Assembly: GCF_003841485.1 (NCBI RefSeq)
Contig: NZ_REFY01000005.1
Span: forward strand, 248,001 to 312,000
Length of the DNA: 64,000 nucleotides
Direction: 5' to 3'
Source of the DNA: Natrarchaeobius halalkaliphilus
Lineage (GTDB): Archaea > Halobacteriota > Halobacteria > Halobacteriales > Natrialbaceae
In this document: piece by piece, positions 1 through 64,000 of the stretch
Layout: every line of letters starts with the position of its first letter
Numbering within the stretch: the stretch's first letter is position 1
Notes under the pieces: model-generated
The model's input: only the letters and a program-made list of their open reading frames with translations
Database searches by the model: none
What the model was told of the DNA's origin: nothing
Translations under genes and position numbers: made by a program

Positions 1-192
1 GCAGAAACGTGGATTGCGACTCGGATTTCTCGAAGAGATAGGTTACAATCCGATACACATGAAAATAGCACACGAGACGGGATATTCTACTGCTCTGCTG
101 GAAGTGTCGAAAAGGTGAATCTATTTCTCCCTCGGAAAATATATCATATTTTTCTTATTATTATTTAAATGGTACTATGGTGTTAGGGCATG

Positions 193-1302
193 TCACGGAG
201 TGTTCCAGGTCGTCCGTCCAGTATCGTCGGAAAACTCATCACGTGCTTCGGCAACCAACGAGAGGAGTTCGAACGCGATTCCAGCGGCGAGACAACCGGA
301 CTTACCGGTATCATCGTATGGTGGGCTGAGCTCGACGAGATCCGCACCGACGATGTTCGTTCCCCGGATACCGCGGAGGAAGTCCCGAACTTCCCGCCCC
401 GTTAGTCCGAACGGTTCCGGAAGCGTGGTTCCGGGCATGACGCCACAGTCGAATACGTCCGTGTCGACCGTGACGTAACACGGACCGTCACCGACGACGC
501 GACGCGCCTCTTCAGCGATCGCCTGGGGACCCGCATCCTGAAACTCCGTGGCTTCGACGACTCGCATTCCAGTCTCGTGAGAGAAATCGTTGCTGAGAAG
601 AACCCGACCGCGAACACCGATCTGGATCGTTCGTTCGGGATCGATCACGCCCTCGGTTACCGCGTTAGTGACGAGGTTCGCATCGGTGACGCCGGCACCG
701 TGATACTCGCCGGCTCGAGTGTCGGGGTGTGCGTCCAGGTGAATCAAACCAAGCGGTTCGTCCCTGCCGAGGGCGCGCAGAATCGGATACGTTATCGTGT
801 GCTCCCCCCCGACAGTCAGCGGTGTGACGTCGGCATCGTCGAACTCCACGTACCGTTCGTACAGTTCCTCGACGTTCGCGCTCAGGTCGTAGGGATCGTC
901 GGTAAACCGGACGTCGCCCCAGTCGCTGACGCTGCAACGTTCGAACGGGTTGACGCCCGTCTCGGGGTTAGCGGGACCGTGATTCTGCGACCATCGACGG
1001 AGTTCGCGCGGCCCGAGGCGCGAACCCGTTCGCTCGTTCGGCGTGCCGATATCCATCGGCACGCCAACGCAAGCCAGATCGACCGTGGAAAGGTCGCGAT
1101 TGTGAGGGGCTCTGAACATACCGTTCGTCGAGTGATAGTACCAGACCGGATCGTAGCCGGGTGCAGGACCATCGTCGTCTCGATCGATCGAGGCCTCGAT
1201 GTACGCCTGTTCGGTTTCGGGACGGCCATCGAGGTGTTCCTCGGTGGCCAGTGATCGGTACCGCTCGAGTCGTTCGGGGTCGATATCTCGTGAGTGATCC
1301 AT
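193..1302 (-). CDS. Ureohydrolase (agmatinase/arginase family)
   Basis: A 369-residue ureohydrolase, which hydrolyses a guanidino compound such as agmatine or guanidinobutyrate to urea plus an amine. The binuclear Mn ligand motifs are all visible: GGEHT (His168), LDAHPD (Asp190, His192, Asp194) and VDTDVFD (Asp280, Asp282). GGEH replaces the commoner GGDH. It follows the decarboxylase on the same strand with a 113-bp gap that contains a TATA-like element near 1379-1388, so it may have its own transcript with a roughly 50-nt leader. The fold is certain from the motifs. The substrate is not; the neighbouring polyamine importer favours agmatine or a related guanidino acid. Confidence 0.9.
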   Translation of the reverse strand: MDHSRDIDPERLERYRSLATEEHLDGRPETEQAYIEASIDRDDDGPAPGYDPVWYYHSTNGMFRAPHNRDLSTVDLACVGVPMDIGTPNERTGSRLGPRELRRWSQNHGPANPETGVNPFERCSVSDWGDVRFTDDPYDLSANVEELYERYVEFDDADVTPLTVGGEHTITYPILRALGRDEPLGLIHLDAHPDTRAGEYHGAGVTDANLVTNAVTEGVIDPERTIQIGVRGRVLLSNDFSHETGMRVVEATEFQDAGPQAIAEEARRVVGDGPCYVTVDTDVFDCGVMPGTTLPEPFGLTGREVRDFLRGIRGTNIVGADLVELSPPYDDTGKSGCLAAGIAFELLSLVAEARDEFSDDTGRTTWNTP

Positions 1303-1415
1303 GTATTATCGAAAGGGTTCCGAGTGGGTTACCGACGGCATCTCCTCCGTCTGCGGCGTCTACAGTTGGTCCGTGGCAATGCATATAACTGCCGGTCACG
1401 TGCGGTTCCGTCCCA

Positions 1416-3110
1416 TCAGTCGGAGACGCTGACGTCGACGACGACCGGTCCCTCGGTCGTGACCGCCTCATCGAGCGTGGAATCCAGGTCAGCGAGATCC
1501 TGGACGTGTTCGGCCACTGCACCGTGGCTGCGCGCGTTGGCAGCGATTCCGGGCTCCGGTTCGAAGTCCATTCCGACGTACTCGTGATCGTCGATCGAAC
1601 CCCCATATATCGTCGTCATGCCTTCTTTGAGGATGTGATAGCTCCGATTGTTCGGGACGACGACCGTCACGTCAAGACCGTAGCGAACGGCGGTGTAAAT
1701 CGACTGCGGATAGTACCAGAACGAGCCGTCACCGACGAACCCAACGACTGAACGTGAGTCAGGGTGCTCCGACCACGCGACCGCAGCGCCGAGAGACGCC
1801 GGAAGACCGTATCCCAGTCCCCCGTTTTTGTTCGACAGCCACTGCTCGGGCTGGAAGTCGTATCCCTCGATCAGAGGATACTTGCTCGTGTTACTTTCGT
1901 TGACGACGAACGCGTCCGGTGCCGCGTCACGAAGTGAGTCGACGAGACGGGCTTTCGTTACGTCGGCCGTCGCGGACGCATCGGTCCCGTCGGAATCGCC
2001 ACCAGCGTCGAGCCAGTTCCGTCGCTCCGCGACCCGGTCGATCCTCGATCGGCGCGTCGCCTCGGTAATCCCGTCATCGACCTGTGAGGCGATCGTTGCC
2101 ATCGCCTCGCCGGGATCGCCGACGACGGCGACGTCGGCAGGAACGTTCTTCCCGACTTCCCACGCCTCGGGATTGATCTGTACACAGGTCGTCTCCGCGT
2201 CGATCAGTGGCGTATCGTGAGGGATGTACGTCGTATTGGAATGCGTTCCGACCAGGACGAGCGTATCCGCCTCGAGGTGTCTGCGAGCCATGTCTTCGAC
2301 CGGGGGCAACGCCGAAATCCACTGCGGATGATCGTGCGGGAAGTTGACTTCGCAGGTGATGAGCTCGCCGTAAACCGGCGCACCGGAGGCCTCTGCCAGG
2401 TCCACCGCAGCCGAGACCGCGTCCGACCCCGATCGTCCGACCCAGTCGCCCAGTACGATCGCTGGATCGGAGGCGTCGATCAACGCCTCGGCGGCGCGGT
2501 CGAGTTGCTCGGAGTCACCGACTCCTAACGTCGGAATCGGACCGAGTCGTTCCGGGTCCGCGTCGGTTTCGGCCATCAGTACGTCCATCGGAAAGCTCAC
2601 AAAGACCGGTCCGGTCGGCGGCGTCAACGCGACGCGAACCGCCCGCCGAAGCACCGTGGGAAGTGCGGCGATATCCGAGACCTCGGTGCTCCACTTGGTA
2701 TATTCGCGGGCCATTCCTTCGAGATCCCCCGAGAGGATCGGTTCTTCGTGTTGAAAGTCGGTGCTGTGGTTGCCCGCCGTGACGAGCAACGGAACGCCCG
2801 AGACCATCGCGTTCTGGAGGTTTCCGAGCCCGTGAGCCGTCCCCGGCCCGACGTGGAGGTTGGCCACGCCGAGCGGGAGTATCGAGTCGTCGTCGTACGC
2901 GTGGTACCGACGAGTGCTCGCGTATCCGGCCGCCATTCCGACGGCAATGTCCTCGTGGAGACCGAGAACGTACTCCATGTCTGAGGACGAGAGCGATCGA
3001 AGGAGTGGTAGCTCGGTCGTTCCGGGGTTGCCGAAAATACGCGACACGCCGTACTCCTCGAGTGCACTGGTAACGAGATCAGCTCCCGTCTGATTGCGAT
3101 TATCACTCAT
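1416..3110 (-). CDS. ThDP-dependent decarboxylase/acetolactate-synthase-like enzyme
   Basis: A 564-residue enzyme with the three-domain layout of the benzoylformate decarboxylase/acetolactate synthase superfamily: N-terminal pyrimidine-binding domain, central domain, and C-terminal pyrophosphate-binding domain. Glu53 in the LHED motif is the expected cofactor-activating glutamate. The Mg/ThDP motif starts at GDGSFWYY and closes with the NN of VVVPNNRSY about 27 residues later. It probably decarboxylates a 2-oxo acid. It lies divergently from the IclR regulator across 467 bp and upstream of the ureohydrolase. Substrate is unknown; 2-oxo acids produced by the nearby aminotransferase or LhgO-type oxidase are candidates by context only. 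Confidence 0.85.
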   Translation of the reverse strand: MSDNRNQTGADLVTSALEEYGVSRIFGNPGTTELPLLRSLSSSDMEYVLGLHEDIAVGMAAGYASTRRYHAYDDDSILPLGVANLHVGPGTAHGLGNLQNAMVSGVPLLVTAGNHSTDFQHEEPILSGDLEGMAREYTKWSTEVSDIAALPTVLRRAVRVALTPPTGPVFVSFPMDVLMAETDADPERLGPIPTLGVGDSEQLDRAAEALIDASDPAIVLGDWVGRSGSDAVSAAVDLAEASGAPVYGELITCEVNFPHDHPQWISALPPVEDMARRHLEADTLVLVGTHSNTTYIPHDTPLIDAETTCVQINPEAWEVGKNVPADVAVVGDPGEAMATIASQVDDGITEATRRSRIDRVAERRNWLDAGGDSDGTDASATADVTKARLVDSLRDAAPDAFVVNESNTSKYPLIEGYDFQPEQWLSNKNGGLGYGLPASLGAAVAWSEHPDSRSVVGFVGDGSFWYYPQSIYTAVRYGLDVTVVVPNNRSYHILKEGMTTIYGGSIDDHEYVGMDFEPEPGIAANARSHGAVAEHVQDLADLDSTLDEAVTTEGPVVVDVSVSD

Positions 3111-3577
3111 ATCTCGTACGGATCAGAGGTTCGAGCCGGGTGTACTTGATAGTTTGTGTTCACACCGGAACGAAGCCGAGACGGTTCCAGTGTAGGCCGC
3201 GGGGACGCAATAAAGATTCGCTGGAGAGAAACGACGTCGAGAGATTCGGCGTCGAAGCCACCGGAGGGCCGTCCGGTTCGACCGTTGCATCGGCACGGAT
3301 GGCGTGATAACACAACGAGAGTCGGTACAAAGCGACGACCAGTTCGTATTATCGAAACTGGTATACCGTGAAGCGGTGTCCCAAATCGACCGAATTGTAT
3401 TACAGCCGTACATCCGTAATTGGGTGTTGATTGTGAGCACGTATCAAGGAAAGACGGGTATCTCGGCGTCCGTCGGATCGCACGGTGCGGTTGACGGAGC
3501 GATCGGTCGATCGAATCCAGCCCATCGTGGTTTGGGAGAGCGAAACCATTATAAGAATTCGGTTGGTACCAGTGGGC
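3111..3577. promoter_or_regulatory. Divergent intergenic region, decarboxylase/IclR
   Basis: 467 bp between the divergent decarboxylase and IclR genes with no supported gene. The plus-strand side ends in a TATA box (TTATAAG, 3550-3556) about 26 nt before the IclR ATG, as expected for a leaderless haloarchaeal transcript. An IclR operator is likely to lie here, but I could not pick out a convincing palindrome by eye. Confidence 0.5.
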
Positions 3578-4375
3578 ATGGAACACGGCTCACGGAAGAA
3601 CGAGCTCGAAACGACGCATCGGTCGCTCGAACTCGTCGAGACGATCAAACGTCTCGACGGAGCGACGTTGGCGGAGCTCACGAACGAGTCGGGGTTAGCA
3701 AAGAGCACGGTGTTCAAACATCTGAAAACGTTAGCGAAGAGCGGGTATCTCGAAAAGGAAGGAGAACGCTACCACATCGGAATGAAATTCTACAACCTCG
3801 GTCAGTACGCCCGGACCCGCAAGCGGGCGTACAATCTCGCGACGAAGACCGCGAGACGACTTACCGAGGAGACGAACGAAGAGGTCGACGTGGGGATCGA
3901 AAACGACGATCGTGAGCTTATTATCTACGAATCGTACCATCCGGAGCACCGGTACGAAGCGGGCGAAGTCCAGTCGAGAAATCCCGACTACCACACCGGA
4001 ACCTACTACTACCTCCACTGGACGGCAGCCGGCAAGGCCCTGCTCGCCGCGATGCCGGATAGCCACGTCGAAAGAATCGTCGACCGCTGGGGGCTACCGA
4101 GCCGGACGGAGCAGACGATCACCGAGGAATCGGCGTTGTACGACGAACTCGAAACGATACGGGACCGCGGATACGCTCTCTCCGACGAGGAGTTCGTCGA
4201 TGGACTTCGTGCCGTGGGTCGGAGCGTGTGTGATCCTACCGGGGAGGTAGTGTGTGCGATTTCCCTGTTCGCACCCGCGTACCGAATGACCGACGATCGG
4301 TTCACCGAGGAGATCCCGGCGCTACTCGAAGAAGCGACGACGGAACTCGAGCGGGAGATCAATCCTTTCGAGTGA
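3578..4375 (+). CDS. IclR-family transcriptional regulator
   Basis: A 265-residue regulator with an N-terminal winged helix-turn-helix (about residues 12-65; the recognition segment includes LAKSTVFKHLKTLAKSGYL) and a C-terminal IclR effector domain (about 85-260; WTAAGKALLAAMP and DEEFVDGLRAVG are typical blocks). The open frame extends 31 codons further upstream, but the ATG at 3578 sits 26 nt downstream of a TATA box and begins the conserved part, so I chose it. It lies between catabolic genes on both strands and probably controls them in response to a pathway metabolite. Confidence 0.92.
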   Translation: MEHGSRKNELETTHRSLELVETIKRLDGATLAELTNESGLAKSTVFKHLKTLAKSGYLEKEGERYHIGMKFYNLGQYARTRKRAYNLATKTARRLTEETNEEVDVGIENDDRELIIYESYHPEHRYEAGEVQSRNPDYHTGTYYYLHWTAAGKALLAAMPDSHVERIVDRWGLPSRTEQTITEESALYDELETIRDRGYALSDEEFVDGLRAVGRSVCDPTGEVVCAISLFAPAYRMTDDRFTEEIPALLEEATTELEREINPFE

Positions 4376-4435
4376 CCGCGCGGTTCGGTCGGTCCGCTGA
4401 CGCCGGCTACGGTCGAAATCTCGACGCTACCCAAC

Positions 4436-4446
4436 GTATATATACT
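4436..4446 (+). promoter_or_regulatory. TATA box for M20 amidohydrolase gene
   Basis: GTATATATAC lies about 28 nt before the ATG at 4469, which predicts a leaderless or nearly leaderless transcript. Confidence 0.6.
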
Positions 4447-4468
4447 CCCTCTAAAAACTAGTGAATGC

Positions 4469-6007
4469 ATGTCTGAAAGCGAAGCCTCTCCCGCGAAGCG
4501 GAGGGGGCGAGAGTGGATCGAATCGAATCGATCGAGCATCACGGAACTCTCCGACGAGGTCTGGGAGTGCGCGGAACCCGCCCTCCGGGAGTACGATTCG
4601 GCCAGAGCGCACGTTCGGTTCCTCGAAGAGCACGGGTTCGACGTCGAACACGGTATCGCCGGTATGCCGACGGCGTTCGTCGCAACATACGGGACCGACG
4701 GACCGGTGATGGGCTTCTACGCGGAGTACGATGCGACACCTGGAAACTCACAGGAACAAGCGACGATCGAAAAGAGTCCGATCGCCGAGGGCGGCTCCGG
4801 GTTCGAAGATATCCACAACGGTCTGGGAACGGCCGGGACTGCAGCAGCCGTGGCGACACGATACGCCATCGAAGCGGAAGATCTGGATGGACAGGTGAAG
4901 ATACTGGGGACCCCCGCCGAAAAACTCTGTATCGGAAAAGTGTACCTCGCACGCGAGGGATATCTCGACGATCTCGACGCGACGGTCGCCTGGCATCCAC
5001 ACTCACACAACACGGTGACTCGCTACTCCGGTCCGGGTCCGTACCGCACGGCGATCGTGGACTTCGAGGGCGTCGGGGTCTATGGAGGGAGTCCCTGGGA
5101 CGGAGTCAGCGCTCTCGACGCGGCGACTATGACGCTGAACATGGTCGAACAGATGAAAGAGCACGTTCCGCGGGACGCGTACCCATCGGTCAACGAACTT
5201 ATCACGAACGGGGGGCAGTGCCTGACGAACCTGCCGAAGACCACCCAAATCTGGTTCGCCTACCGAAGTCGCTCGCAAGCTCACGAGGTCCTCGACGAGA
5301 TCAGAGACACGATCGAGCGAGCGGCAGCCGCCGCCGCCGACGTGACCGGCGCGGAGTACGAGTTCCGTGAAGTCGCCGCGACGCGACCGTGGCTTCCGAA
5401 CACGGTGATGACCGACGTCGCGTACGAAAATATGGAGCAGGTCGGTCCGCCCTCCTTTACCGATGAAGACCGAGAGCTCGGTCGTGAGCTCCTCGAGGAA
5501 GTCGGCATTGATCCGCCTGAACGGCCGTTCGACGAGACGCTCTCGCCTCCCGAAGCGGAGGTCTGCGGAAACTTCAACCCCGACCTCGCGACGTACGTCG
5601 ACGAATTCGACTGGAACGAAGTCGGTGAGTTCAACTGGGCCGACGACGTCACGGAGTTCAGCTGGCACTCTCCGACGGCCTGGATCCACACGACGTACTT
5701 CCTCGAGGGCGCGTACGAATCGCGGCTCCCGACGTGGACGACCGCCGCACTCGCGACGACGAACGTCGCACACGAAACGATCTTGACGGCAACGAAGATT
5801 ATGACCGGAACCGCTGTCGATCTCCTGACCGAACCGGAACGTCTCGAGCGGGCGCAGGCGGAGTATCGAGAACGGACCGACGACGAGTACGTTCCCGTGC
5901 TTCTCGACGAAAACGTCGAACCGCCGACCGGTGCCGAAGATTCCTTCCCGCCGTTTTATCCGGAATCGTGGACAAACCCGGTCTACGCCGCCCGTTCGGA
6001 CAAGTAA
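4469..6007 (+). CDS. AbgB-like M20 amidohydrolase
   Basis: A 512-residue metallo-amidohydrolase resembling the p-aminobenzoyl-glutamate hydrolase subunit B branch of peptidase family M20. Visible blocks are AEYDATPGNSQ, HNGLGTAGTAAAVA, GTPAEKLCIGKVYLAR, WHPHSHNTVTRYSGPGPYR and a lid/dimerisation region that ends in FSWHSPTAWIHTTYFLEGA. The family normally has a Glu-Glu pair in the GTPAE block; here it is Glu-Lys. It should cleave an amide or N-acyl bond of an amino acid conjugate in the cytoplasm. It precedes the polyamine importer and has a distant paralogue at 10480-12093. Confidence 0.87.
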   Translation: MSESEASPAKRRGREWIESNRSSITELSDEVWECAEPALREYDSARAHVRFLEEHGFDVEHGIAGMPTAFVATYGTDGPVMGFYAEYDATPGNSQEQATIEKSPIAEGGSGFEDIHNGLGTAGTAAAVATRYAIEAEDLDGQVKILGTPAEKLCIGKVYLAREGYLDDLDATVAWHPHSHNTVTRYSGPGPYRTAIVDFEGVGVYGGSPWDGVSALDAATMTLNMVEQMKEHVPRDAYPSVNELITNGGQCLTNLPKTTQIWFAYRSRSQAHEVLDEIRDTIERAAAAAADVTGAEYEFREVAATRPWLPNTVMTDVAYENMEQVGPPSFTDEDRELGRELLEEVGIDPPERPFDETLSPPEAEVCGNFNPDLATYVDEFDWNEVGEFNWADDVTEFSWHSPTAWIHTTYFLEGAYESRLPTWTTAALATTNVAHETILTATKIMTGTAVDLLTEPERLERAQAEYRERTDDEYVPVLLDENVEPPTGAEDSFPPFYPESWTNPVYAARSDK

Positions 6008-6135
6008 TTTCGACTGTCGTCACTCGAGAATTACGCCGGATCGATTCGGAAGCGGTACCGTTTTTTCTGATGAGGGGTAATTTCTGGGACAGAGTTCGTT
6101 AATTTTCAACAGATACTGCCGTATACGACCGGGAG

Positions 6136-6148
6136 AATTATATAATAC
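6136..6148 (+). promoter_or_regulatory. TATA box for polyamine importer operon
   Basis: AATTATATAATAC is centred about 27 nt before the ATG at 6169, so the potD-like mRNA probably starts at or next to its start codon. Confidence 0.6.
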
Positions 6149-6168
6149 ACCTCCACATTATGTGATAG

Positions 6169-7275
6169 ATGTACACACGACGATCACTGCTTCGAACGAC
6201 TGGCGTAGCTACCGTCGCCACAGCGGGATTGGCCGGCTGTCTCGGCGGGAACGGTGATGACGAGGACGAGACGTCCGGGGAAGACGAACTGGCAGACGAA
6301 GTGAACGTGGCGATTTACGGTGGCGCGATGGGGGACGGGATATCGGAAACCATACTTGATGGGTTCGAAGACGAATACGACATCACGGTCAACGCGGAAA
6401 CGTATCCCGATAACTGGGATCTCATCGCTCAGGTGCAGGCCGGATCGACGGATCTGGACGTACTCATCTTGGACGACACCGCAGTTCCGTCGGCAGTGTC
6501 CGATGACCTCGTACAGCCGATACGGGAGGAAAACGTTCCGAACTTGGACGAGATCATGGCCGATTTCAGCCCGTACGAGCAGGCGTTCGACCCGGGTGAC
6601 GAGATACATTACGGGCCATTCCAGTTCTTCGGAGACGGCCTCGCCTACAACGCCGACGTGCTATCGGAGCCACAGTCCTGGGAAGACGTCTACACGGACG
6701 AGACGGAAGGGAGCGTCATCTACACGTCCTGGATCGACCGAGTCGTCGGTATCGCCGCGAGCCACGAGGGACTAAGCGTGAGCGAACTCGATCAGGACTC
6801 CGACGCGGAAATGGAGCAAATCTGGGACCGCGTCGAATCGATGAACGAGTACGTGTTCGAGTGGGCGGACACCGGCGGTATCCTTCAGGACTCGTTCGCG
6901 AACGAGCAAGCGCTGGCGGGAATGCTGTGGTACGGTCGGGTGGCCGCCCTCCAGGACGACGACGTCGCGGTCGAGTACACGATACCCGAAGAAGGCGCAC
7001 CGATGGCGACGAGCGGATTTTCGGTTTCGGCGGACACCAACAGACGGTACACGGCCGAGACGTTCATCGATTACACGCTCGATCCGGACACGCAGTACGA
7101 GTATTCGTCGGTGATGGGATACGCACCGACGGCCGAGATGGACGAGGTGCCGGAACTCGTCGAAAACAGCCCGGACTATCAGAACCGAGACCGTCTGAAT
7201 TTCTGGAACGCGTCTTTGCTGGTCGAAAACATGGAGGAATGGTCGCTCGAGTTCCAGGAAACGATCGGTGGGTAA
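6169..7275 (+). CDS. Polyamine-type ABC transporter substrate-binding lipoprotein
   Basis: A 368-residue extracytoplasmic solute-binding protein of the PotD/PotF type. The N terminus has a twin-arginine signal (TRRSLLR) followed by a hydrophobic stretch and a lipobox, LAGC, then a Gly/Asp/Glu linker, so it is a Tat-exported lipoprotein as is usual in haloarchaea. The mature part matches the spermidine/putrescine-binding fold (NVAIYGG start, VLILDDTAVPSA, then WGDVYT-like PQSWEDVYTDE). ATP-binding and permease genes follow on the same strand. Ligand is inferred as a polyamine or related cationic amine. Confidence 0.9.
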   Translation: MYTRRSLLRTTGVATVATAGLAGCLGGNGDDEDETSGEDELADEVNVAIYGGAMGDGISETILDGFEDEYDITVNAETYPDNWDLIAQVQAGSTDLDVLILDDTAVPSAVSDDLVQPIREENVPNLDEIMADFSPYEQAFDPGDEIHYGPFQFFGDGLAYNADVLSEPQSWEDVYTDETEGSVIYTSWIDRVVGIAASHEGLSVSELDQDSDAEMEQIWDRVESMNEYVFEWADTGGILQDSFANEQALAGMLWYGRVAALQDDDVAVEYTIPEEGAPMATSGFSVSADTNRRYTAETFIDYTLDPDTQYEYSSVMGYAPTAEMDEVPELVENSPDYQNRDRLNFWNASLLVENMEEWSLEFQETIGG

Positions 7276-7299
7276 CGACGGTGTCGAATAACGAACGAG

Positions 7300-7310
7300 A
7301 GAATTTATAA
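7300..7310 (+). promoter_or_regulatory. Second TATA box upstream of the ATPase gene
   Basis: GAATTTATAAC lies about 28 nt before the ATG at 7334 in the 58-bp gap after the binding-protein gene. It suggests that the ATPase and permeases can be transcribed separately from the binding protein, for which higher expression is usually needed. Confidence 0.5.
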
Positions 7311-7333
7311 CGATACGCTGTACACACCAACCC

Positions 7334-8485
7334 ATGGCATCGGCAAGCAGGCAGTCTCAGGGTGAATTGGACGAGTCCGAGAGTGACGTCATTTTGCGAC
7401 TGGACGGCGTGACGAAGAACTTCGGGTCCGTGACCGCAGTGGACGACGTCTCGTTCTCGGTTCGTAAGGGAGAGTTCTTCTCCATCGTCGGTCCGAGCGG
7501 GTGTGGAAAAACGACGACGCTGCGCATGATCGCGGGATTCGAACAGCCAAGTGACGGTCGAATCCTTCTCTCGTCGGAGGACGTCAGCCGCGTTCCACCA
7601 TACGACAGAGACCTCGGCATGGTCTTTCAGGGCTACGCGCTCTTTCCACACAAAACGGTGGGAGAAAACGTCGGTTTCGGTCTGAAGATGCAGGGTGAAG
7701 ATCCCGAAGAGCGACAGGAACACGTAGCCGACATTCTGGATCTAGTCGATCTCGCTGGCACGCAAGATCGGTACCCGAAGGAGCTGTCGGGCGGACAACA
7801 ACAGCGGGTTGCGTTGGCCCGGGCGCTGGTGATCGAACCGTCGGTACTTCTCCTCGACGAACCGTTGTCGAACCTGGACAGAAAGCTCCGCGAGGAGATG
7901 CGCTTCGAGTTGAAGCGCATTCAGGAAGAACTCGGTATCACGACGATCTACGTCACGCACGATCAAGAAGAGGCGATGTCGATGAGCGACCGCGTGTTGG
8001 TCCTCAACGGCGGCGAGTCGGAACAGGTCGCACCACCGTACGACATCTACCACCGCCCACGAAATCAGTTCGTTGCCGAGTTCATCGGCGACGTGAACAC
8101 GTTCCCAGGGACCGTCGAAGCAGTAACAGAAGACGATTATCACGTCGATCTCGAAACGGAAGCGACGGGCACGGTCGAAGTCAAACGGACGGTAGCGAGG
8201 AACGAGTTCGAGGTCGGTGACGACGTTCTGTTAAACGTTCGTCCGGAGGACTTCGAAATCGTCGAAACCGGCCACGGTGAGGACCGGTTTACGGGACAGG
8301 TGATCACGAGTACCTTCCTCGGCAAGCGGACGAACCTGCTCGTCGATGTGGGAGACCAACAGCTACTCGTCGAAGCATCCGGACGAATCGAGCAAGACGG
8401 GTCGAAGGCCGAAGACGCGATCACCATCTCGTGGAAACGCAACCAGTGTATTCTTACGGACGTAGATTCAGATCATGTCAACTAG
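7334..8485 (+). CDS. potA: Polyamine ABC transporter ATP-binding protein (PotA type)
   Basis: A 383-residue ABC ATPase that powers import. It has Walker A (GPSGCGKTTT, about residue 54), Q-loop, signature LSGGQQQR, Walker B LLLDEPLSNLD and the switch histidine in VTHDQEEA. The C-terminal roughly 130 residues form a TOBE-type regulatory domain (VRPEDFEIVE). Length and domain order match PotA/MalK-like importers. Its 3' end overlaps the next permease gene by 11 bp, so the two are translationally coupled. The symbol follows the gene context, not a proven substrate. Confidence 0.92.
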   Translation: MASASRQSQGELDESESDVILRLDGVTKNFGSVTAVDDVSFSVRKGEFFSIVGPSGCGKTTTLRMIAGFEQPSDGRILLSSEDVSRVPPYDRDLGMVFQGYALFPHKTVGENVGFGLKMQGEDPEERQEHVADILDLVDLAGTQDRYPKELSGGQQQRVALARALVIEPSVLLLDEPLSNLDRKLREEMRFELKRIQEELGITTIYVTHDQEEAMSMSDRVLVLNGGESEQVAPPYDIYHRPRNQFVAEFIGDVNTFPGTVEAVTEDDYHVDLETEATGTVEVKRTVARNEFEVGDDVLLNVRPEDFEIVETGHGEDRFTGQVITSTFLGKRTNLLVDVGDQQLLVEASGRIEQDGSKAEDAITISWKRNQCILTDVDSDHVN

Positions 8486-9398
8486 AGATCTCGTGCGGCG
8501 GGCAAATCGAGACGCGAGTATCTACTTCAGAGAGCACAAGAACCGCCTCGGATTGCTCAATCTCTTTCCGGGAATGGCACTCGTCCTGTCGCTACTCGGC
8601 GGTGCACTGGTTATTATCGGCGCATACAGCGTTATTACACCGGTACCTCCACAAGGAGACGTGTCGTTCACGTTAGAACACTACCGACGGTTCTTCGGAA
8701 CGTCGTACTACCTCAGCGTGCTGTGGGATTCGCTCGTCATCGCAATCGGAACGACGCTTCTGGCGTTTCTCCTCGGCTATCCAGCGGCGTACTTGCTTGC
8801 GACCACCGATAGCGAGCACAAGAATCTCTACTTGCTCATGTTGATCCTTCCGTTCTGGATCAACGTCGTCGTTCGAACTTACGCGTGGCGGCTTATCCTC
8901 GGTTCTGGAGGGTTAGTAGATTGGGTGCTCTACGACGTCACGGGCGTCGCCAACGAGTCCGTTCAACTGCTGTATTCGCGCGGTGCGATCGCCATTGGAC
9001 TCGTCCACGTGTTCCTGCCGTTCATGATCATTCCGATCTACGTCTCACTAGCCAGTATCGACCGCTCCGGCGTCGAAGCGGCTAAAAACCTCGGAGCGAA
9101 CAGGTTAGTCGCGTTCACCGAGGTGACGTGGCCACAGAGCCTTCCGGGTGTGGCAGCAGGAGTTCTTCTCGTGTTCGTGATGTCGTTCGGTGCCTTCGTC
9201 GTTCCGTCGCTGCTCGGTGGACGAGCGAACATCATGATCGCAAACGTCATCGGGGATATGTTTGGACAGTTACAAGAATGGGGGCTCGGAAGCGCCATTT
9301 CGATGGTCTTCATCGTCGTCGTCCTCACGATCGTGTACGTATTCAATCGATGGGTGAACCTCGGAGACGTCTACGGCATGGGAGGTGACTCGGAATGA
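8475..9398 (+). CDS. potB: Polyamine ABC transporter permease (PotB type)
   Basis: A 307-residue inner permease with about six membrane segments. The cytoplasmic EAA loop, which contacts the ATPase, is visible at about residues 197-215 (SGVEAAKNLGANRLVAFTEV followed by TWPQSLPGV). The ATG overlaps the end of the ATPase gene, and the stop overlaps the next permease by 4 bp, so the three form a coupled operon. N-terminal residues are more polar than usual and probably cytoplasmic. Confidence 0.9.
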   Translation: MSTRDLVRRANRDASIYFREHKNRLGLLNLFPGMALVLSLLGGALVIIGAYSVITPVPPQGDVSFTLEHYRRFFGTSYYLSVLWDSLVIAIGTTLLAFLLGYPAAYLLATTDSEHKNLYLLMLILPFWINVVVRTYAWRLILGSGGLVDWVLYDVTGVANESVQLLYSRGAIAIGLVHVFLPFMIIPIYVSLASIDRSGVEAAKNLGANRLVAFTEVTWPQSLPGVAAGVLLVFVMSFGAFVVPSLLGGRANIMIANVIGDMFGQLQEWGLGSAISMVFIVVVLTIVYVFNRWVNLGDVYGMGGDSE

Positions 9399-10237
9399 AT
9401 CCGCTGACCGCCCTCCTACACAGGATCGAGATTTCGGACCGAACGGCGGATCGTCTACTCGCGGGACACACGATCTTGCTGTTCGTCTTCATCTACGTGC
9501 CGATCCTGGTCGTCGCACTGCTTTCATTTACTCCTCAAGAGGTCCCCACGTTCCCGATGCCCGGCATCAGTCTCGAGTGGTACGGTGAGCTCGTCCCACC
9601 GAACCACAACGAACAGCTCGTCGACGCGCTGTTCCGGAGCGTCGCGATCGGGATTCTCTCGGCGATCGGTGCCGGAATCGTGGGAACCATCGCCGCGTTC
9701 GGTCTCGTTCGATACGAGTTCGAACACCGCCTCCTCTCTCGAGAGACGCTCAATACCGTGTTCTTGTTGCCGCTGGTCGTCCCGTGGATCGTGACCGGTA
9801 TCGCGGTGTTAACCCTCTACGATATGATCGGAATCCGAGGCACGTTCTTCTCGGTCGTTCTGGGTCACGTCCTGATCACGATTCCGTTCGTCGTCATCAT
9901 CGTCTCGAGCCAGCTGTACGGTCTCGATCGATCGATCGAAGAGGCGGCGAAGAATCTGGGTGCGACCGAACTCCGGACGTTCTACGAGATTACGCTCCCG
10001 ATCCTGGCACCGTCTATCATCGCAGGGATGCTGTTCGCGTTCACGATCTCGTTCGACAACTTCACGCAGACGTTCTTCTGGGCGACGACCGGAACGGAGA
10101 CGCTTCCGATCGTCATCTACTCGATGATCCGAACGGGAATCGATCCGTCCGTCAACGCGATCGGAACTGTCATCGTACTCTTCTCGCTTTCGGTGGCGTT
10201 CCTCGGTGAACGCCTGTCGAAGCGAATCCTCGAGTAG
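9395..10237 (+). CDS. potC: Polyamine ABC transporter permease (PotC type)
   Basis: A 280-residue second permease with six hydrophobic segments and an EAA loop (SIEEAAKNLGATELRTFYEI followed by TLPILAPS). It pairs with the preceding permease to form the heterodimeric channel. It is the last gene of the importer operon. The 242 bp after it, to the convergent amidohydrolase, hold no gene I can support. Confidence 0.9.
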   Translation: MNPLTALLHRIEISDRTADRLLAGHTILLFVFIYVPILVVALLSFTPQEVPTFPMPGISLEWYGELVPPNHNEQLVDALFRSVAIGILSAIGAGIVGTIAAFGLVRYEFEHRLLSRETLNTVFLLPLVVPWIVTGIAVLTLYDMIGIRGTFFSVVLGHVLITIPFVVIIVSSQLYGLDRSIEEAAKNLGATELRTFYEITLPILAPSIIAGMLFAFTISFDNFTQTFFWATTGTETLPIVIYSMIRTGIDPSVNAIGTVIVLFSLSVAFLGERLSKRILE

Positions 10238-10479
10238 CGTCCGTTTTCGGACCTGGTATTTCTTCGTCAAAGCACACCTGAAGTCGCGTCCAGACCACGG
10301 ACGCGGAGTACTCGAGCAATCGAAAGACAGGAAAATACACTCTCGGGCGGAGATTCATCATCGAACGTTCGAATCCGACCGGTAGTGCGAACGACAAACG
10401 CGGCGTCCGGGCCGTCTTCGAAACGGACTATGTGGAAAAGGAGATAGCGACCGGATCGTCAACCGAAGATGCGTCGCGC

Positions 10480-12093
10480 TTACTCTCTCGCCGCCGGCAC
10501 GTCCCCGGCCGTGGACTCTTCGCGCCGTGTTGGTAACATCCACTCCCGACCCCGAGGAGTTTCGACGTACTCGGGCCAGGGCAAGTCGACCGGCGCGTCG
10601 AACGACGCCGGCAACAACGGTTCGACCCAGTCGGAGCCGCCCACGCCGCCGCCAGTCCGACGTTCGAACTCGTCTCGGGCCTGCTCGAGAACCGAGGGCT
10701 TCGTGAGCAGGTCGACGATCGTAGCGGCGATCGTTTTGCTCGCGACGAACATTCCCGGATGGGTGATCTCGGGAACGCCGCCGACGGCGTTGTACGCCCA
10801 CTCGGGGTACGAATAGTCGTCGCTTGGCGGACGGAGCCACGGACGACCCGTGTAGAGTCGAACCGTCGGGGCGTGCCACGTGTAGTCGACGTAGTCGTCC
10901 GAGGTGAAGTTTTGCTGCCAGTCCGGCAGCCCGGAGCGAACGGTTTCCTCGTACTCCTCCGGCGGAACGAGCGTTTCGGCACCCTCGTTGAACGGGTTCT
11001 CCATCGGTTCGATTTCGAGGGTCTCCTGAACGTCCCGACCGAACTCGCGAGCCGCCTCGTCGAGCGTCGGCGGGCCGATCGCCTCGAGATTATCGTACGT
11101 CGCGGCCGCCATCGCGTTGTTCGCGAGGCCGACGCGGGTCTTTGCCACCCACGTTTCCGAAAGCGAACAGTGGCTCACGCCGGCTGCGTGTTCGGCGTTC
11201 TGGCGCAATACCTCGTAGATACGCTGCTGAAGATCCAACGTGGGTGCCCGCCAGCAGTACTGTATCTGACTAATTCGGGGTGCCAGATTGTCCGAGGTTT
11301 TCTGTCCAGCAGTCATCACGTATTCGTTGAGAATCCAGTGACCGGTATGTGGGAACATCGCCTCTTTCGTGTATTTCGTGTTCGTGTACATCAGACACAG
11401 GGCGTCCAGCGCGCCCGGTGCACGTGCATCCGCATGCCACGGGCTCGCATCAGGAACGATGTTCGATTGCGTCCACGTGTGTGGCTCCTCGCACTCGAAC
11501 TCGAAGACCACGCTCCAGTACGATCCACAGTGCGTCTCCCAGACGGTCGTGTTCGTCGGATACGGGTGGTACGACAGGTGAGCATCGTGGTCGTCGAAAT
11601 ATCCCTTTGTGGCGTGAATCGGCTTCGAGCCACAGACCTTCTCCGCAGGCTCCCCGAAAAAGCGTATCGTTCCGTCCAGATCGTACTCGTCGATCGCGTC
11701 CTTCGCCGCGAGCGCCCCACCTAACGAACCGACACCCAGTATCGAGTGGGGGTCCGTATGTCCCGGTGCATACTCGTGGAGACCCTCTCGTGGTTCCCGG
11801 TACGGAACGCGTCGCTGGGAGTTTCCAGGGACGGCATCGTACTCCGCGTACGTTGCGATGACGGGGTCCCCGTCACCATAGGTCGCTACGAACGCCGTCG
11901 GCATACCGGCGGACCCTCGCTCAACCTCGAATCCCTCCTCCTCAAGTAAGTCGGCGTAAGCATCTGCCGAACGATACTCGCGCCAAGCGGGTTCCGCGTA
12001 CTCCCAGATTCGCTGTTCGAACGTCGATAGCTGGTCGCTATTCCGATCTACCCAGTCGACTGCATGGGCTTTCGGCTCTGAAAACGCTGCCAT
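10480..12093 (-). CDS. AbgB-like M20 amidohydrolase, second paralogue
   Basis: A 537-residue relative of the enzyme at 4469-6007, with matching blocks: AGMPTAFVATYGDGDPV, AEYDAVPGNSQ, PHSILGVGSLGGALA, GEPAEKVCGSK, SYHPYPTNTTVWE and VDYTWHAPTVRLYTG. It too has Glu-Lys where the family usually has Glu-Glu. A GTG one codon upstream (12096) could also start it. It is convergent with the importer operon and divergent from the aminotransferase. Divergence between the paralogues suggests different amide substrates. A TATA-like element near 12118-12126 would give a leaderless transcript. Confidence 0.87.
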   Translation of the reverse strand: MAAFSEPKAHAVDWVDRNSDQLSTFEQRIWEYAEPAWREYRSADAYADLLEEEGFEVERGSAGMPTAFVATYGDGDPVIATYAEYDAVPGNSQRRVPYREPREGLHEYAPGHTDPHSILGVGSLGGALAAKDAIDEYDLDGTIRFFGEPAEKVCGSKPIHATKGYFDDHDAHLSYHPYPTNTTVWETHCGSYWSVVFEFECEEPHTWTQSNIVPDASPWHADARAPGALDALCLMYTNTKYTKEAMFPHTGHWILNEYVMTAGQKTSDNLAPRISQIQYCWRAPTLDLQQRIYEVLRQNAEHAAGVSHCSLSETWVAKTRVGLANNAMAAATYDNLEAIGPPTLDEAAREFGRDVQETLEIEPMENPFNEGAETLVPPEEYEETVRSGLPDWQQNFTSDDYVDYTWHAPTVRLYTGRPWLRPPSDDYSYPEWAYNAVGGVPEITHPGMFVASKTIAATIVDLLTKPSVLEQARDEFERRTGGGVGGSDWVEPLLPASFDAPVDLPWPEYVETPRGREWMLPTRREESTAGDVPAARE

Positions 12094-12222
12094 CACGGAT
12101 GATCACGTCCCGATCGACTTAGTAGTACCGTCTGAAACAGTCCCGCCGCGTTCAAGCGAGAGTTCGAAACCAAACGCCACGAAAGAGTCGCGTTGATCCC
12201 ATCGGCGCGATGACATGGGCCA

Positions 12223-12236
12223 AAAATATAAATATG
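12223..12236 (+). promoter_or_regulatory. TATA box for aminotransferase gene
   Basis: AAAATATAAATATG lies about 32 nt before the ATG at 12262 in the 168-bp divergent gap. TATA placement predicts a start site within about 10 nt of the ATG. Confidence 0.55.
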
Positions 12237-12261
12237 AGAAAAAGAATTATCGGGAGTAGAC

Positions 12262-13587
12262 ATGCCGGAGTATACCGCTGGAAGTGTTTCGAACGCGGAC
12301 GTTGAGCACCAATACGAGGAGTACCTGATGCCGATCTGGAAGAGCCTGAACGTTCCAGTCAAGCGGGCATCGAACTGTGTACTCGAGGATTTCGATGGGA
12401 ACGAGTATCTGGATCTGTACTCGGGAATATCGGTCACGAACGTCGGACACAACAACGATGCCGTCGTCGAAGCAGCAAAAGATCAACTCGACGAGTTCGT
12501 TCACGGATGTACCTACGTCCATCCGCACCGACCGGCCGGGCAACTGGCCGAAAAGATCGCTCGAATAACTCCGGGCGAGCTGGAGAAAACGTTCTTCTGT
12601 AACTCGGGAACGGAAGCCGTCGAAGGCGCGATCAAACTCGCCCGCAAATACACCGGATCCAAAGAGGTGCTTGCCCTGGAGATGTCGTTCCACGGTCGAA
12701 CGCTCGGCTCTCTCGCGCTGACGGGTAACACAAGCTACAAAGCGGAGATGGCTCCGACGATCAACGACGTTTCGCACGTCGCTCCACCGTACGGCTATCG
12801 TTGCCAACGGTGTTCGGGAACGACGTGTACGGCGACCTGCGCCGAGCAGCTCGAGCGTGTGATCGATACGCACACGTCCGGCGATCTGGCGGCCGTTATT
12901 CTCGAGCCCGTGATGGGAGAGGGGGGCATTATCGTTCCCCCGGTTGAGTGGATAGAGCGCGTTCAAGAGATCACTCACGACCACGATGCCCTGTTGATCG
13001 CCGACGAAGTACAAACGGGATACGGCCGAACCGGCGAGATGTTCGCCTCCGAGCACTTCGATGTCGTTCCGGATATCCTCACGCAAGCAAAGGGGATCGC
13101 TAACGGATTGCCCCTCGGGGCGTTCACCGCAAGCTCCGACGTAGCAAACGCCTTCGAATCCGGGGACCACCTCTCGACGTTCGGCGGCAACCCGGTCACG
13201 TGTGCCGCTGCACTGGCGACGATCGAGGAACTCGAGGGCGGCATCCTCGAAACCGCACGAGCGAACGGCAAATGGTTCGAGAGCCAACTCGAAGAGCTGG
13301 AAGCGGAGTACGATGTCGTCGGTCAAACGCGAGGGCTCGGTCTCATGCACGGTATCGAGATCGTCGATCCGGACGACGGACACGGCCCGATGGGAGTGTC
13401 TCCTGCGCCGGATCCAGTGCTCGCCGGGAACGTCGCGAAGCGGCTGCGAAAGGACGGAATCGTGATGGGTGTCGGCGGGTTCTACAAGAACGTTCTTCGT
13501 ATTCAGCCTCCGCTTACGATCGGCCGCGAGCAGCTCGATCGGACAGCCGAGGAGCTTCGAGAGGCGATTCAAAGAGAAGTCGCCTGA
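12262..13587 (+). CDS. Class-III PLP-dependent aminotransferase
   Basis: A 441-residue omega-aminotransferase of the 4-aminobutyrate/AGXT2-like type. Visible features are FFCNSGTEAVEGAIKLAR (phosphate cup), SFHGRTLGSLALTG, LIADEVQTGYGRTG (the Asp that binds the pyridine nitrogen) and Lys277 in ILTQAKGIANGLPLGAF, the Schiff-base lysine. A Cys-rich loop (CQRCSGTTCTATC) follows residue 170 and could bind a metal or form a structural cluster. It would transaminate an amine released by the ureohydrolase or amidohydrolases. Specific amino donor not determinable from sequence. Confidence 0.92.
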   Translation: MPEYTAGSVSNADVEHQYEEYLMPIWKSLNVPVKRASNCVLEDFDGNEYLDLYSGISVTNVGHNNDAVVEAAKDQLDEFVHGCTYVHPHRPAGQLAEKIARITPGELEKTFFCNSGTEAVEGAIKLARKYTGSKEVLALEMSFHGRTLGSLALTGNTSYKAEMAPTINDVSHVAPPYGYRCQRCSGTTCTATCAEQLERVIDTHTSGDLAAVILEPVMGEGGIIVPPVEWIERVQEITHDHDALLIADEVQTGYGRTGEMFASEHFDVVPDILTQAKGIANGLPLGAFTASSDVANAFESGDHLSTFGGNPVTCAAALATIEELEGGILETARANGKWFESQLEELEAEYDVVGQTRGLGLMHGIEIVDPDDGHGPMGVSPAPDPVLAGNVAKRLRKDGIVMGVGGFYKNVLRIQPPLTIGREQLDRTAEELREAIQREVA

Positions 13588-13991
13588 GACGGTGAAAAAC
13601 GCGTCAGTAACGTCTTCAGAGCAGTCGAACCAAGAAGAAGGTTCTCAGTCGGTGGCTACCTGAACGCCAATCCAATGACGAGGATCTACTCTAATTTTGA
13701 ATCGGTATGATAGCACATTTTCGTCGATCGAACGATCCGAGACGGACACTGCGAAAGAATCGGGCGTGGAATAGTTCTTATTTAGACACGGCTCGAATAG
13801 TATCCTATATAATATGGATATGACAGGAGTGTGAATTTGGCAAACATCTATCACATATTTAGCGTTATTTTGACTGCGGCAAGTTCCGTACCGACACGCC
13901 GTGTCACCGAGCGTTCGAGTGATGTCGGAGACGAATACTCGGTGGTAACGAAACAGCCCGTGTCCACGCCTCGAATCCGTGATTCGGACCT
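13588..13991. other. Intergenic region without a supported gene
   Basis: 404 bp after the aminotransferase with short open frames on both strands, none with haloarchaeal coding character. It includes an AT-rich run (TATCCTATATAATATGG, 13801-13817) that could act as a promoter, but no start codon with a convincing gene follows at the right distance. Confidence 0.4.
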
Positions 13992-14071
13992 TACGCGGTC
14001 TGCTGTCGGACAGTACCGGTGCTACCGCGACTCGCCGTGGTAGCACGGAAAAACCGTACAGCAATCCGTAT
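13992..14071. repeat. Palindromic repeat, copy A
   Basis: About 80 bp with an 11-bp inner stem (14019-14029 with 14036-14046, one G-T pair). The outer tips relate to those of three other copies in the window: left tip CGGTCTGCTGT, right tip GTACAGCAATCCGTAT. It lies 54 bp upstream of the LhgO-type gene. Confidence 0.6.
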
Positions 14072-14125
14072 CACGCATCGAACCGAACCAGGACACTTAT
14101 CGACCGACAGGAATGCTACTACGCA

Positions 14126-15328
14126 ATGTCCGACTACGACGTCGCCATTATCGGCGGCGGATGCATCGGTTGTTCCACGGCAACCCACCTCGCTGAAGGT
14201 TCCGACTTCGACGTCTGCGTCATCGAAAAGGAGTACCAGCTGGGTTCACACCAGAGCGGTCGCAACTCCGGCGTGCTCCATCCGGGATTCAACTATCCGC
14301 CGGGATCGCTGAAGGCGAAGTTCAGCACCGAAGGGACGACGCGCATGAAGGAGTATCTGACCGAGCACAATTTACCGCTCGAGACCACCGGCGTGCTCGT
14401 CGTCGCAACCGACGAGACCGAACGGCGGCGGCTCTCCGAGCTGAAACGCCGGGCGGATGAAAACGGAGTCAAAGCGGAGATCATCGAGGGAGAGCGATCG
14501 GTGCGAGAATACGAACCCTACGCGAAGGGAAACGCAGCCCTCTACTGTCCGGAAGCCGCCTCCATCGACTCCCAGCAGTACGTCTACCAGCTTGCTGCCG
14601 ACGCAAAGGACGGAGGTGTCGAGTTCTACATGGGCCATCGCGTCGAGAGCGTCCGTTACGAAGGAGAACACGTCATCACGACCTCGAGTGGAGAACTGAC
14701 GTCTCGCTATCTCGTCAACGCCGCCGGGCTGTATGCGGACAAGATCGCCGACGAACTCGGCGTCGGCGAGGAGTATCAGATCGTTCCGTTCCGCGGAGAG
14801 TACTACGAACTCGTTCCGGGAATGGAAGACGTCTGCGAGTCGATGATCTATCCGACCCCGGACCCCGACCTTCCGTTTCTCGGGGTACACTACACCCGCC
14901 GTGCCGACGGCAAAGTCATCGTCGGACCGAACGCAGTCCTCGCGTTCGGTCGCGAATCGTATCGAAACACGGCGATCGATTTCACTGAGCTCCGTGAGAC
15001 GCTTTCGTACAGCGGGTTCTGGAAGTTGCTCGGTTCTCGAGAGATGGCTCGAGTCGCGTGGAACGAACTCAACAAGTCGTATCGTAAAGAGCGATTTGTA
15101 TCTGCCGCACGGACGCTCGTCCCGACCGTTCGTGAGAACGATCTGACGAGGAGTTACGCCGGAATTCGTGCTCAACTGGTCGACAGCGACGGAACACTGG
15201 TCAAGGATCCGCTGTTGAGCGAAGGAGTGCGATCACTCCACGTTCTCAACGCCGTCTCTCCGGGGCTGACGTCGTCGCTCCCGTTCGGAGAACGGATCGC
15301 ACAGCGGACGATCGACTCGCTCGAGTGA
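14126..15328 (+). CDS. lhgO: L-2-hydroxyglutarate oxidase/dehydrogenase-like FAD enzyme
   Basis: A 400-residue FAD-dependent oxidoreductase of the LhgO type. The Rossmann motif DVAIIGGGCIGCSTATHLAE is at residues 4-23, followed by the family block GSHQSGRNSGVLHPGFNYPPGSLKA and the C-terminal FAD block RSYAGIRAQLVD. It should oxidise L-2-hydroxyglutarate or a related 2-hydroxy acid to the 2-oxo acid. The frame is open 49 codons upstream, but that stretch crosses a palindromic repeat and lacks homology, and the ATG at 14126 starts exactly at the Rossmann fold with a TATA-like CTTATC about 28 nt before it. Copies of the repeat flank the gene on both sides. Confidence 0.88.
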   Translation: MSDYDVAIIGGGCIGCSTATHLAEGSDFDVCVIEKEYQLGSHQSGRNSGVLHPGFNYPPGSLKAKFSTEGTTRMKEYLTEHNLPLETTGVLVVATDETERRRLSELKRRADENGVKAEIIEGERSVREYEPYAKGNAALYCPEAASIDSQQYVYQLAADAKDGGVEFYMGHRVESVRYEGEHVITTSSGELTSRYLVNAAGLYADKIADELGVGEEYQIVPFRGEYYELVPGMEDVCESMIYPTPDPDLPFLGVHYTRRADGKVIVGPNAVLAFGRESYRNTAIDFTELRETLSYSGFWKLLGSREMARVAWNELNKSYRKERFVSAARTLVPTVRENDLTRSYAGIRAQLVDSDGTLVKDPLLSEGVRSLHVLNAVSPGLTSSLPFGERIAQRTIDSLE

Positions 15329-15342
15329 ACCGTCGAGACGTC

Positions 15343-15422
15343 GTACGGCCCCTTGTAATTCGGTATCGGTGATCGCTGTCCCGCTCGAGCGATCACCGGT
15401 CAAACAGTGCAACGATCCGTAT
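15343..15422. repeat. Palindromic repeat, copy B
   Basis: About 80 bp. It contains an 11-bp perfect stem (15367-15377 with 15388-15398, 10-nt loop) between degenerate tips (left GTACGG...TTGTAAT, right CAACGATCCGTAT). It lies 15 bp after the stop of the LhgO-type gene and could act as its terminator as well. Confidence 0.5.
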
Positions 15423-15565
15423 CAGTCGGGGGTTCGAAGTTGCTCGGCGGTCACGCTCGATAGGATCGTAGTATCAATAACCTATATATGAATTTTAAGA
15501 TATGTATTAGTCCATTATAAGAACAGCCGAGCGGCGAAAGCGTCGGAGAGGTGACGGACCGATGA

Positions 15566-15576
15566 CGTATATATCC
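15566..15576 (+). promoter_or_regulatory. TATA box before leader ORF
   Basis: CGTATATATCC is centred 26 nt before the ATG at 15597, so the transcript should begin at that ATG and not at the larger downstream gene. Confidence 0.55.
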
Positions 15577-15596
15577 CTGGTGACTGAACACGACCT

Positions 15597-15638
15597 ATGA
15601 ACCGAGCGATCGACACCGAGACGGATCGACGAGGATGA
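15597..15638 (+). CDS. Possible 13-aa leader peptide overlapping the next gene
   Basis: ATG at 15597 opens a 13-codon frame (MNRAIDTETDRRG) whose TGA overlaps the ATG of the 110-aa gene as ATGA. The upstream TATA box places the start of transcription on this ATG. A leaderless start here with translational coupling to the next gene is therefore plausible. It may instead be a chance frame in a 38-nt leader. Confidence 0.35.
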   Translation: MNRAIDTETDRRG

Positions 15639-15967
15639 AAGGGTACTACGTCCGGTACCTACAGGTTCTCGAAGCAGAGCTCGGTGATCGGATCGCACTG
15701 AAAGTGCGGCGACCCGAACTCGCCGCGGCGCTTCTCAGCTACAATGGCACGATTCGACGCGGTGGATTCGCGTTCGACGAAGAGTGCCGGGAAGTTACGT
15801 TTCGAACACCGTTCGTTCCCGTGACTGAACCGGTCGTCGACGCTGCAGCGGAAAACGTGACGGCTGTCGCTGAACACGTCCGAACCGGCGGCGGATCACC
15901 GTTCGAAATTTACCTCACCGAGCGGACGGGTTTCACCGTCACAGACAGCACACCGGACGGTTCTTGA
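15635..15967 (+). CDS. Uncharacterised 110-aa protein
   Basis: I do not recognise this protein. It is a compact, soluble, mixed alpha/beta-looking sequence of 110 residues with a basic first half (KVRRPEL, IRRGGF) and a more acidic second half, ending in a polar tail. It has no signal peptide, membrane segment or Cys pair. The start ATG overlaps the stop of a possible leader peptide. It is convergent with the last gene of the injection-system operon, 90 bp away, and separated from the catabolic island by a palindromic repeat. Confidence 0.55.
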   Translation: MKGYYVRYLQVLEAELGDRIALKVRRPELAAALLSYNGTIRRGGFAFDEECREVTFRTPFVPVTEPVVDAAAENVTAVAEHVRTGGGSPFEIYLTERTGFTVTDSTPDGS

Positions 15968-16057
15968 TCGGACCCGGCCAGTCCGAACGGTCTCACAGTC
16001 TTGACACTCGTACAGCCATCTCGAAACCATATATGTCGTCCGTGCTGCGGGTAGTAA

Positions 16058-18034
16058 TCACTTCCCGTACAGCTCTTCGAGGAGTTTCTGCTCGGCGACT
16101 CGCAAGTGCTGGAGGAACGTTGAATGACTGATGCCGAGTGCGGTGGCGATCTCTTCTGCGGTGTTTTTTCTCGGTTGCTCGAAGTAGCCGTGATGGAAGG
16201 CGGCACTGAGTGCCGCCTCCTGTTTGTCCGTAAACGAATCGATATCTGCCGGCGAGTACTGGTTGTTCGTCGGCGGTAGCGACCTGAAGTCGGTAATCGA
16301 TTCGGTCGAGACGTCGAAACGTTGCGCGAGGTGGTTGACGGTCTCGGCCACGTCGATCGATCGCGGGAGTTCGATCGCGAGTTCGGCCCCGTCGATCCTG
16401 ACGACCGTTCGGTTGACGAGTGCACCGAGGGTCGCCAGCCGCGACTGTGGCGTCTCTTGTGTAACCACGAGCTGAAACCGGGCCGTCGTCCCCGACGAAT
16501 TGATCTCGGTGACCGATTCCACGGCCGGGTGCGAACGGGCAACCTCCCCGAAACGGTCGATCGGTACCCCGTCGACGGTGACGTACTGGCGCGTCCGGTA
16601 CGCGTCGTGTCGCGTCGTCCCATGAACGACGAACTGGCCAGAACGAGAACCAACGCGGCGAGCGATGTCGGTGAGGTAGTAGGCGTCTCCCTCGACGTTC
16701 AACTGGAGGGTGACCCGCTCGTTCGAAGAAAGCGCCTGTCTGGTCTTGACGTCGTGGATCGCGAACGCGAGGAGATCCGCGAGCGAACGCAGTAGCGACC
16801 GTTCCGTCTCGTCGAACTGCTCGAGTCGGGTGTGGTAGACGGCGAGGACGCCGTAGAAGACGTCCTCGTAGAGGAGGGGGATCGCCCCGCCGGACCGATA
16901 GCCGGCTCTGAGCGCGCGCTGTTGCCAGTCTGCGTCGAGTAACCCCGTGAGGTCGTTGACGAACTGGGGCTCTCGCAGTCGGGCGGCCCAGACGCTCGGA
17001 GCGGCATCGTCTCGGCCCGCGATATCGAAGGTTCGAGAGGAGACGTTGATCTGATCGTCGCCGGCGACAACCTGTGGAACGATCTCGGTATCGTCGACCG
17101 TTCCCGTCCAGGCGAGATCGTACCCGTACGTACAGAGCTGGGTGCAGATGTGCTCTTCCATCTCGGCTCTGGTTCGGGAATCGACCAGCGCTTGCTGAAT
17201 TGTCCGGTTCAGCTCCGTCTCCCACTCGAGCTTTCGCTTCCGTCGCCGCTGGGTGGTTCTGTCCCGGATAGTTACGAGCAGTGCCGGCGAGTCGTCGTGG
17301 GTGACCGGCCGGCCGGTCAGGTGACAGTGACGGACCGCTTCAGCCTCCGTGACGAGTCGAGCGTCGTGTCCCTGATCGGCCGGTGACTCGTACCAGTCGA
17401 GTAGTTTCGAGCGTACTCCAGACTGATCCGCATGGTGGAACAGGTCGGTCACCGGATACATCGTGTTGAGCTGTGAGTCGTCGTACCCCGACAGGTCGCT
17501 CAGCGCCCGGTTCCACACGACGAACGTGTCGTCCTGGACGATGGCGACAGCGCCCGGTATCTGTTCGGTCAACGTTTCGTGCTGGGTTTCCAGCTCGCCG
17601 AACAGGTTCCGGAGCCGGTACCGATCCACGACCGACGCGATCTTTCCGACGTACAGTGAGAGGGGGTCGTCGTCGCCACCGGTGATCAAATACGTGGTCG
17701 CGGGGTCTGTTGCCGCGACGCGTTCGAGTCGCTCGCTCCGGCGATCGGCGACGACGAGAAACGGCAGGTTTGGCTCCGTCTCTCGGACCCGTTCACGCAG
17801 TCGCAGTCCGTCGATTCGGCTGGTTCCGTCGGGGACGACTACGCAGTCGATTTCGGTCCCGTCCTGCAGTTGTTGCAGTGCTTCGTTCGGGCTAATCGCG
17901 ACCGTCACCGCCAGTTCGGGCTCGTGTCGCTGGAGTCGTTGCGAGAGGTACCCTGCCCACCGCTGGTCGTCGTCGACGAACAGGACCGCAATCGGGTCGT
18001 CGAGCAGCGTCTCGGTTCGATCGAAACCGTACAT
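16058..18034 (-). CDS. Bat-like regulator with degenerate receiver, PAS, GAF and HTH_10
   Basis: A 658-residue haloarchaeal sensor-regulator. Order: receiver-like domain (about 14-125), PAS-like (about 145-250), GAF-like (about 275-440, with the WTGTVDDTEIVPQVV type core), Bat-type domain (about 450-590) and a C-terminal HTH_10 (FTDKQEAALSAAFHHGYFEQ onward). In the receiver the expected phospho-acceptor Asp is Pro68, with Asp69 one position late. The frame extends 84 codons upstream over the preceding gene, but that part is antisense-like; the ATG at 18034 lies 10 bp after the membrane-protein stop. It is the last gene of the injection-system operon and may control it. Confidence 0.85.
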   Translation of the reverse strand: MYGFDRTETLLDDPIAVLFVDDDQRWAGYLSQRLQRHEPELAVTVAISPNEALQQLQDGTEIDCVVVPDGTSRIDGLRLRERVRETEPNLPFLVVADRRSERLERVAATDPATTYLITGGDDDPLSLYVGKIASVVDRYRLRNLFGELETQHETLTEQIPGAVAIVQDDTFVVWNRALSDLSGYDDSQLNTMYPVTDLFHHADQSGVRSKLLDWYESPADQGHDARLVTEAEAVRHCHLTGRPVTHDDSPALLVTIRDRTTQRRRKRKLEWETELNRTIQQALVDSRTRAEMEEHICTQLCTYGYDLAWTGTVDDTEIVPQVVAGDDQINVSSRTFDIAGRDDAAPSVWAARLREPQFVNDLTGLLDADWQQRALRAGYRSGGAIPLLYEDVFYGVLAVYHTRLEQFDETERSLLRSLADLLAFAIHDVKTRQALSSNERVTLQLNVEGDAYYLTDIARRVGSRSGQFVVHGTTRHDAYRTRQYVTVDGVPIDRFGEVARSHPAVESVTEINSSGTTARFQLVVTQETPQSRLATLGALVNRTVVRIDGAELAIELPRSIDVAETVNHLAQRFDVSTESITDFRSLPPTNNQYSPADIDSFTDKQEAALSAAFHHGYFEQPRKNTAEEIATALGISHSTFLQHLRVAEQKLLEELYGK

Positions 18035-18044
18035 ACCCGTTCGG

Positions 18045-18959
18045 TTATCCCTCCCACTGGACGACGTAGGTCTCACCGGTGCGCGAGTAGATAGAGGTGA
18101 CGTGTCGCTGGTAAAATCCCTCGATCGACGTATCGTCGGACTCGCTCTCGAGAACGAAGCCGTCGGGCAGTTTGACCGAGCGTTTTTCACCGGGACGGAA
18201 TCGGATGTCGGCGTTGAGTGCGTAGTTGGCCCCAGTTGCGTCCGTGATTTTCGCGTCGACGATCGAAATGGCGCTCTCAGCGTCATTCCGGAGGACGACC
18301 TCTCGCTCGTCGTTCCCGATCACCTCGAGGACGGAGATATCCTCCGACAGCAGTGAGCGCGTCTTTCGTCGACTGACGCCAAGTAACACCGCAGTTGCAC
18401 CGAGTACCGTTACGAGGAAGATCGCACCGAGTTGCCACTCTGGCCACAGCAGTTCGCGATGAGTTCCCATCGCGATCAATCCGAACCCGCTTCCCACGAA
18501 TCGCCAGAAGACGACCTCCGCGAGGACGGTCGAGACGACGGCTACCAGCACGCCACCAGCGAGTGCCCCGTAGCGCGTCGAGATGCGCATTCGCTGTCGA
18601 ATACCGAATCGAACGAGCAGCCCTTCGATGAGACCGGCCCTGTCGAGCGGGTACGAGACGGCGAACACCAGCGCCGAGACGGTCGTCGCACCGCCTGCAT
18701 ACATCGCGGCGGTCCACGCAGCGTCGATCCCATCGATCGTGTACAGCAGCCAACTACCGGCAGTGACCACGAACAGTGACAGAGTTAGAAACAGCATCTT
18801 CCCGGAGAACGTGTCGAGCGGGAGGATTGCCACCGTCGATGCGACCCGTTTGAGTAGCGAAAGAACGATTTTCGGAAACGAGAGTAGCAACTTGGGAAGC
18901 TTCTGAAGTTGTTTCCCGGCGTCGAGCAGCAGTTCGTACGTTCTGATCAAAACACTCAT
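18045..18959 (-). CDS. Membrane protein of the injection-system operon
   Basis: A 304-residue protein of unknown family. An amphipathic N-terminal 45 residues (KQLQKLPKLLLSFPKIVLSL) precedes four hydrophobic segments at about 50-70, 78-100, 125-150 and 168-190, then a roughly 110-residue soluble beta-rich C-terminal domain (ISVLEVIGNDEREVVLRN). The start ATG is 1 bp after the stop of the upstream gene, so it is tightly coupled to the particle genes. By analogy with membrane proteins needed for cytoplasmic CIS in Streptomyces it could dock the particle at the cell membrane; that role is inference. Confidence 0.72.
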   Translation of the reverse strand: MSVLIRTYELLLDAGKQLQKLPKLLLSFPKIVLSLLKRVASTVAILPLDTFSGKMLFLTLSLFVVTAGSWLLYTIDGIDAAWTAAMYAGGATTVSALVFAVSYPLDRAGLIEGLLVRFGIRQRMRISTRYGALAGGVLVAVVSTVLAEVVFWRFVGSGFGLIAMGTHRELLWPEWQLGAIFLVTVLGATAVLLGVSRRKTRSLLSEDISVLEVIGNDEREVVLRNDAESAISIVDAKITDATGANYALNADIRFRPGEKRSVKLPDGFVLESESDDTSIEGFYQRHVTSIYSRTGETYVVQWEG

Positions 18960-18960
18960 T

Positions 18961-20385
18961 CTATCCCTCCGGCTGGATTTCGTACTGTGGTTCGAGCAAC
19001 GTTGCAGTCTGACAGACGCGATCGAAGGCCGCGACGAGTTCGACGAACGAGCCATCGTCGGTCCGGACATCCTCGAGACTGGAGACCGTACGAGCGAACT
19101 GGTTGTAGCTCTCGTCCGTTGCGGCACGCTCGAGAACCCCCGTGAGCGACTCGAGGTCGTCCGTCACCGACGAGACGAACGCGCGGTACTCGGCTGCGTC
19201 GCGGTCGGCTTCCTCGGCGATCGCCTCCCGGGCAGCCTCGACGACCCCGAGCGATAACTTGCTGACCGCTCCCTGATGATCGAACGTCGCGGCGGCATCG
19301 TCGAAACACCGGATCGCCATCTTCAACGACTGGTAGGCGTTGAGCTCGGCCTGCGTCTGAAGCGCGTCCTGGAGTTGTTCGACGTCCGATCGAAGCGCCG
19401 CTCGCGTCGACTCGATCGACTCGTACAGGTCGTTTTCCGCCGTCTCGATCTCCGTCCGCAGCTCCGTTTCGGTCGACTCGAGGGCATCCTGAAACTCCGT
19501 TCGAACGGTGTCTTCCGTCTCGTCGATTGCCGTTCGAAGCTCCGAGACGTCGAGTTCCAGCCCCTGTATCTGGTTTGCAAACTGTCCTAGCTGATCGAGT
19601 TCACTCTCGAGGTACTCCACACCGGGGCGGCGCTCGTCACCACCGTGAGCGCCGTCGGTGGCTACCAGCAAGGACAGGAATAACGAGAACAGCATGTCGT
19701 TGTCGTAGACGAACGGGTGACGCTTCGTTTCGTCGTCGTCCACCTGCCACTCGCCGTCGGGAAGTCGTTCGAACGCTCCGAGAAACACTCCCGGGTTAGC
19801 CGAACTCGCTGCCCGTTCACGGTGGGCTTCGTGGTACGAATCGACAATGTGGTCAGCGAGGGTCGAGTATTCGTCTGCGTTATCCAGATCGGGTAAATCG
19901 ACGAGTGGTGGTGTCTTCCTCGAGTTTGGCGGTGTTTCGGTCGCGACGAGTTCGAATATCTCGAGCACTCGACTCTCCTGGGACTCTTCGCCGTCGGTTG
20001 CCTCGACGCCGGGAACCGGGACCGGGTCCTTCGACTCCTCGTCGTAGGTGATATACAGCGACACGTAATTGCCGTCTCCCGTCGGAATCGTCCGGGTGGT
20101 TGGCGTCCGAACGACGATCGGTCGACCGTCGCCGTCGATCGCAACGCCCGGGCCGATCGTCACGTGAAGTTCGCCGTCTTCGTAGTCGAAGTCGATGATC
20201 GATAGTCCCGAAACGATACCCGTTCCGGTAACCAGTCGGGTTACCGTCTCGAGCCGTGAGGCGTGGTATTTCTGCTCGGTCGACATGTCGTGAGCGGTCA
20301 TCAACTTCCCCTGGAAGTACCGGTTCCGCTCGAAGTGTTCGAGTTCGAATTCGTCGGCTGGTTCGGTCTGGTGTTCCTGAGTCAT
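18961..20385 (-). CDS. CIS accessory protein with RYFxGK motif and coiled coil
   Basis: A 474-residue structural protein. The N-terminal block FERNRYFQGKLMTAHDM...GTGIVSGLSI recurs, as I recall it, in proteins encoded beside CIS baseplate genes. It is followed by a beta-rich domain (about 65-150) and a long predicted coiled coil (about 265-350, DVSELRTAIDETEDTVRTEF...), then helices. This looks like a fibre-base or baseplate-associated oligomer. A TTG 17 codons upstream also opens the frame, but the ATG at 20385 is preferred. It is downstream of the gpI-like gene, the usual place of tail-fibre or accessory genes. Function not proven. Confidence 0.7.
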   Translation of the reverse strand: MTQEHQTEPADEFELEHFERNRYFQGKLMTAHDMSTEQKYHASRLETVTRLVTGTGIVSGLSIIDFDYEDGELHVTIGPGVAIDGDGRPIVVRTPTTRTIPTGDGNYVSLYITYDEESKDPVPVPGVEATDGEESQESRVLEIFELVATETPPNSRKTPPLVDLPDLDNADEYSTLADHIVDSYHEAHRERAASSANPGVFLGAFERLPDGEWQVDDDETKRHPFVYDNDMLFSLFLSLLVATDGAHGGDERRPGVEYLESELDQLGQFANQIQGLELDVSELRTAIDETEDTVRTEFQDALESTETELRTEIETAENDLYESIESTRAALRSDVEQLQDALQTQAELNAYQSLKMAIRCFDDAAATFDHQGAVSKLSLGVVEAAREAIAEEADRDAAEYRAFVSSVTDDLESLTGVLERAATDESYNQFARTVSSLEDVRTDDGSFVELVAAFDRVCQTATLLEPQYEIQPEG

Positions 20386-20502
20386 CGTTCCTGTCGGATT
20401 TTCATATTTTTGTCTCCCCTGTTCGGCCCCCGACAACTCTGCCGTAGCACCGAACCGATCCGTTGTCTAGTTGTGATCTGTCTATATGTTAATTGTTTCG
20501 TT

Positions 20503-22698
20503 TCACTGAATTCTGGTGTCCGAGCCGAGTGTTGACGTCTCGACGTCGAACTTGGTCTCGGGAACGTACGTGTTGATCCCGAGGTAGGTGTTCGTGTTCA
20601 CGCGAAAATTCTGCCGAAGGCGTTCGACGTAGACGTCCGAGTAGACTGGCTTGTCGGCATTGATGATGGTCTTGATAACACCGACATGTCTATCGGAGAG
20701 TGTCGGCCAGATCAGGACCTGGAAGCGTCGCGGATGACCAAACAGGTCCGCGTACTGCTGGCGCAAGGCGTCGTTTTCGATCCGTTCGACGTCCGAATAC
20801 TCGCGGATGATGATCTTGTTTTCGTGGCTAATCCCGATACGTTCGTCGTAGTCCGCGAGCCGCTCGCGCACGTCGTCCTCCGTCAGGTAACCCGCTTCTA
20901 CGAGGTCGGTCAGCTGATCGGCCGCACGCCCGCGAGCGCGGTCCCACGGCGGTTCGTGATGCTCGACGTGATCGAAATAAAGCCCGATCAGTTCGAGCAT
21001 CCCGCGCCTGGTTCCACGAAGCTTGTAGAGCTCCGTCGAGCGCTCGAGGAGTTCCCGCTGGGCGGTCTCGGGCCAGGCACGGCCGAGAACTGCTTCGCCG
21101 CCGAACCACCGGTTGAGCCACGGGAAGTAGTCTTTGGGAATCTCGTAGGCGTCGATGTACTGCGTGCTCCGGCTGATGTTCGCCTCGATATCGGTAAACA
21201 CCGTTTCGAAAATCGAGAGATAGCGGGCCAGAAAATCGTCTCGCTGCCCGGCCTGCCGGTAGATATCCGGCAGATACCGGAGGTACGATTGGCGCGGACA
21301 GTAAGCTTCGAGCGCGTGAATCTGCGGCGACGAGTGGCGATTTCCAACCAGCCGAACCATCACGTGCAGGTATCGCCCGGTTGCATCCTCGAGGAGCAAA
21401 TCGTCCGGTCCAGTCGCCCCCTGGGTATCCCCACGGTTCTCGAAGACGAACCGCAATTGTTCACGAGCCTCGTCGATCCACGTGTCAGCCCGGCCAACCG
21501 AGAGATCTGAGACGACGTCCGCGAGGGCCGTCGGTGTGTACTCGATGACGTCCCAGAGGCCATCGATACCGACGCGACGCAACTGTTCTCGGTGCTCGTC
21601 GGTCAGTCCCGGAAGGTCCGCGATCGGTTGGGTGTAGCCGTCTTCGTTCGACGCGTAGTACCGGACGTCGACGTGATTTCCGGAGGTGGCACGTGAGATG
21701 TCGAACGCGATCCGATGCCATTCCAGATCGCGTTCACCGGAATCGAAACGACCGACGAGGTAGCCCTCGTACCGAGTGTTCTCCGGATCCTTCCGGTTTT
21801 CCCAGTCTCGTTCGAGCACCCACACGCGCCCGGCCGCAGTTCGAGCATAACTACGGTGGTGATCGCCAGCCGTCCCCGCGGTCGCACTCGAGAGCGACGT
21901 CAACTCGACCGACAGTTCTGTAGCGACCAGTACGTCGTTCTGGCCCAGATCGTAGACGACAACCATCGGATCGCCATTCTGGTCCCCGTAGAGGACGAGT
22001 TGTTCGGTCGTCTGAGCGGCGAGCAGTTCGGGACGAAAGCCGTCCGGGAGATCGAGGTCGATGGCCGTGCGGTCCTCGGAAGGGGACCCGGAGTTCTCGG
22101 ATCGATACACGACGGGACCCGTCTCGGGTTCGTCGAGGACGTACAGCGTGTCGTCCGCGTCGAGCGCGAGGTCGAGGGGGTTCCTGAGGGACCGTGCAAC
22201 GACGTCGGGATCGGCACCCGGCTCGATCGCGAGGACGAATCCGGCGTCGCCGTCGCCGCCGGCGTCGAGCACGTACAGTCGGCGTTCGCCGCCGACCGCT
22301 CCGACGGGCGCGACGACCCCGGTCGTGGTCCGCTCGAGGTACCTGGTTCGCCGCGAGAAGACGCCAACGTCCCCATCACCGTCGATGAGGTAGAACTGTT
22401 TCCTCGTCGCCCCTATAGCCGTGGGGACGCCGAGGGAGTCGCTGTCGTGGAGGTCGAGTCGACTTGTTCGGTCCTCGCCATCGAGGTAAACCTCGAGATC
22501 ACCGCTCTCGCCGAGCAAGAGCAGGTTTCCGTTCGGAACCGGGGCGAAGTCGGCGCACTCGACCTCGAGTGGAAACTGGTGTACTGTTGGCGTCGTGGCC
22601 AGGGTGACACTCCGATCGGCCGTGTCGACGTTTCGTCCCGCCCATCGGTTCCAGTCCGCCCGTTGCTCCGCGCTGAATAGTGCAAATTCGTCGTGCAT
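20503..22698 (-). CDS. Phage tail protein I-like baseplate protein with propeller-like and HhH regions
   Basis: A 731-residue protein, far longer than phage gpI (about 180). The first roughly 350 residues look like repeated beta blades (NGNLLLLGESGDLEVYLDG, DDTLYVLDEPETG). Residues about 360-413 form a helix-hairpin-helix type segment (LPGLTDEHREQLRRVGIDGL). Residues about 473-575 hold the gpI core (YLRYLPDIYRQAGQRDDFLA, YFPWLNRWFGG, TRRGMLELIGLYF). It should link the wedge to fibres. TTG 22713 and GTG 22710 also open the frame; ATG 22698 leaves a 4-nt gap after the upstream stop, the spacing seen elsewhere in this operon. Confidence 0.85.
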   Translation of the reverse strand: MHDEFALFSAEQRADWNRWAGRNVDTADRSVTLATTPTVHQFPLEVECADFAPVPNGNLLLLGESGDLEVYLDGEDRTSRLDLHDSDSLGVPTAIGATRKQFYLIDGDGDVGVFSRRTRYLERTTTGVVAPVGAVGGERRLYVLDAGGDGDAGFVLAIEPGADPDVVARSLRNPLDLALDADDTLYVLDEPETGPVVYRSENSGSPSEDRTAIDLDLPDGFRPELLAAQTTEQLVLYGDQNGDPMVVVYDLGQNDVLVATELSVELTSLSSATAGTAGDHHRSYARTAAGRVWVLERDWENRKDPENTRYEGYLVGRFDSGERDLEWHRIAFDISRATSGNHVDVRYYASNEDGYTQPIADLPGLTDEHREQLRRVGIDGLWDVIEYTPTALADVVSDLSVGRADTWIDEAREQLRFVFENRGDTQGATGPDDLLLEDATGRYLHVMVRLVGNRHSSPQIHALEAYCPRQSYLRYLPDIYRQAGQRDDFLARYLSIFETVFTDIEANISRSTQYIDAYEIPKDYFPWLNRWFGGEAVLGRAWPETAQRELLERSTELYKLRGTRRGMLELIGLYFDHVEHHEPPWDRARGRAADQLTDLVEAGYLTEDDVRERLADYDERIGISHENKIIIREYSDVERIENDALRQQYADLFGHPRRFQVLIWPTLSDRHVGVIKTIINADKPVYSDVYVERLRQNFRVNTNTYLGINTYVPETKFDVETSTLGSDTRIQ

Positions 22699-22702
22699 CG
22701 TC

Positions 22703-24658
22703 TCACTCACCAATTGTCACTCTCACGTTTCGTTCCGTCAGCGCGAACAGCGCGCTGTCGTCGATCAGGACGTCTCCGTACTCGTTGATTCGGCGTTCAC
22801 CGCGTGCGGTCACCGAGACCGTTTCGACAGCACCGATGCCGGGTAGATCCTCGATGATGTCGACGACGTCGGAGATGTACAGCGGGTGACCAAATGGCCA
22901 GCCACCGGCCTCGATCGGATGGAGGAACGTCAGCAGCGTCTCGGTGATCGCCGCGGTCAACTCCGCGTCGGTGTAACCCGACAGCGCCGAAACGACGACA
23001 TTGACGTCGACGTCGACGTACGTCGGTTCCGAGACGGACACGACGTCAGTGACGAGTCGTGTCCGATCGAGGTGTGTCTGGACTGCGTCGACGAACCCCT
23101 CACTCGGTTTCGGTCTCGTCTGACGACTGTAGGGGACCACGACGACGTCGATTTCCCGATAGTCCCGACCGTCGACGGTCCGTTCGGTGGCCGTCGCGTG
23201 TGCCCGTCCGAACCGCAACCCGGGCGTATGGGTCGCAACGTAGACGAAATCGTCGAGAGTCGCCGCCCGGTACGGTCGCTTGAAATCGCGCTTGAACCGG
23301 TCGATCGCATCGTCGATCGGTTCCATATCGCGCCCTCCGTCGGCGGGGCCGTTGGGCGTAAGCGTGACCTCCGGGAGCGGTGTCTCTCCAAGCCTCGCGT
23401 CCTCGCGAAGGAACTCCCACCTGGAGTTTGCCGAGACGTTCCCTTCGGTCCCCCCACCGTGAACGTATTCCGTCGCGACGACGCGCGCTCTGACGGGCGG
23501 CTTCCGACCGTTTTCACCGTCACCGAACCTGATCGAGCCGCGCATATGGTCGAGCACGTAGTGGGTTCCGAGCGAATTCGAACGATCGAGATCGTCGATT
23601 TCGGTCCATCGCTCACCGTCGACGTCGATCTCGGCGTTCAGCACCGGAGCGTTCTGGAAAAAGAACTCCTGGTTCGACTCGTAGGTCGTTTCGATCGAAC
23701 CGTCCGTGCGTTCGAGCACTTCGTTCTCGACGGTGTTGCGATGGCTGACCTCGAGCATGTTGAGTCGAACGGTGTCGAACTGGGGCGGGAACTCGTACCC
23801 CGAGCGCAGGATTCGACACCGGATCCAGTACAGTCCCTGATCCTGTTCGAGGATGCCGATCGGATCGCGCTGGCGAGTCCTGTTCGCACCGTCCGGCGGT
23901 CGCTCGAGGACGACGTCGCCTCCGTCGTAAAACGCGTTAGCTCCGTCCTCGAGAACCGAGAGCGATTCCCAGGCGTCGTCGTCCGTCCAGCGCTCGTAGG
24001 CCTTCGGGAACTCCCAGACGAGTTCGACGGAGGGATCGAACGACCCCTCCATCTCGCCGTGACTCGCGGGCTGGGGAAGATCGTCGTCGTACAGATCGAA
24101 CGTCAGCGTCAGCGTCTGGGCGTCGGCAAACGGGTCGCCGTCGAACCCGACGTAAAGGGCGTCACCGACACTCGGGTCGTCGCCGAACGCCTGGAAGCGA
24201 GTCTCACCCGTCGTCGCTTCCGCGGTGGTGTTGACGATGTCCCCGCCTGCATAGGTGACGATCTTGTCGATTGTGGCTTCAGTGATCGTCGTCGGTGAGA
24301 CTGTTTCGAAGGCCTTGACGTCACCGGAGCCGTCGTCTGCGACGAGCGTTGCTCCCGCAGGAATCGTCTGGCCGTCAGCACCCGACGGGGGCTCGACGCC
24401 GACTCGTACCCGGGCGGACGTCGGGAGCCGGCGCTTGACCCCGAGCAACCGGAGGTACTTTTCGCGGTGTTCGTCGGTAACCCGATTGAGCTGATAGGTA
24501 TACGATTCCGCGAGCCACGTCAGCAACTCGAGGATCGCGATGCCACTGTCGTGAGCGTTGTGGTCGGTCCACTCGTCGGTGTAAATTGGAAGCTGTCGTT
24601 TCGCCTCCGAGAGAACATCTTCGAACTCACGGTCGTCGAGGTCCGGTATCTCGACCAT
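22703..24658 (-). CDS. Baseplate J-like wedge protein (second)
   Basis: A 651-residue gpJ/gp6-like baseplate protein. Start block MVEIPDLDDREFEDVLSEAK, then HDSGIAILELLTWLAESYTYQLNRV, is typical of the N-terminal domain of CIS baseplate proteins. A beta domain with YWIRCRILRSGYEFPPQF follows at about residue 280, then the J core (SIRFGDGENGRKPP; FKRPYRAATLDDFVYVATHTPG) and a C-terminal GHPLYISDVVDIIEDLPGIG block. The first base of its ATG overlaps the stop of the larger J-like protein (ATGA type), indicating coupled production of the two wedge partners, as with Afp11/Afp12-type pairs. Confidence 0.88.
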   Translation of the reverse strand: MVEIPDLDDREFEDVLSEAKRQLPIYTDEWTDHNAHDSGIAILELLTWLAESYTYQLNRVTDEHREKYLRLLGVKRRLPTSARVRVGVEPPSGADGQTIPAGATLVADDGSGDVKAFETVSPTTITEATIDKIVTYAGGDIVNTTAEATTGETRFQAFGDDPSVGDALYVGFDGDPFADAQTLTLTFDLYDDDLPQPASHGEMEGSFDPSVELVWEFPKAYERWTDDDAWESLSVLEDGANAFYDGGDVVLERPPDGANRTRQRDPIGILEQDQGLYWIRCRILRSGYEFPPQFDTVRLNMLEVSHRNTVENEVLERTDGSIETTYESNQEFFFQNAPVLNAEIDVDGERWTEIDDLDRSNSLGTHYVLDHMRGSIRFGDGENGRKPPVRARVVATEYVHGGGTEGNVSANSRWEFLREDARLGETPLPEVTLTPNGPADGGRDMEPIDDAIDRFKRDFKRPYRAATLDDFVYVATHTPGLRFGRAHATATERTVDGRDYREIDVVVVPYSRQTRPKPSEGFVDAVQTHLDRTRLVTDVVSVSEPTYVDVDVNVVVSALSGYTDAELTAAITETLLTFLHPIEAGGWPFGHPLYISDVVDIIEDLPGIGAVETVSVTARGERRINEYGDVLIDDSALFALTERNVRVTIGE

Positions 24659-27600
24659 CAGCGATCACCTCCGACGTCGACGGTAACTGTGTGACGACCG
24701 CTGTACACGAGGATGTCCGGCGACACGTCTGGAGAGTCCTCACCGAGTGCGACCGTCAGCTGTCGATCGCCCTCGCTATAGGTGACCGCGAGATCGCGCA
24801 CGTGGCCCACAGACTCCAGCTTCTCGAGGTTCGCTGCGAACAGTGACGGTTCCGGGAGCGTGCCGATCGCCCAGCCGTCGCCTTCCGGTCCGCCGGTGAG
24901 AGGGTGAGCGAACTCCGTCAGTTCGGAAATCGCGCGATCGGTGACGGTAGTCGCACTTCGGGAGCCGCTCGTCGTAATCGTCGCCGTCACCGAGGCTTCG
25001 ACGTAGTTGGGGCCACGGATCGTCAGGTTCGAACGGTCGCCGGCGACCACCGCAGCCGGGACCCGTCGTTCCATCTCACGCTCGACGCGATTGACGAGTT
25101 CCTCGGAGGGTACAGGCTTGTGCTGGGCGACGTCCGGCACGATCACGAGGATCACTTTCCCCGGCGTGTCCGTCTCGTCTTCGCCGGCGATACAGCGGAC
25201 GCGGTCGATCTCTCTCGAGATCGCCTTCGTAATTCGGACGAAGCCGTCCCGAGTGATCGGCTTCCCGCGGTCCCGGAGGTTTTTCGGTGCCCGCTTGACG
25301 AACTCGGCCAGCGGCTCGGCCGGTTCACCGGCTTTCCCGGGCTCGTAGTTCGTGACACCTTTGACGTGCTGGATGGGATCGATCAGCGTTTCGACGGTTC
25401 CAGCCTGTTTGTTGCCGTCGTCGCCACCGCCGGTCTCGTAGTCCGCCCGGATATTGTTCTCGCCCTCGGGCGGAATGGCTCCTTCCTTCCCGTCGCCGAA
25501 GACGACCGTTCCCTCGGTTTCGTTGAGCACGAACTGGCGCGATTCAGGCCCGGAACCGATGAAGTCCGTGACTTCGGACCACTCGACCCACAGCTCCGAC
25601 AGGTGACCATCGGAGTCGTACACGTCGACGACGGTCGTCGACCGGTCGTCGATCAACTCCTGGGCCAGGCGCTCGGAGAGGGCGTCAGACTCGTCGACCC
25701 AGACGTCGACGGAGAGTGCCGGCGCATCGGGTAATTCGAATCTCTGGGAAGCAGTCCCATCGCTCGAGCCGACGACCTCGCTCTGGACGCTAGTGACGTT
25801 CGTTGCCCACTGAGTGTTCGGGTGAATTCCGTCTACGGTCGGAGCCAGCCGCGTGTGACTCTGTTCCTCGCGTGTGGCGAGCGACTGGTACGAGAGGACC
25901 TCGCGGATTCGGACAGATTCCTTGACCTCACTGTCCGGGACGAAAAGGCTCTCCTCGGTTCGATCGAAGTTGTCGCCGGTCATGGTCAGCCGCAGCCAGT
26001 GACGAGTCTTCCCGAACAGTTCGACCTCCGTCGTCGGCTCAGGCAGCGTGAGTGAAAGAATCCCCCGAACGGTCAGGTCGTCTGTCCCGTCTGAAATGCC
26101 GGTGCGTTGCCACTCGCGAGTGTGAACGTTCGCACAGTACTCGACGTCGAGCAGCGGATCGAACGACCGCGGATAAATCGCTTCGGCGATCGAAACGTAG
26201 AAATTCAGTGGTCCTCCTTCGAGCGCGCGTCCGAATCCGAGGTAGAGCGTCTGGGTATCGGTCGGCGACGACTGGAACGGACTGAACGGTTCGTCGGACG
26301 ACTCGATGGGGCACAGCGCCAGGTTGTTCTCAGTAACGAGGTGGGTGAACCGTCGTGGTTCGAGAATCGAACCGGGCGCGGGACGGTCGTCCGTGTCAGT
26401 CGTCGATTCAGGGGCATCATCGGTTGCCACAGTATCGTCGGCGTCGGTGACTGTCTCCGGATCCGCGTCGACCGCTCCGTCCACCTGCGACTCCGACTCC
26501 GGGGGTTCGTACGAAACCGAGATCGCGTCGTACTTCGGCGCGTCGATGTGGTCAGTCACCTGTTGCCAGTTCGAGTCCTCGACCTCTTCGAATTGGGGCT
26601 GCCCGTAATCGCCGGCGACGAGCCGGACTCGTATCCAAAGACCGGTCCAGCCGTTGACCGCGTCGACGGTCATGTCGTCCGGAACCGCAAAGCGAACCGT
26701 CCCGCTCTTGCGCAACGTGTCGGTCCCGTCATCGACCGACAGCGGTTTCCATCCGGCTTCCGCCGCGTACTCCCAGACCAGCCTGGGGTCCCCCTCCTCA
26801 TTGGGCTGCGTGTCAGTTCCGTCCGTCTCCCCATCCGTCTCTGAAACTGCGTCCGCTCCCCCGTCTTCGTCGCGTTCGAAACGCAACTCGACGGCGGTAC
26901 CGGGCTCCTCGAACGCATCGTCGCACGCAAATTCGGCCGAGAGTCCGACGATCGGAATCGAGCCCAGCAACGGCACGTCGACCTCACCCGTCGGATCGAG
27001 CTGCGTCCCGTTTGCAACCAGCGCGTCGAGATGCGTCTCGGTTGGCTCCGGTACACGCTCGCCGGTTCCTTCCTCGCCACCTGATTCGGACGAGTCGGGA
27101 GACTCACCTGGATCGGGCGCATCCTCATCGACACCGATCGCTTTTTCGGCCTCGGAACGACCACCACTGGTCGGCCCGTCGGCCGAAAAAGCGGATCCCG
27201 ACTCTTCGCCGTCACCGTCATCCGCGTCGTCGTCGCCCTCATCGCCGATCGCAGGCGTGACCGTGACGGTCACCGACTCGATGAGCGTATTGAACATCGC
27301 GTGAGAAAGATCGTCGTCCGGGAATCGCGCCCGAATCCAGAAACTCCCCACGCCGGAGACGGCACCGGGTTCCGGTTCGCCCGGAACCGTCACCTCTACC
27401 GTGACCGTATCAAACTCCGCTCCGAACTCCACGCCGTCGGCCATTTGATTCAATCGATACCGCAACTGATCGAGGTGTCGAGAGATCTTGTGGCAGGTCT
27501 CGTCGTCGAGTTCCCGCGGGTCGATTAGCGCCGTCGGTAGTCCGCTGTCGCCATCTTCTGGGCGCCCAGTCGCGTCGAACTGACCGTTTCGCACGTCGTC

Positions 27601-28419
27601 GGCAAGCACCGTTAGCAACGACTCCTCTTCCGGCCCCTCCACTCTCGTATACGACGCGTGAGGGAGGACGAGTTCGAGTTTGTCGACCAGTGACCGAACC
27701 TGGGCCAGTTCCGAAACCGCCGGCACCTCGTTCCGGCGTTGCCCGTGAACGTCGAGAGGGTGCCAGCCCTCCTCGCCTTCCTCGTTCTCGCCATAATACT
27801 CCCACGTGAGAAACGTCCGAATCGCTTCCGCCGGCGCATTGGTCTGGATCGCAAGCTCGAGTTTCGCACCGGGCTCGACGTCCAGCAGGTCGGGATCACC
27901 GAGGTATAACGCGTGCTCCTGAACGTTTGACCCCGTGAACAGCCGAACTGACCCGTCGCTTCCGATCAGTTCGTGATGGGGGACGATGCGATCGACTCCC
28001 GGATCGACCGCGAAGACGTCGGTGATTCTCGCCGGCGTTCCTTCGAATTCGGTTCCGGTCGTCTCGAACCGCTGGCTTGGGTGTCGTTCGGTTTCTACCG
28101 CCTCAAGGGTCGTCCCGTCCGGGATAACGACGTTATTCGGTGCGTTTTCCGCGATTTCGAACGTAACCGGAACGGTTGCTGGCTGTGGCGGGTTGGGGGT
28201 GAAATCGAGCATGTCGAGAAACATCACCCGGTGTTTGACAGGAGTCTGGTTCAGCCGTTCGGTGATCTCCTCCCCCATTTCGGCGAAAATCTCGAGCAAC
28301 GCTGTCCCGGCGTCGTCCTCCTCTACGTCCCATCCGTCGACGTAGTGCGGCGCGAGTTCCCGCGTTCGCTCGAGAATGTCAGCTTTGTCGTTGTCGTCGA
28401 GTATTGGCCTTCGAACCAT
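24658..28419 (-). CDS. Large baseplate J-like wedge protein (first)
   Basis: A 1253-residue baseplate assembly protein. N-terminal block ILDDNDKADILERTRELAPH...GTALLEIFAEMGEEITERLNQ; internal repeats of a beta domain with the pattern LVWEY...W...SGTVRFAVPDD...GLWIRVRL; then the J core (FVFGDGKEGAIPPEGENNIRADY; LRDRGKPITRDGFVRITKAI) and a C-terminal AHPLTGGPEGDGWAIG block. At about 385-475 and 640-690 it carries long Asp/Glu/Ser/Gly-rich insertions that look disordered and explain its length. It and the shorter J-like protein should build the baseplate wedge that triggers sheath contraction. Confidence 0.88.
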   Translation of the reverse strand: MVRRPILDDNDKADILERTRELAPHYVDGWDVEEDDAGTALLEIFAEMGEEITERLNQTPVKHRVMFLDMLDFTPNPPQPATVPVTFEIAENAPNNVVIPDGTTLEAVETERHPSQRFETTGTEFEGTPARITDVFAVDPGVDRIVPHHELIGSDGSVRLFTGSNVQEHALYLGDPDLLDVEPGAKLELAIQTNAPAEAIRTFLTWEYYGENEEGEEGWHPLDVHGQRRNEVPAVSELAQVRSLVDKLELVLPHASYTRVEGPEEESLLTVLADDVRNGQFDATGRPEDGDSGLPTALIDPRELDDETCHKISRHLDQLRYRLNQMADGVEFGAEFDTVTVEVTVPGEPEPGAVSGVGSFWIRARFPDDDLSHAMFNTLIESVTVTVTPAIGDEGDDDADDGDGEESGSAFSADGPTSGGRSEAEKAIGVDEDAPDPGESPDSSESGGEEGTGERVPEPTETHLDALVANGTQLDPTGEVDVPLLGSIPIVGLSAEFACDDAFEEPGTAVELRFERDEDGGADAVSETDGETDGTDTQPNEEGDPRLVWEYAAEAGWKPLSVDDGTDTLRKSGTVRFAVPDDMTVDAVNGWTGLWIRVRLVAGDYGQPQFEEVEDSNWQQVTDHIDAPKYDAISVSYEPPESESQVDGAVDADPETVTDADDTVATDDAPESTTDTDDRPAPGSILEPRRFTHLVTENNLALCPIESSDEPFSPFQSSPTDTQTLYLGFGRALEGGPLNFYVSIAEAIYPRSFDPLLDVEYCANVHTREWQRTGISDGTDDLTVRGILSLTLPEPTTEVELFGKTRHWLRLTMTGDNFDRTEESLFVPDSEVKESVRIREVLSYQSLATREEQSHTRLAPTVDGIHPNTQWATNVTSVQSEVVGSSDGTASQRFELPDAPALSVDVWVDESDALSERLAQELIDDRSTTVVDVYDSDGHLSELWVEWSEVTDFIGSGPESRQFVLNETEGTVVFGDGKEGAIPPEGENNIRADYETGGGDDGNKQAGTVETLIDPIQHVKGVTNYEPGKAGEPAEPLAEFVKRAPKNLRDRGKPITRDGFVRITKAISREIDRVRCIAGEDETDTPGKVILVIVPDVAQHKPVPSEELVNRVEREMERRVPAAVVAGDRSNLTIRGPNYVEASVTATITTSGSRSATTVTDRAISELTEFAHPLTGGPEGDGWAIGTLPEPSLFAANLEKLESVGHVRDLAVTYSEGDRQLTVALGEDSPDVSPDILVYSGRHTVTVDVGGDR

Positions 28420-28425
28420 CAGTGA

Positions 28426-28833
28426 TCACTCGTTAATGTAAAAGGGATACACCATGTTTCCCTCCGAGTTCGTCGACCTGACGACGTACCGTATCGTGAT
28501 CAACAGCGTGTTCGGGTGGTCCGGATCCGCACTCGCGTCGACGTCACGAACGTCGATCCGCGGCTCCCAGGCGATCAATGCCTCCCTGACGCTTTCTTCG
28601 GCGAGCGACATCGTCGCTCCGTTGATCGAGTCGAAGACGTGGTCGTGAATGTCACAGCCAAATTCGGGACGCATCACTCGTTCCCCCTTCGCCGTTCCGA
28701 CGATGATCCTGATCGCTTCTTCGACGCTTTCGTTATCTGACGAGAGTGCAATGTCTCCTCTGTGATCGGTGCTTACTGGGAATTGCCAGCCGCTCCCGGG
28801 GAACGGATCTTCTGGATGGGTATCTCGGACCAT
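28426..28833 (-). CDS. gp25/gpW-family baseplate wedge protein
   Basis: A 135-residue protein matching the T4 gp25 / P2 gpW lysozyme-like wedge family. Key features are SVEEAIRIIVGTAKGERVMRPEFGCDI (the conserved RxMxPxFG core) and a C-terminal ITIRYVVRSTN strand. It joins sheath and wedge. A GTG two codons upstream overlaps the PAAR stop codon, but the ATG at 28833 is preferred. Gene order PAAR-gp25-J-J is the same as in PVC/Afp clusters. Confidence 0.9.
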   Translation of the reverse strand: MVRDTHPEDPFPGSGWQFPVSTDHRGDIALSSDNESVEEAIRIIVGTAKGERVMRPEFGCDIHDHVFDSINGATMSLAEESVREALIAWEPRIDVRDVDASADPDHPNTLLITIRYVVRSTNSEGNMVYPFYINE

Positions 28834-28835
28834 GG

Positions 28836-29147
28836 TCACGGCCCAATTAGCACTGTTGGTTCTCCCACCGCGATACTATTCGGTCCAACGTCCGACGCTG
28901 CTTCGGGAATCTGATCGGCGACTCGCGCCGCCGGGAGGTTGTTGATTAGCACCGTCCCGGTCGTCGGAACGGCCGTGCCACCGCCGTGAGGTGCGCCGCC
29001 GGAGTTGGGGATCGAACACGAGGCGAAGTCGGATCCCGCTCGCCACGCCGGTTGACCGCCGATCAGGACAGTCGGGCTGCCCGGACCTGGCGAGAGCGGT
29101 TCGCCGTGCGCTGTCGGATCACCGACTCGCGCCGCTGGTTTCCCCAT
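28836..29147 (-). CDS. PAAR-repeat spike tip protein
   Basis: A 103-residue PAAR protein that caps the spike and sharpens it. It begins KPAARVGDPTAHGEPLSPG and ends GPNSIAVGEPTVLIG, with repeated PTVLIGG / GTVLINN beta elements and His residues (HGEP, APHGGG) that could bind the tip metal. A clear GGAGG ribosome-binding site lies 9 nt before its ATG, unusual in an operon otherwise built on overlaps and short gaps, perhaps because the gap to the spike gene is 101 bp. Confidence 0.9.
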   Translation of the reverse strand: MGKPAARVGDPTAHGEPLSPGPGSPTVLIGGQPAWRAGSDFASCSIPNSGGAPHGGGTAVPTTGTVLINNLPAARVADQIPEAASDVGPNSIAVGEPTVLIGP

Positions 29148-29248
29148 CTAGCTCCCTCCTGTCGATCGCCCGCTGGGTGTGGTCTCCGTTCGATCCGTTT
29201 GCATCGGTGTGTGTACTCGGTTCATAGTGGAACTGTTGTGGTCTCGGT

Positions 29249-31366
29249 TCAGTTGAGTTTGATTAACGGTGCCTGTGCCTTCACGAGGTTTTTGCCTTTC
29301 AACGTGACCATCTGTCCGTCGATCGTTGCTGCTGACTTGGCTTTTACCGTCGTCATTTTCCCGTCGAGAGTGACCGCTTTCCCTTTGACCGTCGCGCTGG
29401 TTCGACCCTCGACGGTGGTCGCTTTCCCCTTGACAGTCGCCGATTTCGCCCCATCGACCGTCGTATTCTGCCCCTCGACAGTCGTGGTTTTGGCCTCGAC
29501 GGTCGCCGACTGTTTTCCCTTGACAGTCGTTTCGTCGCCCTGAACCGTCGTTTGTTTGCCCTTGACGGTCGTCTGTTTGGTACCGTTGATCGTGGTTCGC
29601 TGGCCGTCGATGGTGATGTCGGGCGCGCTTAGGTCGAGGCTCTTCGTCGCCTCGATGGAGATCGAATCCGCGGAGATCGTGATTCCGTTACTCTTGATCT
29701 CGATATTTCCGGAAGCCGTCAGCTGAGGATGACCAGCGGTGAGGTTGATATCGCCGCCCCGGGTGGCCGTTGGCTTCGCGCACGTCAAATTGATCTCGCC
29801 GCCGGTCTGGGTGGTGGAACTGGTCGTACTCAGGTCGATCGTCCCGCCCATCGGCCCCTGATCACCGTCGGTCGCAGTCATGCTAATCTCCCCACGAAGC
29901 GGCGACTTCGCGTCGCCATGGGCGGTCATGCTGATCTGGCCACCTCCAGCTTCCTTCAACGCGTTCATCGGATTGCTGGCCACGTCGAGAACGTCTGCTG
30001 TACCCGGTTTCTTCGTGTACAGGCTAACGCCGGTTCGAGTAAGGCTAACGGAATTTTTCAGTGGGTCCGACAGGCTGACCGTTTTGATCAGATCGTCGAC
30101 GCCGAGTCCCCGCTTTGCCTGGGTCTGGAGTGCAATCGACGACAGATTGGGCGTGTCCTTCGGTGTCACGCCAGGAACGTCGGACAGCTCCGTAAAGCCC
30201 GATAAGTCAGACACGACGTCACCAGTCTCGGCACCAGGATCGCCGACCCAGTCATCGAGTCCGCCGAGCGTGTTAGAGGCCCCGCTGATCTCTGTCGTGT
30301 CCATGAATCGACCGACGCTGTCGGCTGCGGAAGCGTCACCGACCGAACCGATCGCGCCGGTAATCGCGTCGTCGACCTCGCTGCCGTCCAGGTATCCAGT
30401 CGCGCCTTTGATGTCGTCCGACGCTTTCCCGTCGTCATCGTTATCATCGTCGTCGACCGCCTCGACCTCGAACGATGTCGTCTTTGAATCGTCTTCGGAG
30501 AAGACCGAGACCGAGACCTCGTACGTCCCATCTTCGTCGGTGTCGGGATCGAACACCCCTTCGAACGTGACGGCGTCCTCTTCGTCTTCCTCGAGCTCGA
30601 GGTCATCGTCGTCGACCTGTTCGCCGAGGAGATTCAATCCGATCGACTGTGTCGCCTCTTCAGATCCCGTGTTTACCACCGTTGCCGTCACCTCGAGCAG
30701 TTCGCCTTCGGTCGCGGGCGGGTCAACCGACACGTCGTCGATCTCGAAGTTCGCCCTGTTCGCGTCGAACGAGGCAACCATTCGTTCACCTTCCGCAACT
30801 TTCTCACCGATATCCTGAATCATCTCGTCGGCGTATCCCGGTCCAACCTTTGGATACATGTTCGCGAACGCGAGTTCCGATCCCGTCTTGGTGGTGATCT
30901 TATTTGCGTCGTTCGCGATAAACGGGATATAATCTGCCCAGGACCGTACTGCCTTCATCCTTTCGTCGGGTTTTGGGCTCTCTTTCTCCGAACTCATCGA
31001 GTGGTACATCATCTTACCCAGTTTGTAGGCTTCGGCGAACCGTTCGACGTCCTTGCGCATGTCGTCGATCAGGTTTTCGCCTTCGTTGTGTAACGACCCG
31101 ACCACGAACGGCTGTCCGTCGAGATCTGCATTCTCGAACGTAACGAGTACCTCTGCGCCTGTATCGGGCTGGAAGTGAGAGCCGAAGCCATCTCCGGCCA
31201 TGAACCTGGCGACGCGGGCCCACAGCTCACCCGGGTCCTCACGGTTGTTCAAATTTACCTGTACTCGGGATTTATCCTCCGGATCGTCGGTGTCGACGAC
31301 CGTCGCACTGTGGACGCCGTACAGTTTCGCCTCGCCAGAATCGTCGTCAATCGGTGTTTCGAACAT
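29249..31366 (-). CDS. VgrG/gpV-like spike with inserted CARDB-like domain
   Basis: A 705-residue central spike. Residues about 12-98 form the gp5/gpV OB domain (AKLYGVHSATVVDTDDP; GELWARVARFMAG; QPDTGAEVLVTF). A helical segment (100-200) leads to a CARDB-like Ig fold at about 205-303 (VDPPATEGELLEVTATVVNTG...GTYEVSVSVFS) bounded by acidic linkers. From about 470 on is a beta-helix needle, with 14 or so 7-8 residue units of the TTVKGK/TTVEGQ type between 590 and 693. It should trimerise, sit on the hub and carry the PAAR tip. Confidence 0.88.
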   Translation of the reverse strand: MFETPIDDDSGEAKLYGVHSATVVDTDDPEDKSRVQVNLNNREDPGELWARVARFMAGDGFGSHFQPDTGAEVLVTFENADLDGQPFVVGSLHNEGENLIDDMRKDVERFAEAYKLGKMMYHSMSSEKESPKPDERMKAVRSWADYIPFIANDANKITTKTGSELAFANMYPKVGPGYADEMIQDIGEKVAEGERMVASFDANRANFEIDDVSVDPPATEGELLEVTATVVNTGSEEATQSIGLNLLGEQVDDDDLELEEDEEDAVTFEGVFDPDTDEDGTYEVSVSVFSEDDSKTTSFEVEAVDDDDNDDDGKASDDIKGATGYLDGSEVDDAITGAIGSVGDASAADSVGRFMDTTEISGASNTLGGLDDWVGDPGAETGDVVSDLSGFTELSDVPGVTPKDTPNLSSIALQTQAKRGLGVDDLIKTVSLSDPLKNSVSLTRTGVSLYTKKPGTADVLDVASNPMNALKEAGGGQISMTAHGDAKSPLRGEISMTATDGDQGPMGGTIDLSTTSSTTQTGGEINLTCAKPTATRGGDINLTAGHPQLTASGNIEIKSNGITISADSISIEATKSLDLSAPDITIDGQRTTINGTKQTTVKGKQTTVQGDETTVKGKQSATVEAKTTTVEGQNTTVDGAKSATVKGKATTVEGRTSATVKGKAVTLDGKMTTVKAKSAATIDGQMVTLKGKNLVKAQAPLIKLN

Positions 31367-31371
31367 ATATC

Positions 31372-32370
31372 TTACAGCCCTCGAACTTCGAACTCCGTTT
31401 TGTACCCGTCGTCGCCGATGCGGTGGATTGCGTCCGTTATGTAATAATTCTTTTCGTACTCCGAACTAAATCCGGTCAGTTCGACCACCTCTCCCGCGAC
31501 GAGAGACGGAATTCCAAACGTCTTGGCAACCCCGGTAACTCGCGACGTGTGGAGTTTAGAATCGGCGATCCGCTGTGCCTCGGCCTGAGAACTGACTCGG
31601 ATACGAAAGACCTCCGGACTTCCACCGCTTCCGTTGTTCGCCTCTGCACTGATCTTCTTTCGTCGTTCTCGATCCCAGTACTTCACCACGACAGCACCGT
31701 GGCGCAACGCCTTCGTCGTCGCCGAAAACGACTCGAGTGACGAGCCATACGTCAACGTCGTGACTGGATCTCCCGGTGACACGCCGCCGTCTCGGGGCAC
31801 GAAGTAGAGTGTCCCGGCCGACGAGAAGAACTCGAAACCGTACTTCGCAGCGACTCGTTTGAGGAAACGGTAATCGCTTTCGTTGTCTTGGATAACACCT
31901 TGTGGTGTTATTCCACCGTCCTCGATTTCGATGTCCTCGAAGTAGTTCGAGGCGATCGACTCGACGATCGCCTCGAGCGACTTCCCCTTCCAGGAGTCAG
32001 AACGTGTCCCGCGCATCATCTTTCGGCTGTGGCCATAGGCCGTAACGACGATCCAGGGCGGCTCAGCCGTTGGAAACGTCGGTTCGACCGTTTCGACTTC
32101 GCCGCTGAACAACTGCGCGGAACTCTCTTCTCCGTACGCCATCCCGACACTGACCCCTGTTCCCGGACCGATAGAATCCAGCGCGACGTTCTTGAACGAG
32201 CCGAACTCATGATCGAACGGGGGGGTCAGCGCGATCCGACAACGGTCAGCGCCGTCGACGGCAGTATCGACGGTCACTTCCGAGACGCTTTCGCTGTATT
32301 CGCGGAACGTTTCGGTTCCAATTTTGACGACGAACTGTGCCGCTTTCGCGCCCGGATACATCTCCCCCAC
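31372..32370 (-). CDS. gpD-like baseplate hub protein
   Basis: A 332-residue hub protein of the phage late control D / T4 gp27-like family. It has an N-terminal beta barrel (AQFVVKIGTETFREYSESVSEV), then TAYGHSRKMMRGTRS, SNYFEDIEIED and the typical ESDYRFLKRVAAKYGFEFF block, and a C-terminal barrel (YYITDAIHRIGDDGYKTEFEV). In short systems this and the gpV spike together do the job of one VgrG. GTG at 32370 leaves 2 nt after the small upstream gene; ATG 32361 is the alternative. A near-perfect ATAACACC-N4-GGTGTTAT palindrome falls inside the gene (31892-31911). Confidence 0.88.
   Translation of the reverse strand: MGEMYPGAKAAQFVVKIGTETFREYSESVSEVTVDTAVDGADRCRIALTPPFDHEFGSFKNVALDSIGPGTGVSVGMAYGEESSAQLFSGEVETVEPTFPTAEPPWIVVTAYGHSRKMMRGTRSDSWKGKSLEAIVESIASNYFEDIEIEDGGITPQGVIQDNESDYRFLKRVAAKYGFEFFSSAGTLYFVPRDGGVSPGDPVTTLTYGSSLESFSATTKALRHGAVVVKYWDRERRKKISAEANNGSGGSPEVFRIRVSSQAEAQRIADSKLHTSRVTGVAKTFGIPSLVAGEVVELTGFSSEYEKNYYITDAIHRIGDDGYKTEFEVRGL
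31892..31911. promoter_or_regulatory. Palindrome matching the site before the cap gene
   Basis: 8-bp arms ATAACACC and GGTGTTAT around TTGT. It differs by one base (in the spacer) from the palindrome at 46909-46928. It lies inside the hub gene, so its sequence is also constrained by coding; a regulatory role is a guess. Confidence 0.3.
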
Positions 32371-32372
32371 GG

Positions 32373-32543
32373 TTACCCTCGAATGCGTGTGACGGTCCCG
32401 CCGAGGAGAGCCCCAGCGACCGTTCGCGTCGGTGACGCAAATCGTTCACTCCGACCAGTGTACTCGTGGTTGACCCGCCGATGGACGCCGACTCGGAACC
32501 CCAACAGCGCTGCCGTGATCGCCGGTGACAAATGGCTCGTCAT
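32373..32543 (-). CDS. Small 56-aa protein between LysM and hub genes
   Basis: A 56-residue frame that fills the gap exactly. Its ATG overlaps the LysM-gene stop as ATGA, and its TAA is 2 nt before the hub gene GTG. The product begins MTSHLSPAITAALLGFRVGV, with a short hydrophobic N-terminal helix followed by an Arg/Thr-rich stretch. I know no family for it. Tight overlap on both sides is the main evidence that it is translated. Small proteins of unknown role are common at this position in CIS clusters. Alternatively the frame only maintains translational coupling across the gap. Confidence 0.55.
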   Translation of the reverse strand: MTSHLSPAITAALLGFRVGVHRRVNHEYTGRSERFASPTRTVAGALLGGTVTRIRG

Positions 32544-33175
32544 AGCGGCGGAAGAGAGAGTTTGGTCCCCGGCGGGATCTCTCGAGGATTCTCGAGTTCG
32601 TTGGCCTCGGCGATCGTCCGCCAGTGGGATGGATCACCGTACTCCGCTGCCGCGATGAGCCAGAGCGTGTCACCTTCGGACACCGTTTTGAGCTTCGTTT
32701 TGTCCGTCGATTCGTGTTTGATCCGTCGCTTTTGCTGTTTCGGATCTGCGTGCTGTTTGAATGTGACGTCAACCCAGGCCCGCACGGGCGTTCCGTCGGG
32801 CCGAAAGCGCGTAAAGCGTTTGTCGGCTTCGACGACGATGGATTTGAACGCCAGGCCGTTTCCCCAGACGAACCGACACGATGGCGGAGCGTGGAGTTTG
32901 CCGTCGACTGCCATCAACGAGTCGATCACGTCCGTGTACTCCGTTCTGACGTCCGCCTGCGTCTCGGTGGTATCGAAGAACAACTCAACAGTAAGCGTAT
33001 CCGCAACGCCGTTCGTGAACTGCTGTATCGGAGCGTTGAGTGCCGTTCGATGCTCGCCGTATCCGGCCTGCCTGTTCAACTGATACTCATTGGGATTGAA
33101 CGCACACTCGAGTTTCGTCCCGGCGTTGCTACCGTCGAGAATCGTAATGTACGCTCGCTCTAGAGACCCGCTCAT
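32540..33175 (-). CDS. LysM-containing baseplate protein (Afp7/Pvc7-like)
   Basis: A 211-residue protein. The N-terminal domain has the CIS pattern LECAFNPNEYQLNRQAGYGEH...ADTLTVELFFDTTE and W-V-D-V-TFKQHADPKQQ. A C-terminal LysM module (about 163-210, TVSEGDTLWLIAAAEYGDPSHW...PGTKLSLP) is typical of the T4 gp53-like family, where LysM clamps neighbouring wedges rather than binding peptidoglycan, which haloarchaea lack. Its ATG follows the stop of the disordered protein with no gap. Confidence 0.9.
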   Translation of the reverse strand: MSGSLERAYITILDGSNAGTKLECAFNPNEYQLNRQAGYGEHRTALNAPIQQFTNGVADTLTVELFFDTTETQADVRTEYTDVIDSLMAVDGKLHAPPSCRFVWGNGLAFKSIVVEADKRFTRFRPDGTPVRAWVDVTFKQHADPKQQKRRIKHESTDKTKLKTVSEGDTLWLIAAAEYGDPSHWRTIAEANELENPREIPPGTKLSLPPL

Positions 33176-36100
33176 CTACAGCCCCCTTCTCTCGCGGTCG
33201 ATTTGTCTTTTTCGTTCGGTTTTCCGATAGATCTTCTCGACGAGATCGTCGATGAGGCCCCTCGACTGGAGCACCGCCTCGAGGTCCACCTGATTGACAC
33301 CGTCTCGACGCCGTGGCTGGACAAGACTTGCGTCGTCTCGCGGCTGCCGGGGCTCGTTTGTCGCACCTGGATACGCGGCCGATTCTTCGATGGCACCAGT
33401 CGGTTGCGGAGGGTCCGATACCGTCGGTTCGGAACGCGTCGTCCCCGTTCGAACGGACTCGCTCGACGGATCTGGAACAACTGGAGGAGTGGCGTCTGGA
33501 TGGACCACTCGTTCGCTGGACCGAGCCGGCCCCCTCACCGGAGGGAGTTTCGCGTGAGTGAACGCCGGATCGGGCTGCCCGTTCACGGCTCGCCTTCGAC
33601 CCGACCGCCTACCTGTGGTCGATTCGTGGACAACAGTTCGTGTCAGCTCGTCCGTCGACCGGTCAACGGCGTCGCGGCGCTGGATTGCTCCCGTCAGTGA
33701 CCTCCATGCGGGTCGTTTCGGTAACAGGTCGGGACGGTCGCTCGCACCTGATCGCTTCCGCGTGGACGGCTCGTCCTCCGAACGCGAGACGGATGGTGGA
33801 GTGATGTCGTCGCGGGTTCCCCGTGACCGTCGGGTGCCGTTCCACGGAGCCACAGTGCTCCGGTCGGTGACGAACACGGTGCCGGTCCCTCTTCGAAGAG
33901 TACGCACCGGGTCTTCCCCGGCGGCCATCGAGTCTAGCGGTGCCGAACGCTCTCGAAAGTCACCGCTCGAGTCCGCGTCCGAGTCGACGCCCCCGTGCTC
34001 GTGAACGTCATTACGTGACGACGAACGCCGCTCGGCTGGTACCCGCCCTCTCTGTGGAGTCAGACCGGGAGCGGTCATCGGGCTTGCCGTGGTGACGACA
34101 TGTCGCCGCTGCACCGAACGGACGAGTTGGCCGCGCGAACGCGGCTCCTCGACGTCCCCCAACGATCGAGCGGCAACGCCCCGGGACGAGACGGCAGCTG
34201 CCGCAACTTCCACTCCTCGAGACGTCGCTCGAGAAGGACTCTCGGGTTCCTGACGGGGAGTTTCCGCCGCGAAGTCTCCATTCGCTGTCTCGAGGGGGTC
34301 GGTGGTCTTGGGCCGCGGCGATCGGTCGCCCTCGACACTTCGGGACCGGGGGGTTCGATGGGTGTGCGAGCTGTACAACCGGCGTGAGTCGCCGCTAGCT
34401 CGATCACTGCGAGCGGGTGGTTCCGGCGAGGACGTTGTGATCAGCGTTCCGGCCGGCCCCCGATCGGATTTCCGTATCCCGCTCCCGGTTCGATTCACCT
34501 TCCTTGCGGAGTCGCGTGGTGGTGTGTATCGTTGCTGGACGGCCGCGGTAAACCGCGCTCGCACCCGTTCGACCGAGTAGGCATCGGGGACGTCCCCCAC
34601 CGGAAGCTCGATGGGATGGTCCCCGGTATCTCCCGTGGAACCGCTGTGGATTGCGGGCTTCGATCCGAGAGTGCGATGTGAACGCGAGTGACCGGCCTCG
34701 ACCGGGGCGGATTCAGCCGTGGTCGGCCGGGGTGAGTGACCGTGGGCACTCGCACGTCCAGACGGGGCGGGGTTCTGGCCGTATTCGGCTCGGGAGCTCG
34801 CTGATTCGGGGCCTGATTCGGTGTCAAATAACGGGGCGGATGCAAGGCCGGGCACAGGAATGTACAGCTCTCGAAGCGGGTACGGAGCCGACGAACCGGC
34901 GCGGGTGCTTGCGTCACGGCGACCAGGTATCGAACCGACGCGAGTGGGTGCACGACGGCGACGAATTGACCGCGCGAAGGTGGTCCCCGATCGACCGCTC
35001 GGCGAGACGGATCGGTCTCCGGCAGGAACCGATGTGGCGGCCAACTCCCAACCACCGATCGAATGCGTCGTCGGCCCCTCGAACTCCGGGCGGGAACGAT
35101 CGAGAGGGGGACGAGCAACAGACTCGGTCGCGTGAGCTTCCGCTGGCTCTGACCGGGAGCGTTCGCTGGAACCGCCTGGTCGTAATCCGGGTTGTTGAGC
35201 GGCGCCTCGAGGAAGGTTTCGTGAGTTGTTCGGCTCCGGCACATGGTTCGATGCTGCCAGTTCACCCCCTGACTTCGAGCCCGACGCGGACGACACTCGG
35301 GTCGATCTCGCATTCGACCCGTGAGAGAGAGCTACATTCGCGGGTACACCGGAACCAGCGGTTCGACGGCGTCGAATAGAACGGGCGAACGATTCACCGG
35401 TAGATCGCGCCGAAACGCGGTCTGGTGGGTTCCCTGACACCGACGCGTCCCGTCCGTCCCACTCGTCCTTTCGGACGGGACTGGCGGTACCCCGCACGCC
35501 GTCGACGTGGTGGCGTGACGCCCATCGCCGCGAGCGTGACCCAGGAGACGACCGAACGGTACCCGTCCTCGATCCGCCTTCGCGTCCGCTTCCGCGTCCA
35601 GTACCGCGTGACGGTGCTCTCGTCCGTGCAGTCTGCGTTCTCCTCTTGGTCCCCTGCCTCGGCTCCCCCTCGCGTCGGTTCGTTGCCTCTCCCGACCGAG
35701 CTGGGTCCACCGGAAATTCGTCGGTCTCCACGTGGCGCGACTCCGTAATACGTCCTGGAACGGTTCCGTACGCCGTCCGCTTCGAACCGGTCCAGCGTCG
35801 CGAGGTGTTCGCACGCACTCGAGAGCTGGACGAGCGGCCGTGGACCACTGGGATGTTGGCTGAACCGTTCGACCCATCCGTACCGATAGTGTCGGCAACG
35901 CCCTGCAAGTCAGATTCGGGTGGATCGATCGGACCGACTCGACCGTCCGTACCGCCCGAATCAACTGGGCCGAAGGTATCGAGCACTCCTGGCGCGGTCG
36001 CACCGTCCGACGAACCCGTTGCTTTTGGGAATCGGTACGAGGGAGAACGCGTCGAGGCGTTGGAACTCGAGAGTGACTGGCGCTGAATTCGCCGACCAGT

Positions 36101-36466
36101 TTTTTCCCGTCGAACCGATTGCGAGCGTCGATGGGGTGAACGAGAGGCGTGATCGGCGAGGGAATCGTGCCGTGAACTCCCCCATCGGTCGGCGTCTTCG
36201 TCGTGATCCTCGAAGAACTGCAGTTGGGTCATCGGCACTTGCGGGATTTGCCTGACGCCGATGGGAAGCGGCTGCCGTTTTTTCGACGAACCGAACGGCT
36301 CGGACCGGACCATCGAGTTCCCGTGACGACGGACAACTGACTCGAGGGGGCCGTCGCGACCGACGCCAGCGACGTCACGGTCGACAGTTCCGAGAGCGTC
36401 ATTGGGGACCTGAGAAGCGATCGAGCGCACCGTAAGGAGGTCCGGCACGCGATCAGTCGACGTCAC
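33176..36466 (-). CDS. 1096-aa Arg/Ser-rich disordered protein with spaced RRR motifs
   Basis: I recognise no folded domain except a short C-terminal helix (VDLEAVLQSRGLIDDLVEKI, then RKTERKRQIDRERRG). The rest is low-complexity Ser, Arg, Gly, Pro and Thr. By hand count there are about 159 Arg and 20 Lys, a very basic protein in an acidic proteome. A motif of the form Phi-x-R-S/A-Phi-R/Q-R/Q-R recurs, its hydrophobic anchors at residues 364, 501, 643, 785, 857 and 928, so steps are 137, 142, 142, 72 and 71. It sits between tube and LysM genes, where phages encode chaperones and tape measure. The start is GTG 36466; the first 100 residues have normal haloarchaeal codons. Its role is unknown: ruler, scaffold or cargo adaptor. 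Confidence 0.72.
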   Translation of the reverse strand: MTSTDRVPDLLTVRSIASQVPNDALGTVDRDVAGVGRDGPLESVVRRHGNSMVRSEPFGSSKKRQPLPIGVRQIPQVPMTQLQFFEDHDEDADRWGSSRHDSLADHASRSPHRRSQSVRREKTGRRIQRQSLSSSNASTRSPSYRFPKATGSSDGATAPGVLDTFGPVDSGGTDGRVGPIDPPESDLQGVADTIGTDGSNGSANIPVVHGRSSSSRVRANTSRRWTGSKRTAYGTVPGRITESRHVETDEFPVDPARSGEATNRREGEPRQGTKRRTQTARTRAPSRGTGRGSGREGGSRTGTVRSSPGSRSRRWASRHHVDGVRGTASPVRKDEWDGRDASVSGNPPDRVSARSTGESFARSIRRRRTAGSGVPANVALSHGSNARSTRVSSASGSKSGGELAASNHVPEPNNSRNLPRGAAQQPGLRPGGSSERSRSEPAEAHATESVARPPLDRSRPEFEGPTTHSIGGWELAATSVPAGDRSVSPSGRSGTTFARSIRRRRAPTRVGSIPGRRDASTRAGSSAPYPLRELYIPVPGLASAPLFDTESGPESASSRAEYGQNPAPSGRASAHGHSPRPTTAESAPVEAGHSRSHRTLGSKPAIHSGSTGDTGDHPIELPVGDVPDAYSVERVRARFTAAVQQRYTPPRDSARKVNRTGSGIRKSDRGPAGTLITTSSPEPPARSDRASGDSRRLYSSHTHRTPRSRSVEGDRSPRPKTTDPLETANGDFAAETPRQEPESPSRATSRGVEVAAAAVSSRGVAARSLGDVEEPRSRGQLVRSVQRRHVVTTASPMTAPGLTPQRGRVPAERRSSSRNDVHEHGGVDSDADSSGDFRERSAPLDSMAAGEDPVRTLRRGTGTVFVTDRSTVAPWNGTRRSRGTRDDITPPSVSRSEDEPSTRKRSGASDRPDLLPKRPAWRSLTGAIQRRDAVDRSTDELTRTVVHESTTGRRSGRRRAVNGQPDPAFTHAKLPPVRGPARSSERVVHPDATPPVVPDPSSESVRTGTTRSEPTVSDPPQPTGAIEESAAYPGATNEPRQPRDDASLVQPRRRDGVNQVDLEAVLQSRGLIDDLVEKIYRKTERKRQIDRERRGL

Positions 36467-36469
36467 GGT

Positions 36470-36556
36470 TCACCACCTGATCGCGGACCATGGGTTGACT
36501 CTTGACTCGTCCATCCGTTCTGATACGGAGAAACTGTTGCCGGTGTACTTAATCAT
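36470..36556 (-). CDS. Possible 28-aa protein between tube and disordered-protein genes
   Basis: ATG 36556 opens a 28-codon frame (begins MIKYTGNSFSVSERMDESRV) whose TGA is 3 nt before the GTG of the disordered protein. PVC/Afp clusters also have a tiny gene between tube and LysM genes. The coupling distance is suggestive, but there is no recognisable family and no ribosome-binding site. Confidence 0.25.
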   Translation of the reverse strand: MIKYTGNSFSVSERMDESRVNPWSAIRW

Positions 36557-36685
36557 TCGGGGCCGTGAGGAGGGCCGATTTGGCCACTGGGATCGCCGTA
36601 CCCTCCGAGCGTGGCGCTCGTGTCCGGCAAAATCGAGCCTTACTGTGAAGAATTCGGTACGCAACAGACGGTTCCGCGAGAGGAG

Positions 36686-37129
36686 TTAGGCCATCTCGCG
36701 ATCCATCTTGTCGTAGGAGATGGTAATGATGATCTTGATCGCTTCGCCGCCACTGAGCGTGTCTCCGTACTCGTACTTGACCATCCGTGCGTTGGTGAAT
36801 TTCCAGCGGACGACGGGGTTGTCGCTGGGGTCCTTGGCCGTGACGCTAATCACCTGCTCGTGTTCGTCGTCGCTGAAGTCTCGCATCGCCTCCCACCACT
36901 TGTCGATCGCCGATTTCCCGCTTTGGGCGTAGAGTTCCGCGGTGAAGGTTCCCCCAAAGTCGGGTTGATCGGCGTGTTTTATCGGGTGTCGTGGTCCCGA
37001 GCCAACCTGGTGTTCGATGACCGGAATGTTCCGTTTCGGTAGGTTCACCCGGAAGAACTGAGGCACTTCTCGACCACCAAAGTCAACGTCGAAGTCATCG
37101 GATTCGATCGGTGTCGATGTAACTGGCAT
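36686..37129 (-). CDS. Tail tube protein (gp19-like), main tube candidate
   Basis: A 147-residue inner tube protein. It shows the gp19/Pvc-tube pattern: FFRVNLPKRNIPVIEHQVGSG, FTAELYAQSGKSAIDKWWEAM, RWKFTNARMVKYEYGDTLSGG and a final strand IKIIITISYDKMDRE. Tube rings stack through these beta hairpins. The frame runs on 24 codons upstream over the preceding gene, but the ATG at 37129 is 4 nt after that gene's stop and matches the usual N terminus. Confidence 0.88.
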   Translation of the reverse strand: MPVTSTPIESDDFDVDFGGREVPQFFRVNLPKRNIPVIEHQVGSGPRHPIKHADQPDFGGTFTAELYAQSGKSAIDKWWEAMRDFSDDEHEQVISVTAKDPSDNPVVRWKFTNARMVKYEYGDTLSGGEAIKIIITISYDKMDREMA

Positions 37130-37133
37130 CGGA

Positions 37134-37574
37134 TTACTCTTCCTCCATGTAGTCGACGGAGATGACGAACATCTCGGTCGCCGTGTCCGACCGCATGGCA
37201 CACAACGTCGGTGGATGATACTCTTTGACCCACGTTCCGGTGAACTTCAGCGTGGAAATCGTCGTGGATTCCTGATCTTTGATGAAGATCGTGAGCGGCT
37301 TTTTGATCGCGCTGGTGTCCCCGGTTGTCGCTGCCAGATCGTGTTCGTCGTACAGCTTGGTGGACATGTCCGCCTTGATGTCGCGGTGGACTACGAGGTC
37401 GCCGAACAGCAACCTGCCCTGGGTTTCCTGTACCGGGTCCGGGTTCCCGTTGTCGTGGGTGATCTGCTCGATTCGTTGCTCGGGAAGTTCGATGTCGGTG
37501 ACCGTTGGAATCTCATCGCCGTCGTGTTCAAAGGTGAAATACGACGACTTGAGAAGTCTGATATCTGCGGACAT
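37134..37574 (-). CDS. Tail tube-like protein, second copy
   Basis: A 146-residue gp19-family protein (YFTFEHDGDEIPTVTDIELPEQRIEQI; LLFGDLVVHRDIKA; LKFTGTWVKEYHPPTLCAMRSDTATEMFVISVDYMEE). It is shorter and more divergent than the next tube gene, so it may form a tube-initiator or adapter ring rather than the main tube, as inferred for accessory tube paralogues in PVC/Afp. It starts 4 nt after the sheath stop. Confidence 0.85.
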   Translation of the reverse strand: MSADIRLLKSSYFTFEHDGDEIPTVTDIELPEQRIEQITHDNGNPDPVQETQGRLLFGDLVVHRDIKADMSTKLYDEHDLAATTGDTSAIKKPLTIFIKDQESTTISTLKFTGTWVKEYHPPTLCAMRSDTATEMFVISVDYMEEE

Positions 37575-37578
37575 TGGA

Positions 37579-39312
37579 TTATGAGTCTCCGGTCCACTGA
37601 CCGATTCTGAAGATCACGAACTCAGCCGGCTTCACCGGAGCTACACCGATCTCACAGATCAGCCGTCCGTTGTCGATATCGTCTTGGGTCATCGTCGATC
37701 CCTTTCCACAGTCGACGTAAAATGCCTCGCTGGCCGAGGTGCCCATCAACGCACCATCGCGCCACTGAGTCGTCAGGTACTGTTCGATTGTCTGAGTCAC
37801 TCGAGCCCACAGGTCCTGGTCATTCGGTTCGAAAACCGCCCACTGGGTTCCCTCGTCGATCGATTGCTTGAGGAACAGGAACAGACGACGAACGTTAACG
37901 TACTTCCACTCGGGATCGCTCGAAGTCGTCCGAGCGCCCCAAACGCGAATCCCACGCCCCTGGAAGCTCCGGATGCAGTTGATTCCCTTCGGATTCAGGA
38001 TGTCCTGTTCAGCTTTCGTCAGGTCGACCTGTAGCGACATCGCACCGCGGACAACCATGTTCGCAGGTGCTTCGTGGACGCCGCCTTCGTTGTCGTTTCT
38101 GGCGTAAATTCCGGCGACGTGACCGCCCGGCGGAACCAGTTCCTGAACCCCTTTTTCAGGGTGCATCACGTTGATCCAGGGGTAGTAATACGCCGCGTAC
38201 GTCGAGTCGGCTGGCGTCTCGTGATCGGCCACCGGATCGGGGTTTTGCTCGGCTTGTAGCACCGCAATCCGTTCTTTCATGTTCTCACAGTGGGCGACGA
38301 GCGCTTCCGTCAGCCCGGGAACGTCGTTCTCATCGGGCGCGCAGACGATCGAAATGTTTGAGATCTCTTCGAACGCAGCGAGGCCCGTTCGCTGCCCGGG
38401 CGTTCCGTCGCCCTCATAGTCACCAACCGTTACCCCGTCGCCGCCGTCGGTGAGGAGTTGCGCTTCGCTCGCGGCTTTAACTTCCTCGAGCAGTTCGGGC
38501 TTGTTCTGATCGGTATCGACGTCGAGTTCCTCGGCGACTTCGACCAGTTCGTCCTTGGTCATGTCCTCGAGTTCGTCCCCGTCGGGGAGATCCGGACCCT
38601 CGCCGCCATCATCGCCATCGTCGTCGCCACCGTCGGCCCCGTTTTCGCCACCGTTGACGCCGCCATCGGTGCTTGCAATCTTGAGCCAGACGGTCTGGTT
38701 CTCCGGCCGGCCGTCGCCCAGTTTTTCGATCTCGATGAAGTTGGACGAGCCCTCGATCGCGCTCTCGTAGTACTGGGTCGACCCTTCGTCAGCATTGATC
38801 TCGTCGAATCGTTCTTCGTTCGTCGGCATCGGGTCCGGCTCGTCGCCGTCGGGGTCTTCGACGTCGTCGGGATCCGCATCCGACCAGTAGCGGACGGTGA
38901 GGCCGAACACCGTGTTGTCCGAAGCGGACATCGGTGCGTCGGTAACCGTTACGGCGACCTGTCCACCCCAGTCACCCGGCCCGACCGCTCGAGCGCCGAT
39001 GACGTCGTCTCCATCGTCGTTACTCAGCGTCGCAGTACCGACGTCGGAGCGGGAAGCGTCCGTGACGCGCCCGACGAACGCTCTACTGCCGCCGTTTTTG
39101 AAGAAGCCGTCGATAGCGTGAGTGAGAAACGAATCGTCGACGTAGCCGCCGAACTTTCGTTTGTAATCGTTGAATCCGGTCACGAGCTGCGGTTTGAGCG
39201 GCCCGCGTTCTGTCTGTCCGAGGAATCCTGCTGTGCTGGTGCTTACGCCTTCGACGGATTTGGATCCTTCCGTCTCTTCGACGTAGACACCCGGTGAGAG
39301 GTATTCTGGCAT
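37579..39312 (-). CDS. Contractile sheath protein with Rho_N/SAP-like insert
   Basis: A 577-residue sheath subunit. N-terminal MPEYLSPGVYVEETEGSKSVEGVSTSTAGFLG and the C-terminal half (YYYPWINVMHPEKG; PPGGHVAGIYARND; GINCIRSFQGRGIRVWGARTTSSDPEWKYVNVRR; VAPVKPAEFVIFRIGQWTG) are diagnostic of the tail sheath family. Between them is a variable outer domain with an acidic Gly/Asp linker (215-246) and a helical module at 247-281 (EDMTKDELVEVAEELDVDTD) that looks like a Rho N-terminal/SAP fold. Only one sheath gene is present, whereas PVC/Afp have three. The insert would face outward on the particle. Confidence 0.92.
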   Translation of the reverse strand: MPEYLSPGVYVEETEGSKSVEGVSTSTAGFLGQTERGPLKPQLVTGFNDYKRKFGGYVDDSFLTHAIDGFFKNGGSRAFVGRVTDASRSDVGTATLSNDDGDDVIGARAVGPGDWGGQVAVTVTDAPMSASDNTVFGLTVRYWSDADPDDVEDPDGDEPDPMPTNEERFDEINADEGSTQYYESAIEGSSNFIEIEKLGDGRPENQTVWLKIASTDGGVNGGENGADGGDDDGDDGGEGPDLPDGDELEDMTKDELVEVAEELDVDTDQNKPELLEEVKAASEAQLLTDGGDGVTVGDYEGDGTPGQRTGLAAFEEISNISIVCAPDENDVPGLTEALVAHCENMKERIAVLQAEQNPDPVADHETPADSTYAAYYYPWINVMHPEKGVQELVPPGGHVAGIYARNDNEGGVHEAPANMVVRGAMSLQVDLTKAEQDILNPKGINCIRSFQGRGIRVWGARTTSSDPEWKYVNVRRLFLFLKQSIDEGTQWAVFEPNDQDLWARVTQTIEQYLTTQWRDGALMGTSASEAFYVDCGKGSTMTQDDIDNGRLICEIGVAPVKPAEFVIFRIGQWTGDS

Positions 39313-39788
39313 CGTTGTATTCGTCCCTGTACGACCGGCGATGAACCGAACGGTCCACCGCGTCGGCGTACAGCTGAATGCGTCGTTCTCACGACGGTCA
39401 CTTAGTCGTTCTCGGGTGTTATGAAGGTGTGAAAGTACGTTCGATGGGGCGGCCTCTCTGTTCGAGTCGGGTAGAGGTCGTTTCCGAGGGAACGATACCG
39501 GCTTATGAAGGTACGAACAGTTACCGGACTCGTCATCGGAGACGGCTTTCGCTCGAACCGTTCAGTGGCTGGTCGATGATCGGTTGCCAGCCTGGGATCC
39601 AACCGTCGAAACTATCCGGATGATTCCGACAGCCAAGTCCAGCCGATCACGTCCACAAACGTTCACCTCCCATTCGTTCCATGCGTTGTTCCCTATCTGG
39701 GATTCAGCGCGCACGTAAGTGCCAAAACTCGAGCGGTCTGACTCGCGTCCGGTAGTGATCCGGATCCTCGAGTGCCGTGAAAAATGGA
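39313..39788. promoter_or_regulatory. 476-bp gap upstream of sheath gene
   Basis: No gene is supported on either strand. It holds two direct repeats of TTATGAAGGT (39419-39428 and 39503-39512, 84 bp apart) and one GGTGTTAT half-site (39415-39422) like the arms of the palindrome before the cap gene. On the minus strand the repeats read ACCTTCATAA and could double as weak TATA elements. An internal promoter for the abundant sheath and tube proteins is plausible. Confidence 0.35.
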
Positions 39789-40247
39789 TCAGCTGGTTCG
39801 GGCGTCGAGTGACTCGTAGGCGAGTTCGAGCCGTTCGATCGAGAGTCCGGTTTCCTCTCGGTCGGATCGTGCGTTGGCGACGAGTTCCGGACCATCCCAC
39901 CGCACTGGATAGGCATTGATCAGGACCCACGTCCATCTGGTTCGATCCTCCCGATCTTTCATCGCAACGCTCACTTTCGATCGGACGTCGGCTCTCGCCC
40001 CCGACAGCGATTCCATGATCCAGTCGAGAAATCCGTCGTCGTCCGTCACTCCGCGATGAAGCGTGACGTTCGAGTAGGCCACGTCGCTCGGAAACGTATG
40101 CGTAACTTCGTGGAGTCCACCCTCACGATACTCGAGGACGTTCGATTCGGCACCAAGTCCTGAAATCCTGGTGAAGCCACCGACCATGTCGTCGTCGATG
40201 CGTACTTCGTACGTGAAGTTCGTGTACGGGCTGTCGTGTCCGGTCAT
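39789..40247 (-). CDS. Tail tube-like protein, first in operon (Pvc1/gp54-type position)
   Basis: A 152-residue gp19-family protein: SPYTNFTYEVRIDDDMVGGFTRISGLGAESNVLEYREGG, HRGVTDDDGFLDWIMESLSG and VLINAYPVRWDGPELVANARSD. It starts 5 nt after the stop of the DUF6760-type frame. It is likely to be a tube terminator/initiator ring because a separate main tube gene follows the sheath. Confidence 0.85.
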   Translation of the reverse strand: MTGHDSPYTNFTYEVRIDDDMVGGFTRISGLGAESNVLEYREGGLHEVTHTFPSDVAYSNVTLHRGVTDDDGFLDWIMESLSGARADVRSKVSVAMKDREDRTRWTWVLINAYPVRWDGPELVANARSDREETGLSIERLELAYESLDARTS

Positions 40248-40252
40248 AGGTG

Positions 40253-40498
40253 TCAGATCATCTCCTCGAGGTTCGCGACGGGGAGGTCATCGACCCGGTG
40301 ATCGGGATCGAGTGAGGTATCCGAACCGCCCGCCTCGTTTTTCTGTTCGTTTATCTGGCTAATGTTGCGGCACCAGCGCTGTCGTTCCCAGTGGGGAAGC
40401 TCGAGTATCTCCTGGCGCGACCAGTTGAAGTAGTACGCGACGAACGCGATTTCTTCGTAGAGCCGCTCCGTTGGATACGGGTCGATTCCCGTTACGAG
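40253..40498 (-). CDS. DUF6760-type frame, reached by -1 frameshift from the chaperone
   Basis: 81 codons reading PYPTERLYEEIAFVAYYFNW, then SRQEILELPHWERQRWCRNI, a pattern I recall for small CIS/phage proteins encoded directly after the tail-assembly chaperone. In-frame, the upstream stop is the TGA at 40523-40521, and between it and the conserved block there is no ATG, GTG or TTG. The frame overlaps the end of the chaperone in the -1 phase, across a GGGAAAC heptamer. The expected product is a chaperone fusion of about 225 residues made by a fraction of ribosomes. An unusual start codon is the alternative. Confidence 0.75.
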   Translation of the reverse strand, partial: LVTGIDPYPTERLYEEIAFVAYYFNWSRQEILELPHWERQRWCRNISQINEQKNEAGGSDTSLDPDHRVDDLPVANLEEMI

Positions 40499-40519
40499 TT
40501 TCCCGGTTCGCTGTCCTCC
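40478..40519 (-). promoter_or_regulatory. Candidate programmed -1 frameshift signal
   Basis: Three elements in order on the minus strand. GGAGG (40519-40515) can pair with the 16S anti-Shine-Dalgarno. After 10 nt comes the heptamer G GGA AAC (40504-40498), of the X XXY YYZ type and in phase with the chaperone codons GGA and AAC. After 5 nt comes a hairpin, ACGGG with CCCGT around a 6-nt loop. The chaperone TAA is at 40494-40492. Spacing resembles the E. coli dnaX signal, and the heptamer resembles lambda GGGAAAG. Confidence 0.7.
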
Positions 40520-40929
40520 TCAGCAGTTGTCTTTTCACCCTGGTCGACATTCAGTGGTTCGTCAGGTTCAATCGACGAGGTCGAGTCGGCGGTTTCGTCA
40601 TCGGGGACCGTCACGTCCTCGAAGTCTGTGCGGCCGTCGTTGATTCGTTCGTACAGTTCCTGAAGATACTCCAGGTCCGGAACGAACAGAGACTCGACGA
40701 CGTCGGGTGACACCTCGTCAACGGTGCCAATCTGTGTGGTGACGCGGGAAAGCAGAAGGACGGTCAGATACGATGCGTTCTCTTGCACGCGAGGATCGTT
40801 CAGCGGTTTGATTTCGTCCGCAGCAGTCGCAAGACGCATCCGGCCGTCCCTGTGAACGGTACCCTCGTCGTCGACGTATCCTCTGGGTAGTGTGAACTCG
40901 AATTCCGTCTGTAGGCTTGGCTGAGACAT
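40492..40929 (-). CDS. Tail-assembly chaperone-like protein, first gene of CIS operon
   Basis: A 145-residue protein with the conserved CIS/phage pattern TEFEFTLPRGYVDDEGTVHRDG...RLATAADEIKPLNDPRVQENASYLTVLLLSRV and SLFVPDLEYLQELYERIN, followed by an acidic tail. It occupies the place of phage tail-assembly chaperones (lambda gpG-like role). The frame opens at ATG 40959, but the only good TATA box (40956-40967) lies over that ATG and predicts transcription from about 40935, so I use ATG 40929. Its last codons carry the -1 frameshift signal. Confidence 0.85.
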   Translation of the reverse strand: MSQPSLQTEFEFTLPRGYVDDEGTVHRDGRMRLATAADEIKPLNDPRVQENASYLTVLLLSRVTTQIGTVDEVSPDVVESLFVPDLEYLQELYERINDGRTDFEDVTVPDDETADSTSSIEPDEPLNVDQGEKTTAEEDSEPGNS

Positions 40930-40955
40930 CTCGTGGCTGATAAGCGTATTCGAAA

Positions 40956-40967
40956 GCATATATACGT
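40956..40967 (-). promoter_or_regulatory. TATA box of the CIS operon
   Basis: On the minus strand ACGTATATATGC, centred about 27 nt before a start site near 40935 and so about 33 nt before ATG 40929. It is the strongest promoter-like element at the head of the 25-kb minus-strand operon. Confidence 0.55.
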
Positions 40968-41016
40968 TTTCCCGTGGTCGGCGAGTGTAGCCGCGACAGG
41001 GTAACGTGGCCCCTTC

Positions 41017-42519
41017 CTATCCGCGAATCATCGACACGAGGGTCGTAGCGAGTGCGGCGACCGCGAGAATCGCGAGGGCGAAACCGGTGAAAACGGCGAA
41101 CGATCCGACGATATCGGCGCCGCCGACGAGAATCAGCATCACCGCCACCAGCCCGATCGCGGTGCCCCAGAACGCCCGAATGATCCCTGGTGGATCGACC
41201 GTATTCTTGCTCGTCATCATTGCGACACTCATCGTCTGTGAGTCCGCGGAGTTGATGATGAACAGCAACCCGATCCCGAGAAACAGAAAGAGGAACAGCT
41301 CACCGAACGGGAATTCAAGCAGCAACGGAAACGCCGCGACTGCGAACCCCTCCGTCTCGATTAGCGAGAGGGTCTCTCCGCCGTCGGAGATCGCCTGTCG
41401 GACGACGCCGCCACCGACGACGTAAAACCAGACCATATTCGCGAGCCCGCTCGCGACCACGGCATAGGCGACGATTTCACGAAGGGACCGGCCGTAGGAG
41501 ATTCGGGCAGTAAAGAGACCGTAGCCGGCCGAGATCGAGAACCAGATCGCCGTATTGTAGTGGTGCCAGATGGCGACCCACTCGGTCTGGATGCTCGTCG
41601 CCAGCGCGTACAGGTGTGATGGCTGGGCTGCCGTCGCACCGATCGAGAGGCCCACGATTTCGGATGCACCACCGAACACGAAGGTTGCGCCACCCATGAC
41701 GAGAAACAGTCCGAGACTGAGGACCGAAATCCGCCGGATCCCCCTGTTGAGTCCGGTGTACGCAGAAAGCGTGTAGACGAGCGTTACCGCAGCAATGAAC
41801 AACACCGTTCCGGTCTCCGGGGACGCCACACCCCACTGGAAGCTGATGCCGGCCAGGAAGTTCTGGGTCGTCTCCATGATCGACGACGCCAGACCGAAGA
41901 CGAGCCCCGAAATAGCGAAAATATCGACGATAGCTGCCAGCATCGGTCGATCACGAACCAGCGGATACAATGCACTCGAGACGCGGAACGGGGCATCGTC
42001 CCGGTAGTAATAGTATCCGATCGGAACAGCGAACACGGCAGACGTCGCCGATGTGATGATTCCCCAGTGCGTCAGGGTAAAGCTCATTCCCCAGACGCCT
42101 CGATCGTGCGCATCTACACCGGGGTCGATTCCCGGTGGAACGTCGAGCATGTAGTAGGCTGCTTCACCAGGGCCAAAGAACGCGATCCCTGCAGCGATTC
42201 CGATCGCGAACAGCATCGCGAAGTACGTTCCGTTTCCATACGCCGGCGTCGCGTCGTCGCCACCGAGAGTGATCCGCCCCCACGGACCTACCGCAATAAT
42301 CCCGAGGACGACCAGTGAGATCGCGAGCGCCAGCCCGAACACGAACCCGACCTCGAACAGCAAGAAACCCTCGAGTGCACTGACTCCGGTACCTGTCGGG
42401 CCTGGAAGTAAAACGAGGAGGCCAGAAACGGCGGCGAGAACCGCCAACGATCCCACGACGACCGTCTGATTTGCTCCGTCCAAAAGGGCAGAGACGTGCG
42501 TGCTAAACTGGTCGTTCAT
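41017..42519 (-). CDS. BCCT-family transporter
   Basis: A roughly 500-residue betaine/carnitine/choline-type secondary transporter with about 12 membrane segments. The family signature region is visible as EWVAIWHHYNTAIWFSISAG followed by YGLFTARISYG; the glycine stretch GIAAGIAFFGPGEAAYY corresponds to the Na/substrate-binding helix. Compared with classic BetP the tryptophan box is partly degenerate. It would import a compatible solute. ATG 42534 opens the frame, but a TATA box at 42547-42558 predicts a start near 42526, favouring ATG 42519. It lies 57 bp upstream of the CIS operon promoter on the same strand. Confidence 0.87.
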   Translation of the reverse strand: MNDQFSTHVSALLDGANQTVVVGSLAVLAAVSGLLVLLPGPTGTGVSALEGFLLFEVGFVFGLALAISLVVLGIIAVGPWGRITLGGDDATPAYGNGTYFAMLFAIGIAAGIAFFGPGEAAYYMLDVPPGIDPGVDAHDRGVWGMSFTLTHWGIITSATSAVFAVPIGYYYYRDDAPFRVSSALYPLVRDRPMLAAIVDIFAISGLVFGLASSIMETTQNFLAGISFQWGVASPETGTVLFIAAVTLVYTLSAYTGLNRGIRRISVLSLGLFLVMGGATFVFGGASEIVGLSIGATAAQPSHLYALATSIQTEWVAIWHHYNTAIWFSISAGYGLFTARISYGRSLREIVAYAVVASGLANMVWFYVVGGGVVRQAISDGGETLSLIETEGFAVAAFPLLLEFPFGELFLFLFLGIGLLFIINSADSQTMSVAMMTSKNTVDPPGIIRAFWGTAIGLVAVMLILVGGADIVGSFAVFTGFALAILAVAALATTLVSMIRG

Positions 42520-42546
42520 TTCATCTCGTGCCATACTTTCAAACTT

Positions 42547-42558
42547 CCGTATATATCC
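42547..42558 (-). promoter_or_regulatory. TATA box for BCCT gene
   Basis: On the minus strand GGATATATACGG, centred about 34 nt before ATG 42519. It decides the start choice for the transporter. Confidence 0.5.
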
Positions 42559-42603
42559 GTTCTGGTTTCGGCTGTTTTGACTGACAGTCTCCGACGGAAA
42601 ACG

Positions 42604-42611
42604 TTATATGA
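42604..42611 (+). promoter_or_regulatory. TATA box for carbamoyltransferase gene
   Basis: TTATATGA lies about 30 nt before the ATG at 42638, divergent from the BCCT promoter. Confidence 0.5.
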
Positions 42612-42637
42612 TTACTCAATAATCGTGTAGACACATT

Positions 42638-44455
42638 ATGCCAGCGTATGCTCTGTCATTTAAGCCTGCAACGAGGGGATTCGGAATCAACGATCCCAGT
42701 AGCGTACTCTTTGCCGACGGAGAACCGGTGTTTGGCATCGAAGAGGAGCGACTCAGCCGAAACAAACACGCACCAGGGCAGTTTCCGACCCGATCGATCG
42801 CAGCCTGTCTGGCTGCCGAAGACATCGAACTTGCCGACGTCGACCGGATATTGCTTCCCTACGAACCGCAGCTGACGGGGAGATTCATCCGAGAGAATCT
42901 CCGACGGATCGTCACCAACCCGGAATTTTTCAGCTGGCGGCTCTACGAGGACGACGAGCTCAGTTCAGGGTCACGACTGAGCAAGTTCGCGGCCGTCCTC
43001 GGAACGGTGGGAAGGTACACCGGAGCCCGACGCGATGGGTACGTCGAAACCGTCAGAGAGTACCTCTACGATGCCTTCGGGGGGCCACTTCCACCGATCG
43101 AGAAACTCGAGCACCACGCCTGTCATGCGGCGAGCGCATACTATCCGGCACCATTCGAGGAGGGGCTCGTTCTCACGATGGACGCGAAAGGAGAGTACGA
43201 TGCAACAGTAGTCTGGCACGCTCAGGATGGGACCATTTCGCGTGAGCGGACGTATTCGGATCCGAACTCTCTCGGTACGTTTTACGCGGCGATCACCGAG
43301 TACCTCGGCTATCGTGCCGACAACGGCGAAGGGAAAGTAATGGGATTAGCTCCCTACGGTGAACACAACCCAGAGATCCAACGGCAACTGTTCGAGGAGA
43401 TCACTGGCGGTGTCGATTACGATGTGGCCAGCTGTCTGAGCGGCGTCTTCTACGACGATCTCCGGACGCTCGAGGGACTGTTCGATCGCCCGCGCAGACG
43501 ATCCGGAGATCCGTTTACCGACTGGCACAAAGATCTCGCGTTTATGACCCAGCAGTTCGTCGAAGAGACAGTCATCGAAATCGTCTCCGAGTACTGTCGC
43601 CGGTTCGATACGTCGAACGTCGCCGTCTCGGGCGGGGTTGCACTCAACTGCAAGCTCAACAAACGACTCATGGAACACGACCGCGTCGAGAACTTCTTTG
43701 CCCAGCCACTGGCCCACGACGGGGGGCTCGCCTTTGGTGCTGGACTCCACTACTACCAGTCGAGTATCGAACAATCGACTGTCTACTACGGACCAGAAAA
43801 CACCGACGACGTGGAAGAATTGCTCGAAAAGAACGCTGTCCCGTACGAACAGCCGGACAGCCTTACCAGATTCGTGGCTCAGCGCCTCGCTGACGGGGAC
43901 CTCGTCGGCTGGTTCCAGGGACGACTCGAGATGGGGCCTCGAGCGCTCGGTAACAGGAGTATCCTCGCCGACCCACGGACGACGGCCTCACGCGACCGGG
44001 TGAATCGGTACGTGAAACACCGCGAGGAGTGGCGGCCGTTCGCACCGTCGATGCACAAATCGGCCGCATCGAAGTACCTCGTGAATGCCGAGGAGGCACC
44101 GTACATGATCAAGACGTTCGATACCACCGAGCGCGCTCGCGTAGAGATCCCGGCGGCACTCCATCCAGCCGACCAGACGACGCGCCCTCAGACGGTTACC
44201 CGGGAGCAGAACCCCCGGTATTACGATCTCCTTAGTGAGTTCGAAGCCCTCACCGGTGTGCCGGTCCTCCTCAACACGTCGTTCAACGACCACGGTGAAC
44301 CGATCGTAACACGCTCTCAGGAAGCGCTCAAAGACTTCTTCGGAATGGGGCTCGATCTTCTCGTTCTCCACGACTGCATCGTCGAAAAGCAGGTCGATGA
44401 CCCGGAAGGACTCCGTCGAGAGGATCAGGTCCAGTTGTACGATTCGGGTCAGTAA
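42638..44455 (+). CDS. NodU/CmcH-type carbamoyltransferase
   Basis: A 605-residue protein with the two-domain layout of O-carbamoyltransferases. The N-terminal ASKHA-like Kae1/TsaD-related domain (INDPSSVLFADGEPVFGIEEERLSRNKHA; HHACHAASAYYPAPFEEGLVLTMDAKGE; GEGKVMGLAPYG; NVAVSGGVALNCKLN) makes carbamoyl-adenylate. The C-terminal domain has WFQGRLEMGPRALGNRSILADPR and LLNTSFNDHGEPIV. It would carbamoylate a hydroxyl of a small molecule or sugar. A small membrane-protein gene follows. In many haloarchaea such genes stand in surface-glycan or secondary-metabolite neighbourhoods; the acceptor here is unknown. Confidence 0.92.
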   Translation: MPAYALSFKPATRGFGINDPSSVLFADGEPVFGIEEERLSRNKHAPGQFPTRSIAACLAAEDIELADVDRILLPYEPQLTGRFIRENLRRIVTNPEFFSWRLYEDDELSSGSRLSKFAAVLGTVGRYTGARRDGYVETVREYLYDAFGGPLPPIEKLEHHACHAASAYYPAPFEEGLVLTMDAKGEYDATVVWHAQDGTISRERTYSDPNSLGTFYAAITEYLGYRADNGEGKVMGLAPYGEHNPEIQRQLFEEITGGVDYDVASCLSGVFYDDLRTLEGLFDRPRRRSGDPFTDWHKDLAFMTQQFVEETVIEIVSEYCRRFDTSNVAVSGGVALNCKLNKRLMEHDRVENFFAQPLAHDGGLAFGAGLHYYQSSIEQSTVYYGPENTDDVEELLEKNAVPYEQPDSLTRFVAQRLADGDLVGWFQGRLEMGPRALGNRSILADPRTTASRDRVNRYVKHREEWRPFAPSMHKSAASKYLVNAEEAPYMIKTFDTTERARVEIPAALHPADQTTRPQTVTREQNPRYYDLLSEFEALTGVPVLLNTSFNDHGEPIVTRSQEALKDFFGMGLDLLVLHDCIVEKQVDDPEGLRREDQVQLYDSGQ

Positions 44456-44472
44456 CCGTGATGGACGAGGGA

Positions 44473-44484
44473 AAGTATAAATAC
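44473..44484 (+). promoter_or_regulatory. TATA box for small membrane-protein gene
   Basis: AAGTATAAATAC, about 28 nt before ATG 44508; predicts a separate leaderless transcript although the upstream gene ends only 52 bp before. Confidence 0.6.
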
Positions 44485-44507
44485 CCACCGACGAGACAAG
44501 TAGGAAA

Positions 44508-44783
44508 ATGGCTGATGGATACGCAAGCGTGGGTCACCCACAGGACGAAGAGGTCACACCGTCCACGATAGCAAAACTCCTGTTGTTTCTCGTCTGGTGG
44601 TTTTCGGGAATCGGCGTCGGAACTGCATTTATGTCACCAGGCGTGATCGGGACGACCATCTCGACTGAACTGTTCATGGCGATTTTACTGTCCCACTTCT
44701 GCTCTGTGCTCCTGATTACCGTTCTCCTCCCGGGTCCTGAAGACTCCACGATCGATCAGGGTGTCGACCGGATGTTCTCGTAA
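44508..44783 (+). CDS. Small two-helix membrane protein
   Basis: 91 residues. A short polar N terminus precedes two hydrophobic segments (about 24-47, LLLFLVWWFSGIGVGTAF, and 53-74, ELFMAILLSHFCSVLLITVL). The C-terminal tail is acidic. No family recognised. It has its own TATA box and follows the carbamoyltransferase on the same strand. It could be a subunit or anchor for a neighbouring membrane enzyme or transporter, but there is no direct evidence. Confidence 0.65.
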   Translation: MADGYASVGHPQDEEVTPSTIAKLLLFLVWWFSGIGVGTAFMSPGVIGTTISTELFMAILLSHFCSVLLITVLLPGPEDSTIDQGVDRMFS

Positions 44784-44948
44784 TCACTCTTCTCTAGGGA
44801 CGCGACGGTCACGAACGTCACGATACGGTGGTTGTTATCTCGAGGGCTCAACTCAAGGTCAAGCCCCAGGTGTGGTGCTGAGTGGCCTAAAGCGCCTGTA
44901 GTTGCTCTCGAAGGACGGTCGACCGAAACGGTCGTCCGGGCAAACAGA

Positions 44949-45899
44949 TCAGGCGGTAACCGTCTGGATGATAACGACGCCGCCAACGATCAGTCCCGAT
45001 GCGGTGAATTTTTGAACGAGGATCCGCCGATTGGTGGGTTCGTGAAGGATCGCCGGGGCAATCTTGCTCAACACTAACGCCCCGAAAAACACCAGAAAGA
45101 CGTCCAGTTTGAGAACTGCGACGGCAATTGAAACTGGACCGGTTTCGAGTGCCAGAACGAAGGCGTAGTAGGCGATCGCGATGAATCCGCCACGGATGAG
45201 AAGGACGCCACCCTGGGCGCTCACGGCCGACTCAAACGCACCCGATGGAAGACGGCCTGCCTGAACCAGTTTCCACGCCAACAGGCCACACAACGAAAAC
45301 ACACCGCCGATCCCGACCCAGAACATGATACCAAAAAGAGACAGATGGGCCGTCATAAACTCGAGGATGAGTTGCAGTGCTGCCGTCGTCCCGGCGACCA
45401 GCAACCCCCAGAAAAGCGCTTGTTTGGATTTGAACCCGGCTGTCAAACTCGCGTTGTCCAGCGAGATGAGTACGGTTCCGAGAAAAATAACGAACACGCC
45501 GACATAGACCACGGGCTGGAATCCTTCACCGAGTAGAACGAACGCCAAGACGAGGACGATGATGAGATCGAGGGATAAAAGCGGGATGAACCGCGATACT
45601 TCGGATTTCTCGAGTCCGATGAAGTACGTCCAGAGACTCAGGACGTACGCAAACCCGCCCAGAATTCCGATTCCCATCGCGAGCAGTAATTCCGAGGAGA
45701 TGGTGGTCGATTCGAATCCGGTGTTCTGCGTCATAATTCCGGCCACTATGAACGTTGCCATCATCGAGAAGCCACTCAGTGCGGTCGTCGAAATCGGTCC
45801 CGTCGAATCTCGGTCCAGAACGATCTTGTCGACAAGGGAAAGCGTTGCGTAGATGCTCGCTGCGAGAAAGGCGAAACTCAACCAGAGGTTTTCCGGCAT
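44949..45899 (-). CDS. EamA/DMT-family transporter
   Basis: A 316-residue membrane protein with ten hydrophobic segments arranged as two five-helix repeats, the layout of EamA/drug-metabolite transporters. Repeat 1 ends near TYFIGLEKSEVSRFIPLLSL and VLLGEGFQPVVYVGVFVIFLGTVLI; repeat 2 ends ALETGPVSIAVAVLKLDV and FTASGLIVGGVVIIQ. Substrate cannot be told. It follows the methyltransferase on the same strand after 93 bp, probably one transcription unit. Confidence 0.87.
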   Translation of the reverse strand: MPENLWLSFAFLAASIYATLSLVDKIVLDRDSTGPISTTALSGFSMMATFIVAGIMTQNTGFESTTISSELLLAMGIGILGGFAYVLSLWTYFIGLEKSEVSRFIPLLSLDLIIVLVLAFVLLGEGFQPVVYVGVFVIFLGTVLISLDNASLTAGFKSKQALFWGLLVAGTTAALQLILEFMTAHLSLFGIMFWVGIGGVFSLCGLLAWKLVQAGRLPSGAFESAVSAQGGVLLIRGGFIAIAYYAFVLALETGPVSIAVAVLKLDVFLVFFGALVLSKIAPAILHEPTNRRILVQKFTASGLIVGGVVIIQTVTA

Positions 45900-45992
45900 G
45901 AGCGATCATTCCTTCTCAACGGTTTATACCTTCTGATACGTTCGGTCATCTCATCCCCTGCGACGGGTACCCGACGAGAGAGACAGCGTGAG

Positions 45993-46772
45993 TCAATTTT
46001 TGTCGATGACCGCGAAGTACCACTGCATTGCGACTGAGTACCACCCATCGCCGGGAGCCGTCTCGATCGTCTCGGTGACCGACCAAGAAGTGTCCTCAAG
46101 GAGGGTTGTGAGTTCGTCTTCCCCGAGCATGGCGATCTCGAGCCAATCCTCCACCAGGTCCCTGTACTGGACACGAAATCGAACCGTAGAAGCGTCCCGG
46201 TCGTCGATTTGGTTGTCTCGGAAGTAAGCCGAATCCTCGATACCGTCGGGGAATGGATTCTGGGAATCAGTGATAACCCGACCGCGGTCTGTCGTAATTC
46301 GGTCGAATTCGTCAAAGTATCCGGAGATATCTGTGAGACTACCACCAAGCCCGATGATGTTCCCGACGACGAGTATCGTGTCGAACGCATCGTCCTCGAA
46401 CTGCAGGTCAGTCATATCCATCACGGAACAGGAGTCGATCCCTCGATCCTCGCAGATGTCGATCGCTTGCTGGCTCTGGTCGATCGCCACGACATCGTAT
46501 CCCTGCTCCTGTAACCAGAGGGCGTGTCGCCCGGAACCGCATCCGACATCGAGGACGCGGTCGCCCGGTCGGATGTACGTCAACGCCTGTTTGGTGGGTG
46601 ATTCCCACTCGTCGTGTGAATCGAAGTAGTGGCTTAGATCGGCTTTCGTCCGTTTGCCGTCGTCGCGTACCGTCGTGTACACACCGGGGCCGTCGCCATC
46701 GTAGTACTCACGCAAGGCAGTACCGAACGCATCTGCTACGCGTGTGAGGTCATCCTCAGGGTCTGCATCCAT
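45993..46772 (-). CDS. Class I SAM-dependent methyltransferase
   Basis: A 259-residue methyltransferase. Motif I VLDVGCGSGRHALWLQEQG is at about residues 72-90, the acidic residue of motif II is in DVVAIDQSQQAIDICEDRG, and a DAFDTILVVGNIIGLGG motif IV follows. The substrate-binding C-terminal part is not recognisable. It is upstream of the EamA exporter-like gene, so a methylated small molecule could be its product and be exported; this link is inference. Confidence 0.87.
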   Translation of the reverse strand: MDADPEDDLTRVADAFGTALREYYDGDGPGVYTTVRDDGKRTKADLSHYFDSHDEWESPTKQALTYIRPGDRVLDVGCGSGRHALWLQEQGYDVVAIDQSQQAIDICEDRGIDSCSVMDMTDLQFEDDAFDTILVVGNIIGLGGSLTDISGYFDEFDRITTDRGRVITDSQNPFPDGIEDSAYFRDNQIDDRDASTVRFRVQYRDLVEDWLEIAMLGEDELTTLLEDTSWSVTETIETAPGDGWYSVAMQWYFAVIDKN

Positions 46773-47069
46773 GGCGATACCTCAGTGGCACTGTAAATAA
46801 TTGTTTTGATAGGTGAGTAGAATCACCGGTCAGCGTTCCTTCGCTGACTGACATCATCGGTTGACAGCTGTTTTAGCTCAACGATAACTCGGTGAGGATT
46901 CGAGTTGTATAACACCCTGTGGTGTTATTTTAGATCGCAATCAGAGGTGGAACGGTGAGAGCCAGTAATGCCGCAATTGCTAAGAAGCTATAAAATATCG
47001 GTTCAGTATGGGACACAGATACGAGCGAACCCCGTTTCGACGGTGCTACCGTCGACCAGGAGGAACACG
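46773..47069. promoter_or_regulatory. Regulatory gap before the cap gene
   Basis: 297 bp between the divergent methyltransferase and cap genes. It holds the palindrome at 46909-46928, which runs into a TATA-like TTATTTTAG. Transcription from there would begin near 46955, leaving a roughly 115-nt leader to the cap-gene ATG; the leader is open in frame from ATG 46968, so an N-terminal extension cannot be excluded. Confidence 0.45.
46909..46928. promoter_or_regulatory. Candidate operator palindrome
   Basis: 8-bp arms ATAACACC and GGTGTTAT around CTGT. It adjoins the putative TATA element of the cap gene, where a repressor would block TFB/TBP. The same 20-mer with one changed base lies in the hub gene at 31892-31911, and one arm lies upstream of the sheath gene at 39415-39422. 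Confidence 0.45.
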
Positions 47070-47672
47070 ATGAACGGCTTCGGAGCGGTTGCTGAGGCGA
47101 GTGACCTGATCGTCGAGCGTCTTCGCGAAGAAACTGACTCTAGAGGCGACGTGACAACTGTTGAACCATCAAATATCGTCCTCGCGTCACCCGATGACGT
47201 CACGGGTAACGGGAACGTAAGACTCTCGGTGTTCCCCTATAAGATCAGTCACGAGCCACGTCACGGAAGTCCGGGGCGAATTCAGACCCAGGCGAATACC
47301 TTCAAAAACCCGCCGCTGCTCCTCTCGTGTTACTATCTGGTTACAGCGTATCCAGGATCGGCCACGGACGCGTCGGCGAAGGTACAGGACCAACAGATTG
47401 CACTCGGCCTCGCGATGCAAATCCTCCACGACAACGCCCAATTCGAGACGGAGCACCTGCAGGGAGAGTCCAGTGCAGTAGAGGCGTTCCAGGTGGCCCT
47501 GCACTCCGATTCGAACGACGAAATCGAGCGTATCTGGGACACGTTCGTCGACGTTCCGTTACACCCCTCGGTCGTCTACGAGGCGTCTCCAATTCCGATC
47601 GAATCGACGACTGAGGAACGTGTCACCCGGGTTTCCGAGCGTGATCTGGATTTACACGACCGCAGAAAATGA
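47070..47672 (+). CDS. DUF4255/Pvc16-like cap (tail terminator) protein
   Basis: A 200-residue protein of the Pvc16 N-terminal (DUF4255) type, which caps the tube and sheath at the end opposite the baseplate. Visible blocks: MNGFGAVAEASDLIVERLRE, VEPSNIVLASPDDV, VRLSVFPYKISHEPRHG and the typical PPLLLSCYYLVTAYPG, followed by QQIALGLAMQILHDN. The ATG at 47070 has a GGAGG 6 nt upstream and matches the expected N terminus; ATG 46968 would add 34 unconserved residues. It lies on the opposite strand from the CIS operon, about 6 kb before its start. Confidence 0.85.
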   Translation: MNGFGAVAEASDLIVERLREETDSRGDVTTVEPSNIVLASPDDVTGNGNVRLSVFPYKISHEPRHGSPGRIQTQANTFKNPPLLLSCYYLVTAYPGSATDASAKVQDQQIALGLAMQILHDNAQFETEHLQGESSAVEAFQVALHSDSNDEIERIWDTFVDVPLHPSVVYEASPIPIESTTEERVTRVSERDLDLHDRRK

Positions 47673-48481
47673 ATCGCCTGCGGATCGACGCTTTCGGACC
47701 AGTGCCAGGTGCGCGAGCATCTTTTGTTCGATAATTCGAGTCGTAGCTGTTCCACCGGACGTGGCCACCGCCATCCCGGCCTCACTCCACTTGCGTCGAA
47801 ACGTGGTACTGAGGGCAATTCGAGCGTGTCGAGTTCGAACGATATTAGTTACTATGAAAAATTTCAATACTGAAATGTTATTTGTCCTGATGTGTCGTTA
47901 TTACTCTCAAATATCCATAATATATTGTCTATTGAGTATCAAGCGGTTCGGTTTGAAGTCGCTCGAAAAATCAGGTCTATCCCAGCAGTCCCCACGCTAC
48001 CGGAAAAATGCCGTTCCAAACGCTGACGTCGGCACTGTATTGGAACCGATACAGCCGCTAATGGCCGATTCATGCGGTCTATCCCTAGTTTGACCGACGT
48101 GGCAGGACGAGTACACTCATCCGTTTCAGATCGGCAGACGACAAAGCGAGAATACGCGGCTGTGAACCAGGAGAAGATCTCACTGGGAACGGAGAAACGT
48201 ACCGATGGCAGAAACGAATTTGGAGAATCGTAGTCGCTCGAATCGATCTCTAATATATAATATATATGTAAAGAAGTCACATAAGTATAGAGTATTATTT
48301 ATAATAGGTGTTTCTCTATTTCCTATATAATTGAGATAGACTGGTACGACCGAGGCCAGAGACACATGTGAACGTAGCAGGCACGAGTGTCGGGATTTTC
48401 GTGCTCGATTCGTCGAATGTATCATCGGATTCCGTATTCGATAGGCTGGATTTTTACCTGTTGCTCCTGTTGTGGTGGACG
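47673..48481. other. AT-rich intergenic region
   Basis: About 800 bp between the cap gene and the SMC-related gene with no supported gene. Short frames on both strands have no haloarchaeal coding character. AT-rich stretches at about 47850-47950 and 48240-48340 depart from the base composition of the neighbourhood. The last 40 bp contain the TATA box for the next gene (GATTTTTACC, 48449-48458). It may be the scar of an insertion or deletion between injection-system and cell-shape genes. Confidence 0.4.
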
Positions 48482-50527
48482 ATGGAACAAAAAAGCGCCC
48501 AGGCCAACTCGGAGATCACCGTCCGAGTCGAGAATATTGGTGGGATCGACTCGGTCGAACGAACGATCCAGCCCGGGCTGACGGTTCTGACGGGGCGAAA
48601 CGCCACGAATAGAACCTCATTCATGCAATCATTGATGGCTGCCCTCGGAAGCAAAAGCGATCAGATCTCGCTAAAGAGCAACGCGAGTAAGGGGTCCGTG
48701 GTTGTCGACACCGACGAGGGTGAAGTCTATACGCGCACGTTGCAGCGTTCAAATGGTACAGTGGTAATGGATGGGGAGCCGTATACCGACGAGCCGGAAC
48801 TTCTCGATTTATACGCGTTTTTGCTCCGAGAAAATCCAGTTCGGCAGGCGGTCGAACGCCAAGAAGACCTCCACGATATCCTGATGCGTCCCCTCGATAC
48901 CGACGAAATTGAACGGGAGATCGAACGCCGGACAAGAGAGCGAGAACGGATCGATCGAGAGCTTTCCGACATTTCCGAGAAGAAAGAAGCCCTTCCCTCA
49001 CTCGAGCAACGACATCACAATCTCGAGTCGGAACTCGAGTCCTTGCGGGAGAGCGAACGGGAACTCGAGGAAGAACGGGACGACCTCGAAGAAGAACAGC
49101 CTGCCGAACACGTCACACAACGAAGTGACGAACTGGATGAAAAACTTCACGAACTTGAGACGGAGCGAGCCCAAATCGATAAACAGATCCAACGCAAGAA
49201 AGCGAAAATCGAAGGAGAGCGATCCGAAATCGAGTCGACGACGGTGCCGGCGGTTGACTGGGACGACCTCGAAGAAAAACACGACCGGTTGCAAATCCAA
49301 CTCGAGGAACTGCAAACAGAAATCGAGGAAGCCCAGCAGATCAGATCAAATCTCTCAAACGGGCTTCAAGCTGCCCAGACGCTTCAGAACAACAGTTTCT
49401 CTCTTGACAAAGCACTCGAAACGATAGACGATTCAGTTGACATTCCCAATGGACCACTCCTTAGATCCGACGATTCCAATGATACGGTTACAGACGAGTC
49501 AATTTCTGACGTACTGGTCCAGGACGTTCCGTCGCGGTGTCTCGCCTGTGGGTCGACACTTCAAAACGATGCGAACGAACAGATCATCGAGCAGTACAAG
49601 GCACTGAACAAAGGCCTCGTTGCGAAGATCCACACACTAGAACGAAAAGAGGCCAATATGCAGGATGAGCTCGACGACATCGAGGACACAATCCAGGAGC
49701 ATCGTCGCGCTATCGACCGAATCGAGCGAGCCGAACAGAGTATCGATGATACCAACGCCGAAATCGAACAACTCCGTGAGGATCGGGACGCGGTCGTCGC
49801 GGAAATAGACCGGTTAACGTCGGAACAATCGAGTGCGGACCTCGGCAGTAATATCGACGAAACCACGAAACGGTACAATGCTGTCCGCGACGAACTTCGC
49901 AATCTCCGCGTTGAAATCGACAGAACGGAGTCGGAGCTGGTGGACGTAACAGAGAAAATAGACGCCATCGAAGACCGAGTAGCTGCCCAGAACCGTCTCG
50001 AAGAGGAACGGGAAGCGATTGTCGAGCGACTCGAAGAACTGCGAACGAAGGTTGAACAGACCGAAATGGAGCTCGTCGAGCAGTTCAATGAAAACATCGA
50101 CATGGTTCTCGACTTGCTGGAGTACAAAAATATCGAGCGAATTTGGATTGAGCGAACCGGAGCGAGCGACCAGAGTGTACGTTCAGCTGAGAACGAAACC
50201 ACGTTTGACATCCATATAGTGCGCAAAGACGCTGACGGCGTCTACGAGTGCCAGTTGCAACATCTCTCCGAGAGCGAACGAAATGTAACCGGGCTTATCG
50301 TCGCACTGACGGGGTATCTCGTCCACGACGTCGCGACCCACTGCCCGGTGATTCTTCTCGACAGCGTCGAAATGATCGATGCGAACCGAATCGCAGCGTT
50401 GGTATCGTTTCTCAGTGAGCAGACGGAGTATTTAATTGCCGCGTTGTTGCCAGAAGATACGGCAACAGTTATCGAGTCCGAGACGGCCGTAACGGAGGCG
50501 ATTACGATCGGTAATTCACCTGATTAA
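48482..50527 (+). CDS. Archaea-specific SMC-related protein
   Basis: A 681-residue SMC/Rad50-like ATPase of the haloarchaeal type found next to rdfA. The N-terminal nucleotide-binding part contains LTVLTGRNATNRTSFMQSL, a Walker A-like loop that lacks the usual GK[ST]. Long heptad coiled coils run at about 120-330 and 375-560, separated by a CxxC hinge (Cys353, Cys356, SRCLACG) like the Rad50 zinc hook. The C-terminal part has LQHLSESERNVTGLI (signature-like) and CPVILLDSVEMID (Walker B). The start at 48482 sits 28 nt after a TATA box. It is convergent with rdfA, 6 bp apart. A role in chromosome organisation or cell shape is inferred. Confidence 0.85.
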   Translation: MEQKSAQANSEITVRVENIGGIDSVERTIQPGLTVLTGRNATNRTSFMQSLMAALGSKSDQISLKSNASKGSVVVDTDEGEVYTRTLQRSNGTVVMDGEPYTDEPELLDLYAFLLRENPVRQAVERQEDLHDILMRPLDTDEIEREIERRTRERERIDRELSDISEKKEALPSLEQRHHNLESELESLRESERELEEERDDLEEEQPAEHVTQRSDELDEKLHELETERAQIDKQIQRKKAKIEGERSEIESTTVPAVDWDDLEEKHDRLQIQLEELQTEIEEAQQIRSNLSNGLQAAQTLQNNSFSLDKALETIDDSVDIPNGPLLRSDDSNDTVTDESISDVLVQDVPSRCLACGSTLQNDANEQIIEQYKALNKGLVAKIHTLERKEANMQDELDDIEDTIQEHRRAIDRIERAEQSIDDTNAEIEQLREDRDAVVAEIDRLTSEQSSADLGSNIDETTKRYNAVRDELRNLRVEIDRTESELVDVTEKIDAIEDRVAAQNRLEEEREAIVERLEELRTKVEQTEMELVEQFNENIDMVLDLLEYKNIERIWIERTGASDQSVRSAENETTFDIHIVRKDADGVYECQLQHLSESERNVTGLIVALTGYLVHDVATHCPVILLDSVEMIDANRIAALVSFLSEQTEYLIAALLPEDTATVIESETAVTEAITIGNSPD

Positions 50528-50533
50528 CCGAAC

Positions 50534-51205
50534 TCATTCCGTAACTGGACCCGTTAGTTCGTCATCGCAGGCTCGACACCCGTTCGCTTCGACGAACTCG
50601 ATCGCTGGATATTCTCGTCCACAGTTGACACAGGTGATCCTGATATCGACCGTTACAGTTCGGTTGGTTTCCTGGAGGATACCCGCATTTTCGAGCGAGC
50701 GATTTGATTCCTTTGTCACCGTCTCGACCTGTTCTTTCAGTCCATCAAGTCGGCTCGTGACCTTCTCTTTGAGTTCCTCCGGCGAACTACTTTTCCTATA
50801 CTTCTCACTTGCCTTGGCATCGTGATAATTCTTGAGATAGTCGTACACGACGCCGAACGTAACGAAGTCGTTGGTGAGCGAGTCGACGTCGATTCCTTCA
50901 GATTCCATCCAATTCGTCACCTCGTTAATATCACCCTGTGAAACGTCCTCGAACCGGCTATCAGTTGACGACCGAGCAGCGAGTCGGGTGGCGATTCGAT
51001 CAGGTGGATACTCCATTGGAGTCATCCCTTGCAGCTCAGAACCGACGACGGCTGAAACGATTTCCGCGTTCACGAGATCGGCCAGTTCCCTGATCGACTT
51101 CCGCGACGAATCATCACGCGTCCAGAGATCAACGAGCGTTTCATCGAGTCCCTCGAGCTCGTAATCGTCAATCACGCGAGCAACTTTCTGTCCAGGTTTG
51201 CCCAT
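50534..51205 (-). CDS. rdfA: Rod-determining factor RdfA-like protein
   Basis: A 223-residue protein matching the haloarchaeal RdfA family pattern (KVARVIDDYELEGLDETLVDLWTRDD...SIRELADLVNAEIVSAVV; GIDVDSLTNDFVTFGVVYDYLKNY). The C terminus carries two CxxC pairs, CVNCGREY and CRACDDE, that could bind zinc. RdfA is known from Haloferax volcanii as a determinant of rod shape. The frame extends 32 codons upstream, but ATG 51205 is the conserved start. It is convergent with the SMC-related gene, the association usual for this family. Confidence 0.85.
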   Translation of the reverse strand: MGKPGQKVARVIDDYELEGLDETLVDLWTRDDSSRKSIRELADLVNAEIVSAVVGSELQGMTPMEYPPDRIATRLAARSSTDSRFEDVSQGDINEVTNWMESEGIDVDSLTNDFVTFGVVYDYLKNYHDAKASEKYRKSSSPEELKEKVTSRLDGLKEQVETVTKESNRSLENAGILQETNRTVTVDIRITCVNCGREYPAIEFVEANGCRACDDELTGPVTE

Positions 51206-51337
51206 ACCTGCTATTACCTCTCCAGATAGATAGCAACTGGCGTCTATATCGGTACCGGTTGACCATATGCAGGTACGTAATTTAAGTAAACATATTACCA
51301 TTATCTCGATATTGACCAGACAGATGGGGGACAGATA

Positions 51338-51475
51338 ATGGGAGATGACGATACACTACTGGACCGGTTGGATCGACTGGAGATCTCGGTTAGGCGAAAC
51401 CGTCAGCGACTTCGGCACCAACGGAAAGCGCTTGATCGTCAGAGAACACGCGGGGAGAAATTCGAACACGAATAG
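51338..51475 (+). CDS. Possible 45-aa coiled-coil protein
   Basis: ATG 51338 opens a 45-codon frame beginning MGDDDTLLDRLDRLEISVRR. It has a clear heptad-like Leu/Ile pattern followed by a Gln/Arg-rich helix, and haloarchaeal codon choice. It is divergent from rdfA across 132 AT-rich bp. Family not recognised. Translation is plausible but not certain. Confidence 0.35.
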   Translation: MGDDDTLLDRLDRLEISVRRNRQRLRHQRKALDRQRTRGEKFEHE

Positions 51476-51741
51476 CTTTCAGAGGGGACTTTATGCTCCC
51501 AAAATGCATCGTGCTCAAAATCAGTTCTTTCGATCGTTATTAAGAAGACAGGAGTATATCATAATATATACACTACAGGAGTCACAATAGCTTCGGCTAG
51601 TCGGAAAATCATTTCAACGGCTCTGGTGAATCGACAGGCGGCGTCAAGTTGAATCGTCGTAACTAGGAAGTTGAAGCGGGAAATTGCGGATGGTTCATGT
51701 CCAAAATATCCCGTTTCACTGTAAAGTCGTAACGTTGAGGG

Positions 51742-51990
51742 GTGTCAGCGATAACAGTATTGAAATGGTCGAGCCAGTGGGAGTTGGTGAACTCAATGCT
51801 CGGCCACTCACATCAAGCGGTCCACGAGTGGTATACCGCCCTCGCTGACCTGTTCGACCCGGAACCTGACGAACATGGAACAGTGGTCGTCGACGACCGC
51901 GAAGTGTACGTCTGGGTGGCAATCGAACGTCACACTTACGAGGTGATCCACGTCGAGGCCTCGCTCGGCCGATCCGAGCTCGATGCTCGC
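51742..51990 (+). pseudogene. Transposase relic (DDE-type IS fragment)
   Basis: The plus-strand frame reads SHQAVHEWYTALADLFDPEP and VVVDDREVYVWVAIERHTYE, then VIHVEASLGRSELDA, the N-terminal and first-Asp region of a haloarchaeal DDE transposase. It then breaks off at the 3' end of the histidine-kinase gene. No complete ends were found. It is an old insertion remnant. Confidence 0.6.
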
Positions 51991-51996
51991 CGCTCG

Positions 51997-53850
51997 TTAT
52001 CTCGTGGCCACCGGAGCCCCATCCTCGTTCGAAACTGTCTCGACGTCCGTCACCTCGAACCGGGCCCCTCCCGACTCGCTCTCCGTGGCCCGAATCGACC
52101 ACCCGTGTGCATCGACGATTCGGGCGACGATCGCCAGTCCCAGTCCCGTCCCCTCCGGGTCGTCGGTGTACCCCTGTTCGAACACCGTCGACCGATCCGC
52201 CTCGGGGATGCCGACACCGTCGTCCTCGAGGTAGAAGCCGCCGGGAAGCGCACCGACACGGATCGTCAAGTCGGCTGCGCGCTCGGCGGACGCAACGCTA
52301 TTTCCCTCGCGCTGGCCGCCAATGACCTCGTCGCTCTCCGCCGGTTCCGGCTGCGGCCCCGGCCCGTGGATCAGCGCGTTCTTCAGGAGGTTTTCGAGGA
52401 GTTGTCGACACCGACTTCGACTGGCGAGAACGCGCGACGACGACTCGACGACGAGCCCAGCACCCTCAGAGTCGACGCCATCCCACGTTTCGCGAACGAT
52501 CGACTCGAGGTCGGTCGGCTCGATCTCGTCGATCGCTCGCCCCTGGCGAGCCAGTTCCAACAGGTCGTCCATCAGTTGCTGGATGCGTTCGGTCGAGTCG
52601 AAGATGTCGTCGACGTGCTCGGGGTCGTTCGTCAGCTCGATCAACTGCGCTCGATTCTCGATGACGCCGAGCGGCGTCGCGATATCGTGGGAAACGACTT
52701 CCGCAAACTCGTCGAGGTACGTGTTCTGCGATTGCAGTTGTTGTGTTCGCGTGTGTCGCTCGGTGACGTCCGTCAGCGTTACGAGTCGTCCGACCGGCTG
52801 GTCGGACTGTCTGAGCCGCGTGACCGAGACGTCGATGACGCGGTTACCGACCGTTGCGGTCCACTCACCGTCCCCATCCCCGATCGCAGCTTCGGGAATC
52901 GAATCCTCGTCGAGTTCGGTCTCGTTGGTGGTCGCGGTCTCGTCTTCGAATTCGAAACGCGTCCGCTTATCGAGGAGAGGGACCAGCACGTCCTCGACGT
53001 GTGCGCCGATCATCCCCGACTGAGTCGATCCGAGCATCGTCGCAGCACCCTCGTTGGCAGTGACGATAACCCCGTTCTCGTCGCAGGCGACGACGCCGTC
53101 GTCCATCTGCTCGAGGAGCGTTCGATGGGCGATCGGAACCAATCCGAACAGATCGAGACGGAAGACGGGCCAGGAGAATGCGACGGCCGTCACGACGAAC
53201 GCGACGTAGGTGGGCGTCGGATAGTGCTGCGGGATGGGTCCGAAGACGTAGACGAAGCCGCCGGTCAGCGGGGCGAGGATACCGACGATCATCGCACAGA
53301 TCTGTCGGCGGTGAACGCCGCGCGCGTCGATCGCCTTCCGAACCAGCAGGCCCAGACTCGTGAACGCGTACGCGGCGGTGTAGGCGAAAAATCCGAGATA
53401 GGCCGTTCCGTGTTCGTTTACCAGCATCGCGTACGTGCTGTTGGTGTCGACGGCCACGTCGGTCCAGAACTGCCAGTGAAGGTCGTAGGTGAACACTGCA
53501 AGAATCGTCAGGAGAGGCGGGACGAACAACACGGCGTACGTCCGAGGCGTCAGAAGGTCCCCCCGACCGATGTACACCAGCACGTAGGCTAACATGAACG
53601 CAGTCAGCGGTGCGAGCCCAAGATACTGCAACTGGTTGAACAGCACCTTCGTCTCGAAGGGGACGGCGGAGAGTTCGAGCACGTACCAGCCGAGCGTCAC
53701 CGCGAGGCAGGTCACCAGCCCGGTCGCGAGCGCGATACCCGGGACCCCCTCGTCTTGACGCCATCGAACGGCGAGGTACACCGCAACCAGACATAACAGT
53801 CCGAACGCGAGCAACAGTGGTAGCGTATACACGGTCCACTGCCACGTCAT
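51997..53850 (-). CDS. 7TM sensor histidine kinase with PAS domain
   Basis: A 617-residue membrane kinase. Seven hydrophobic segments in the first roughly 230 residues match the N-terminal 7TM histidine-kinase sensor module. A PAS domain follows (LLEQMDDGVVACDENGVIVTANEG), then HisKA with the phospho-acceptor in VVSHDIATPLGVIENRAQL and a HATPase domain: N box LLENLLKNALIHG, G1 DDGVGIP, G2 GTGLGLAI. A TATA-like CTATAG (53873-53878) predicts a leaderless start at ATG 53850. It is divergent from the receiver-Bat regulator and could phosphorylate it. Confidence 0.92.
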   Translation of the reverse strand: MTWQWTVYTLPLLLAFGLLCLVAVYLAVRWRQDEGVPGIALATGLVTCLAVTLGWYVLELSAVPFETKVLFNQLQYLGLAPLTAFMLAYVLVYIGRGDLLTPRTYAVLFVPPLLTILAVFTYDLHWQFWTDVAVDTNSTYAMLVNEHGTAYLGFFAYTAAYAFTSLGLLVRKAIDARGVHRRQICAMIVGILAPLTGGFVYVFGPIPQHYPTPTYVAFVVTAVAFSWPVFRLDLFGLVPIAHRTLLEQMDDGVVACDENGVIVTANEGAATMLGSTQSGMIGAHVEDVLVPLLDKRTRFEFEDETATTNETELDEDSIPEAAIGDGDGEWTATVGNRVIDVSVTRLRQSDQPVGRLVTLTDVTERHTRTQQLQSQNTYLDEFAEVVSHDIATPLGVIENRAQLIELTNDPEHVDDIFDSTERIQQLMDDLLELARQGRAIDEIEPTDLESIVRETWDGVDSEGAGLVVESSSRVLASRSRCRQLLENLLKNALIHGPGPQPEPAESDEVIGGQREGNSVASAERAADLTIRVGALPGGFYLEDDGVGIPEADRSTVFEQGYTDDPEGTGLGLAIVARIVDAHGWSIRATESESGGARFEVTDVETVSNEDGAPVATR

Positions 53851-54069
53851 GGATCGATCTCACGCGCAACTCGCCTATAGTTTTCTATTGACACGAGGAT
53901 GAGCGGGGAAATGGTGTTCAATACGACCGCACGATGGTTGCGGGTTTATACTGACAGGCAGCGAATGACTTCAAAATGATCGATACCCTCGACGCATCGT
54001 CCGTCTTCAAGGCACGATTTGTCCGGCGGCAGTTACGACGCGAGAGGAATGGAGGGGTGTGACTCGACC
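53851..54069. promoter_or_regulatory. Divergent promoter region, kinase/regulator
   Basis: Holds the minus-strand TATA-like element for the kinase (53873-53888) and a plus-strand TATA box GGTTTATACTG (53943-53953). The latter predicts a start near 53973, where ATG 53976 opens a 28-codon frame ending 7 nt before ATG 54070, so the regulator mRNA may carry an upstream ORF. Confidence 0.45.
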
Positions 54070-55755
54070 ATGACGGTTCGCGACGAGAAACGGCCGGACG
54101 CCAACGACGGTCTACAAATCAGCGCGCACGACATCGACGTGTTGCTCGTCGACGACGACGAGGCGTGGGTCGGCTCGACCGGAACGGTGCTCGAACACCA
54201 GCGCGAGGCGTTTTCCGTCACCACGGCGACCACGCTGGAATCGGCGTTCGAAACGTTCGTCTCGCAGGATCCCGACTGTGTGGTCTGTGACTACCAGCTC
54301 GAGTACGGTACCGGACTCGAGCTGTTGGCCGAAGTGCGCGAGATCGATCCGGACCGGCCGTTCTTGTTGGTTACTGGTGCGGGCAGCGAAGGGATTGCCA
54401 GCGATGCGATCGGTCATCAGGTCACCGACTACCTCCCGAAGCGGTCGCTCGCCGGCCGGGACGACGTGCTGGCTCGTCGGATCGAGGCGACGGTCCACTC
54501 CTATCGGACCGAGCGTGCGCTTGCGCGCGAACGCCGGAGCAAGGAGGCGATGCTCGAAATCGTCACCGCGACGACGTCGCGAGACGGACTCACGCGCGAG
54601 TTCTGCCAGCACCTCGTGACCGAACGCGACTACGACGTCGCCTGGATCGGAACGCGAGACGGCGCGAACGGACTTGCCCCACAGGAGACGGTCGGTATCG
54701 AAAATTCCCTCAACGGTGCGTCGTCCACGACGGAACCGAATCGAGACGCCGAACTGATCCGAGTCGCGCTCGAGCGACAGAAGCCAGTCGTCGCGGCACC
54801 GACTCCGCACGACGAGTCTGACGGTCGTGTCGGTTCTGCCAAGGGACCAACGAGACAGAAAGATGAATCCGGCACAGCCACGGCAACGACGTCGCGGAAG
54901 TGGTTCGAGATCGAACACGATCGGGACGACACGGGAGCGGCGGTCCCAATCGAACACGACGGGACCGCCGTCGGCGTCCTCGCGGTCTACGCGAACGACG
55001 ACGACCGGATCGACGGCCACGAACTCGACGTGCTTCTCGCGTACGGCAGGACCATAGGCTACGCGTTGCGCACTGCCGAGTGGAAACAGTCGCTCGTCTC
55101 GGCGACGCCGGTCGTCATCGAGTTCGAGTTCACGGACGAACGAGCGCCGTTGCTCGCGTTCGCCGCGAAACTCCCCGACGGGGCGACGATCGATGTACTG
55201 ACGGCGATCGTTCTCGAGGACGGGCTGTGTTATATCGCACGCGTCCAATCGGTCTCGAGCGCGGAGATCCAAAACGCGGCGACGGAGGTCGAGTCCGTTA
55301 CTTCGAACACGTTCGACGAGTCGACGGGTCGATGCGAGCTGGTCGTCTCGACGCCGACACCGGAAGGCGTTCTCGCCGAACACGGGATGAGAGTCCTCGA
55401 AACGGGCGTCGAACGCGGACGGGGTATAGTCACGGTCGTCTGCCCGGACGAGACGAACGTTCAGGAACTGGCCACCGCCCTCCAAGAACGCTATCCGACG
55501 GCAAACGTGGGTTCGATCCGATCGAAACGGCACGCGGCACGACGGACGAAGCTTGATGAACTGATCGGATCGATGACCGACAAGCAACTGCAGGCGATCG
55601 AACTCGCCTTCTACTCGGGCTACTTCGAGCGGCCGCGAGAGCACAACACCACCGAAATCGCCTCGAAACTCGGCGTGTCGCGCACGACTTTCACACAGCA
55701 CCTTCGGGCGGCCGAGCGAAAGCTCCTCACACGTATTTTCGATCCGCCGGAGTAG
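54070..55755 (+). CDS. Receiver-GAF-Bat-HTH_10 transcription regulator
   Basis: A 561-residue relative of the regulator at 16058-18034. The receiver domain (about 20-135) retains the phospho-acceptor Asp74 (CVVCDYQLEYGTG) and the acidic pair in LLVDDDEAW. A GAF-like domain (about 165-340) follows, then a Bat-type domain (VVIEFEFTDERAPLLAFAAKLP onward), and a C-terminal HTH_10 (MTDKQLQAIELAFYSGYFER; IASKLGVSRTTFTQHLRAAE). ATG 54049 and TTG 54019 also open the frame; ATG 54070 follows a GGAGG at a long spacing. The divergent histidine kinase is the natural phosphodonor. Confidence 0.9.
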   Translation: MTVRDEKRPDANDGLQISAHDIDVLLVDDDEAWVGSTGTVLEHQREAFSVTTATTLESAFETFVSQDPDCVVCDYQLEYGTGLELLAEVREIDPDRPFLLVTGAGSEGIASDAIGHQVTDYLPKRSLAGRDDVLARRIEATVHSYRTERALARERRSKEAMLEIVTATTSRDGLTREFCQHLVTERDYDVAWIGTRDGANGLAPQETVGIENSLNGASSTTEPNRDAELIRVALERQKPVVAAPTPHDESDGRVGSAKGPTRQKDESGTATATTSRKWFEIEHDRDDTGAAVPIEHDGTAVGVLAVYANDDDRIDGHELDVLLAYGRTIGYALRTAEWKQSLVSATPVVIEFEFTDERAPLLAFAAKLPDGATIDVLTAIVLEDGLCYIARVQSVSSAEIQNAATEVESVTSNTFDESTGRCELVVSTPTPEGVLAEHGMRVLETGVERGRGIVTVVCPDETNVQELATALQERYPTANVGSIRSKRHAARRTKLDELIGSMTDKQLQAIELAFYSGYFERPREHNTTEIASKLGVSRTTFTQHLRAAERKLLTRIFDPPE

Positions 55756-56060
55756 TCGGATGGGATCGCTGAACGCGATTCGCTCGCGCCGTCGATGATC
55801 GGATAAACACGGCTGCCGCCGACAGCCGAACGGTAGTAGCGATTCACCCTCTGCTGACGGCTTCCCCCGTTGCTTTGATCGTCCCCTTGTGGTCGAGGCA
55901 GGCGAAGATATTGATCTCCCTCTCGTCTGATACGGTTTGCTGTGACTTTTTACCGGAGCGACAGCGAGCCGTCCTGCGGTCGCTCCGGTAACGACTTACA
56001 GTAGACCGTATGAGCCGAACTTGACCCCCTCTTTCCATCGGGAGTGTTTGGTGAGGGGTT
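55756..56060. other. Intergenic region with palindromic repeat
   Basis: 305 bp after the regulator. The only structured element is repeat copy C (55930-56011). The rest shows no supported gene. Confidence 0.45.
55930..56011. repeat. Palindromic repeat, copy C
   Basis: 82 bp. Tips ATACGGTTTGCTGTGA and TTACAGTAGACCGTAT are inverted relative to each other (13 of 16 positions). The inner 12-bp stem is 55951-55962 with 55979-55990. Confidence 0.8.
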
Positions 56061-56640
56061 TCTTCACAAGCTCTTCCCGTTCCCGTTCATCTGCCCCTGG
56101 ATTAACCAGTTCAGACCGTACTTTTCGCAGACGTCCATGATCTTCGTGTTCCCCAGTCCACTATCGAGGGAGATCCGGCCGAACTCGAGGCCAAGCTGGC
56201 TCTCGGCTCGTTTGAGCATGGTCTCCAAAGTGCGATCGTACTCGTCAGCTGCATCCACCGGTTCGAAGCCGAGTACGTAGTTACGATCAGGAGTGACATC
56301 GAGAAGACGGCGATCGCCCAGAACCAGTTTGTGTTGTCCTTGACGTGCGGTTTGATCCGCCACTCTTCGTCAGTGGGGAGATTCTCCTCGTCGGTGTCTA
56401 CAACCCCGTACCAGGGCACTTTCGTGATATCGAATCCAATGTGAACCGGTTCTGTGAGGTGAAGTCCGTCCCGCTCGAGGAGTGCCTGCGTCGCGTCGAG
56501 GAACCGTTCGGCATGTTCGTCGACGTCGTACTTTCGAGCGTGCCATAGAAAGCGTCACGTACGAAGCAACAGGGTGCGGAAAGCGTGTCCAACACAACTG
56601 CAGCCCTGCAAGACGTAGCTTCGGTAGACGACTTCTTGAA
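56061..56640 (-). pseudogene. Transposase relic, minus strand
   Basis: Minus-strand frames give YDVDEHAERFLDATQALLER, then VHIGFDITKVPWYGVVDTDE and, after frame changes, VTPDRNYVLGFEPVDAADEY with LEFGRISLDSGLGNTKIMDV. This is a recognisable haloarchaeal DDE transposase broken by at least one stop and frameshift near its start and between its parts, and cut off at the C terminus after residue block MNGNGKSL. Non-functional. Confidence 0.75.
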
Positions 56641-56716
56641 TGCGGCGGCTACCGAGACGGTCGTGTTTAGTTAAGGCTGAAGGATGAAGCGGGATGGGTT
56701 TCAGCTGGTCTATGCA

Positions 56717-57345
56717 GAAATCACCCGCCTCAGAGATTGTAGCGACTGGATCGCATTAGACTTTGTGGAGCGAGAGCGGACACCGCGTCGGCTGAGGGAG
56801 CTGAGTATTCGATTCCACCTTGCCGAGCTATCTCTTTTATATACTATCTCTAAAATTTAGAGTTTCGGTGTCAAACGATCGTGGAAAGCGGTTCACGATT
56901 GGATACAGAAGGACGATCTACAGCCCGCCAGCAATGCGAGTCCGGATCACGTCGCGCTTGACGAGACGGTGATCCGAATCAACGGTCAACAGTTATAGCT
57001 GTACGCTGCTGTCGATCTCGAAACGATCGAATTCCTGCATTTATGGCTCTTTAGAACGACTACAACAGCATTGACCCAACGGTTTCTGCGAGAGCTTCGT
57101 GAGAAACACGACGTCGCTGACGCCGTGTTTCTCGTAGATCGAGCACACCATCTAGCGGCTGCATTGCAACGAGCCGGGCTCCGATTTCGAACCGAACGCC
57201 ACGAAAATCGGAACGCTGTAGAACATGTGTTTAGAGAGATGAAAAATACATCCCATCATTTAGCAATATATTTAGTCACGTCGATCCAGCGACCGCCGAA
57301 ACGTGGCCGCAAGCCTTCGTCATCTGGTGGAATTCGCTTACGTGA
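56717..57345 (+). pseudogene. IS6-family transposase pseudogene
   Basis: The reading frame FVERERTPRRLRELSIRFHL...KAVHDWIQKDDLQPA...HVALDETVIRINGQQ...LYAAVDLETIEFLHL...RFLRELREKHDVADAVFLVD...ENRNAVEHVFREMK is a near full-length haloarchaeal IS6-family transposase. It is interrupted by TAG at 56857-56859 and TAG at 56996-56998, and by a frameshift near 57250-57268, after which another frame gives FSHVDPATAETWPQAFVIWW. The DDE catalytic residues are still present. It inserted near the other relics and has decayed. Confidence 0.85.
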
Positions 57346-57577
57346 ACTACCCCGGCCTACGTGCCGATTGAGACAGCAACTGGACGCTGATGAGCAGCGG
57401 GCGTCGGATGACACACAACACGACGCTTGTAGGGCTGAGAAAGACTTCAAGAGCGTCCCCGGCCACAAAAAGAAAGGCGACGACGAAGAGGAACCAGATA
57501 CCACGCTTGATGACTTCGGTGAGGATGAAGAGGACAGCGGAATGAGACTGCTGCGTCGGTTTCCTTCCTCGAGCGGG

Positions 57578-58447
57578 TCAGGGGACGAGCCGCTTGAGAC
57601 GCGATGGGACCGGATCGTGTCGCTTTGCCAGGATGACAGAGCCGGCGGCGTGTCTGCCGACGGCCTCAGAGATCGTTCCAAGCAGTTTGCGCTGAATAAG
57701 TCCTCCGCGGGAGACACCGACGACTGTGACGTCGTGTTCGGTCGTCCAGTCGGTGATCGTTCCCGCGACGTCATCGGCCTCGAGGAGTTTCCGCTCGACC
57801 GAGTCCACGTCCTCGAGCAGCGAAGACCGATCGAGGAGAACCGACTCGCCCTCGGAGAGCGAACGATCCGGATTATCCGACTGATTGACGTACAAGAGGG
57901 TGACGTCCGCGTTTCGTCGCCTGGCAATAGCACCACCGGTCTCCGTGGCGAACTCGTCGTGAGGGCCGCCGACGACCGGAACGAGAACGCTGTCGACATC
58001 CGGCCGTGGCGTCTTGATCCGTTCGACGAGAACGTCACACGCTGCGCCCCGCAGGACTCGATCGAGGTGGGTTCCGAGGACGACGTTCTGACGCGGTGGT
58101 CGGCCACGCCATCCCATGAGCACGGCATCCGCATCGTAGGACTCGATCGCACCCGTAATTCCCGTTGTGATACCTCGAGCGAGTCGAATACGACTGTCGA
58201 CGGGAATTCCTCGCGTTTCGATTTCGGTTACGGCGTCCGCGAGCATTCGTTCGGTATCGTCCTCGAGGAGGTACCGACGACCGTCGACCAGCGACAGCTG
58301 TGGCGGGACGTCGAGGACGTACAGCAAGCGAATTCGATACGATCGATCGCGGGCGACGTCGACCGCCGTCTCCAGCTGACGGGACGCCGTTTCGTCGTTC
58401 GCAACCGGAACCAACAGTAATCCGTCCGTCTCGATCTCTGTCGTCAT
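57578..58447 (-). CDS. Tandem universal stress protein
   Basis: A 289-residue protein made of two UspA-like domains (about 8-143 and 152-278). The first begins LLLVPVANDETASRQL and ends GWRGRPPRQNVVLGTHLDRVL; the second begins SVLVPVVGGPHDEFATE and ends VVGVSRGGLIQRKLLGTISE. The GxxGx9G(S/T) ATP-type loops are degenerate in the first half and partly kept in the second. It probably acts as a stress-response sensor protein. It lies among other usp genes between IS relics and repeat copy D. Confidence 0.85.
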   Translation of the reverse strand: MTTEIETDGLLLVPVANDETASRQLETAVDVARDRSYRIRLLYVLDVPPQLSLVDGRRYLLEDDTERMLADAVTEIETRGIPVDSRIRLARGITTGITGAIESYDADAVLMGWRGRPPRQNVVLGTHLDRVLRGAACDVLVERIKTPRPDVDSVLVPVVGGPHDEFATETGGAIARRRNADVTLLYVNQSDNPDRSLSEGESVLLDRSSLLEDVDSVERKLLEADDVAGTITDWTTEHDVTVVGVSRGGLIQRKLLGTISEAVGRHAAGSVILAKRHDPVPSRLKRLVP

Positions 58448-58949
58448 ATCAGGTACCGTGAACTACGGAGTCCACCACTATCATGGTACGTGTCGATCTT
58501 CCGCGTCTTTCCGGCGCCTCATACGGTTTACTGTGAATCATTGCCGGCGCACCCGCAACCCGGGCGGCGGGTGCGCCGGTAAATCGTTACAGTAATCCGT
58601 ATCAGTGATGTCCGATCAGCGATTTTCGCCTCGGTGATGTCCGACCAACGGCTTCCGATCCCGGACTACCGTCGAAATTCGAATTCGGCTGGAACGGGGA
58701 GAGCGCGACCTCGAGAGAGCGATAGACAAGGGAAACCACGACTCGGTGGGAAGTTCCAAAGCGGAAAGGAGCCAGCGTTGGCCACGCCGAGACCGATCCT
58801 CCGTTCTCGACCGGGAGCCAGAGACAGCCGTCCGGAAGCCGCGTAGACGAAGCGCGGCGTGAAAGTACAACAGGTCGATGGGTTTTCACCGACCGGGAAG
58901 ACAACCGAGTTACTTTATCCCGCCATCACGATAGCAACTACCGAAGCTC
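58448..58949. other. Intergenic region with palindromic repeat
   Basis: About 500 bp, with repeat copy D at 58521-58602, then a local near-repeat of GTGATGTCCGA (58606 and 58633) and a TATA-like ACTTTATCCC (58911-58920) about 33 nt before the next gene. No gene is supported; the frames here are poor in acidic residues. Confidence 0.4.
58521..58602. repeat. Palindromic repeat, copy D
   Basis: 82 bp. Tips ATACGGTTTACTGTGA and TTACAGTAATCCGTAT. The inner 13-bp perfect stem (58544-58556 with 58567-58579) has a sequence different from copy C, with both arms changed together. Confidence 0.82.
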
Positions 58950-59288
58950 ATGACCGAATGCCAGATAGTCGACCGGGACGGTGTCGTCCGTTGCGTCTGC
59001 GAGGCTGACGAGATACTTCGACTTCTCGCGAACGGTCGACGACGGCAAATCATCGCGTTCCTCGAGTCCCACGAGGACGACTGGGCGCGTATCGAGACCC
59101 TCATAGACGACATCTCGACCACAACCACGATGACGGACGACGACTGGGAAACGGAGTTTCATCACGTTCACGCACCCATGCTCGAAGCGTCTGGACTCAT
59201 CGAGTACGACGGACAGAACGGGACGATCCGCTACTATCACTGTGAGCTCGTTTCGACCGTTGTCGACGTTGTCAACGCGCGGCAGTAG
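58950..59288 (+). CDS. Small haloarchaeal winged-helix-like protein
   Basis: A 112-residue protein resembling haloarchaeal DUF7344/ArsR-like winged-helix domains: LRLLANGRRRQIIAFLESHE (helices 1-2), IETLIDDIST, then FHHVHAPMLEASGLIEYDGQ and NGTIRYYHCE as the wing. It has His and Cys residues that might bind metal but no recognised metal-sensor motif. Probably a DNA-binding repressor controlled by its own promoter. Target unknown. Confidence 0.7.
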   Translation: MTECQIVDRDGVVRCVCEADEILRLLANGRRRQIIAFLESHEDDWARIETLIDDISTTTTMTDDDWETEFHHVHAPMLEASGLIEYDGQNGTIRYYHCELVSTVVDVVNARQ

Positions 59289-59582
59289 CCACTGCGGATT
59301 ACTCCACACCTGACCGCACGGCGACTGGACAATGAGCGCGTGAACCGTTACAGTTGTTACTATAGAAAAGTCAACAGTATTCGAGCGAGGGTCGAGCAAA
59401 GCGGTATCGGATCGTTCGGTCGATACGACAATCTTGTTCATTAGAGAACACAACCAGTGAACACTAGTAGTGAACAATACGGGCAGGGTGATCGTGACGT
59501 CTCTGGCGCTGAGATTCGCGAGTTCACCGTATTCGGATCGAACGGCGTTCACGCTGTGTGTCCCATCGAACGGTGAGCGGAC

Positions 59583-59905
59583 TCAGTAGCGCTCGAAGTA
59601 TCGATCCTCGACTGTCACGAAGAGCGCCATCAGTAGCGCGAACACGGCGGCAGCGATCGCGATTTGGACCCAGTGAACGAGTCCGAGGGGTTCAACGCCG
59701 AACAATATACGTAGCGGTGAGACACCCTCCTCAGCCTCTATCTCGTTCGGTCCAGCTCGACCGAGACGCGCACGTGCATCCTCAGGATCGAGTCCCCGTT
59801 CCGATGTCTCGAGAGCCGTGGACACGTCCCCGAGAGGCATCGAGTGCCAGTTTTTCTGATCGCTTTCGACGGGTCGTCCAGTTCGTATTGTTCTGAGTGA
59901 GACAC
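59583..59905 (-). pseudogene. Internally deleted P-type cation ATPase
   Basis: The minus-strand frame joins an N-terminal cation-ATPase domain (NWHSMPLGDVSTALETSERG...GRAGPNEIEAEEGVSPLRIL) directly to what looks like the C-terminal last helix (GVEPLGLVHWVQIAIAAAVF...FVTVEDRYFERY). The roughly 800 residues with the phosphorylation and ATP sites are gone. The likely original start is GTG 59905 (VSHSEQYELDDPSKAIR), which is out of frame with the rest by one base at an A5 run (59851-59855 on the plus strand reads TTTTT). It may still encode an 85-residue membrane peptide from ATG 59840. Confidence 0.65.
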
Positions 59906-60131
59906 GTGTGTAGATAGCTAGTCGTTTATATTCGCACGCCACACGCTGAGTCGTTCGGTTCCGTAAGGGAACCATGCGCCAACTCCGGTTTGTCGAACCA
60001 CTGTAACTGAGTGTTGCATCCTGGTTTGTCGCATCAACGTGGGTGAAACGCAGATATCCGGTATCGATATTGTTTATCGACAACGCGAACTGGTAAGCCC
60101 GTTCGACCGCTACGATCGCATACCGACGACG

Positions 60132-60593
60132 ATGCCATCAGTTTCACCGGCCGATCCCGTGCGTTCGATTCTCGTTGCGACTGACGGGAGTGACGTTGCA
60201 AGCAGGGCGATCGAGCGCGCACTGACGGTCGCAGAACGGACCGGCGCATCCGTCCACGTCCTCACCGTTGTCGACACCGACGGCGCACCGCTTCGATTCG
60301 ACATCGAATCCGTCCACGACCTCGAGGACGCCAGAGAGCGACTCGTCGAAGACGTCGTCTCGGCGTTCGACGAGCACACGGTGGACGTAACCGGAGCTGT
60401 TCTGCGCGGAACTCCCGCTCGAGCGATCGTCACCTACGCCGAGGAGAACGACGTCGATCTAATCGTGATCGGCCGAACGGGGTACGGAGGAGTTACGGAG
60501 ACGCTTCTCGGAGGAACGGCCGACCGCGTCGTCCGAACGGCGTCGGTACCGGTCGTCGTCGTGCCCGATCTCGGCGGCGGCGAAGACGAGTGA
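60132..60593 (+). CDS. Universal stress protein (UspA family)
   Basis: A 153-residue single-domain UspA protein. SILVATDGSDVASRAIERAL opens the fold, ENDVDLIVIGRTGYGGVTETLLGGTADRVV is the conserved GxxGxG nucleotide loop (GRTGYGGVTETLLGG), and VPVVVVP closes it. The loop is intact, so it belongs to the ATP-binding type. The frame is open from 60039, but ATG 60132 fits the family; a TATA-like GTTTATCGAC is at 60072-60081. Confidence 0.88.
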   Translation: MPSVSPADPVRSILVATDGSDVASRAIERALTVAERTGASVHVLTVVDTDGAPLRFDIESVHDLEDARERLVEDVVSAFDEHTVDVTGAVLRGTPARAIVTYAEENDVDLIVIGRTGYGGVTETLLGGTADRVVRTASVPVVVVPDLGGGEDE

Positions 60594-60739
60594 GGCGGAC
60601 TGCTATCGATCAGTTTCGGTGTGCGACCGCGCCCCTTCGACGATGTTGCCAGTAACTGAGACAACAGCTCCGATGAGCGAACGCCGTAGACGCGCCGCAG
60701 TATAGCTTTACAGTCGCCGTCCACGAATAGAACTCGAGG

Positions 60740-61165
60740 ATGTCCACATCGATTCTCGTCCCGCACGACGGCTCGTCTCACGCTCAAGCAGCGCTCGAGT
60801 ACGCACTCGAAACGTTTCCGAACGCACGTATCGTGCTCTTTCACGCGATCGATCCGTTCGAGACGACATCCGGGGCGGACCAGCTTCCGTCGTTGACCGA
60901 GGAGTGGCTCGATAGTCAGCGGTCCGAAGCGAACGCCCTCTTCGAACGGGCTCGGGACGGCATCGACGACAGAGGGGCGACATTTGAAACCGAAACCGAC
61001 GTCGGCACACCGGCACAGACGATCGTCGCAGCCGTCGAGCAGACGAAAACCGACCAGATCGTTCTCGGCAGCCACGGGCGGGGTGGTGCGACTGATTCGC
61101 GGATGGGAACGACGGCAGAAATCGTCGTCAAGCGTGCGAGCGTTCCGGTGACGGTCGTCCGGTGA
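60740..61165 (+). CDS. Universal stress protein (UspA family)
   Basis: A 141-residue UspA protein: ILVPHDGSSHAQAALEYALE, TDQIVLGSHGRGGATDSRMGTTAEIVVKRA, VPVTVV at the end. ATP-binding loop GSHGRGGATDSRMG is kept. A TATA-like CTTTACAG (about 60708) lies 28 nt before the ATG. It is convergent with a decayed usp gene. Confidence 0.88.
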   Translation: MSTSILVPHDGSSHAQAALEYALETFPNARIVLFHAIDPFETTSGADQLPSLTEEWLDSQRSEANALFERARDGIDDRGATFETETDVGTPAQTIVAAVEQTKTDQIVLGSHGRGGATDSRMGTTAEIVVKRASVPVTVVR

Positions 61166-61204
61166 GAAGTGATGGCGACCGAAGACGGTCGGTTCGACTC
61201 GGTC

Positions 61205-61500
61205 GCGGACCACGGTGACCGTGACTGGCGAACGCCGAATGACGGCCTCGGCAACGCTTCCGAGTAGGAGCCGAGACGGGCCAGTTCGTCCGTGGCTGCC
61301 CATCACGATCCGATCGACGTCGTTCTCGAGGGCGTAGTCGACGATCTCGCGCGCCGGCTCGCCGGTCACACTAGCCGTCTCGAGCGACGGATCATACTCG
61401 GCGGCCACCTCGCGTGCCTCCTCGAAGAGCCGTTGCTCTTCGGCCTCTGCTCGATCGAACCACGGAGCCGTGAGACGGCTCGGTTCTCACGTCGACGTCG
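61205..61500 (-). pseudogene. Broken universal stress protein gene
   Basis: The minus-strand frame reads TAPWFDRAEAEEQRLFEEAR, VAAEYDPSLETASVTGEPAR, ENDVDRIVMGSHGRTGPSRL and LLGSVAEAVIRRSPVTVTVV, the C-terminal two thirds of a UspA protein. Upstream an in-frame TGA precedes it, and the adjoining frame AVVDVDVRTEPS continues the homology one base out of phase, so a frameshift separates the halves. The normal stop after VVR is also lost, so the frame runs on antisense to the neighbouring usp gene. Confidence 0.6.
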
Positions 61501-61704
61501 ACGACGGCAATCCGAGACGTCCTCGAGAACACGGTCTCATCGCGTCGCGCCAGAACGAGGAGAAGTATTCAGCGGGATCAGCGGTTGTTCGCCGCGATCG
61601 AGGCGAGACCCGACACTCAATGGCCGAGTAGGATCGTTGCCTCCGGACGGAACAGAGTGAGTAGCTACTCGGAGAGCAGGCAACGTACTCGAAGGACAGG
61701 CCAC

Positions 61705-62130
61705 TTACTCGTAGGGTGGCCGCTGTGCCTGAACGACAGCGGCGAGTTGCTGGTGTTCGTCCGCGAGCAGTTCGTTCAGATCGTCGATCGTGATGATCCC
61801 GGAGAGCGATCCGTCGCCGTCGACGACGGGTAGGCGACGAACGCCGTGTTCGCTCATGAGCTCGGTCGCCTCGTAGAAGCCGCCGTCGTGCTCGATCGTA
61901 CACAGATCCGACGACATAACGTCTGCTGCGGTAACGTCGTCGGGACTCTCGGCTTCGGCAACGAGGTGGATCGCCAGATCGCGGTCGGTCACGATCCCGA
62001 CCGGCTCGGAACCGTCGGTGATAACGACACTACCGATGCTCTCGTCGTCCATCATCGTCGCGAGTTGCTGTACCGATTCGTCCGTCGACGCCGTGACGAC
62101 ATCGCTTCGCGCGAGGTTTGTTACGGGCAT
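61705..62130 (-). CDS. Two-CBS-domain protein
   Basis: A 141-residue protein consisting of a CBS pair: ARSDVVTASTDESVQQLATM...SVVITDGSEPVGIVTDRDLA, then AADVMSSDLCTIEHDGGFYE...GVRRLPVVDGDGSLSGIITIDDL. Such stand-alone pairs bind adenine nucleotides and act as energy or redox sensors. The frame extends far upstream, but ATG 62130 (MPVTNLARSD) is where the domain begins. It lies between the broken usp gene and the sulfatase. Confidence 0.88.
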   Translation of the reverse strand: MPVTNLARSDVVTASTDESVQQLATMMDDESIGSVVITDGSEPVGIVTDRDLAIHLVAEAESPDDVTAADVMSSDLCTIEHDGGFYEATELMSEHGVRRLPVVDGDGSLSGIITIDDLNELLADEHQQLAAVVQAQRPPYE

Positions 62131-62289
62131 GATTCGGATTTCTCCCTCCCACGCTCGAGACCATAATACCGTGTGCATAGCGTCATCGTCGAACTCTGTC
62201 GCGAAGCGAGGACAGTCACGCGGACAACAACGGACAGCGAGCGATAGTGGCCAATAACTAACCGACCGGATGTGGTAGAAACACTCTCC

Positions 62290-63642
62290 ATGACCGACTC
62301 GAGGCCGAACATCATCCTGATGCAGTGTCACGATCTCGGACAGTATCTCGGCTGTTACGGGACCGACGTCGAGACGCCGCGGATCGACGAGTTGGCCGAA
62401 AGCGGCGCGCTCTTCGAAAATCACTTCGTGACGGCACCGCAGTGTTCGCCGAGTCGCGGCAGTTTCATGACCGGGCGATACCCACACGTCAACGGCCTGA
62501 TGGGGCTTGCCCACGGCAACTGGGAACTCGAGGCGGGCGAGACGATCCTCCCCCAGTACCTCAGCCGGAACGGCTACGAGACCCACCTATTCGGCCTCCA
62601 ACACATCACGCAGGATACTGATCGACTGGAGTACGACTACGTCCATTCGGAGGGGAACCTCTATCCGGGCGTTTCGCCGTCGGTCCATCAGGTCAACCGG
62701 GCACGGAGCGTCGCTGACGTCGTTTCGGGGTTTCTCGATCGAGGAGCGTTCGAGTCACCGTTTTTCGCCACCGTTGGATTCTTCGAACTCCACCGCGTCG
62801 AAGAGGAGAACGGACGGTTCGGGTTCGACGGCGACCGGTACGACACCGACGATCCGGACGAGGTACGACCGCTGTCGTATCTCCCCGACCGTCGCGGGAT
62901 TCGCCACGACGTAGCGGAGATGCACGGAATGGTGTACGCCCTCGACGACGCCGTCGGAACCATACTCGATAGCCTCGAGTCGACCGATCTGAGCCAAGAG
63001 ACACTCGTGATCTTTACGACCGAACACGGGATCGCGTTCCCACGAGCCAAAGGGAGTTGTTACGATGCCGGTATCGAGGCGGCGCTCGTACTGCGCTGTC
63101 CGGAGATCGCTGACGACGGGAGTCGGTACGACGAACTCATCAGCAACGTCGACGTGTTGCCGACGCTGCTCGACCTCCTCGAGATAGAGATTCCGGCGAC
63201 GCTCGATGGGCGGAGTTTCGCGTCCATGTTGAGCGACGACGGAGCGTACGCGAGCCACGATCACATCTTCGCGGAAATGACGTGGCACGACATGTACAAT
63301 CCGGTCCGAGCCGTTCGAACGGACCGCTACAAGTACATTCGGAGCTTCTGGCACCTTCCGAAGGTGTATCTCACGAAAGACATCTTCGCGAGCGAGGCCG
63401 GCCGGATGGTTCGGGAGACGGACGGCGTTCCGCCGCGGCCCTACGAGGAACTGTACGACCTCACCGAGAGTCCACAGGAGGACGAAAACGTCGTGTACGA
63501 ACCGAAATATCAGGAGACCCGTCTCGATCTCTCCAGAATCCTTCGCGAGTGGATGATCGAAACGGACGATCCGCTGCTAAACGGACCCGTTCCACCCGGT
63601 GATTACGAGGAGATCACCGCCTGGCCGTCGGACGACACCTGA
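62290..63642 (+). CDS. Type I sulfatase
   Basis: A 450-residue sulfatase of the alkaline-phosphatase superfamily. N terminus RPNIILMQCHDLGQYLGCYG (metal-binding region, with His-Asp instead of the usual Asp-Asp), then the maturation motif CSPSRGS, in which Cys52 becomes formylglycine, TGRYPHVNG, and late metal ligands in TTEHGIAFPRAKGSCYDAGI. It should cleave sulfate esters, perhaps from sulfated glycans. No signal peptide, so it is cytoplasmic or exported otherwise. A GTG at 62272 is a longer alternative start. Confidence 0.9.
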   Translation: MTDSRPNIILMQCHDLGQYLGCYGTDVETPRIDELAESGALFENHFVTAPQCSPSRGSFMTGRYPHVNGLMGLAHGNWELEAGETILPQYLSRNGYETHLFGLQHITQDTDRLEYDYVHSEGNLYPGVSPSVHQVNRARSVADVVSGFLDRGAFESPFFATVGFFELHRVEEENGRFGFDGDRYDTDDPDEVRPLSYLPDRRGIRHDVAEMHGMVYALDDAVGTILDSLESTDLSQETLVIFTTEHGIAFPRAKGSCYDAGIEAALVLRCPEIADDGSRYDELISNVDVLPTLLDLLEIEIPATLDGRSFASMLSDDGAYASHDHIFAEMTWHDMYNPVRAVRTDRYKYIRSFWHLPKVYLTKDIFASEAGRMVRETDGVPPRPYEELYDLTESPQEDENVVYEPKYQETRLDLSRILREWMIETDDPLLNGPVPPGDYEEITAWPSDDT

Positions 63643-63675
63643 TCGACCGAACCCGGACTCGAGATCGAAGCGGCG

Positions 63676-63999
63676 CTAGCGAACGACAGTGACCGGAACC
63701 GGTGCCCGACGAACGACCCGCTCGGCAACGCTTCCGAGCAGGACGCGTGATGCGCCCGACCGGCCGTGGCTACCGATCACGATGTGATCGACGCCCTCGT
63801 TCTCCGCGAACTCGACGATCGATCGAGCGGGATCACCCACGATCGTCTCGGTGGTTACGGAACGGTCGTGGGTCGCGAAGACGTCAGTGACCTCCTCGAA
63901 CAGTTCTTCGGCAGCCTCTCGCTGAGATTCGACTATCTCGTCGTAGGCAAAGGCGGCCGCTTCGCCGTACATGCTCGTATTCGGTGAGATGACGTGCAA
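63676..63999 (-). CDS. Universal stress protein, truncated by window edge
   Basis: C-terminal 107 residues of a UspA protein running off the end of the window: helical FAYDEIVESQREAAEELFEE, GVDHIVIGSHGRSGASRVLLGSVAERVVRRA and VPVTVV at the stop. The ATP-binding loop is intact. The real start lies beyond the window. Confidence 0.85.
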   Translation of the reverse strand: MHVISPNTSMYGEAAAFAYDEIVESQREAAEELFEEVTDVFATHDRSVTTETIVGDPARSIVEFAENEGVDHIVIGSHGRSGASRVLLGSVAERVVRRAPVPVTVVR

Positions 64000-64000
64000 C

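Follow-up and report, generated by a model that had tools for sequence, protein, structure and literature searches.

A probable membrane-anchored contractile injection system of Natrarchaeobius halalkaliphilus, with a proposed plug protein and without Cis15 or eCIS_core genes

A sequence-only reading of the 64,000-nucleotide stretch of Natrarchaeobius halalkaliphilus DNA analysed here (the window) placed a near-complete haloarchaeal contractile injection system (CIS) at 16058-40929 and remarked on the absence of a PVC/Afp-type AAA+ ATPase and of a conventional tape measure, which raises the question of what kind of machine the locus encodes and what, if anything, stands in the place of these parts. 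The identification as a haloarchaeal CIS was right: proteins recognised by Pfam as sheath, gp19 tube, LysM initiator, hub, spike, PAAR, gp25, Baseplate_J and cap lie in one locus, and all the positive claims of that reading hold, with chaperone, three tube, sheath, LysM, hub, spike, PAAR, gp25, two J-like, gpI-like, accessory, membrane and regulator genes borne out (window coordinates):

40492..40929, minus strand: tail-assembly-chaperone-like protein (48-74% identity to the same-slot gene in relatives' clusters; no Pfam or NCBIfam family)
40253..40495, minus strand: DUF6760-like small protein (51% identity with DUF6760 from the H. larsenii cluster)
39789..40247, minus strand: tube protein A, gp19 (PF06841 1.8e-29)
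37579..39312, minus strand: sheath, Cis2 (PF04984 2.1e-23, sole copy in the genome)
37134..37574, minus strand: tube protein B, gp19 (PF06841 5.6e-9)
36686..37129, minus strand: tube protein C, gp19 (PF06841 4.7e-9; start placed in the present analysis)
33176..36466, minus strand: 1,096-aa Arg/Ser-rich disordered protein, proposed Cis6-like plug (conserved C-terminal box)
32540..33175, minus strand: LysM tube initiator, Cis7 (PF19266, CIS_tube+LysM, 9.3e-30; PDB match to the AlgoCIS LysM protein 7aeb, 3.8e-21)
31372..32370, minus strand: hub, GPD-like, Cis8a (PF05954 6.9e-14)
29249..31366, minus strand: spike, gpV OB domain (PF04717 4.9e-18)
28836..29147, minus strand: PAAR tip, Cis10 (PF05488 2.8e-17)
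28426..28839, minus strand: gp25 baseplate wedge, Cis9 (PF04965 2.9e-27)
24658..28419, minus strand: Baseplate_J protein 1, Cis11a (PF04865 1.4e-11; TIGR02243 7.8e-60)
22703..24658, minus strand: Baseplate_J protein 2, Cis11b (PF04865 2e-14)
20503..22713, minus strand: gpI/Cis12-like baseplate protein (Tail_P2_I PF09684 3.7e-7; CIS12_fam 487 bits, under the cut-off of 860)
18961..20385, minus strand: Cis13-family protein, the earlier 'accessory' gene (NCBIfam CIS13_fam 3e-136, over the cut-off)
18045..18956, minus strand: anchor-family membrane protein (held-out anchor profile 6.1e-11)
16058..18034, minus strand: bacterio-opsin-activator-like regulator, adjacent, membership unproven (HTH_10 3.8e-21, BAT 9.6e-21)
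46968..47672, plus strand: cap / tail terminator, Cis16 (PF14065 Pvc16_N 1.9e-33)

The tight collinear spacing was likewise confirmed (gaps of -11 to 476 bp between core genes, with core frames open), all structural frames are intact and no stop or frameshift was seen in any core gene. On sequence grounds the set of sheath, tube, hub, spike, baseplate and cap is complete, although three parts had been missed, namely the cap, the DUF6760-like protein and the 1,096-residue protein. The cap gene lies outside the interval first noted, on the opposite strand, and unrelated genes covering ~6 kb stand between it and the operon; the SMC-like and RdfA genes beside it were considered as CIS parts and rejected, having no counterpart near any other CIS. 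The HTH_10/BAT regulator that had been counted into the operon is present but is matched by no gene next to the clusters of the two closest relatives. No conventional tail-fibre gene was recognised, the CIS13_fam protein included, and neither a TssJLM trans-envelope complex nor ClpV of bacterial T6SS subtypes i-iii was found among the window proteins scanned.

An anchor-family membrane protein linked to a CIS is one mark of the archaeal T6SS, and such a protein is present here: it has about four helices and a cytoplasmic domain, and is matched by a profile built from the six-helix anchors of the other clade, with the window lineage left out, while a structure prediction of it (pLDDT 50) was uninformative. 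In the tree, the window is one of three members of a separate lineage (100/100), which lies outside the characterised clade of 31 members (100/100), and the locus is well supported by its sequence as a third lineage of archaeal T6SS-like system, one without the loading module. The characterised system of H. borinquense and Haloferax elongans (PMC11566945) has the same core genes, the same anchor family and a giant protein in the plug slot (2,365 aa in H. elongans), and the window sheath is 55-56% identical to the Haloferax sheath. The window system differs from theirs in its separate lineage, in an anchor that is shorter and placed after cis13, in a spike ~460 aa longer, in its displaced cap and in a genome without Cis15 and eCIS_core. 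The machines of these relatives are bound to the membrane and kill in a contact-dependent manner (PMC11566945), so that the earlier statement that haloarchaeal CIS function is essentially unexplored is out of date. No closer relatives of the window system were found in IMG/VR, and the CIS is missing from three other genomes of the same genus. We consider that the locus probably represents a membrane-anchored haloarchaeal CIS ('archaeal T6SS') belonging to a third lineage, distinct from the characterised clade, for which a plug-and-anchor mechanism is proposed.

The plug part of this proposal concerns positions 33176-36466, left blank in the sequence-only reading, which form a single open frame of 1,096 codons directly upstream of the LysM gene (gap of 0 bp), in the same slot as in relatives. 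That the 33-36.5 kb frame is a spurious out-of-frame ORF of GC-rich DNA was rejected, on the strength of pN/pS and the phase of indels in comparison with relatives and of its one-to-one co-occurrence with CIS. Among the 391 haloarchaeal genomes surveyed (46 CIS-positive and 345 CIS-negative), its C-terminal box is found in exactly one copy, beside LysM, in all 46 of the CIS-positive genomes, compared with one marginal match in the 345 others; the box family is carried by bacterial CIS relatives too. A held-out profile finds the window box (E 6.3e-6), and the N-terminal motif is unmatched by the other clade's profile. This constancy of copy number and position is as for a structural part, and, judging from these patterns, the protein belongs to the CIS. 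Its length splits the systems exactly, at 381-625 aa in those without the anchor family versus 1,096-2,365 aa in those with it. Searches of Pfam, NCBIfam and PHROGs gave no match, hence no known tape measure family; no recognisable domain was found in the family, and the disordered part shows neither repeats nor a periodicity that are convincingly regular. The family is truncated in the two public annotations examined. The notion that so Arg-rich a protein would be invisible to tryptic mass spectrometry is unsupported, with 64% of its residues in tryptic peptides of 7-30 residues.

A tape measure gene has been reported missing in both the haloarchaeal and the Streptomyces systems (PMC11566945, PMC12237407), the particles of Streptomyces being of one fixed length with no tape measure gene recognised there (PMC12237407, PMC10066040), as none is in the window, and the Cis6 plug has been reported absent from the haloarchaeal cluster. 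The Alg6 plug comprises an N-terminal strand, a flexible loop and a C-terminal helix, sits as a trimer in the spike and is needed for assembly (PMC8894135), and the Cis6 loop extends into a negatively charged lumen (PMC8894136). Like these plugs (PMC8894135, PMC8894136), the window protein occupies the slot directly before cis7 and has a flexible stretch leading into a helix-like C-terminal box; unlike them, its family is hundreds to thousands of residues longer and has no detectable homology to a solved plug, no solved CIS chain being matched at E up to 10, with a box that is short and divergent. The earlier remark that a conventional tape measure is absent is correct to the letter, yet the vacant place is taken by a candidate whose layout is plug-like. 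We propose that the giant protein is a plug with a giant lumenal loop, and possibly also the missing length ruler. Against this, no extra lumenal density was reported in H. borinquense (PMC11566945). In the S. clavuligerus cluster, the second tube gene and LysM are preceded by an unannotated frame of 1,381 codons, but the similarity of this frame to the C-terminal box is not significant (0.52). Dividing the 268 nm of S. coelicolor particles by the 1,381 aa of S. clavuligerus, a very crude scale that mixes species and is no fit, yields ~0.19 nm per residue, which would put the extended window system at ~210 nm.

As for the ATPase, its absence from the window extends, for Cis15, to the whole assembly, and the suggestion that the genes lie elsewhere failed: no Cis15 or Pvc15-type ATPase and, in a check across the whole assembly, no DUF4157 (eCIS_core) effector was found, the assembly being a 12-contig draft, 98.7% complete, so that a missing plasmid could hold either. 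Cis15 is present in 45/45 other CIS-positive haloarchaea and eCIS_core effectors in 44/45. Several AAA proteins of the genome match Cis15 only in its generic AAA domain, at no more than 100 bits, where true Cis15 reaches as many as 1,079; none adjoins the CIS, and they were rejected as Cis15. The alternative offered earlier, an ATPase-independent system, is consistent with what is left. PVC without Pvc15 still assembles, but unloaded (PMC11495950).

In the mechanism we propose, the C-terminal helix of the giant protein would sit in the spike cavity, probably as a trimer like the Cis6/Alg6 plug, and nucleate assembly, while its Arg-rich flexible part would enter the lumen of the tube, whose charge in other CISs is negative, fill it and perhaps set tube length. 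The anchor would keep the baseplate at the cytoplasmic membrane, and contact would trigger sheath contraction, by which tube, spike and PAAR tip would be pushed across the envelope and enter a neighbouring cell. Since ATP-driven loading has been lost together with the class of cargo that it served, cargo would probably be limited to what spike or tube carries, or be of an unrecognised kind. Tentatively, this may extend to a CIS branch comprising haloarchaea, Paenibacillaceae, several candidate phyla and perhaps Streptomyces, in which one unrecognised family would serve as plug and length ruler, anchored by its C-terminal helix and filling the tube with a hypervariable disordered chain, the window system additionally doing without ATP-driven loading.

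That the giant protein is instead a delivered effector or cargo carrier is conceivable, though doubtful. Tme of Streptomyces davawensis, a tape-measure-related effector, is likewise large and disordered in large part; its gene directly precedes baseplate genes, and the protein binds both the spike and the tube initiator (PMC11126660). The window protein evolves fast (pN/pS ~0.8 versus its nearest relatives); however, Tme has DUF4157, transmembrane and nuclease parts, whereas none were recognised in the window protein, and the invariable single copy beside LysM speaks for a structural role. It is unlikely that the locus is decaying and no longer functional after losing its loading ATPase and effectors, with the cap displaced. 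Loss of two components that nearly all relatives keep, the unrelated genes before the cap and the three genomes of the genus without CIS would fit decay, but the structural frames are all intact and tightly spaced, and the spike is elaborated rather than reduced.

A lysis-released extracellular CIS of PVC/Afp type would share the core gene order and families, the cap and the PAAR protein; we regard it as very unlikely, given the anchor-family protein in the operon, the lack of a recognised tail-fibre gene and the membrane-bound state of the characterised relatives (PMC11566945). An intracellular stress-triggered device resembling the Streptomyces CIS, which is cytoplasmic and depends on the membrane protein CisA (PMC12237407), would suit the adjacent sensor-regulator; this is highly improbable, as the regulator is not a conserved neighbour of the cluster and the anchor belongs to the family that, in haloarchaea, is linked with contact-dependent killing. 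Least probable is that the role of Cis15 has passed to one of the cell's general AAA proteins (CDC48 or PAN type): the matches to its ATPase domain are those generic ones, and no eCIS_core cargo is present for loading.

An unrecognised single-copy family in the right slot, overlooked in the window and in related clusters, maybe supplies the missing plug and length ruler and makes the missing-tape-measure puzzle experimentally tractable (linker length versus sheath); were the ruler reading true, particle length should follow chain length. The loss of both Cis15 and eCIS_core from one intact locus, when practically all relatives keep them, sets the mechanical core apart from the module for cargo loading and provides a minimal system made by nature. 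The spike of this system, at 705 aa, is the longest among 47 compared and has a long beta-roll and a large insert with a CARDB-like Ig domain; a structure prediction of part of the insert (pLDDT 39) was uninformative, and the CARDB-like part is present in 162 of the 391 haloarchaeal genomes.

The locus is almost certainly a contractile injection system (CIS), encoded on the minus strand by an operon starting at 40929, within bases 248001-312000 of contig 5 of a haloarchaeal assembly of 3.51 Mb (12 contigs, 98.7% complete). Gene order is chaperone-like, DUF6760-like, tube A, sheath (the only sheath gene in the whole genome), tube B, tube C, a 1,096-aa disordered protein, the LysM tube initiator (cis7), hub, spike, PAAR, gp25, two Baseplate_J proteins, a gpI/Cis12 protein, a Cis13-family protein and a membrane protein, followed by a bacterio-opsin-activator-like regulator. 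The cap protein (Pvc16_N) is found on the plus strand, 6 kb past the interval delimited by the sequence-only reading, beyond genes for a transporter, a carbamoyltransferase, an EamA protein and a methyltransferase (EamA by family match, the other three assigned by eye); it is displaced. Both the nearest relative and H. larsenii have the cap inside the cluster, close to the ATPase and to either sheath or tube. Individual features are as follows:

193-12096, catabolic cluster (by eye) with an agmatinase/arginase-like enzyme, a ThDP enzyme, an IclR-like regulator, two amidohydrolase-like peptidases and a spermidine/putrescine-type ABC transporter
18045-18956 (-), membrane protein (anchor family)
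33176-36466 (-), 1,096-aa protein before the LysM gene (giant protein)
48368-50527 (+), SMC-like ATPase (AAA_23), adjoining the cap and facing the next gene
50534-51301 (-), RdfA (rod-determining factor A)
54019-55755 (+), second regulator, by eye like the CIS-adjacent one (receiver start, HTH end)

The catabolic cluster is unrelated to the CIS, and the SMC-like/RdfA cell-shape pair has no counterpart close to any other CIS cluster examined.

Among 391 haloarchaeal genomes, 46 have the CIS_tube family, counting the present one, and the clusters of the other 45, together with a named set out of a genome collection, were used for comparison. A phylogeny built on the second Baseplate_J protein places the window together with an uncultured Halobacteria MAG and Natronobiforma cellulositropha (100/100), separately from a 31-member clade that includes H. 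elongans (100/100). The spike (705 aa) is the longest among 47 compared, its insert holding a CARDB-like Ig domain of a type common in other haloarchaeal proteins; this domain may be payload, a surface binder or neither. This is a real and intact CIS of a new lineage within a known kind of system; the earlier statement that the function of haloarchaeal CIS is unexplored is outdated.

The 3.3 kb from the last tube gene to LysM form one open frame of 1,096 codons, whose stop abuts the LysM start; its product is called disordered because of its composition (14.5% Arg, 13% Ser, no Cys, few hydrophobic residues), and it is not covered by any family of Pfam, NCBIfam, PHROGs or the PDB. A comparable frame of 381 to 2,365 aa is present in every haloarchaeal cluster fetched and closes with a helix-like box whose pattern is DVDRVVERLYRKLERKxRIERERRGL. 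Two of the lengths are minima, as the G345 frame reaches a contig end and that of H. larsenii NCIM 5678 the limit of the retrieved region. A box profile built with family members included gave a single match per genome, adjoining LysM, in 46/46 CIS-bearing genomes, and one marginal match among the 345 others (9.4e-5; G024:C2:519091-519174). With the window lineage held out, the profile still found the window (6.3e-6) and N. cellulositropha (1.4e-11); across every frame of every cluster, the next unrelated one scored 0.89. Of the six frames, that of the giant protein had the lowest pN/pS in 17 of 19 relative pairs, one antisense frame being level or 0.02 lower in the remaining two, and all 89 indels were multiples of three in seven of eight close pairs, the eighth being partly poorly aligned; by pN/pS and indel phase, the frame is coding.

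The same layout precedes LysM in bacterial CIS loci (Paenibacillus, Cohnella, Nitrospirota, Omnitrophota, Aminicenantes and others), and the box scores significantly in many of them. Streptomyces clavuligerus has a comparable, almost unannotated frame of 1,381 codons with a non-significant box score (0.52). Public annotations truncate this protein, to 71 aa in S. clavuligerus (L229:24722-24937) and to 177 aa of at least 664 in H. larsenii (L022:1696-2229).

The slot directly before cis7, occupied by the giant protein, is that of the spike plug. The plug Alg6 comprises an N-terminal strand, a flexible loop and a C-terminal helix, its trimer sits in the spike cavity and assembly requires it (PMC8894135); in Anabaena the loop of the plug Cis6 extends into a negatively charged tube lumen (PMC8894136). 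On balance we favour the giant protein being a plug, its flexible part expanded to fill the tube lumen; that it may also determine tube length, as a ruler, is a tentative and rather doubtful suggestion. Homology to any solved plug was not detected, and the other clade's profile did not pick up the N-terminal part of the window protein. Lumenal density was not reported for H. borinquense (PMC11566945). Particles of S. coelicolor are uniform at 268 nm with no tape measure gene identified (PMC12237407), a uniformity that a lumen-filling protein of this kind would explain if the Streptomyces frame is truly related.

The membrane protein matched a profile made only from the other clade's six-helix proteins across the cytoplasmic domain (6.1e-11). 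A genome-wide search, with the N. cellulositropha anchor included in the profile, found the anchor in 34/46 CIS-bearing genomes and in one lacking CIS_tube (G387:C68:188725-189840); this homologue and the marginal G024 box match are possibly CIS remnants or fragmented clusters. The 12 anchor-free CIS-bearing genomes are exactly those with a giant protein of 381-625 aa, those with the anchor having 1,096-2,365 aa; a long plug-slot protein and membrane anchoring therefore go together, part of this association being due to shared ancestry. The window CIS likely works anchored in the membrane.

Cis15, the loading ATPase, was matched in all 45 other CIS-bearing genomes (E below 1e-50, up to 1,079 bits; the match is fragmented in one genome that is 85% complete), and the eCIS_core (DUF4157) effector class in 44 of them. 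In the window's genome the Cis15 profile hit nothing but generic AAA domains (up to 100 bits), and eCIS_core was absent from the 12 contigs; both have very likely been lost. Since at least 35 of the 55 Cis15 loci examined have an eCIS_core gene within 3 kb, the two form one module, probably lost jointly. PVC particles without Pvc15 assemble, with payload absent (PMC11495950), and by this analogy the window system may be mechanically complete, lacking the usual cargo. Specialists are likely to be interested in the universality of the plug-slot protein and in how cleanly the loading module was lost. N. cellulositropha, the nearest named relative, has 34 eCIS_core matches genome-wide, as against none here. 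Cis15 and eCIS_core are often paired in islands distant from the structural operon (for example G105:C1:669280-672376, G005:C1:2064189-2067177), two or more of which occur in some genomes.

Follow-up and report, generated by a model that had tools for sequence, protein, structure and literature searches.

In phage P2, the gene order runs from the tube through the E/E' chaperones to T, the tape measure, and then to U and D. The diffocin tape measure (817 aa; 1388 Å, 32 layers) is likewise encoded before the tube-tail and hub genes; it is a trimer whose N-termini sit at the collar and whose residues 795-817 form helices that anchor it to the spike (PMC11329794). The plug Cis6/Alg6/Afp6 (DUF5908, about 50 aa), encoded in the slot before cis7, consists of a C-terminal helix and a flexible stretch that extends into the tube lumen; particles no longer assemble when it is deleted (PMC8894135, PMC8894136). 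The tube lumens of characterised contractile injection systems (CISs) are negatively charged (PMC8894136, PMC8894135).

Studies of haloarchaeal CISs (PMC11566945) and of Streptomyces CISs (PMC10066040, PMC12237407) report no tape measure, and the Streptomyces particles are of identical length: in S. coelicolor every particle has 61 sheath layers and the tape measure gene is called 'absent' (PMC12237407). For Halogeometricum borinquense, cis6, cis14 and cis19 were not identified, with plug, tape measure and crown listed as missing, and the accessible sections do not describe the protein family considered here (PMC11566945). Here we analyze a window of 64,000 nucleotides from the haloarchaeon Natrarchaeobius halalkaliphilus (contig NZ_REFY01000005.1, positions 248,001 to 312,000), in which the cis6 slot holds a gene for a long Arg-rich protein, hereafter the slot protein.

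Results

The slot gene in its CIS cluster

The slot gene lies between a tube gene and the LysM gene cis7, as the initial annotation had placed it, with the following genes around it.

31372..32370, minus strand: cis8a, hub (gpD/gp27-like), matching the baseplate hub profiles phrog_52 and phrog_4930
32540..33175, minus strand: cis7, LysM-domain tube initiator (CIS_tube and LysM; weak P2 GpU match), directly downstream of the slot gene
36466..33176, minus strand: cis6-slot protein, 1096 aa, Arg-rich and predicted to be disordered (from the open frame and its translation, composition, AlphaFold2 and in-frame constraint in relatives)
36686..37201, minus strand: tube protein (gp19-like), directly upstream of the slot gene; the true start is probably internal
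37134..37574, minus strand: tube protein (gp19-like), from profile annotation
37579..39312, minus strand: cis2, sheath, from profile annotation
39789..40247, minus strand: tube protein (gp19-like), from profile annotation
40492..40959, minus strand: tail assembly chaperone (phrog_508)
46968..47672, plus strand: cap or tail terminator (Pvc16_N)

The cluster also has spike, PAAR-like, gp25-like and baseplate genes, the first three labeled from their translations and from the gene order of annotated relatives. The slot protein is a component of a haloarchaeal CIS of the T6SS-like type, and the same kind of gene cluster is reported for the haloarchaeal T6SS of H. borinquense and Haloferax elongans (PMC11566945). 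Checked clusters in which the sheath could be seen usually run from sheath through tube, tail-assembly chaperone (phrog_508), DUF6760 and tube 2 to the slot protein, cis7 and the hub. The window and locus L031 are variants of this order in which no DUF6760 gene was detected, and in the window's cluster the tube genes lie downstream of the chaperone gene. The phrog_508 chaperone is a possible partner of the slot protein.

The slot ORF starts with GTG, and GGTGGTGA just 5' of it is a possible ribosome-binding sequence. Profile searches gave no match for the protein in Pfam, PHROG or NCBIfam, and a search for DNA tandem repeats in the gene found just two weak 12-bp arrays. Its composition (R 14.5%, K 1.6%, D+E 11.8%, net charge +48) agrees with the earlier description of a strongly basic protein with about 15% Arg among acidic ones, the remaining proteins of the CIS cluster having net charges of -2 to -161.

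The disorder noted in the initial annotation is also predicted here: AlphaFold2 gave pLDDT <50 for 1056 of the 1096 residues, and charge-hydropathy puts the protein on the disordered side. A single confident helix (residues 1062-1094) lies within one further feature.

33179..33283, minus strand: C-terminal helix and tail (residues 1062-1096), conserved, carrying the family signature that ends in ERxRRG[LF]

The consensus of the tail reads D-V-D-R-L-V-[DE]-x-L-Y-R-x-L-E-R-K-x-R-I-E-R-E-R-R-G, and its hydrophobic positions are spaced 3-4 residues apart, a pattern compatible with an oligomerising helix. The predicted structure of a Paenibacillus relative is similar, mostly of low confidence with only the C-terminal helix and short scattered helices.

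A 71-residue spacing not shared by the relatives tested

The initial annotation had described motifs at steps of about 71 and 142 residues and had suggested that they might mark off a ruler. Their cores lie at six sites, none of which is conserved in relatives.

35366..35377, minus strand: motif core site 1, IRRR (residues 364-367)
34955..34966, minus strand: motif core site 2, IRRR (residues 501-504)
34529..34540, minus strand: motif core site 3, VQQR (residues 643-646)
34103..34114, minus strand: motif core site 4, VQRR (residues 785-788)
33887..33898, minus strand: motif core site 5, LRRG (residues 857-860)
33674..33685, minus strand: motif core site 6, IQRR (residues 928-931)

The core pattern [VIL][RQ][RQ][RG] has exactly six matches in the slot protein (expected 1.0 +/- 0.97, p 0.001), and the strict motif Phi-x-R-[SA]-Phi-[RQ]-[RQ]-R has three (expected 0.0), compared to one occurrence among 30 other long haloarchaeal proteins. 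The best period of the six core sites is 70.5 (~70.5-71 residues; Rayleigh R 0.99), with P of 0.0013-0.0015 when periods of 20-200 were scanned and of about 0.01 if six sites are picked from eight random ones; all of these motif and period P values are optimistic because the core pattern was defined post hoc, written to fit the six known sites. The ~71-residue regularity is real but modest, and it is a property of this one protein.

The regularity fared differently in orthologues, where neither the motif nor its spacing is kept, so that the reading of the motifs as ruler marks fails the test that the initial annotation itself had set. The 71-residue spacing was absent from every relative tested, whether in motif spacing, in hydrophobicity spectra or in local self-alignments, and the motifs of the relatives are spaced as irregularly as random placement would give. 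We therefore rule out the 71-residue periodicity as a family property. As the relatives tested lack the spacing and the family is not uniformly basic (see below), a 71-residue periodic ruler is unsupported.

A weaker short motif with irregular spacing, [LIV][LIV][QHYF]R, occurs in excess throughout the family (haloarchaeal members 3.6-fold, bacterial members 4.4-fold), and the reversed three-residue form of this directional motif shows no enrichment. One conserved LVYR site accounts for part of the haloarchaeal excess. The count of the motif rises with protein length in bacterial members (Spearman 0.77), and its density in haloarchaeal members is low and erratic (0.14 per 100 aa). Locus L031 also displays a suggestive ~70-residue phase of LSYL/SLVV motifs, noted post hoc.

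A family defined by gene slot and tail

We found a cis7 match in 40 of the 292 haloarchaeal genomes searched. At 38 of the 38 other haloarchaeal loci, the ORF directly before cis7 encodes a long, Arg-rich, Lys-poor protein with the same C-terminal helix, degenerate at one of them only (L068), so that the conservation of this helix, suspected in the initial annotation, holds. In a wider cis7 scan of named genomes, the tail was present at E <= 0.01 in the adjacent ORF at 75 of 80 loci, with members up to 2481 aa long from Paenibacillus and other Bacillota, Scytonema (Cyanobacteria), Methanothrix, Anaerolineae (Chloroflexi) and Pseudomonadota; further relatives occur in Nostoc, Rhizobium, Paenibacillus and Embleya plasmids. 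The tail profile, run against 8172 ORFs, matched no non-slot ORF below E 0.4, and a PDB sequence search with the tail or a Nostoc relative returned no meaningful match. Judged by sequence, the slot proteins are one family, without a name so far, defined by gene slot and tail; the protein in the window has both the tail helix ending ERxRRG[LF] and the position directly before cis7.

All 39 haloarchaeal members have 8.8-16.8% R and 0-1.9% K. Their family's net charge ranges from -58 to +87, which rules out strong basicity as a family property; this part of the earlier description applies to the present protein and does not extend to its relatives. The general trait is a high Arg content paired with a low Lys content. 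The complete protein may be missing from databases, since the H. larsenii gene table gives only its last 177 aa; Haloferax elongans carries a 2365-aa member (L087) and Halogeometricum pallidum one of 546 aa. Streptomyces proteins of 1381 and 906 aa have a comparable gene position and a family-like composition, and we treat them as positional analogues only, their tails not scoring convincingly above shuffles with the tail profile.

Between close relatives, dN/dS is 0.50-0.77 in the well-aligned part of the body, 0-0.3 in the tail and 0-0.06 in cis7, and substitutions over the body are concentrated at the third codon position (e.g. 217/185/320). Thus, the long frame is translated but weakly constrained, whereas the tail is strongly constrained. 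Haloarchaeal lengths fall into two classes (1096-2365 aa and 422-625 aa), and the cis7 tree separates long from short forms as one clade (support 99/98). The long class is likely the membrane-anchor clade of Zachs et al., who distinguish two clades in haloarchaea; 29 strains, among them H. borinquense and H. elongans, form the one with a membrane-anchor gene (PMC11566945). In the long clade an N-terminal region is conserved at the far end of the body; an N-terminal module common to haloarchaea and Bacillota is suggestive only (hhalign P 3e-4, probability 40%) and was not recognisable in the window protein. Two Natrinema relatives with identical Cis7, N. altunense and N. pallidum, have slot proteins of 1852 and 2154 aa, a 16% difference that suggests weak selection on length; this drift could mean variable particle length or no ruler function.

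Comparison with tape measures, plugs and effectors

The initial annotation had seen no ordinary tape measure, and genome-wide searches with two families likewise found nothing over the cut-off; weaker matches carry no information, since most of 14 control genomes also gave hits in these searches. A family search found no DUF5908 plug in this genome.

The slot protein resembles the tape measures P2 gpT, 80alpha, T5 and diffocin CD1366, as well as Afp14, in its gene position before the tube-tail and hub genes and after tube and chaperone genes, in the chaperone gene of its cluster, in its large size, and in having a short C-terminal helix and a middle of variable length; its helix is similar in size to that of the diffocin protein, and its middle is likewise free. 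In contrast, it has no detectable sequence similarity or profile match to these proteins, and its body is predicted to be disordered where theirs is a helical coiled coil. With the DUF5908 plug it shares the slot before cis7, the C-terminal helix and a flexible part expected in the lumen, but it is 20 times longer, lacks the N-terminal strand motif (EI+EL) and has no DUF5908 profile match. Using the solved plugs Alg6 and Asl3322 for comparison, we found no support for the tail and the plug helix being homologous (hhalign probability 0.3%), although matching helix parts were aligned.

Like the Streptomyces CIS effectors Tme and Sle1, the slot protein is a large protein encoded in a CIS cluster. 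Tme of S. davawensis is a tape-measure-related effector, ~70% disordered, encoded immediately upstream of baseplate genes (PMC11126660). However, we saw in the slot protein neither the DUF4157, transmembrane helices and endonuclease domain of Tme nor the coiled coil and globular domain of Sle1, and profile searches found no DUF4157 or other effector or toxin domain. By sequence and fold, the slot protein is outside every tape measure or plug family tested; its likeness to them may be in the way of working.

Discussion

The best-supported single hypothesis, which we rate just short of an even chance, is that the slot protein is an unconventional, lumen-located, spike-anchored disordered tape measure acting by total chain length. 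The C-terminal helices of its copies (probably three) would dock in the spike/hub cavity, as the final helix does in tape measures of phages and of diffocin, and the Arg-rich, Lys-poor chain would run up the lumen while tube rings add around it. Such a chain would suit a lumen with the negative charge of characterised CIS lumens. A small chaperone encoded nearby would keep it soluble until it is enclosed by the tube, short hydrophobic-basic motifs would touch the tube wall weakly and at irregular points, and it would be the total length of the chain, rather than any motif period, that signals the cap to stop. The slot protein would thereby do both jobs reported missing, plug and tape measure. 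This retains the unconventional tape measure of the initial annotation, which had also named a ruler or scaffold, on the evidence of family conservation, gene position, the chaperone gene and the lack of a canonical tape measure, and drops the motif spacing as ruler marks. We hold more tentatively the wider claim that one fast-evolving disordered protein, spike-anchored by a conserved helix, replaced coiled-coil tape measure and plug as a contour-length ruler in a large CIS lineage comprising haloarchaea, Bacillota, some Cyanobacteria and others. A disordered molecular ruler of this kind is not described in the literature searched, and such proteins are partly unannotated.

If the protein instead acts as a plug with a long tether, only its C-terminal helix would matter, nucleating assembly within the spike cavity as Alg6/Cis6 does, and its body would be a weakly constrained disordered extension into the lumen that measures nothing. 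The shared cis6 slot, the architecture of the known plug and the loss of assembly on its deletion (PMC8894135, PMC8894136), the strong constraint on the tail only and the drift of body length between close relatives all speak for this, but we consider it unlikely: there is no sequence link to DUF5908, length control is left unexplained, and the body is hundreds to thousands of residues long everywhere, with a length class that follows phylogeny, which is needless for a useless tether. Slightly less probable again is a cargo scaffold, a multivalent disordered chain held by its tail in the lumen or at the spike that binds effectors (e.g. DUF4157 proteins) through repeated short motifs. The enrichment of the directional motif, and its increasing number with length in bacterial members, would fit such a role, as would the effectors encoded near related clusters and secreted T6SS-dependently (PMC11566945); in contrast, motif density in haloarchaeal members is low, no effector gene was recognised in the annotated parts of the window, and loss of effectors in Streptomyces empties the lumen while particles still assemble (PMC10066040), so that cargo and assembly functions are separable there.

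That the slot protein is itself delivered as payload, to act inside the target cell, has a precedent in Tme (PMC11126660), yet we think it very improbable given the poorly conserved body, the lack of a toxin or DUF4157 domain or of any folded domain outside the tail helix in the AlphaFold2 model, and the lack of a dedicated immunity gene between the slot gene and cis7. We give least weight of all to an over-read ORF, in which a gene would span the C-terminal part alone and the long frame would have arisen by chance from the high G+C. The truncated H. larsenii entry and an Arg/Ser/Pro/Gly-rich composition resembling off-frame translation would fit, but each of the 39 haloarchaeal loci has an open frame of 422-2365 codons, the body shows the third-position excess with dN/dS <1, and the long clade has its conserved N-terminal region at the far end.

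Several observations stand against the disordered tape measure. The body is not helical, its length drifts at identical Cis7, and the tail has no demonstrable homology to the plug helix or to the Streptomyces tails. In the study of H. borinquense, cryo-ET shows no lumen density, a figure legend calls the sheath lengths heterogeneous, and the secreted proteins described include no slot protein (PMC11566945). Disordered chains could be invisible to lumen cryo-ET. Poor tryptic detectability is ruled out as the cause of absence from proteomes, with 56-67% of residues in 7-30-aa tryptic peptides.

The slot family is the best candidate for the 'missing' ruler of CIS length, conserved in haloarchaeal, Bacillota and some cyanobacterial CISs and with a positional counterpart in Streptomyces; if it is one, length control would not need a coiled-coil ruler. 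Natural length variants, in the long- and short-clade haloarchaea and in the Natrinema relatives, make the question of length directly testable, and the tail signature finds genes that automatic annotation can miss. As a check of scale, the 220 nm contracted sheath of H. borinquense would extend to ~361 nm if the S. coelicolor ratio is applied, and chains of 1096-2365 aa can span this distance between helical and extended limits, a compatibility that bears on plausibility only.

Slot protein length and annotation in related loci

The cis7 loci of Natrinema altunense (L057) and N. pallidum (L058) constitute a natural experiment for length control, since their Cis7 proteins are identical, but their slot proteins differ in length (1852 vs 2154 aa). 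In L163 (genome G350), the nearest relative by cis7, the slot protein is at least 2043 aa, with its frame still open at the contig start (L163 1-200); GDGIGVLG octapeptide repeats stand at its beginning as read.

The short-clade haloarchaeal slot proteins of loci L061-L068 have in common an N-terminal region (approximately residues 50-90) that carries a PF.G.L...LSYLTL motif and differs from the FA.RI..R....L.FR region of the long clade.

We noted that, on the Haloferax larsenii plasmid NZ_CP078064.1 (locus L069), only the final 177 aa (8286-8819) of the 2319-aa slot ORF at 1860-8819 are present in the gene table. Thus, public genome annotations may under-represent the slot family.

Arrangement of neighboring genes

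L156 4324-8469, Streptomyces plasmid: large low-complexity ORF, 1381 aa
L157 5745-8465, Streptomyces plasmid: large low-complexity ORF, 906 aa
Window 40492-40959, - strand: tail assembly chaperone match (phrog_508), acidic protein, 155 aa
Window 46968-47672, + strand: cap gene (Pvc16_N); the structural genes lie on the other strand

In the Streptomyces CIS clusters, the large ORF occupies a tape-measure-like position, preceded by chaperone and DUF6760 genes and followed by tube 2. While related clusters carry the chaperone gene between two tube genes, with a DUF6760 gene, the window chaperone gene is upstream of the tube genes. Unrelated genes stand between the window cap gene and the structural genes.

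Follow-up and report, generated by a model that had tools for sequence, protein, structure and literature searches.

Inspection of a contractile injection system (CIS) locus in the haloarchaeon Natrarchaeobius halalkaliphilus leads us to infer with high confidence that its tail-assembly-chaperone gene undergoes a programmed -1 frameshift. The predicted product is a chaperone-DUF6760 fusion, the equivalent of P2 E/E' and lambda G/GT, retained in a cellular injection system; no evidence at the protein level was available for it. In the proposed mechanism the majority of the ribosomes would terminate at the TAA stop codon and release a chaperone of 145 aa. Pairing of an upstream GGAGG with the 3' end of the 16S rRNA would pause a minority of the ribosomes, which would then slip by -1 on G_GGA_AAC with tRNA-Gly and tRNA-Asn and read the DUF6760 frame. 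If homology with P2 E/E' and lambda G/GT is a guide, both products would be formed in a fixed ratio and serve as temporary assembly factors that deliver tube subunits to the machine as it grows. The occurrence of slippage, its efficiency, the product ratio and the assembly role are all inferred.

The features of the locus in the window (the whole stretch of 64,000 nucleotides that was analyzed) are given in Table 1. The chaperone ORF ends with GAA CCG GGA AAC TCG TAA. The slippery heptamer and the GGAGG 10 nt upstream of it, both pointed out in the sequence-only reading, are present, and the heptamer lies in the phase required for tandem slippage. In-frame G_GGA_AAY is rare, with 3 occurrences in 18,754 codons of the long ORFs of the window. 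The DUF6760 frame, open between 40519 and 40253, overlaps the end of the chaperone ORF in the -1 phase. Its PF20546 (DUF6760) match spanned about 40477-40325 and scored 79.2 bits, well over the cut-off of 27. As the same reading had stated, no ATG, GTG or TTG occurs in the locus sequence between the upstream TGA and the conserved DUF6760 block; the extension at this locus is predicted to be reachable only through a -1 slip. Slippage after AAC would join 144 chaperone residues to the 81 residues of the extension, and the proposed fusion length of 225 aa is correct. The predicted junction is ...EPGN-LVTGIDPYPTER.

Table 1. Features of the chaperone-DUF6760 locus and of the adjoining CIS gene cluster in the window.
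Feature	Position	Strand	Remarks
Tail-assembly-chaperone gene (0 frame)	40492-40929	-	145 aa, ATG start, TAA stop 40494-40492; PHROG_508 match
Slippery heptamer G_GGA_AAC	40498-40504	-	X XXY YYZ in chaperone frame, 10 nt before stop codon
GGAGG, Shine-Dalgarno-like putative stimulator	40515-40519	-	10-nt gap to heptamer
DUF6760 (T/E'-like) extension, -1 frame	40253-40498	-	81 codons, CTC to TGA 40255-40253
In-frame TGA, upstream close of DUF6760 frame	40520-40522	-	
5-bp hairpin ACGGG-AATCGA-CCCGT	40477-40492	-	claimed element; judged non-conserved
CIS5-like inner-tube adaptor (T4 gp19 fold), next gene	39789-40247	-	PF06841 102.7 bits, NF053770
Contractile sheath (Cis2)	37579-39312	-	PF04984, PF17482
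Two inner-tube proteins, 37574-37137 and 37201-36686	36686-37574	-	PF06841, NF053769
Rest of CIS cluster	18961-33175	-	
CIS_tube with LysM	33175-32540	-	
Hub	32370-31372	-	
VgrG-like spike	31366-29249	-	
Two Baseplate_J proteins	28419-24658 and 24658-22703	-	
CIS12	22713-20503	-	
CIS13	20436-18961	-	

Sheath, tube, spike, hub and baseplate genes adjoin the locus, and the test for a contractile injection system cluster was met. The window chaperone matched PHROG_508 'tail assembly chaperone' with an E-value of 1.3e-6 and met the test for membership in the phage tail-chaperone family; no Pfam match was obtained for it. PHROG_508 was matched by 11 of 11 chaperone homologues, Gp41_Mu by four and Phage_TAC_7 by one, with weak E-values. 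A solved-structure search with the chaperone and DUF6760 parts gave no match. The AlphaFold models, from whose alignments two rows from plasmid records were left out, were too weak for a fold search (chaperone: pLDDT 67.7, pTM 0.36; DUF6760: pLDDT 71.1, with a three-helix core near 88). Unlike most of its archaeal and bacterial homologues, the window chaperone has no CPxC zinc-ribbon-like segment at its C-terminus.

A strict lambda analogy needs a tape-measure client. Among the cluster ORFs scanned no match to a tape measure family was detected, and for the H. borinquense cluster Zachs et al. report no cis14, nor was a tape measure homologue found there (PMC11566945), which may count against this part of the analogy. 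Tape-measure-like effectors are known from Streptomyces CIS (PMC11126660, PMC13277306). Within the CIS cluster of the window, a Ser/Arg-rich ORF of 1096 aa (33176-36466, minus strand) matched no Pfam, NCBIfam or PHROG family. It looks largely disordered and unlike a tape measure protein.

In a sample of 391 genomes of the class, 47 were found to carry PF20546, and these represent 25 of 86 genera. Together with a second genome collection and plasmid records, this sample provided 62 distinct haloarchaeal loci. The alignment of haloarchaeal CIS junctions that had been proposed as a check of the frameshift revealed conservation of heptamer and phase, and of complementarity upstream. GGGAAAN was found in the slip phase of the chaperone, within the open -1 frame, in 60 of the 62 loci, and GGGAAA occurred in the other two codon phases in none of them (phase split 60:0:0). 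Within the 391-genome sample the hexamer was present in 24 of the 25 genera and in all five families. Its start lies exactly 16 nt ahead of the stop codon in 41 of the 60 loci. The seventh base is C in 29, T in 29 and G in 2 heptamers, which places an Asn codon (AAC or AAT) in the A site of 58 loci and the Lys codon AAG, preferred by bacteria, in that of only two. Loci with an ordinary start and no heptamer, which would have refuted the proposal, are confined to two of the 62 haloarchaeal loci and some bacteria. These two sister loci (L041 and L062), the sole haloarchaeal ones without the heptamer, group in a single well-supported clade that has lost it, and DUF6760 begins with ATG in each; in L041 chaperone and DUF6760 share one phase.

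The 16S rRNA gene of this genome ends with GGATCACCTCC, and the aSD duplex at the window locus was calculated as -10.1 kcal/mol. For the 60 loci the 20 nt ahead of the heptamer gave a mean of -8.5 kcal/mol with the 16S 3' end, compared with -4.1 kcal/mol for same-frame control windows of the same genes (Wilcoxon 3e-11). Pairing was optimal for 14-nt windows ending 3-6 nt upstream of the heptamer. The sequence of the Shine-Dalgarno (SD)-like element varies by lineage (GGAGG, GGTGAG, GGTGAT), which suggests that the pairing is under selection. Of the dnaX-like stimulators that had been proposed, the upstream SD-like element is thus conserved, and the corresponding dnaX-type feature, an internal Shine-Dalgarno sequence about 10 nt upstream, was met at the window locus. 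The second feature, a downstream hairpin, was not met. The claimed 5-bp stem is present in the sequence 5 nt downstream of the heptamer, but its z-score of 0.07 is at chance level and it is not conserved in relatives; a conserved downstream hairpin was likewise not found in the family (mean z -0.26 versus -0.04 for the control). The hairpin was consequently rejected as a conserved stimulator. A Natrinema subset has stronger downstream hairpins.

Termination-reinitiation, the rival that survives best, would yield a separate DUF6760 protein from a start overlapping the chaperone stop codon (ATGA or GTGA) or from a non-standard codon. An ATG, GTG or TTG lies within 12 codons upstream of the block in 38 of the 60 heptamer-bearing haloarchaeal loci, and in these a separately initiated DUF6760 is possible. 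It is not possible at the window locus, which together with 21 other heptamer-bearing loci (22/60) has no such start codon. Moreover, GTG is often a mere by-product of the Glu codon GAG before TGA and is gone when the stop codon is TAA or TAG. The -1 phase alone is equally compatible with an ATGA overlap, and some bacteria, for example L153 and L155-L159, have a plain ATGA overlap and no slippery motif. However, reinitiation would not need an invariant GGGAAA in a single codon phase, and the SD-like peak is positioned for the heptamer and not for the stop/start overlap, because it is placed too far upstream. We therefore regard termination-reinitiation as improbable. Given the start codons in relatives and the bacterial ATGA overlaps, a free DUF6760 protein may nevertheless be sufficient for function.

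The putative frameshift was also followed beyond the haloarchaea. Added surveys of Bacilli, Actinobacteria and methanogen-related archaea resulted, with the earlier loci, in 184 distinct loci, and the upstream chaperone was recognized in 181 of them. DUF6760 was in the -1 phase in 178 of these 181 archaeal and bacterial loci. With this phase, the heptamer in 60 of 62 haloarchaeal loci and the tail-chaperone family, the lambda-type reading originally put forward is supported in the absence of peptide evidence. Among the 117 non-haloarchaeal loci in the -1 phase, 66 carry GGGGG(A/G) in phase near the stop codon, 31 carry XXX(A/T)3Z such as T_TTT_TTG, the heptamer of the Paenibacillus/Cohnella relatives, and 20 carry neither motif. 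The G5 motif occurred 69 times in phase versus 6 and 5 times out of phase. Known as 'fivetwo', the motif GGGGGAA occurs at about a thousand frameshift sites of phages (PMC10885494). A start codon is present in 15 of the 20 motif-less loci and absent in 68 of the 97 motif-bearing ones; thus, a locus seems to have either a slippery site or an ordinary start, putative slippage being the commoner state. In a group of Bacilli (L153, L155-L159, L163-L165) the slippery motif is lost and a plain ATGA overlap is found, in some cases after GGAGGG. In these Bacilli, coupled initiation has putatively replaced frameshifting in a natural switch. A conserved GCTACCCCC follows GGGGGAATAR in methanogens, ANME-1 and several bacteria (L097, L102, L104, L123, L125, L188-L213). 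Pairing of the slippery Gs with the downstream Cs, and with it a structural control, is possible in these loci.

The frames might also be joined by transcriptional slippage or by an assembly indel. A transcriptional slip is conceivable on the six-T runs (TTTTTTG) of the Paenibacillus relatives, but GGGAAAC contains no long homopolymer, RNA polymerase slippage would be indifferent to codon phase, in conflict with the 60:0:0 split, and an assembly error could not recur across about 60 species. This explanation is very unlikely.

Selection at silent sites is directly visible in the heptamer, as are the anatomy of the locus, the phase, the conservation and the conserved SD-like element described above. 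Gly is encoded by GGA in 60 of 60 heptamers versus 71 of 340 cases in the chaperone domains of the same genes (Fisher 8e-35). The codon before GGA has nine different identities among the 60 loci, yet its third base is always G, compared with 2412 of 6326 codons (38%) overall (Fisher 1e-25). Asn is encoded by AAT in 29 of 58 heptamers and in 49 of 257 cases (19%) elsewhere in the same genes. The background codon usage was drawn from window ORFs and from the same chaperone genes. The Fisher tests count related sequences as independent, and shared ancestry was not fully corrected. On the tree the first six bases of the heptamer never change, whereas 13 changes are required for the C state at base seven, and well-supported branches make at least 10 of these unavoidable. 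Such repeated change beside six invariant bases is hard to explain except as a putative nucleotide signal. Conservation of Gly-Asn merely as a peptide motif at the chaperone C-terminus, without any nucleotide signal, would fit the GN found just ahead of the stop codon in 58 of 60 loci (GK in two), but is strongly disfavoured by the codon usage, with Gly always GGA and always after the third-position G of a variable codon, and by retention of the hexamer where Asn is replaced by Lys (GGGAAAG in L053 and L064), and hardly any room is left for it.

We consider it likely that a P2/Mu-like phage-tail recoding was kept in cellular CIS of bacteria and archaea and that its motif was retuned by lineage to T_TTT_TTG, G_GGG_GAA or G_GGA_AA(C/T) with an SD-like stimulator. 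If this is true, it represents the most widely conserved -1 frameshift among cellular archaeal genes, and it sets the ratio of chaperone to chaperone-DUF6760 in machines that may lack a recognizable tape measure protein. CIS annotations probably treat DUF6760 and the chaperone as two separate proteins, and the fused form has thereby probably been missed as a part of the machinery that assembles bacterial CIS and archaeal T6SS-like particles. The lineage switch of the slippery motif, with Asn and not Lys in the A site of 58 of 60 haloarchaeal loci, is a natural experiment on slippage of the archaeal ribosome. Archaeal frameshifting becomes directly testable, because the 60 haloarchaeal loci include culturable or genetically tractable genera.

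The statement that programmed -1 frameshifting is very rarely documented in Archaea holds insofar as Saccharolobus fucA1 is the only archaeal case called experimentally shown (PMC8211752); the predictions in haloviruses make candidates less rare than was implied. A frameshift in an injection system was held to be unreported, and none was found in the open-access literature, subscription papers being mostly outside this search. DUF6760 was named in no paper found in the open-access literature. The mechanism is already known and the same site was predicted in haloviruses; what appears to be new is the machine in which it is predicted and its conservation there. No conserved use of it in the injection systems of archaeal and bacterial cells seems to have been reported.

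In the record of phage P2, E+E' is annotated as the product of a -1 frameshift, and T_TTT_TTG is present at the junction. As at the loci described here, a chaperone ORF (the Pfam family Phage_TAC_7 unites E, 41 and 14) with a short -1 extension follows sheath and tube genes, and the slippery sequence is shared with the Paenibacillus/Cohnella relatives. P2 differs in being a phage with an adjoining tail-length protein; here a cellular CIS is concerned, in haloarchaea with G_GGA_AAC and an SD-like stimulator. Homology of DUF6760 to P2 E' or to the Mu extension was rejected, since P2 E' gave only a faint 'A.FHW' stretch of 5.4 bits, which is not significant, and Mu gave nothing; the likeness is kept to position and logic. 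For Mu the record annotates a -2 shift. A viral origin via close relatives was also rejected. The DUF6760 profile found no relative in IMG/VR contigs, and among phage records only Pseudomonas phage PG1 was matched (39% identity; the profile gave E 5e-6, though the database was small). In PG1 (L128) an unannotated DUF6760-like frame at 2402-2644 is flanked by 'tail assembly protein' on one side and 'tape measure protein' on the other. It resembles the present loci in its -1 phase, in T_TTT_TTG in phase and in the lack of a start codon; PG1 is, however, a bacterial phage and the similarity is weak. The fucA1 case has an archaeal -1 slip in common with the CIS loci, but concerns a metabolic gene with A_AAA_AAT in a single species, and an SD-like element is unreported for it.

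Phage lambda is a non-contractile siphovirus, and its A-site codon is AAG (Lys) and not AAC or AAT (Asn). The likeness lies in a low-level -1 slip close to the 3' end of gene G, on a heptamer of the G_GGA_AA type, which provides two products in a set ratio; neither remains in the finished particle (PMC5009743). These products, G and GT, are synthesized at about 30:1, bind the tape measure protein, bring in tube subunits and dissociate from the particle (PMC5009743). Sites in haloviral tail chaperones were predicted as G_GGA_AAC for HCTV-1, G_GGA_AAG for HCTV-5 and G_GGA_AAT for Hardycor1 (PMC5009743, PMC7911831), and for the HF1 group a +1 shift is possible (PMC7230728). These haloviruses differ from the CIS loci in being viruses with tape measure genes; they share with them the same heptamer, haloarchaeal hosts and the same place ahead of the tape measure gene.
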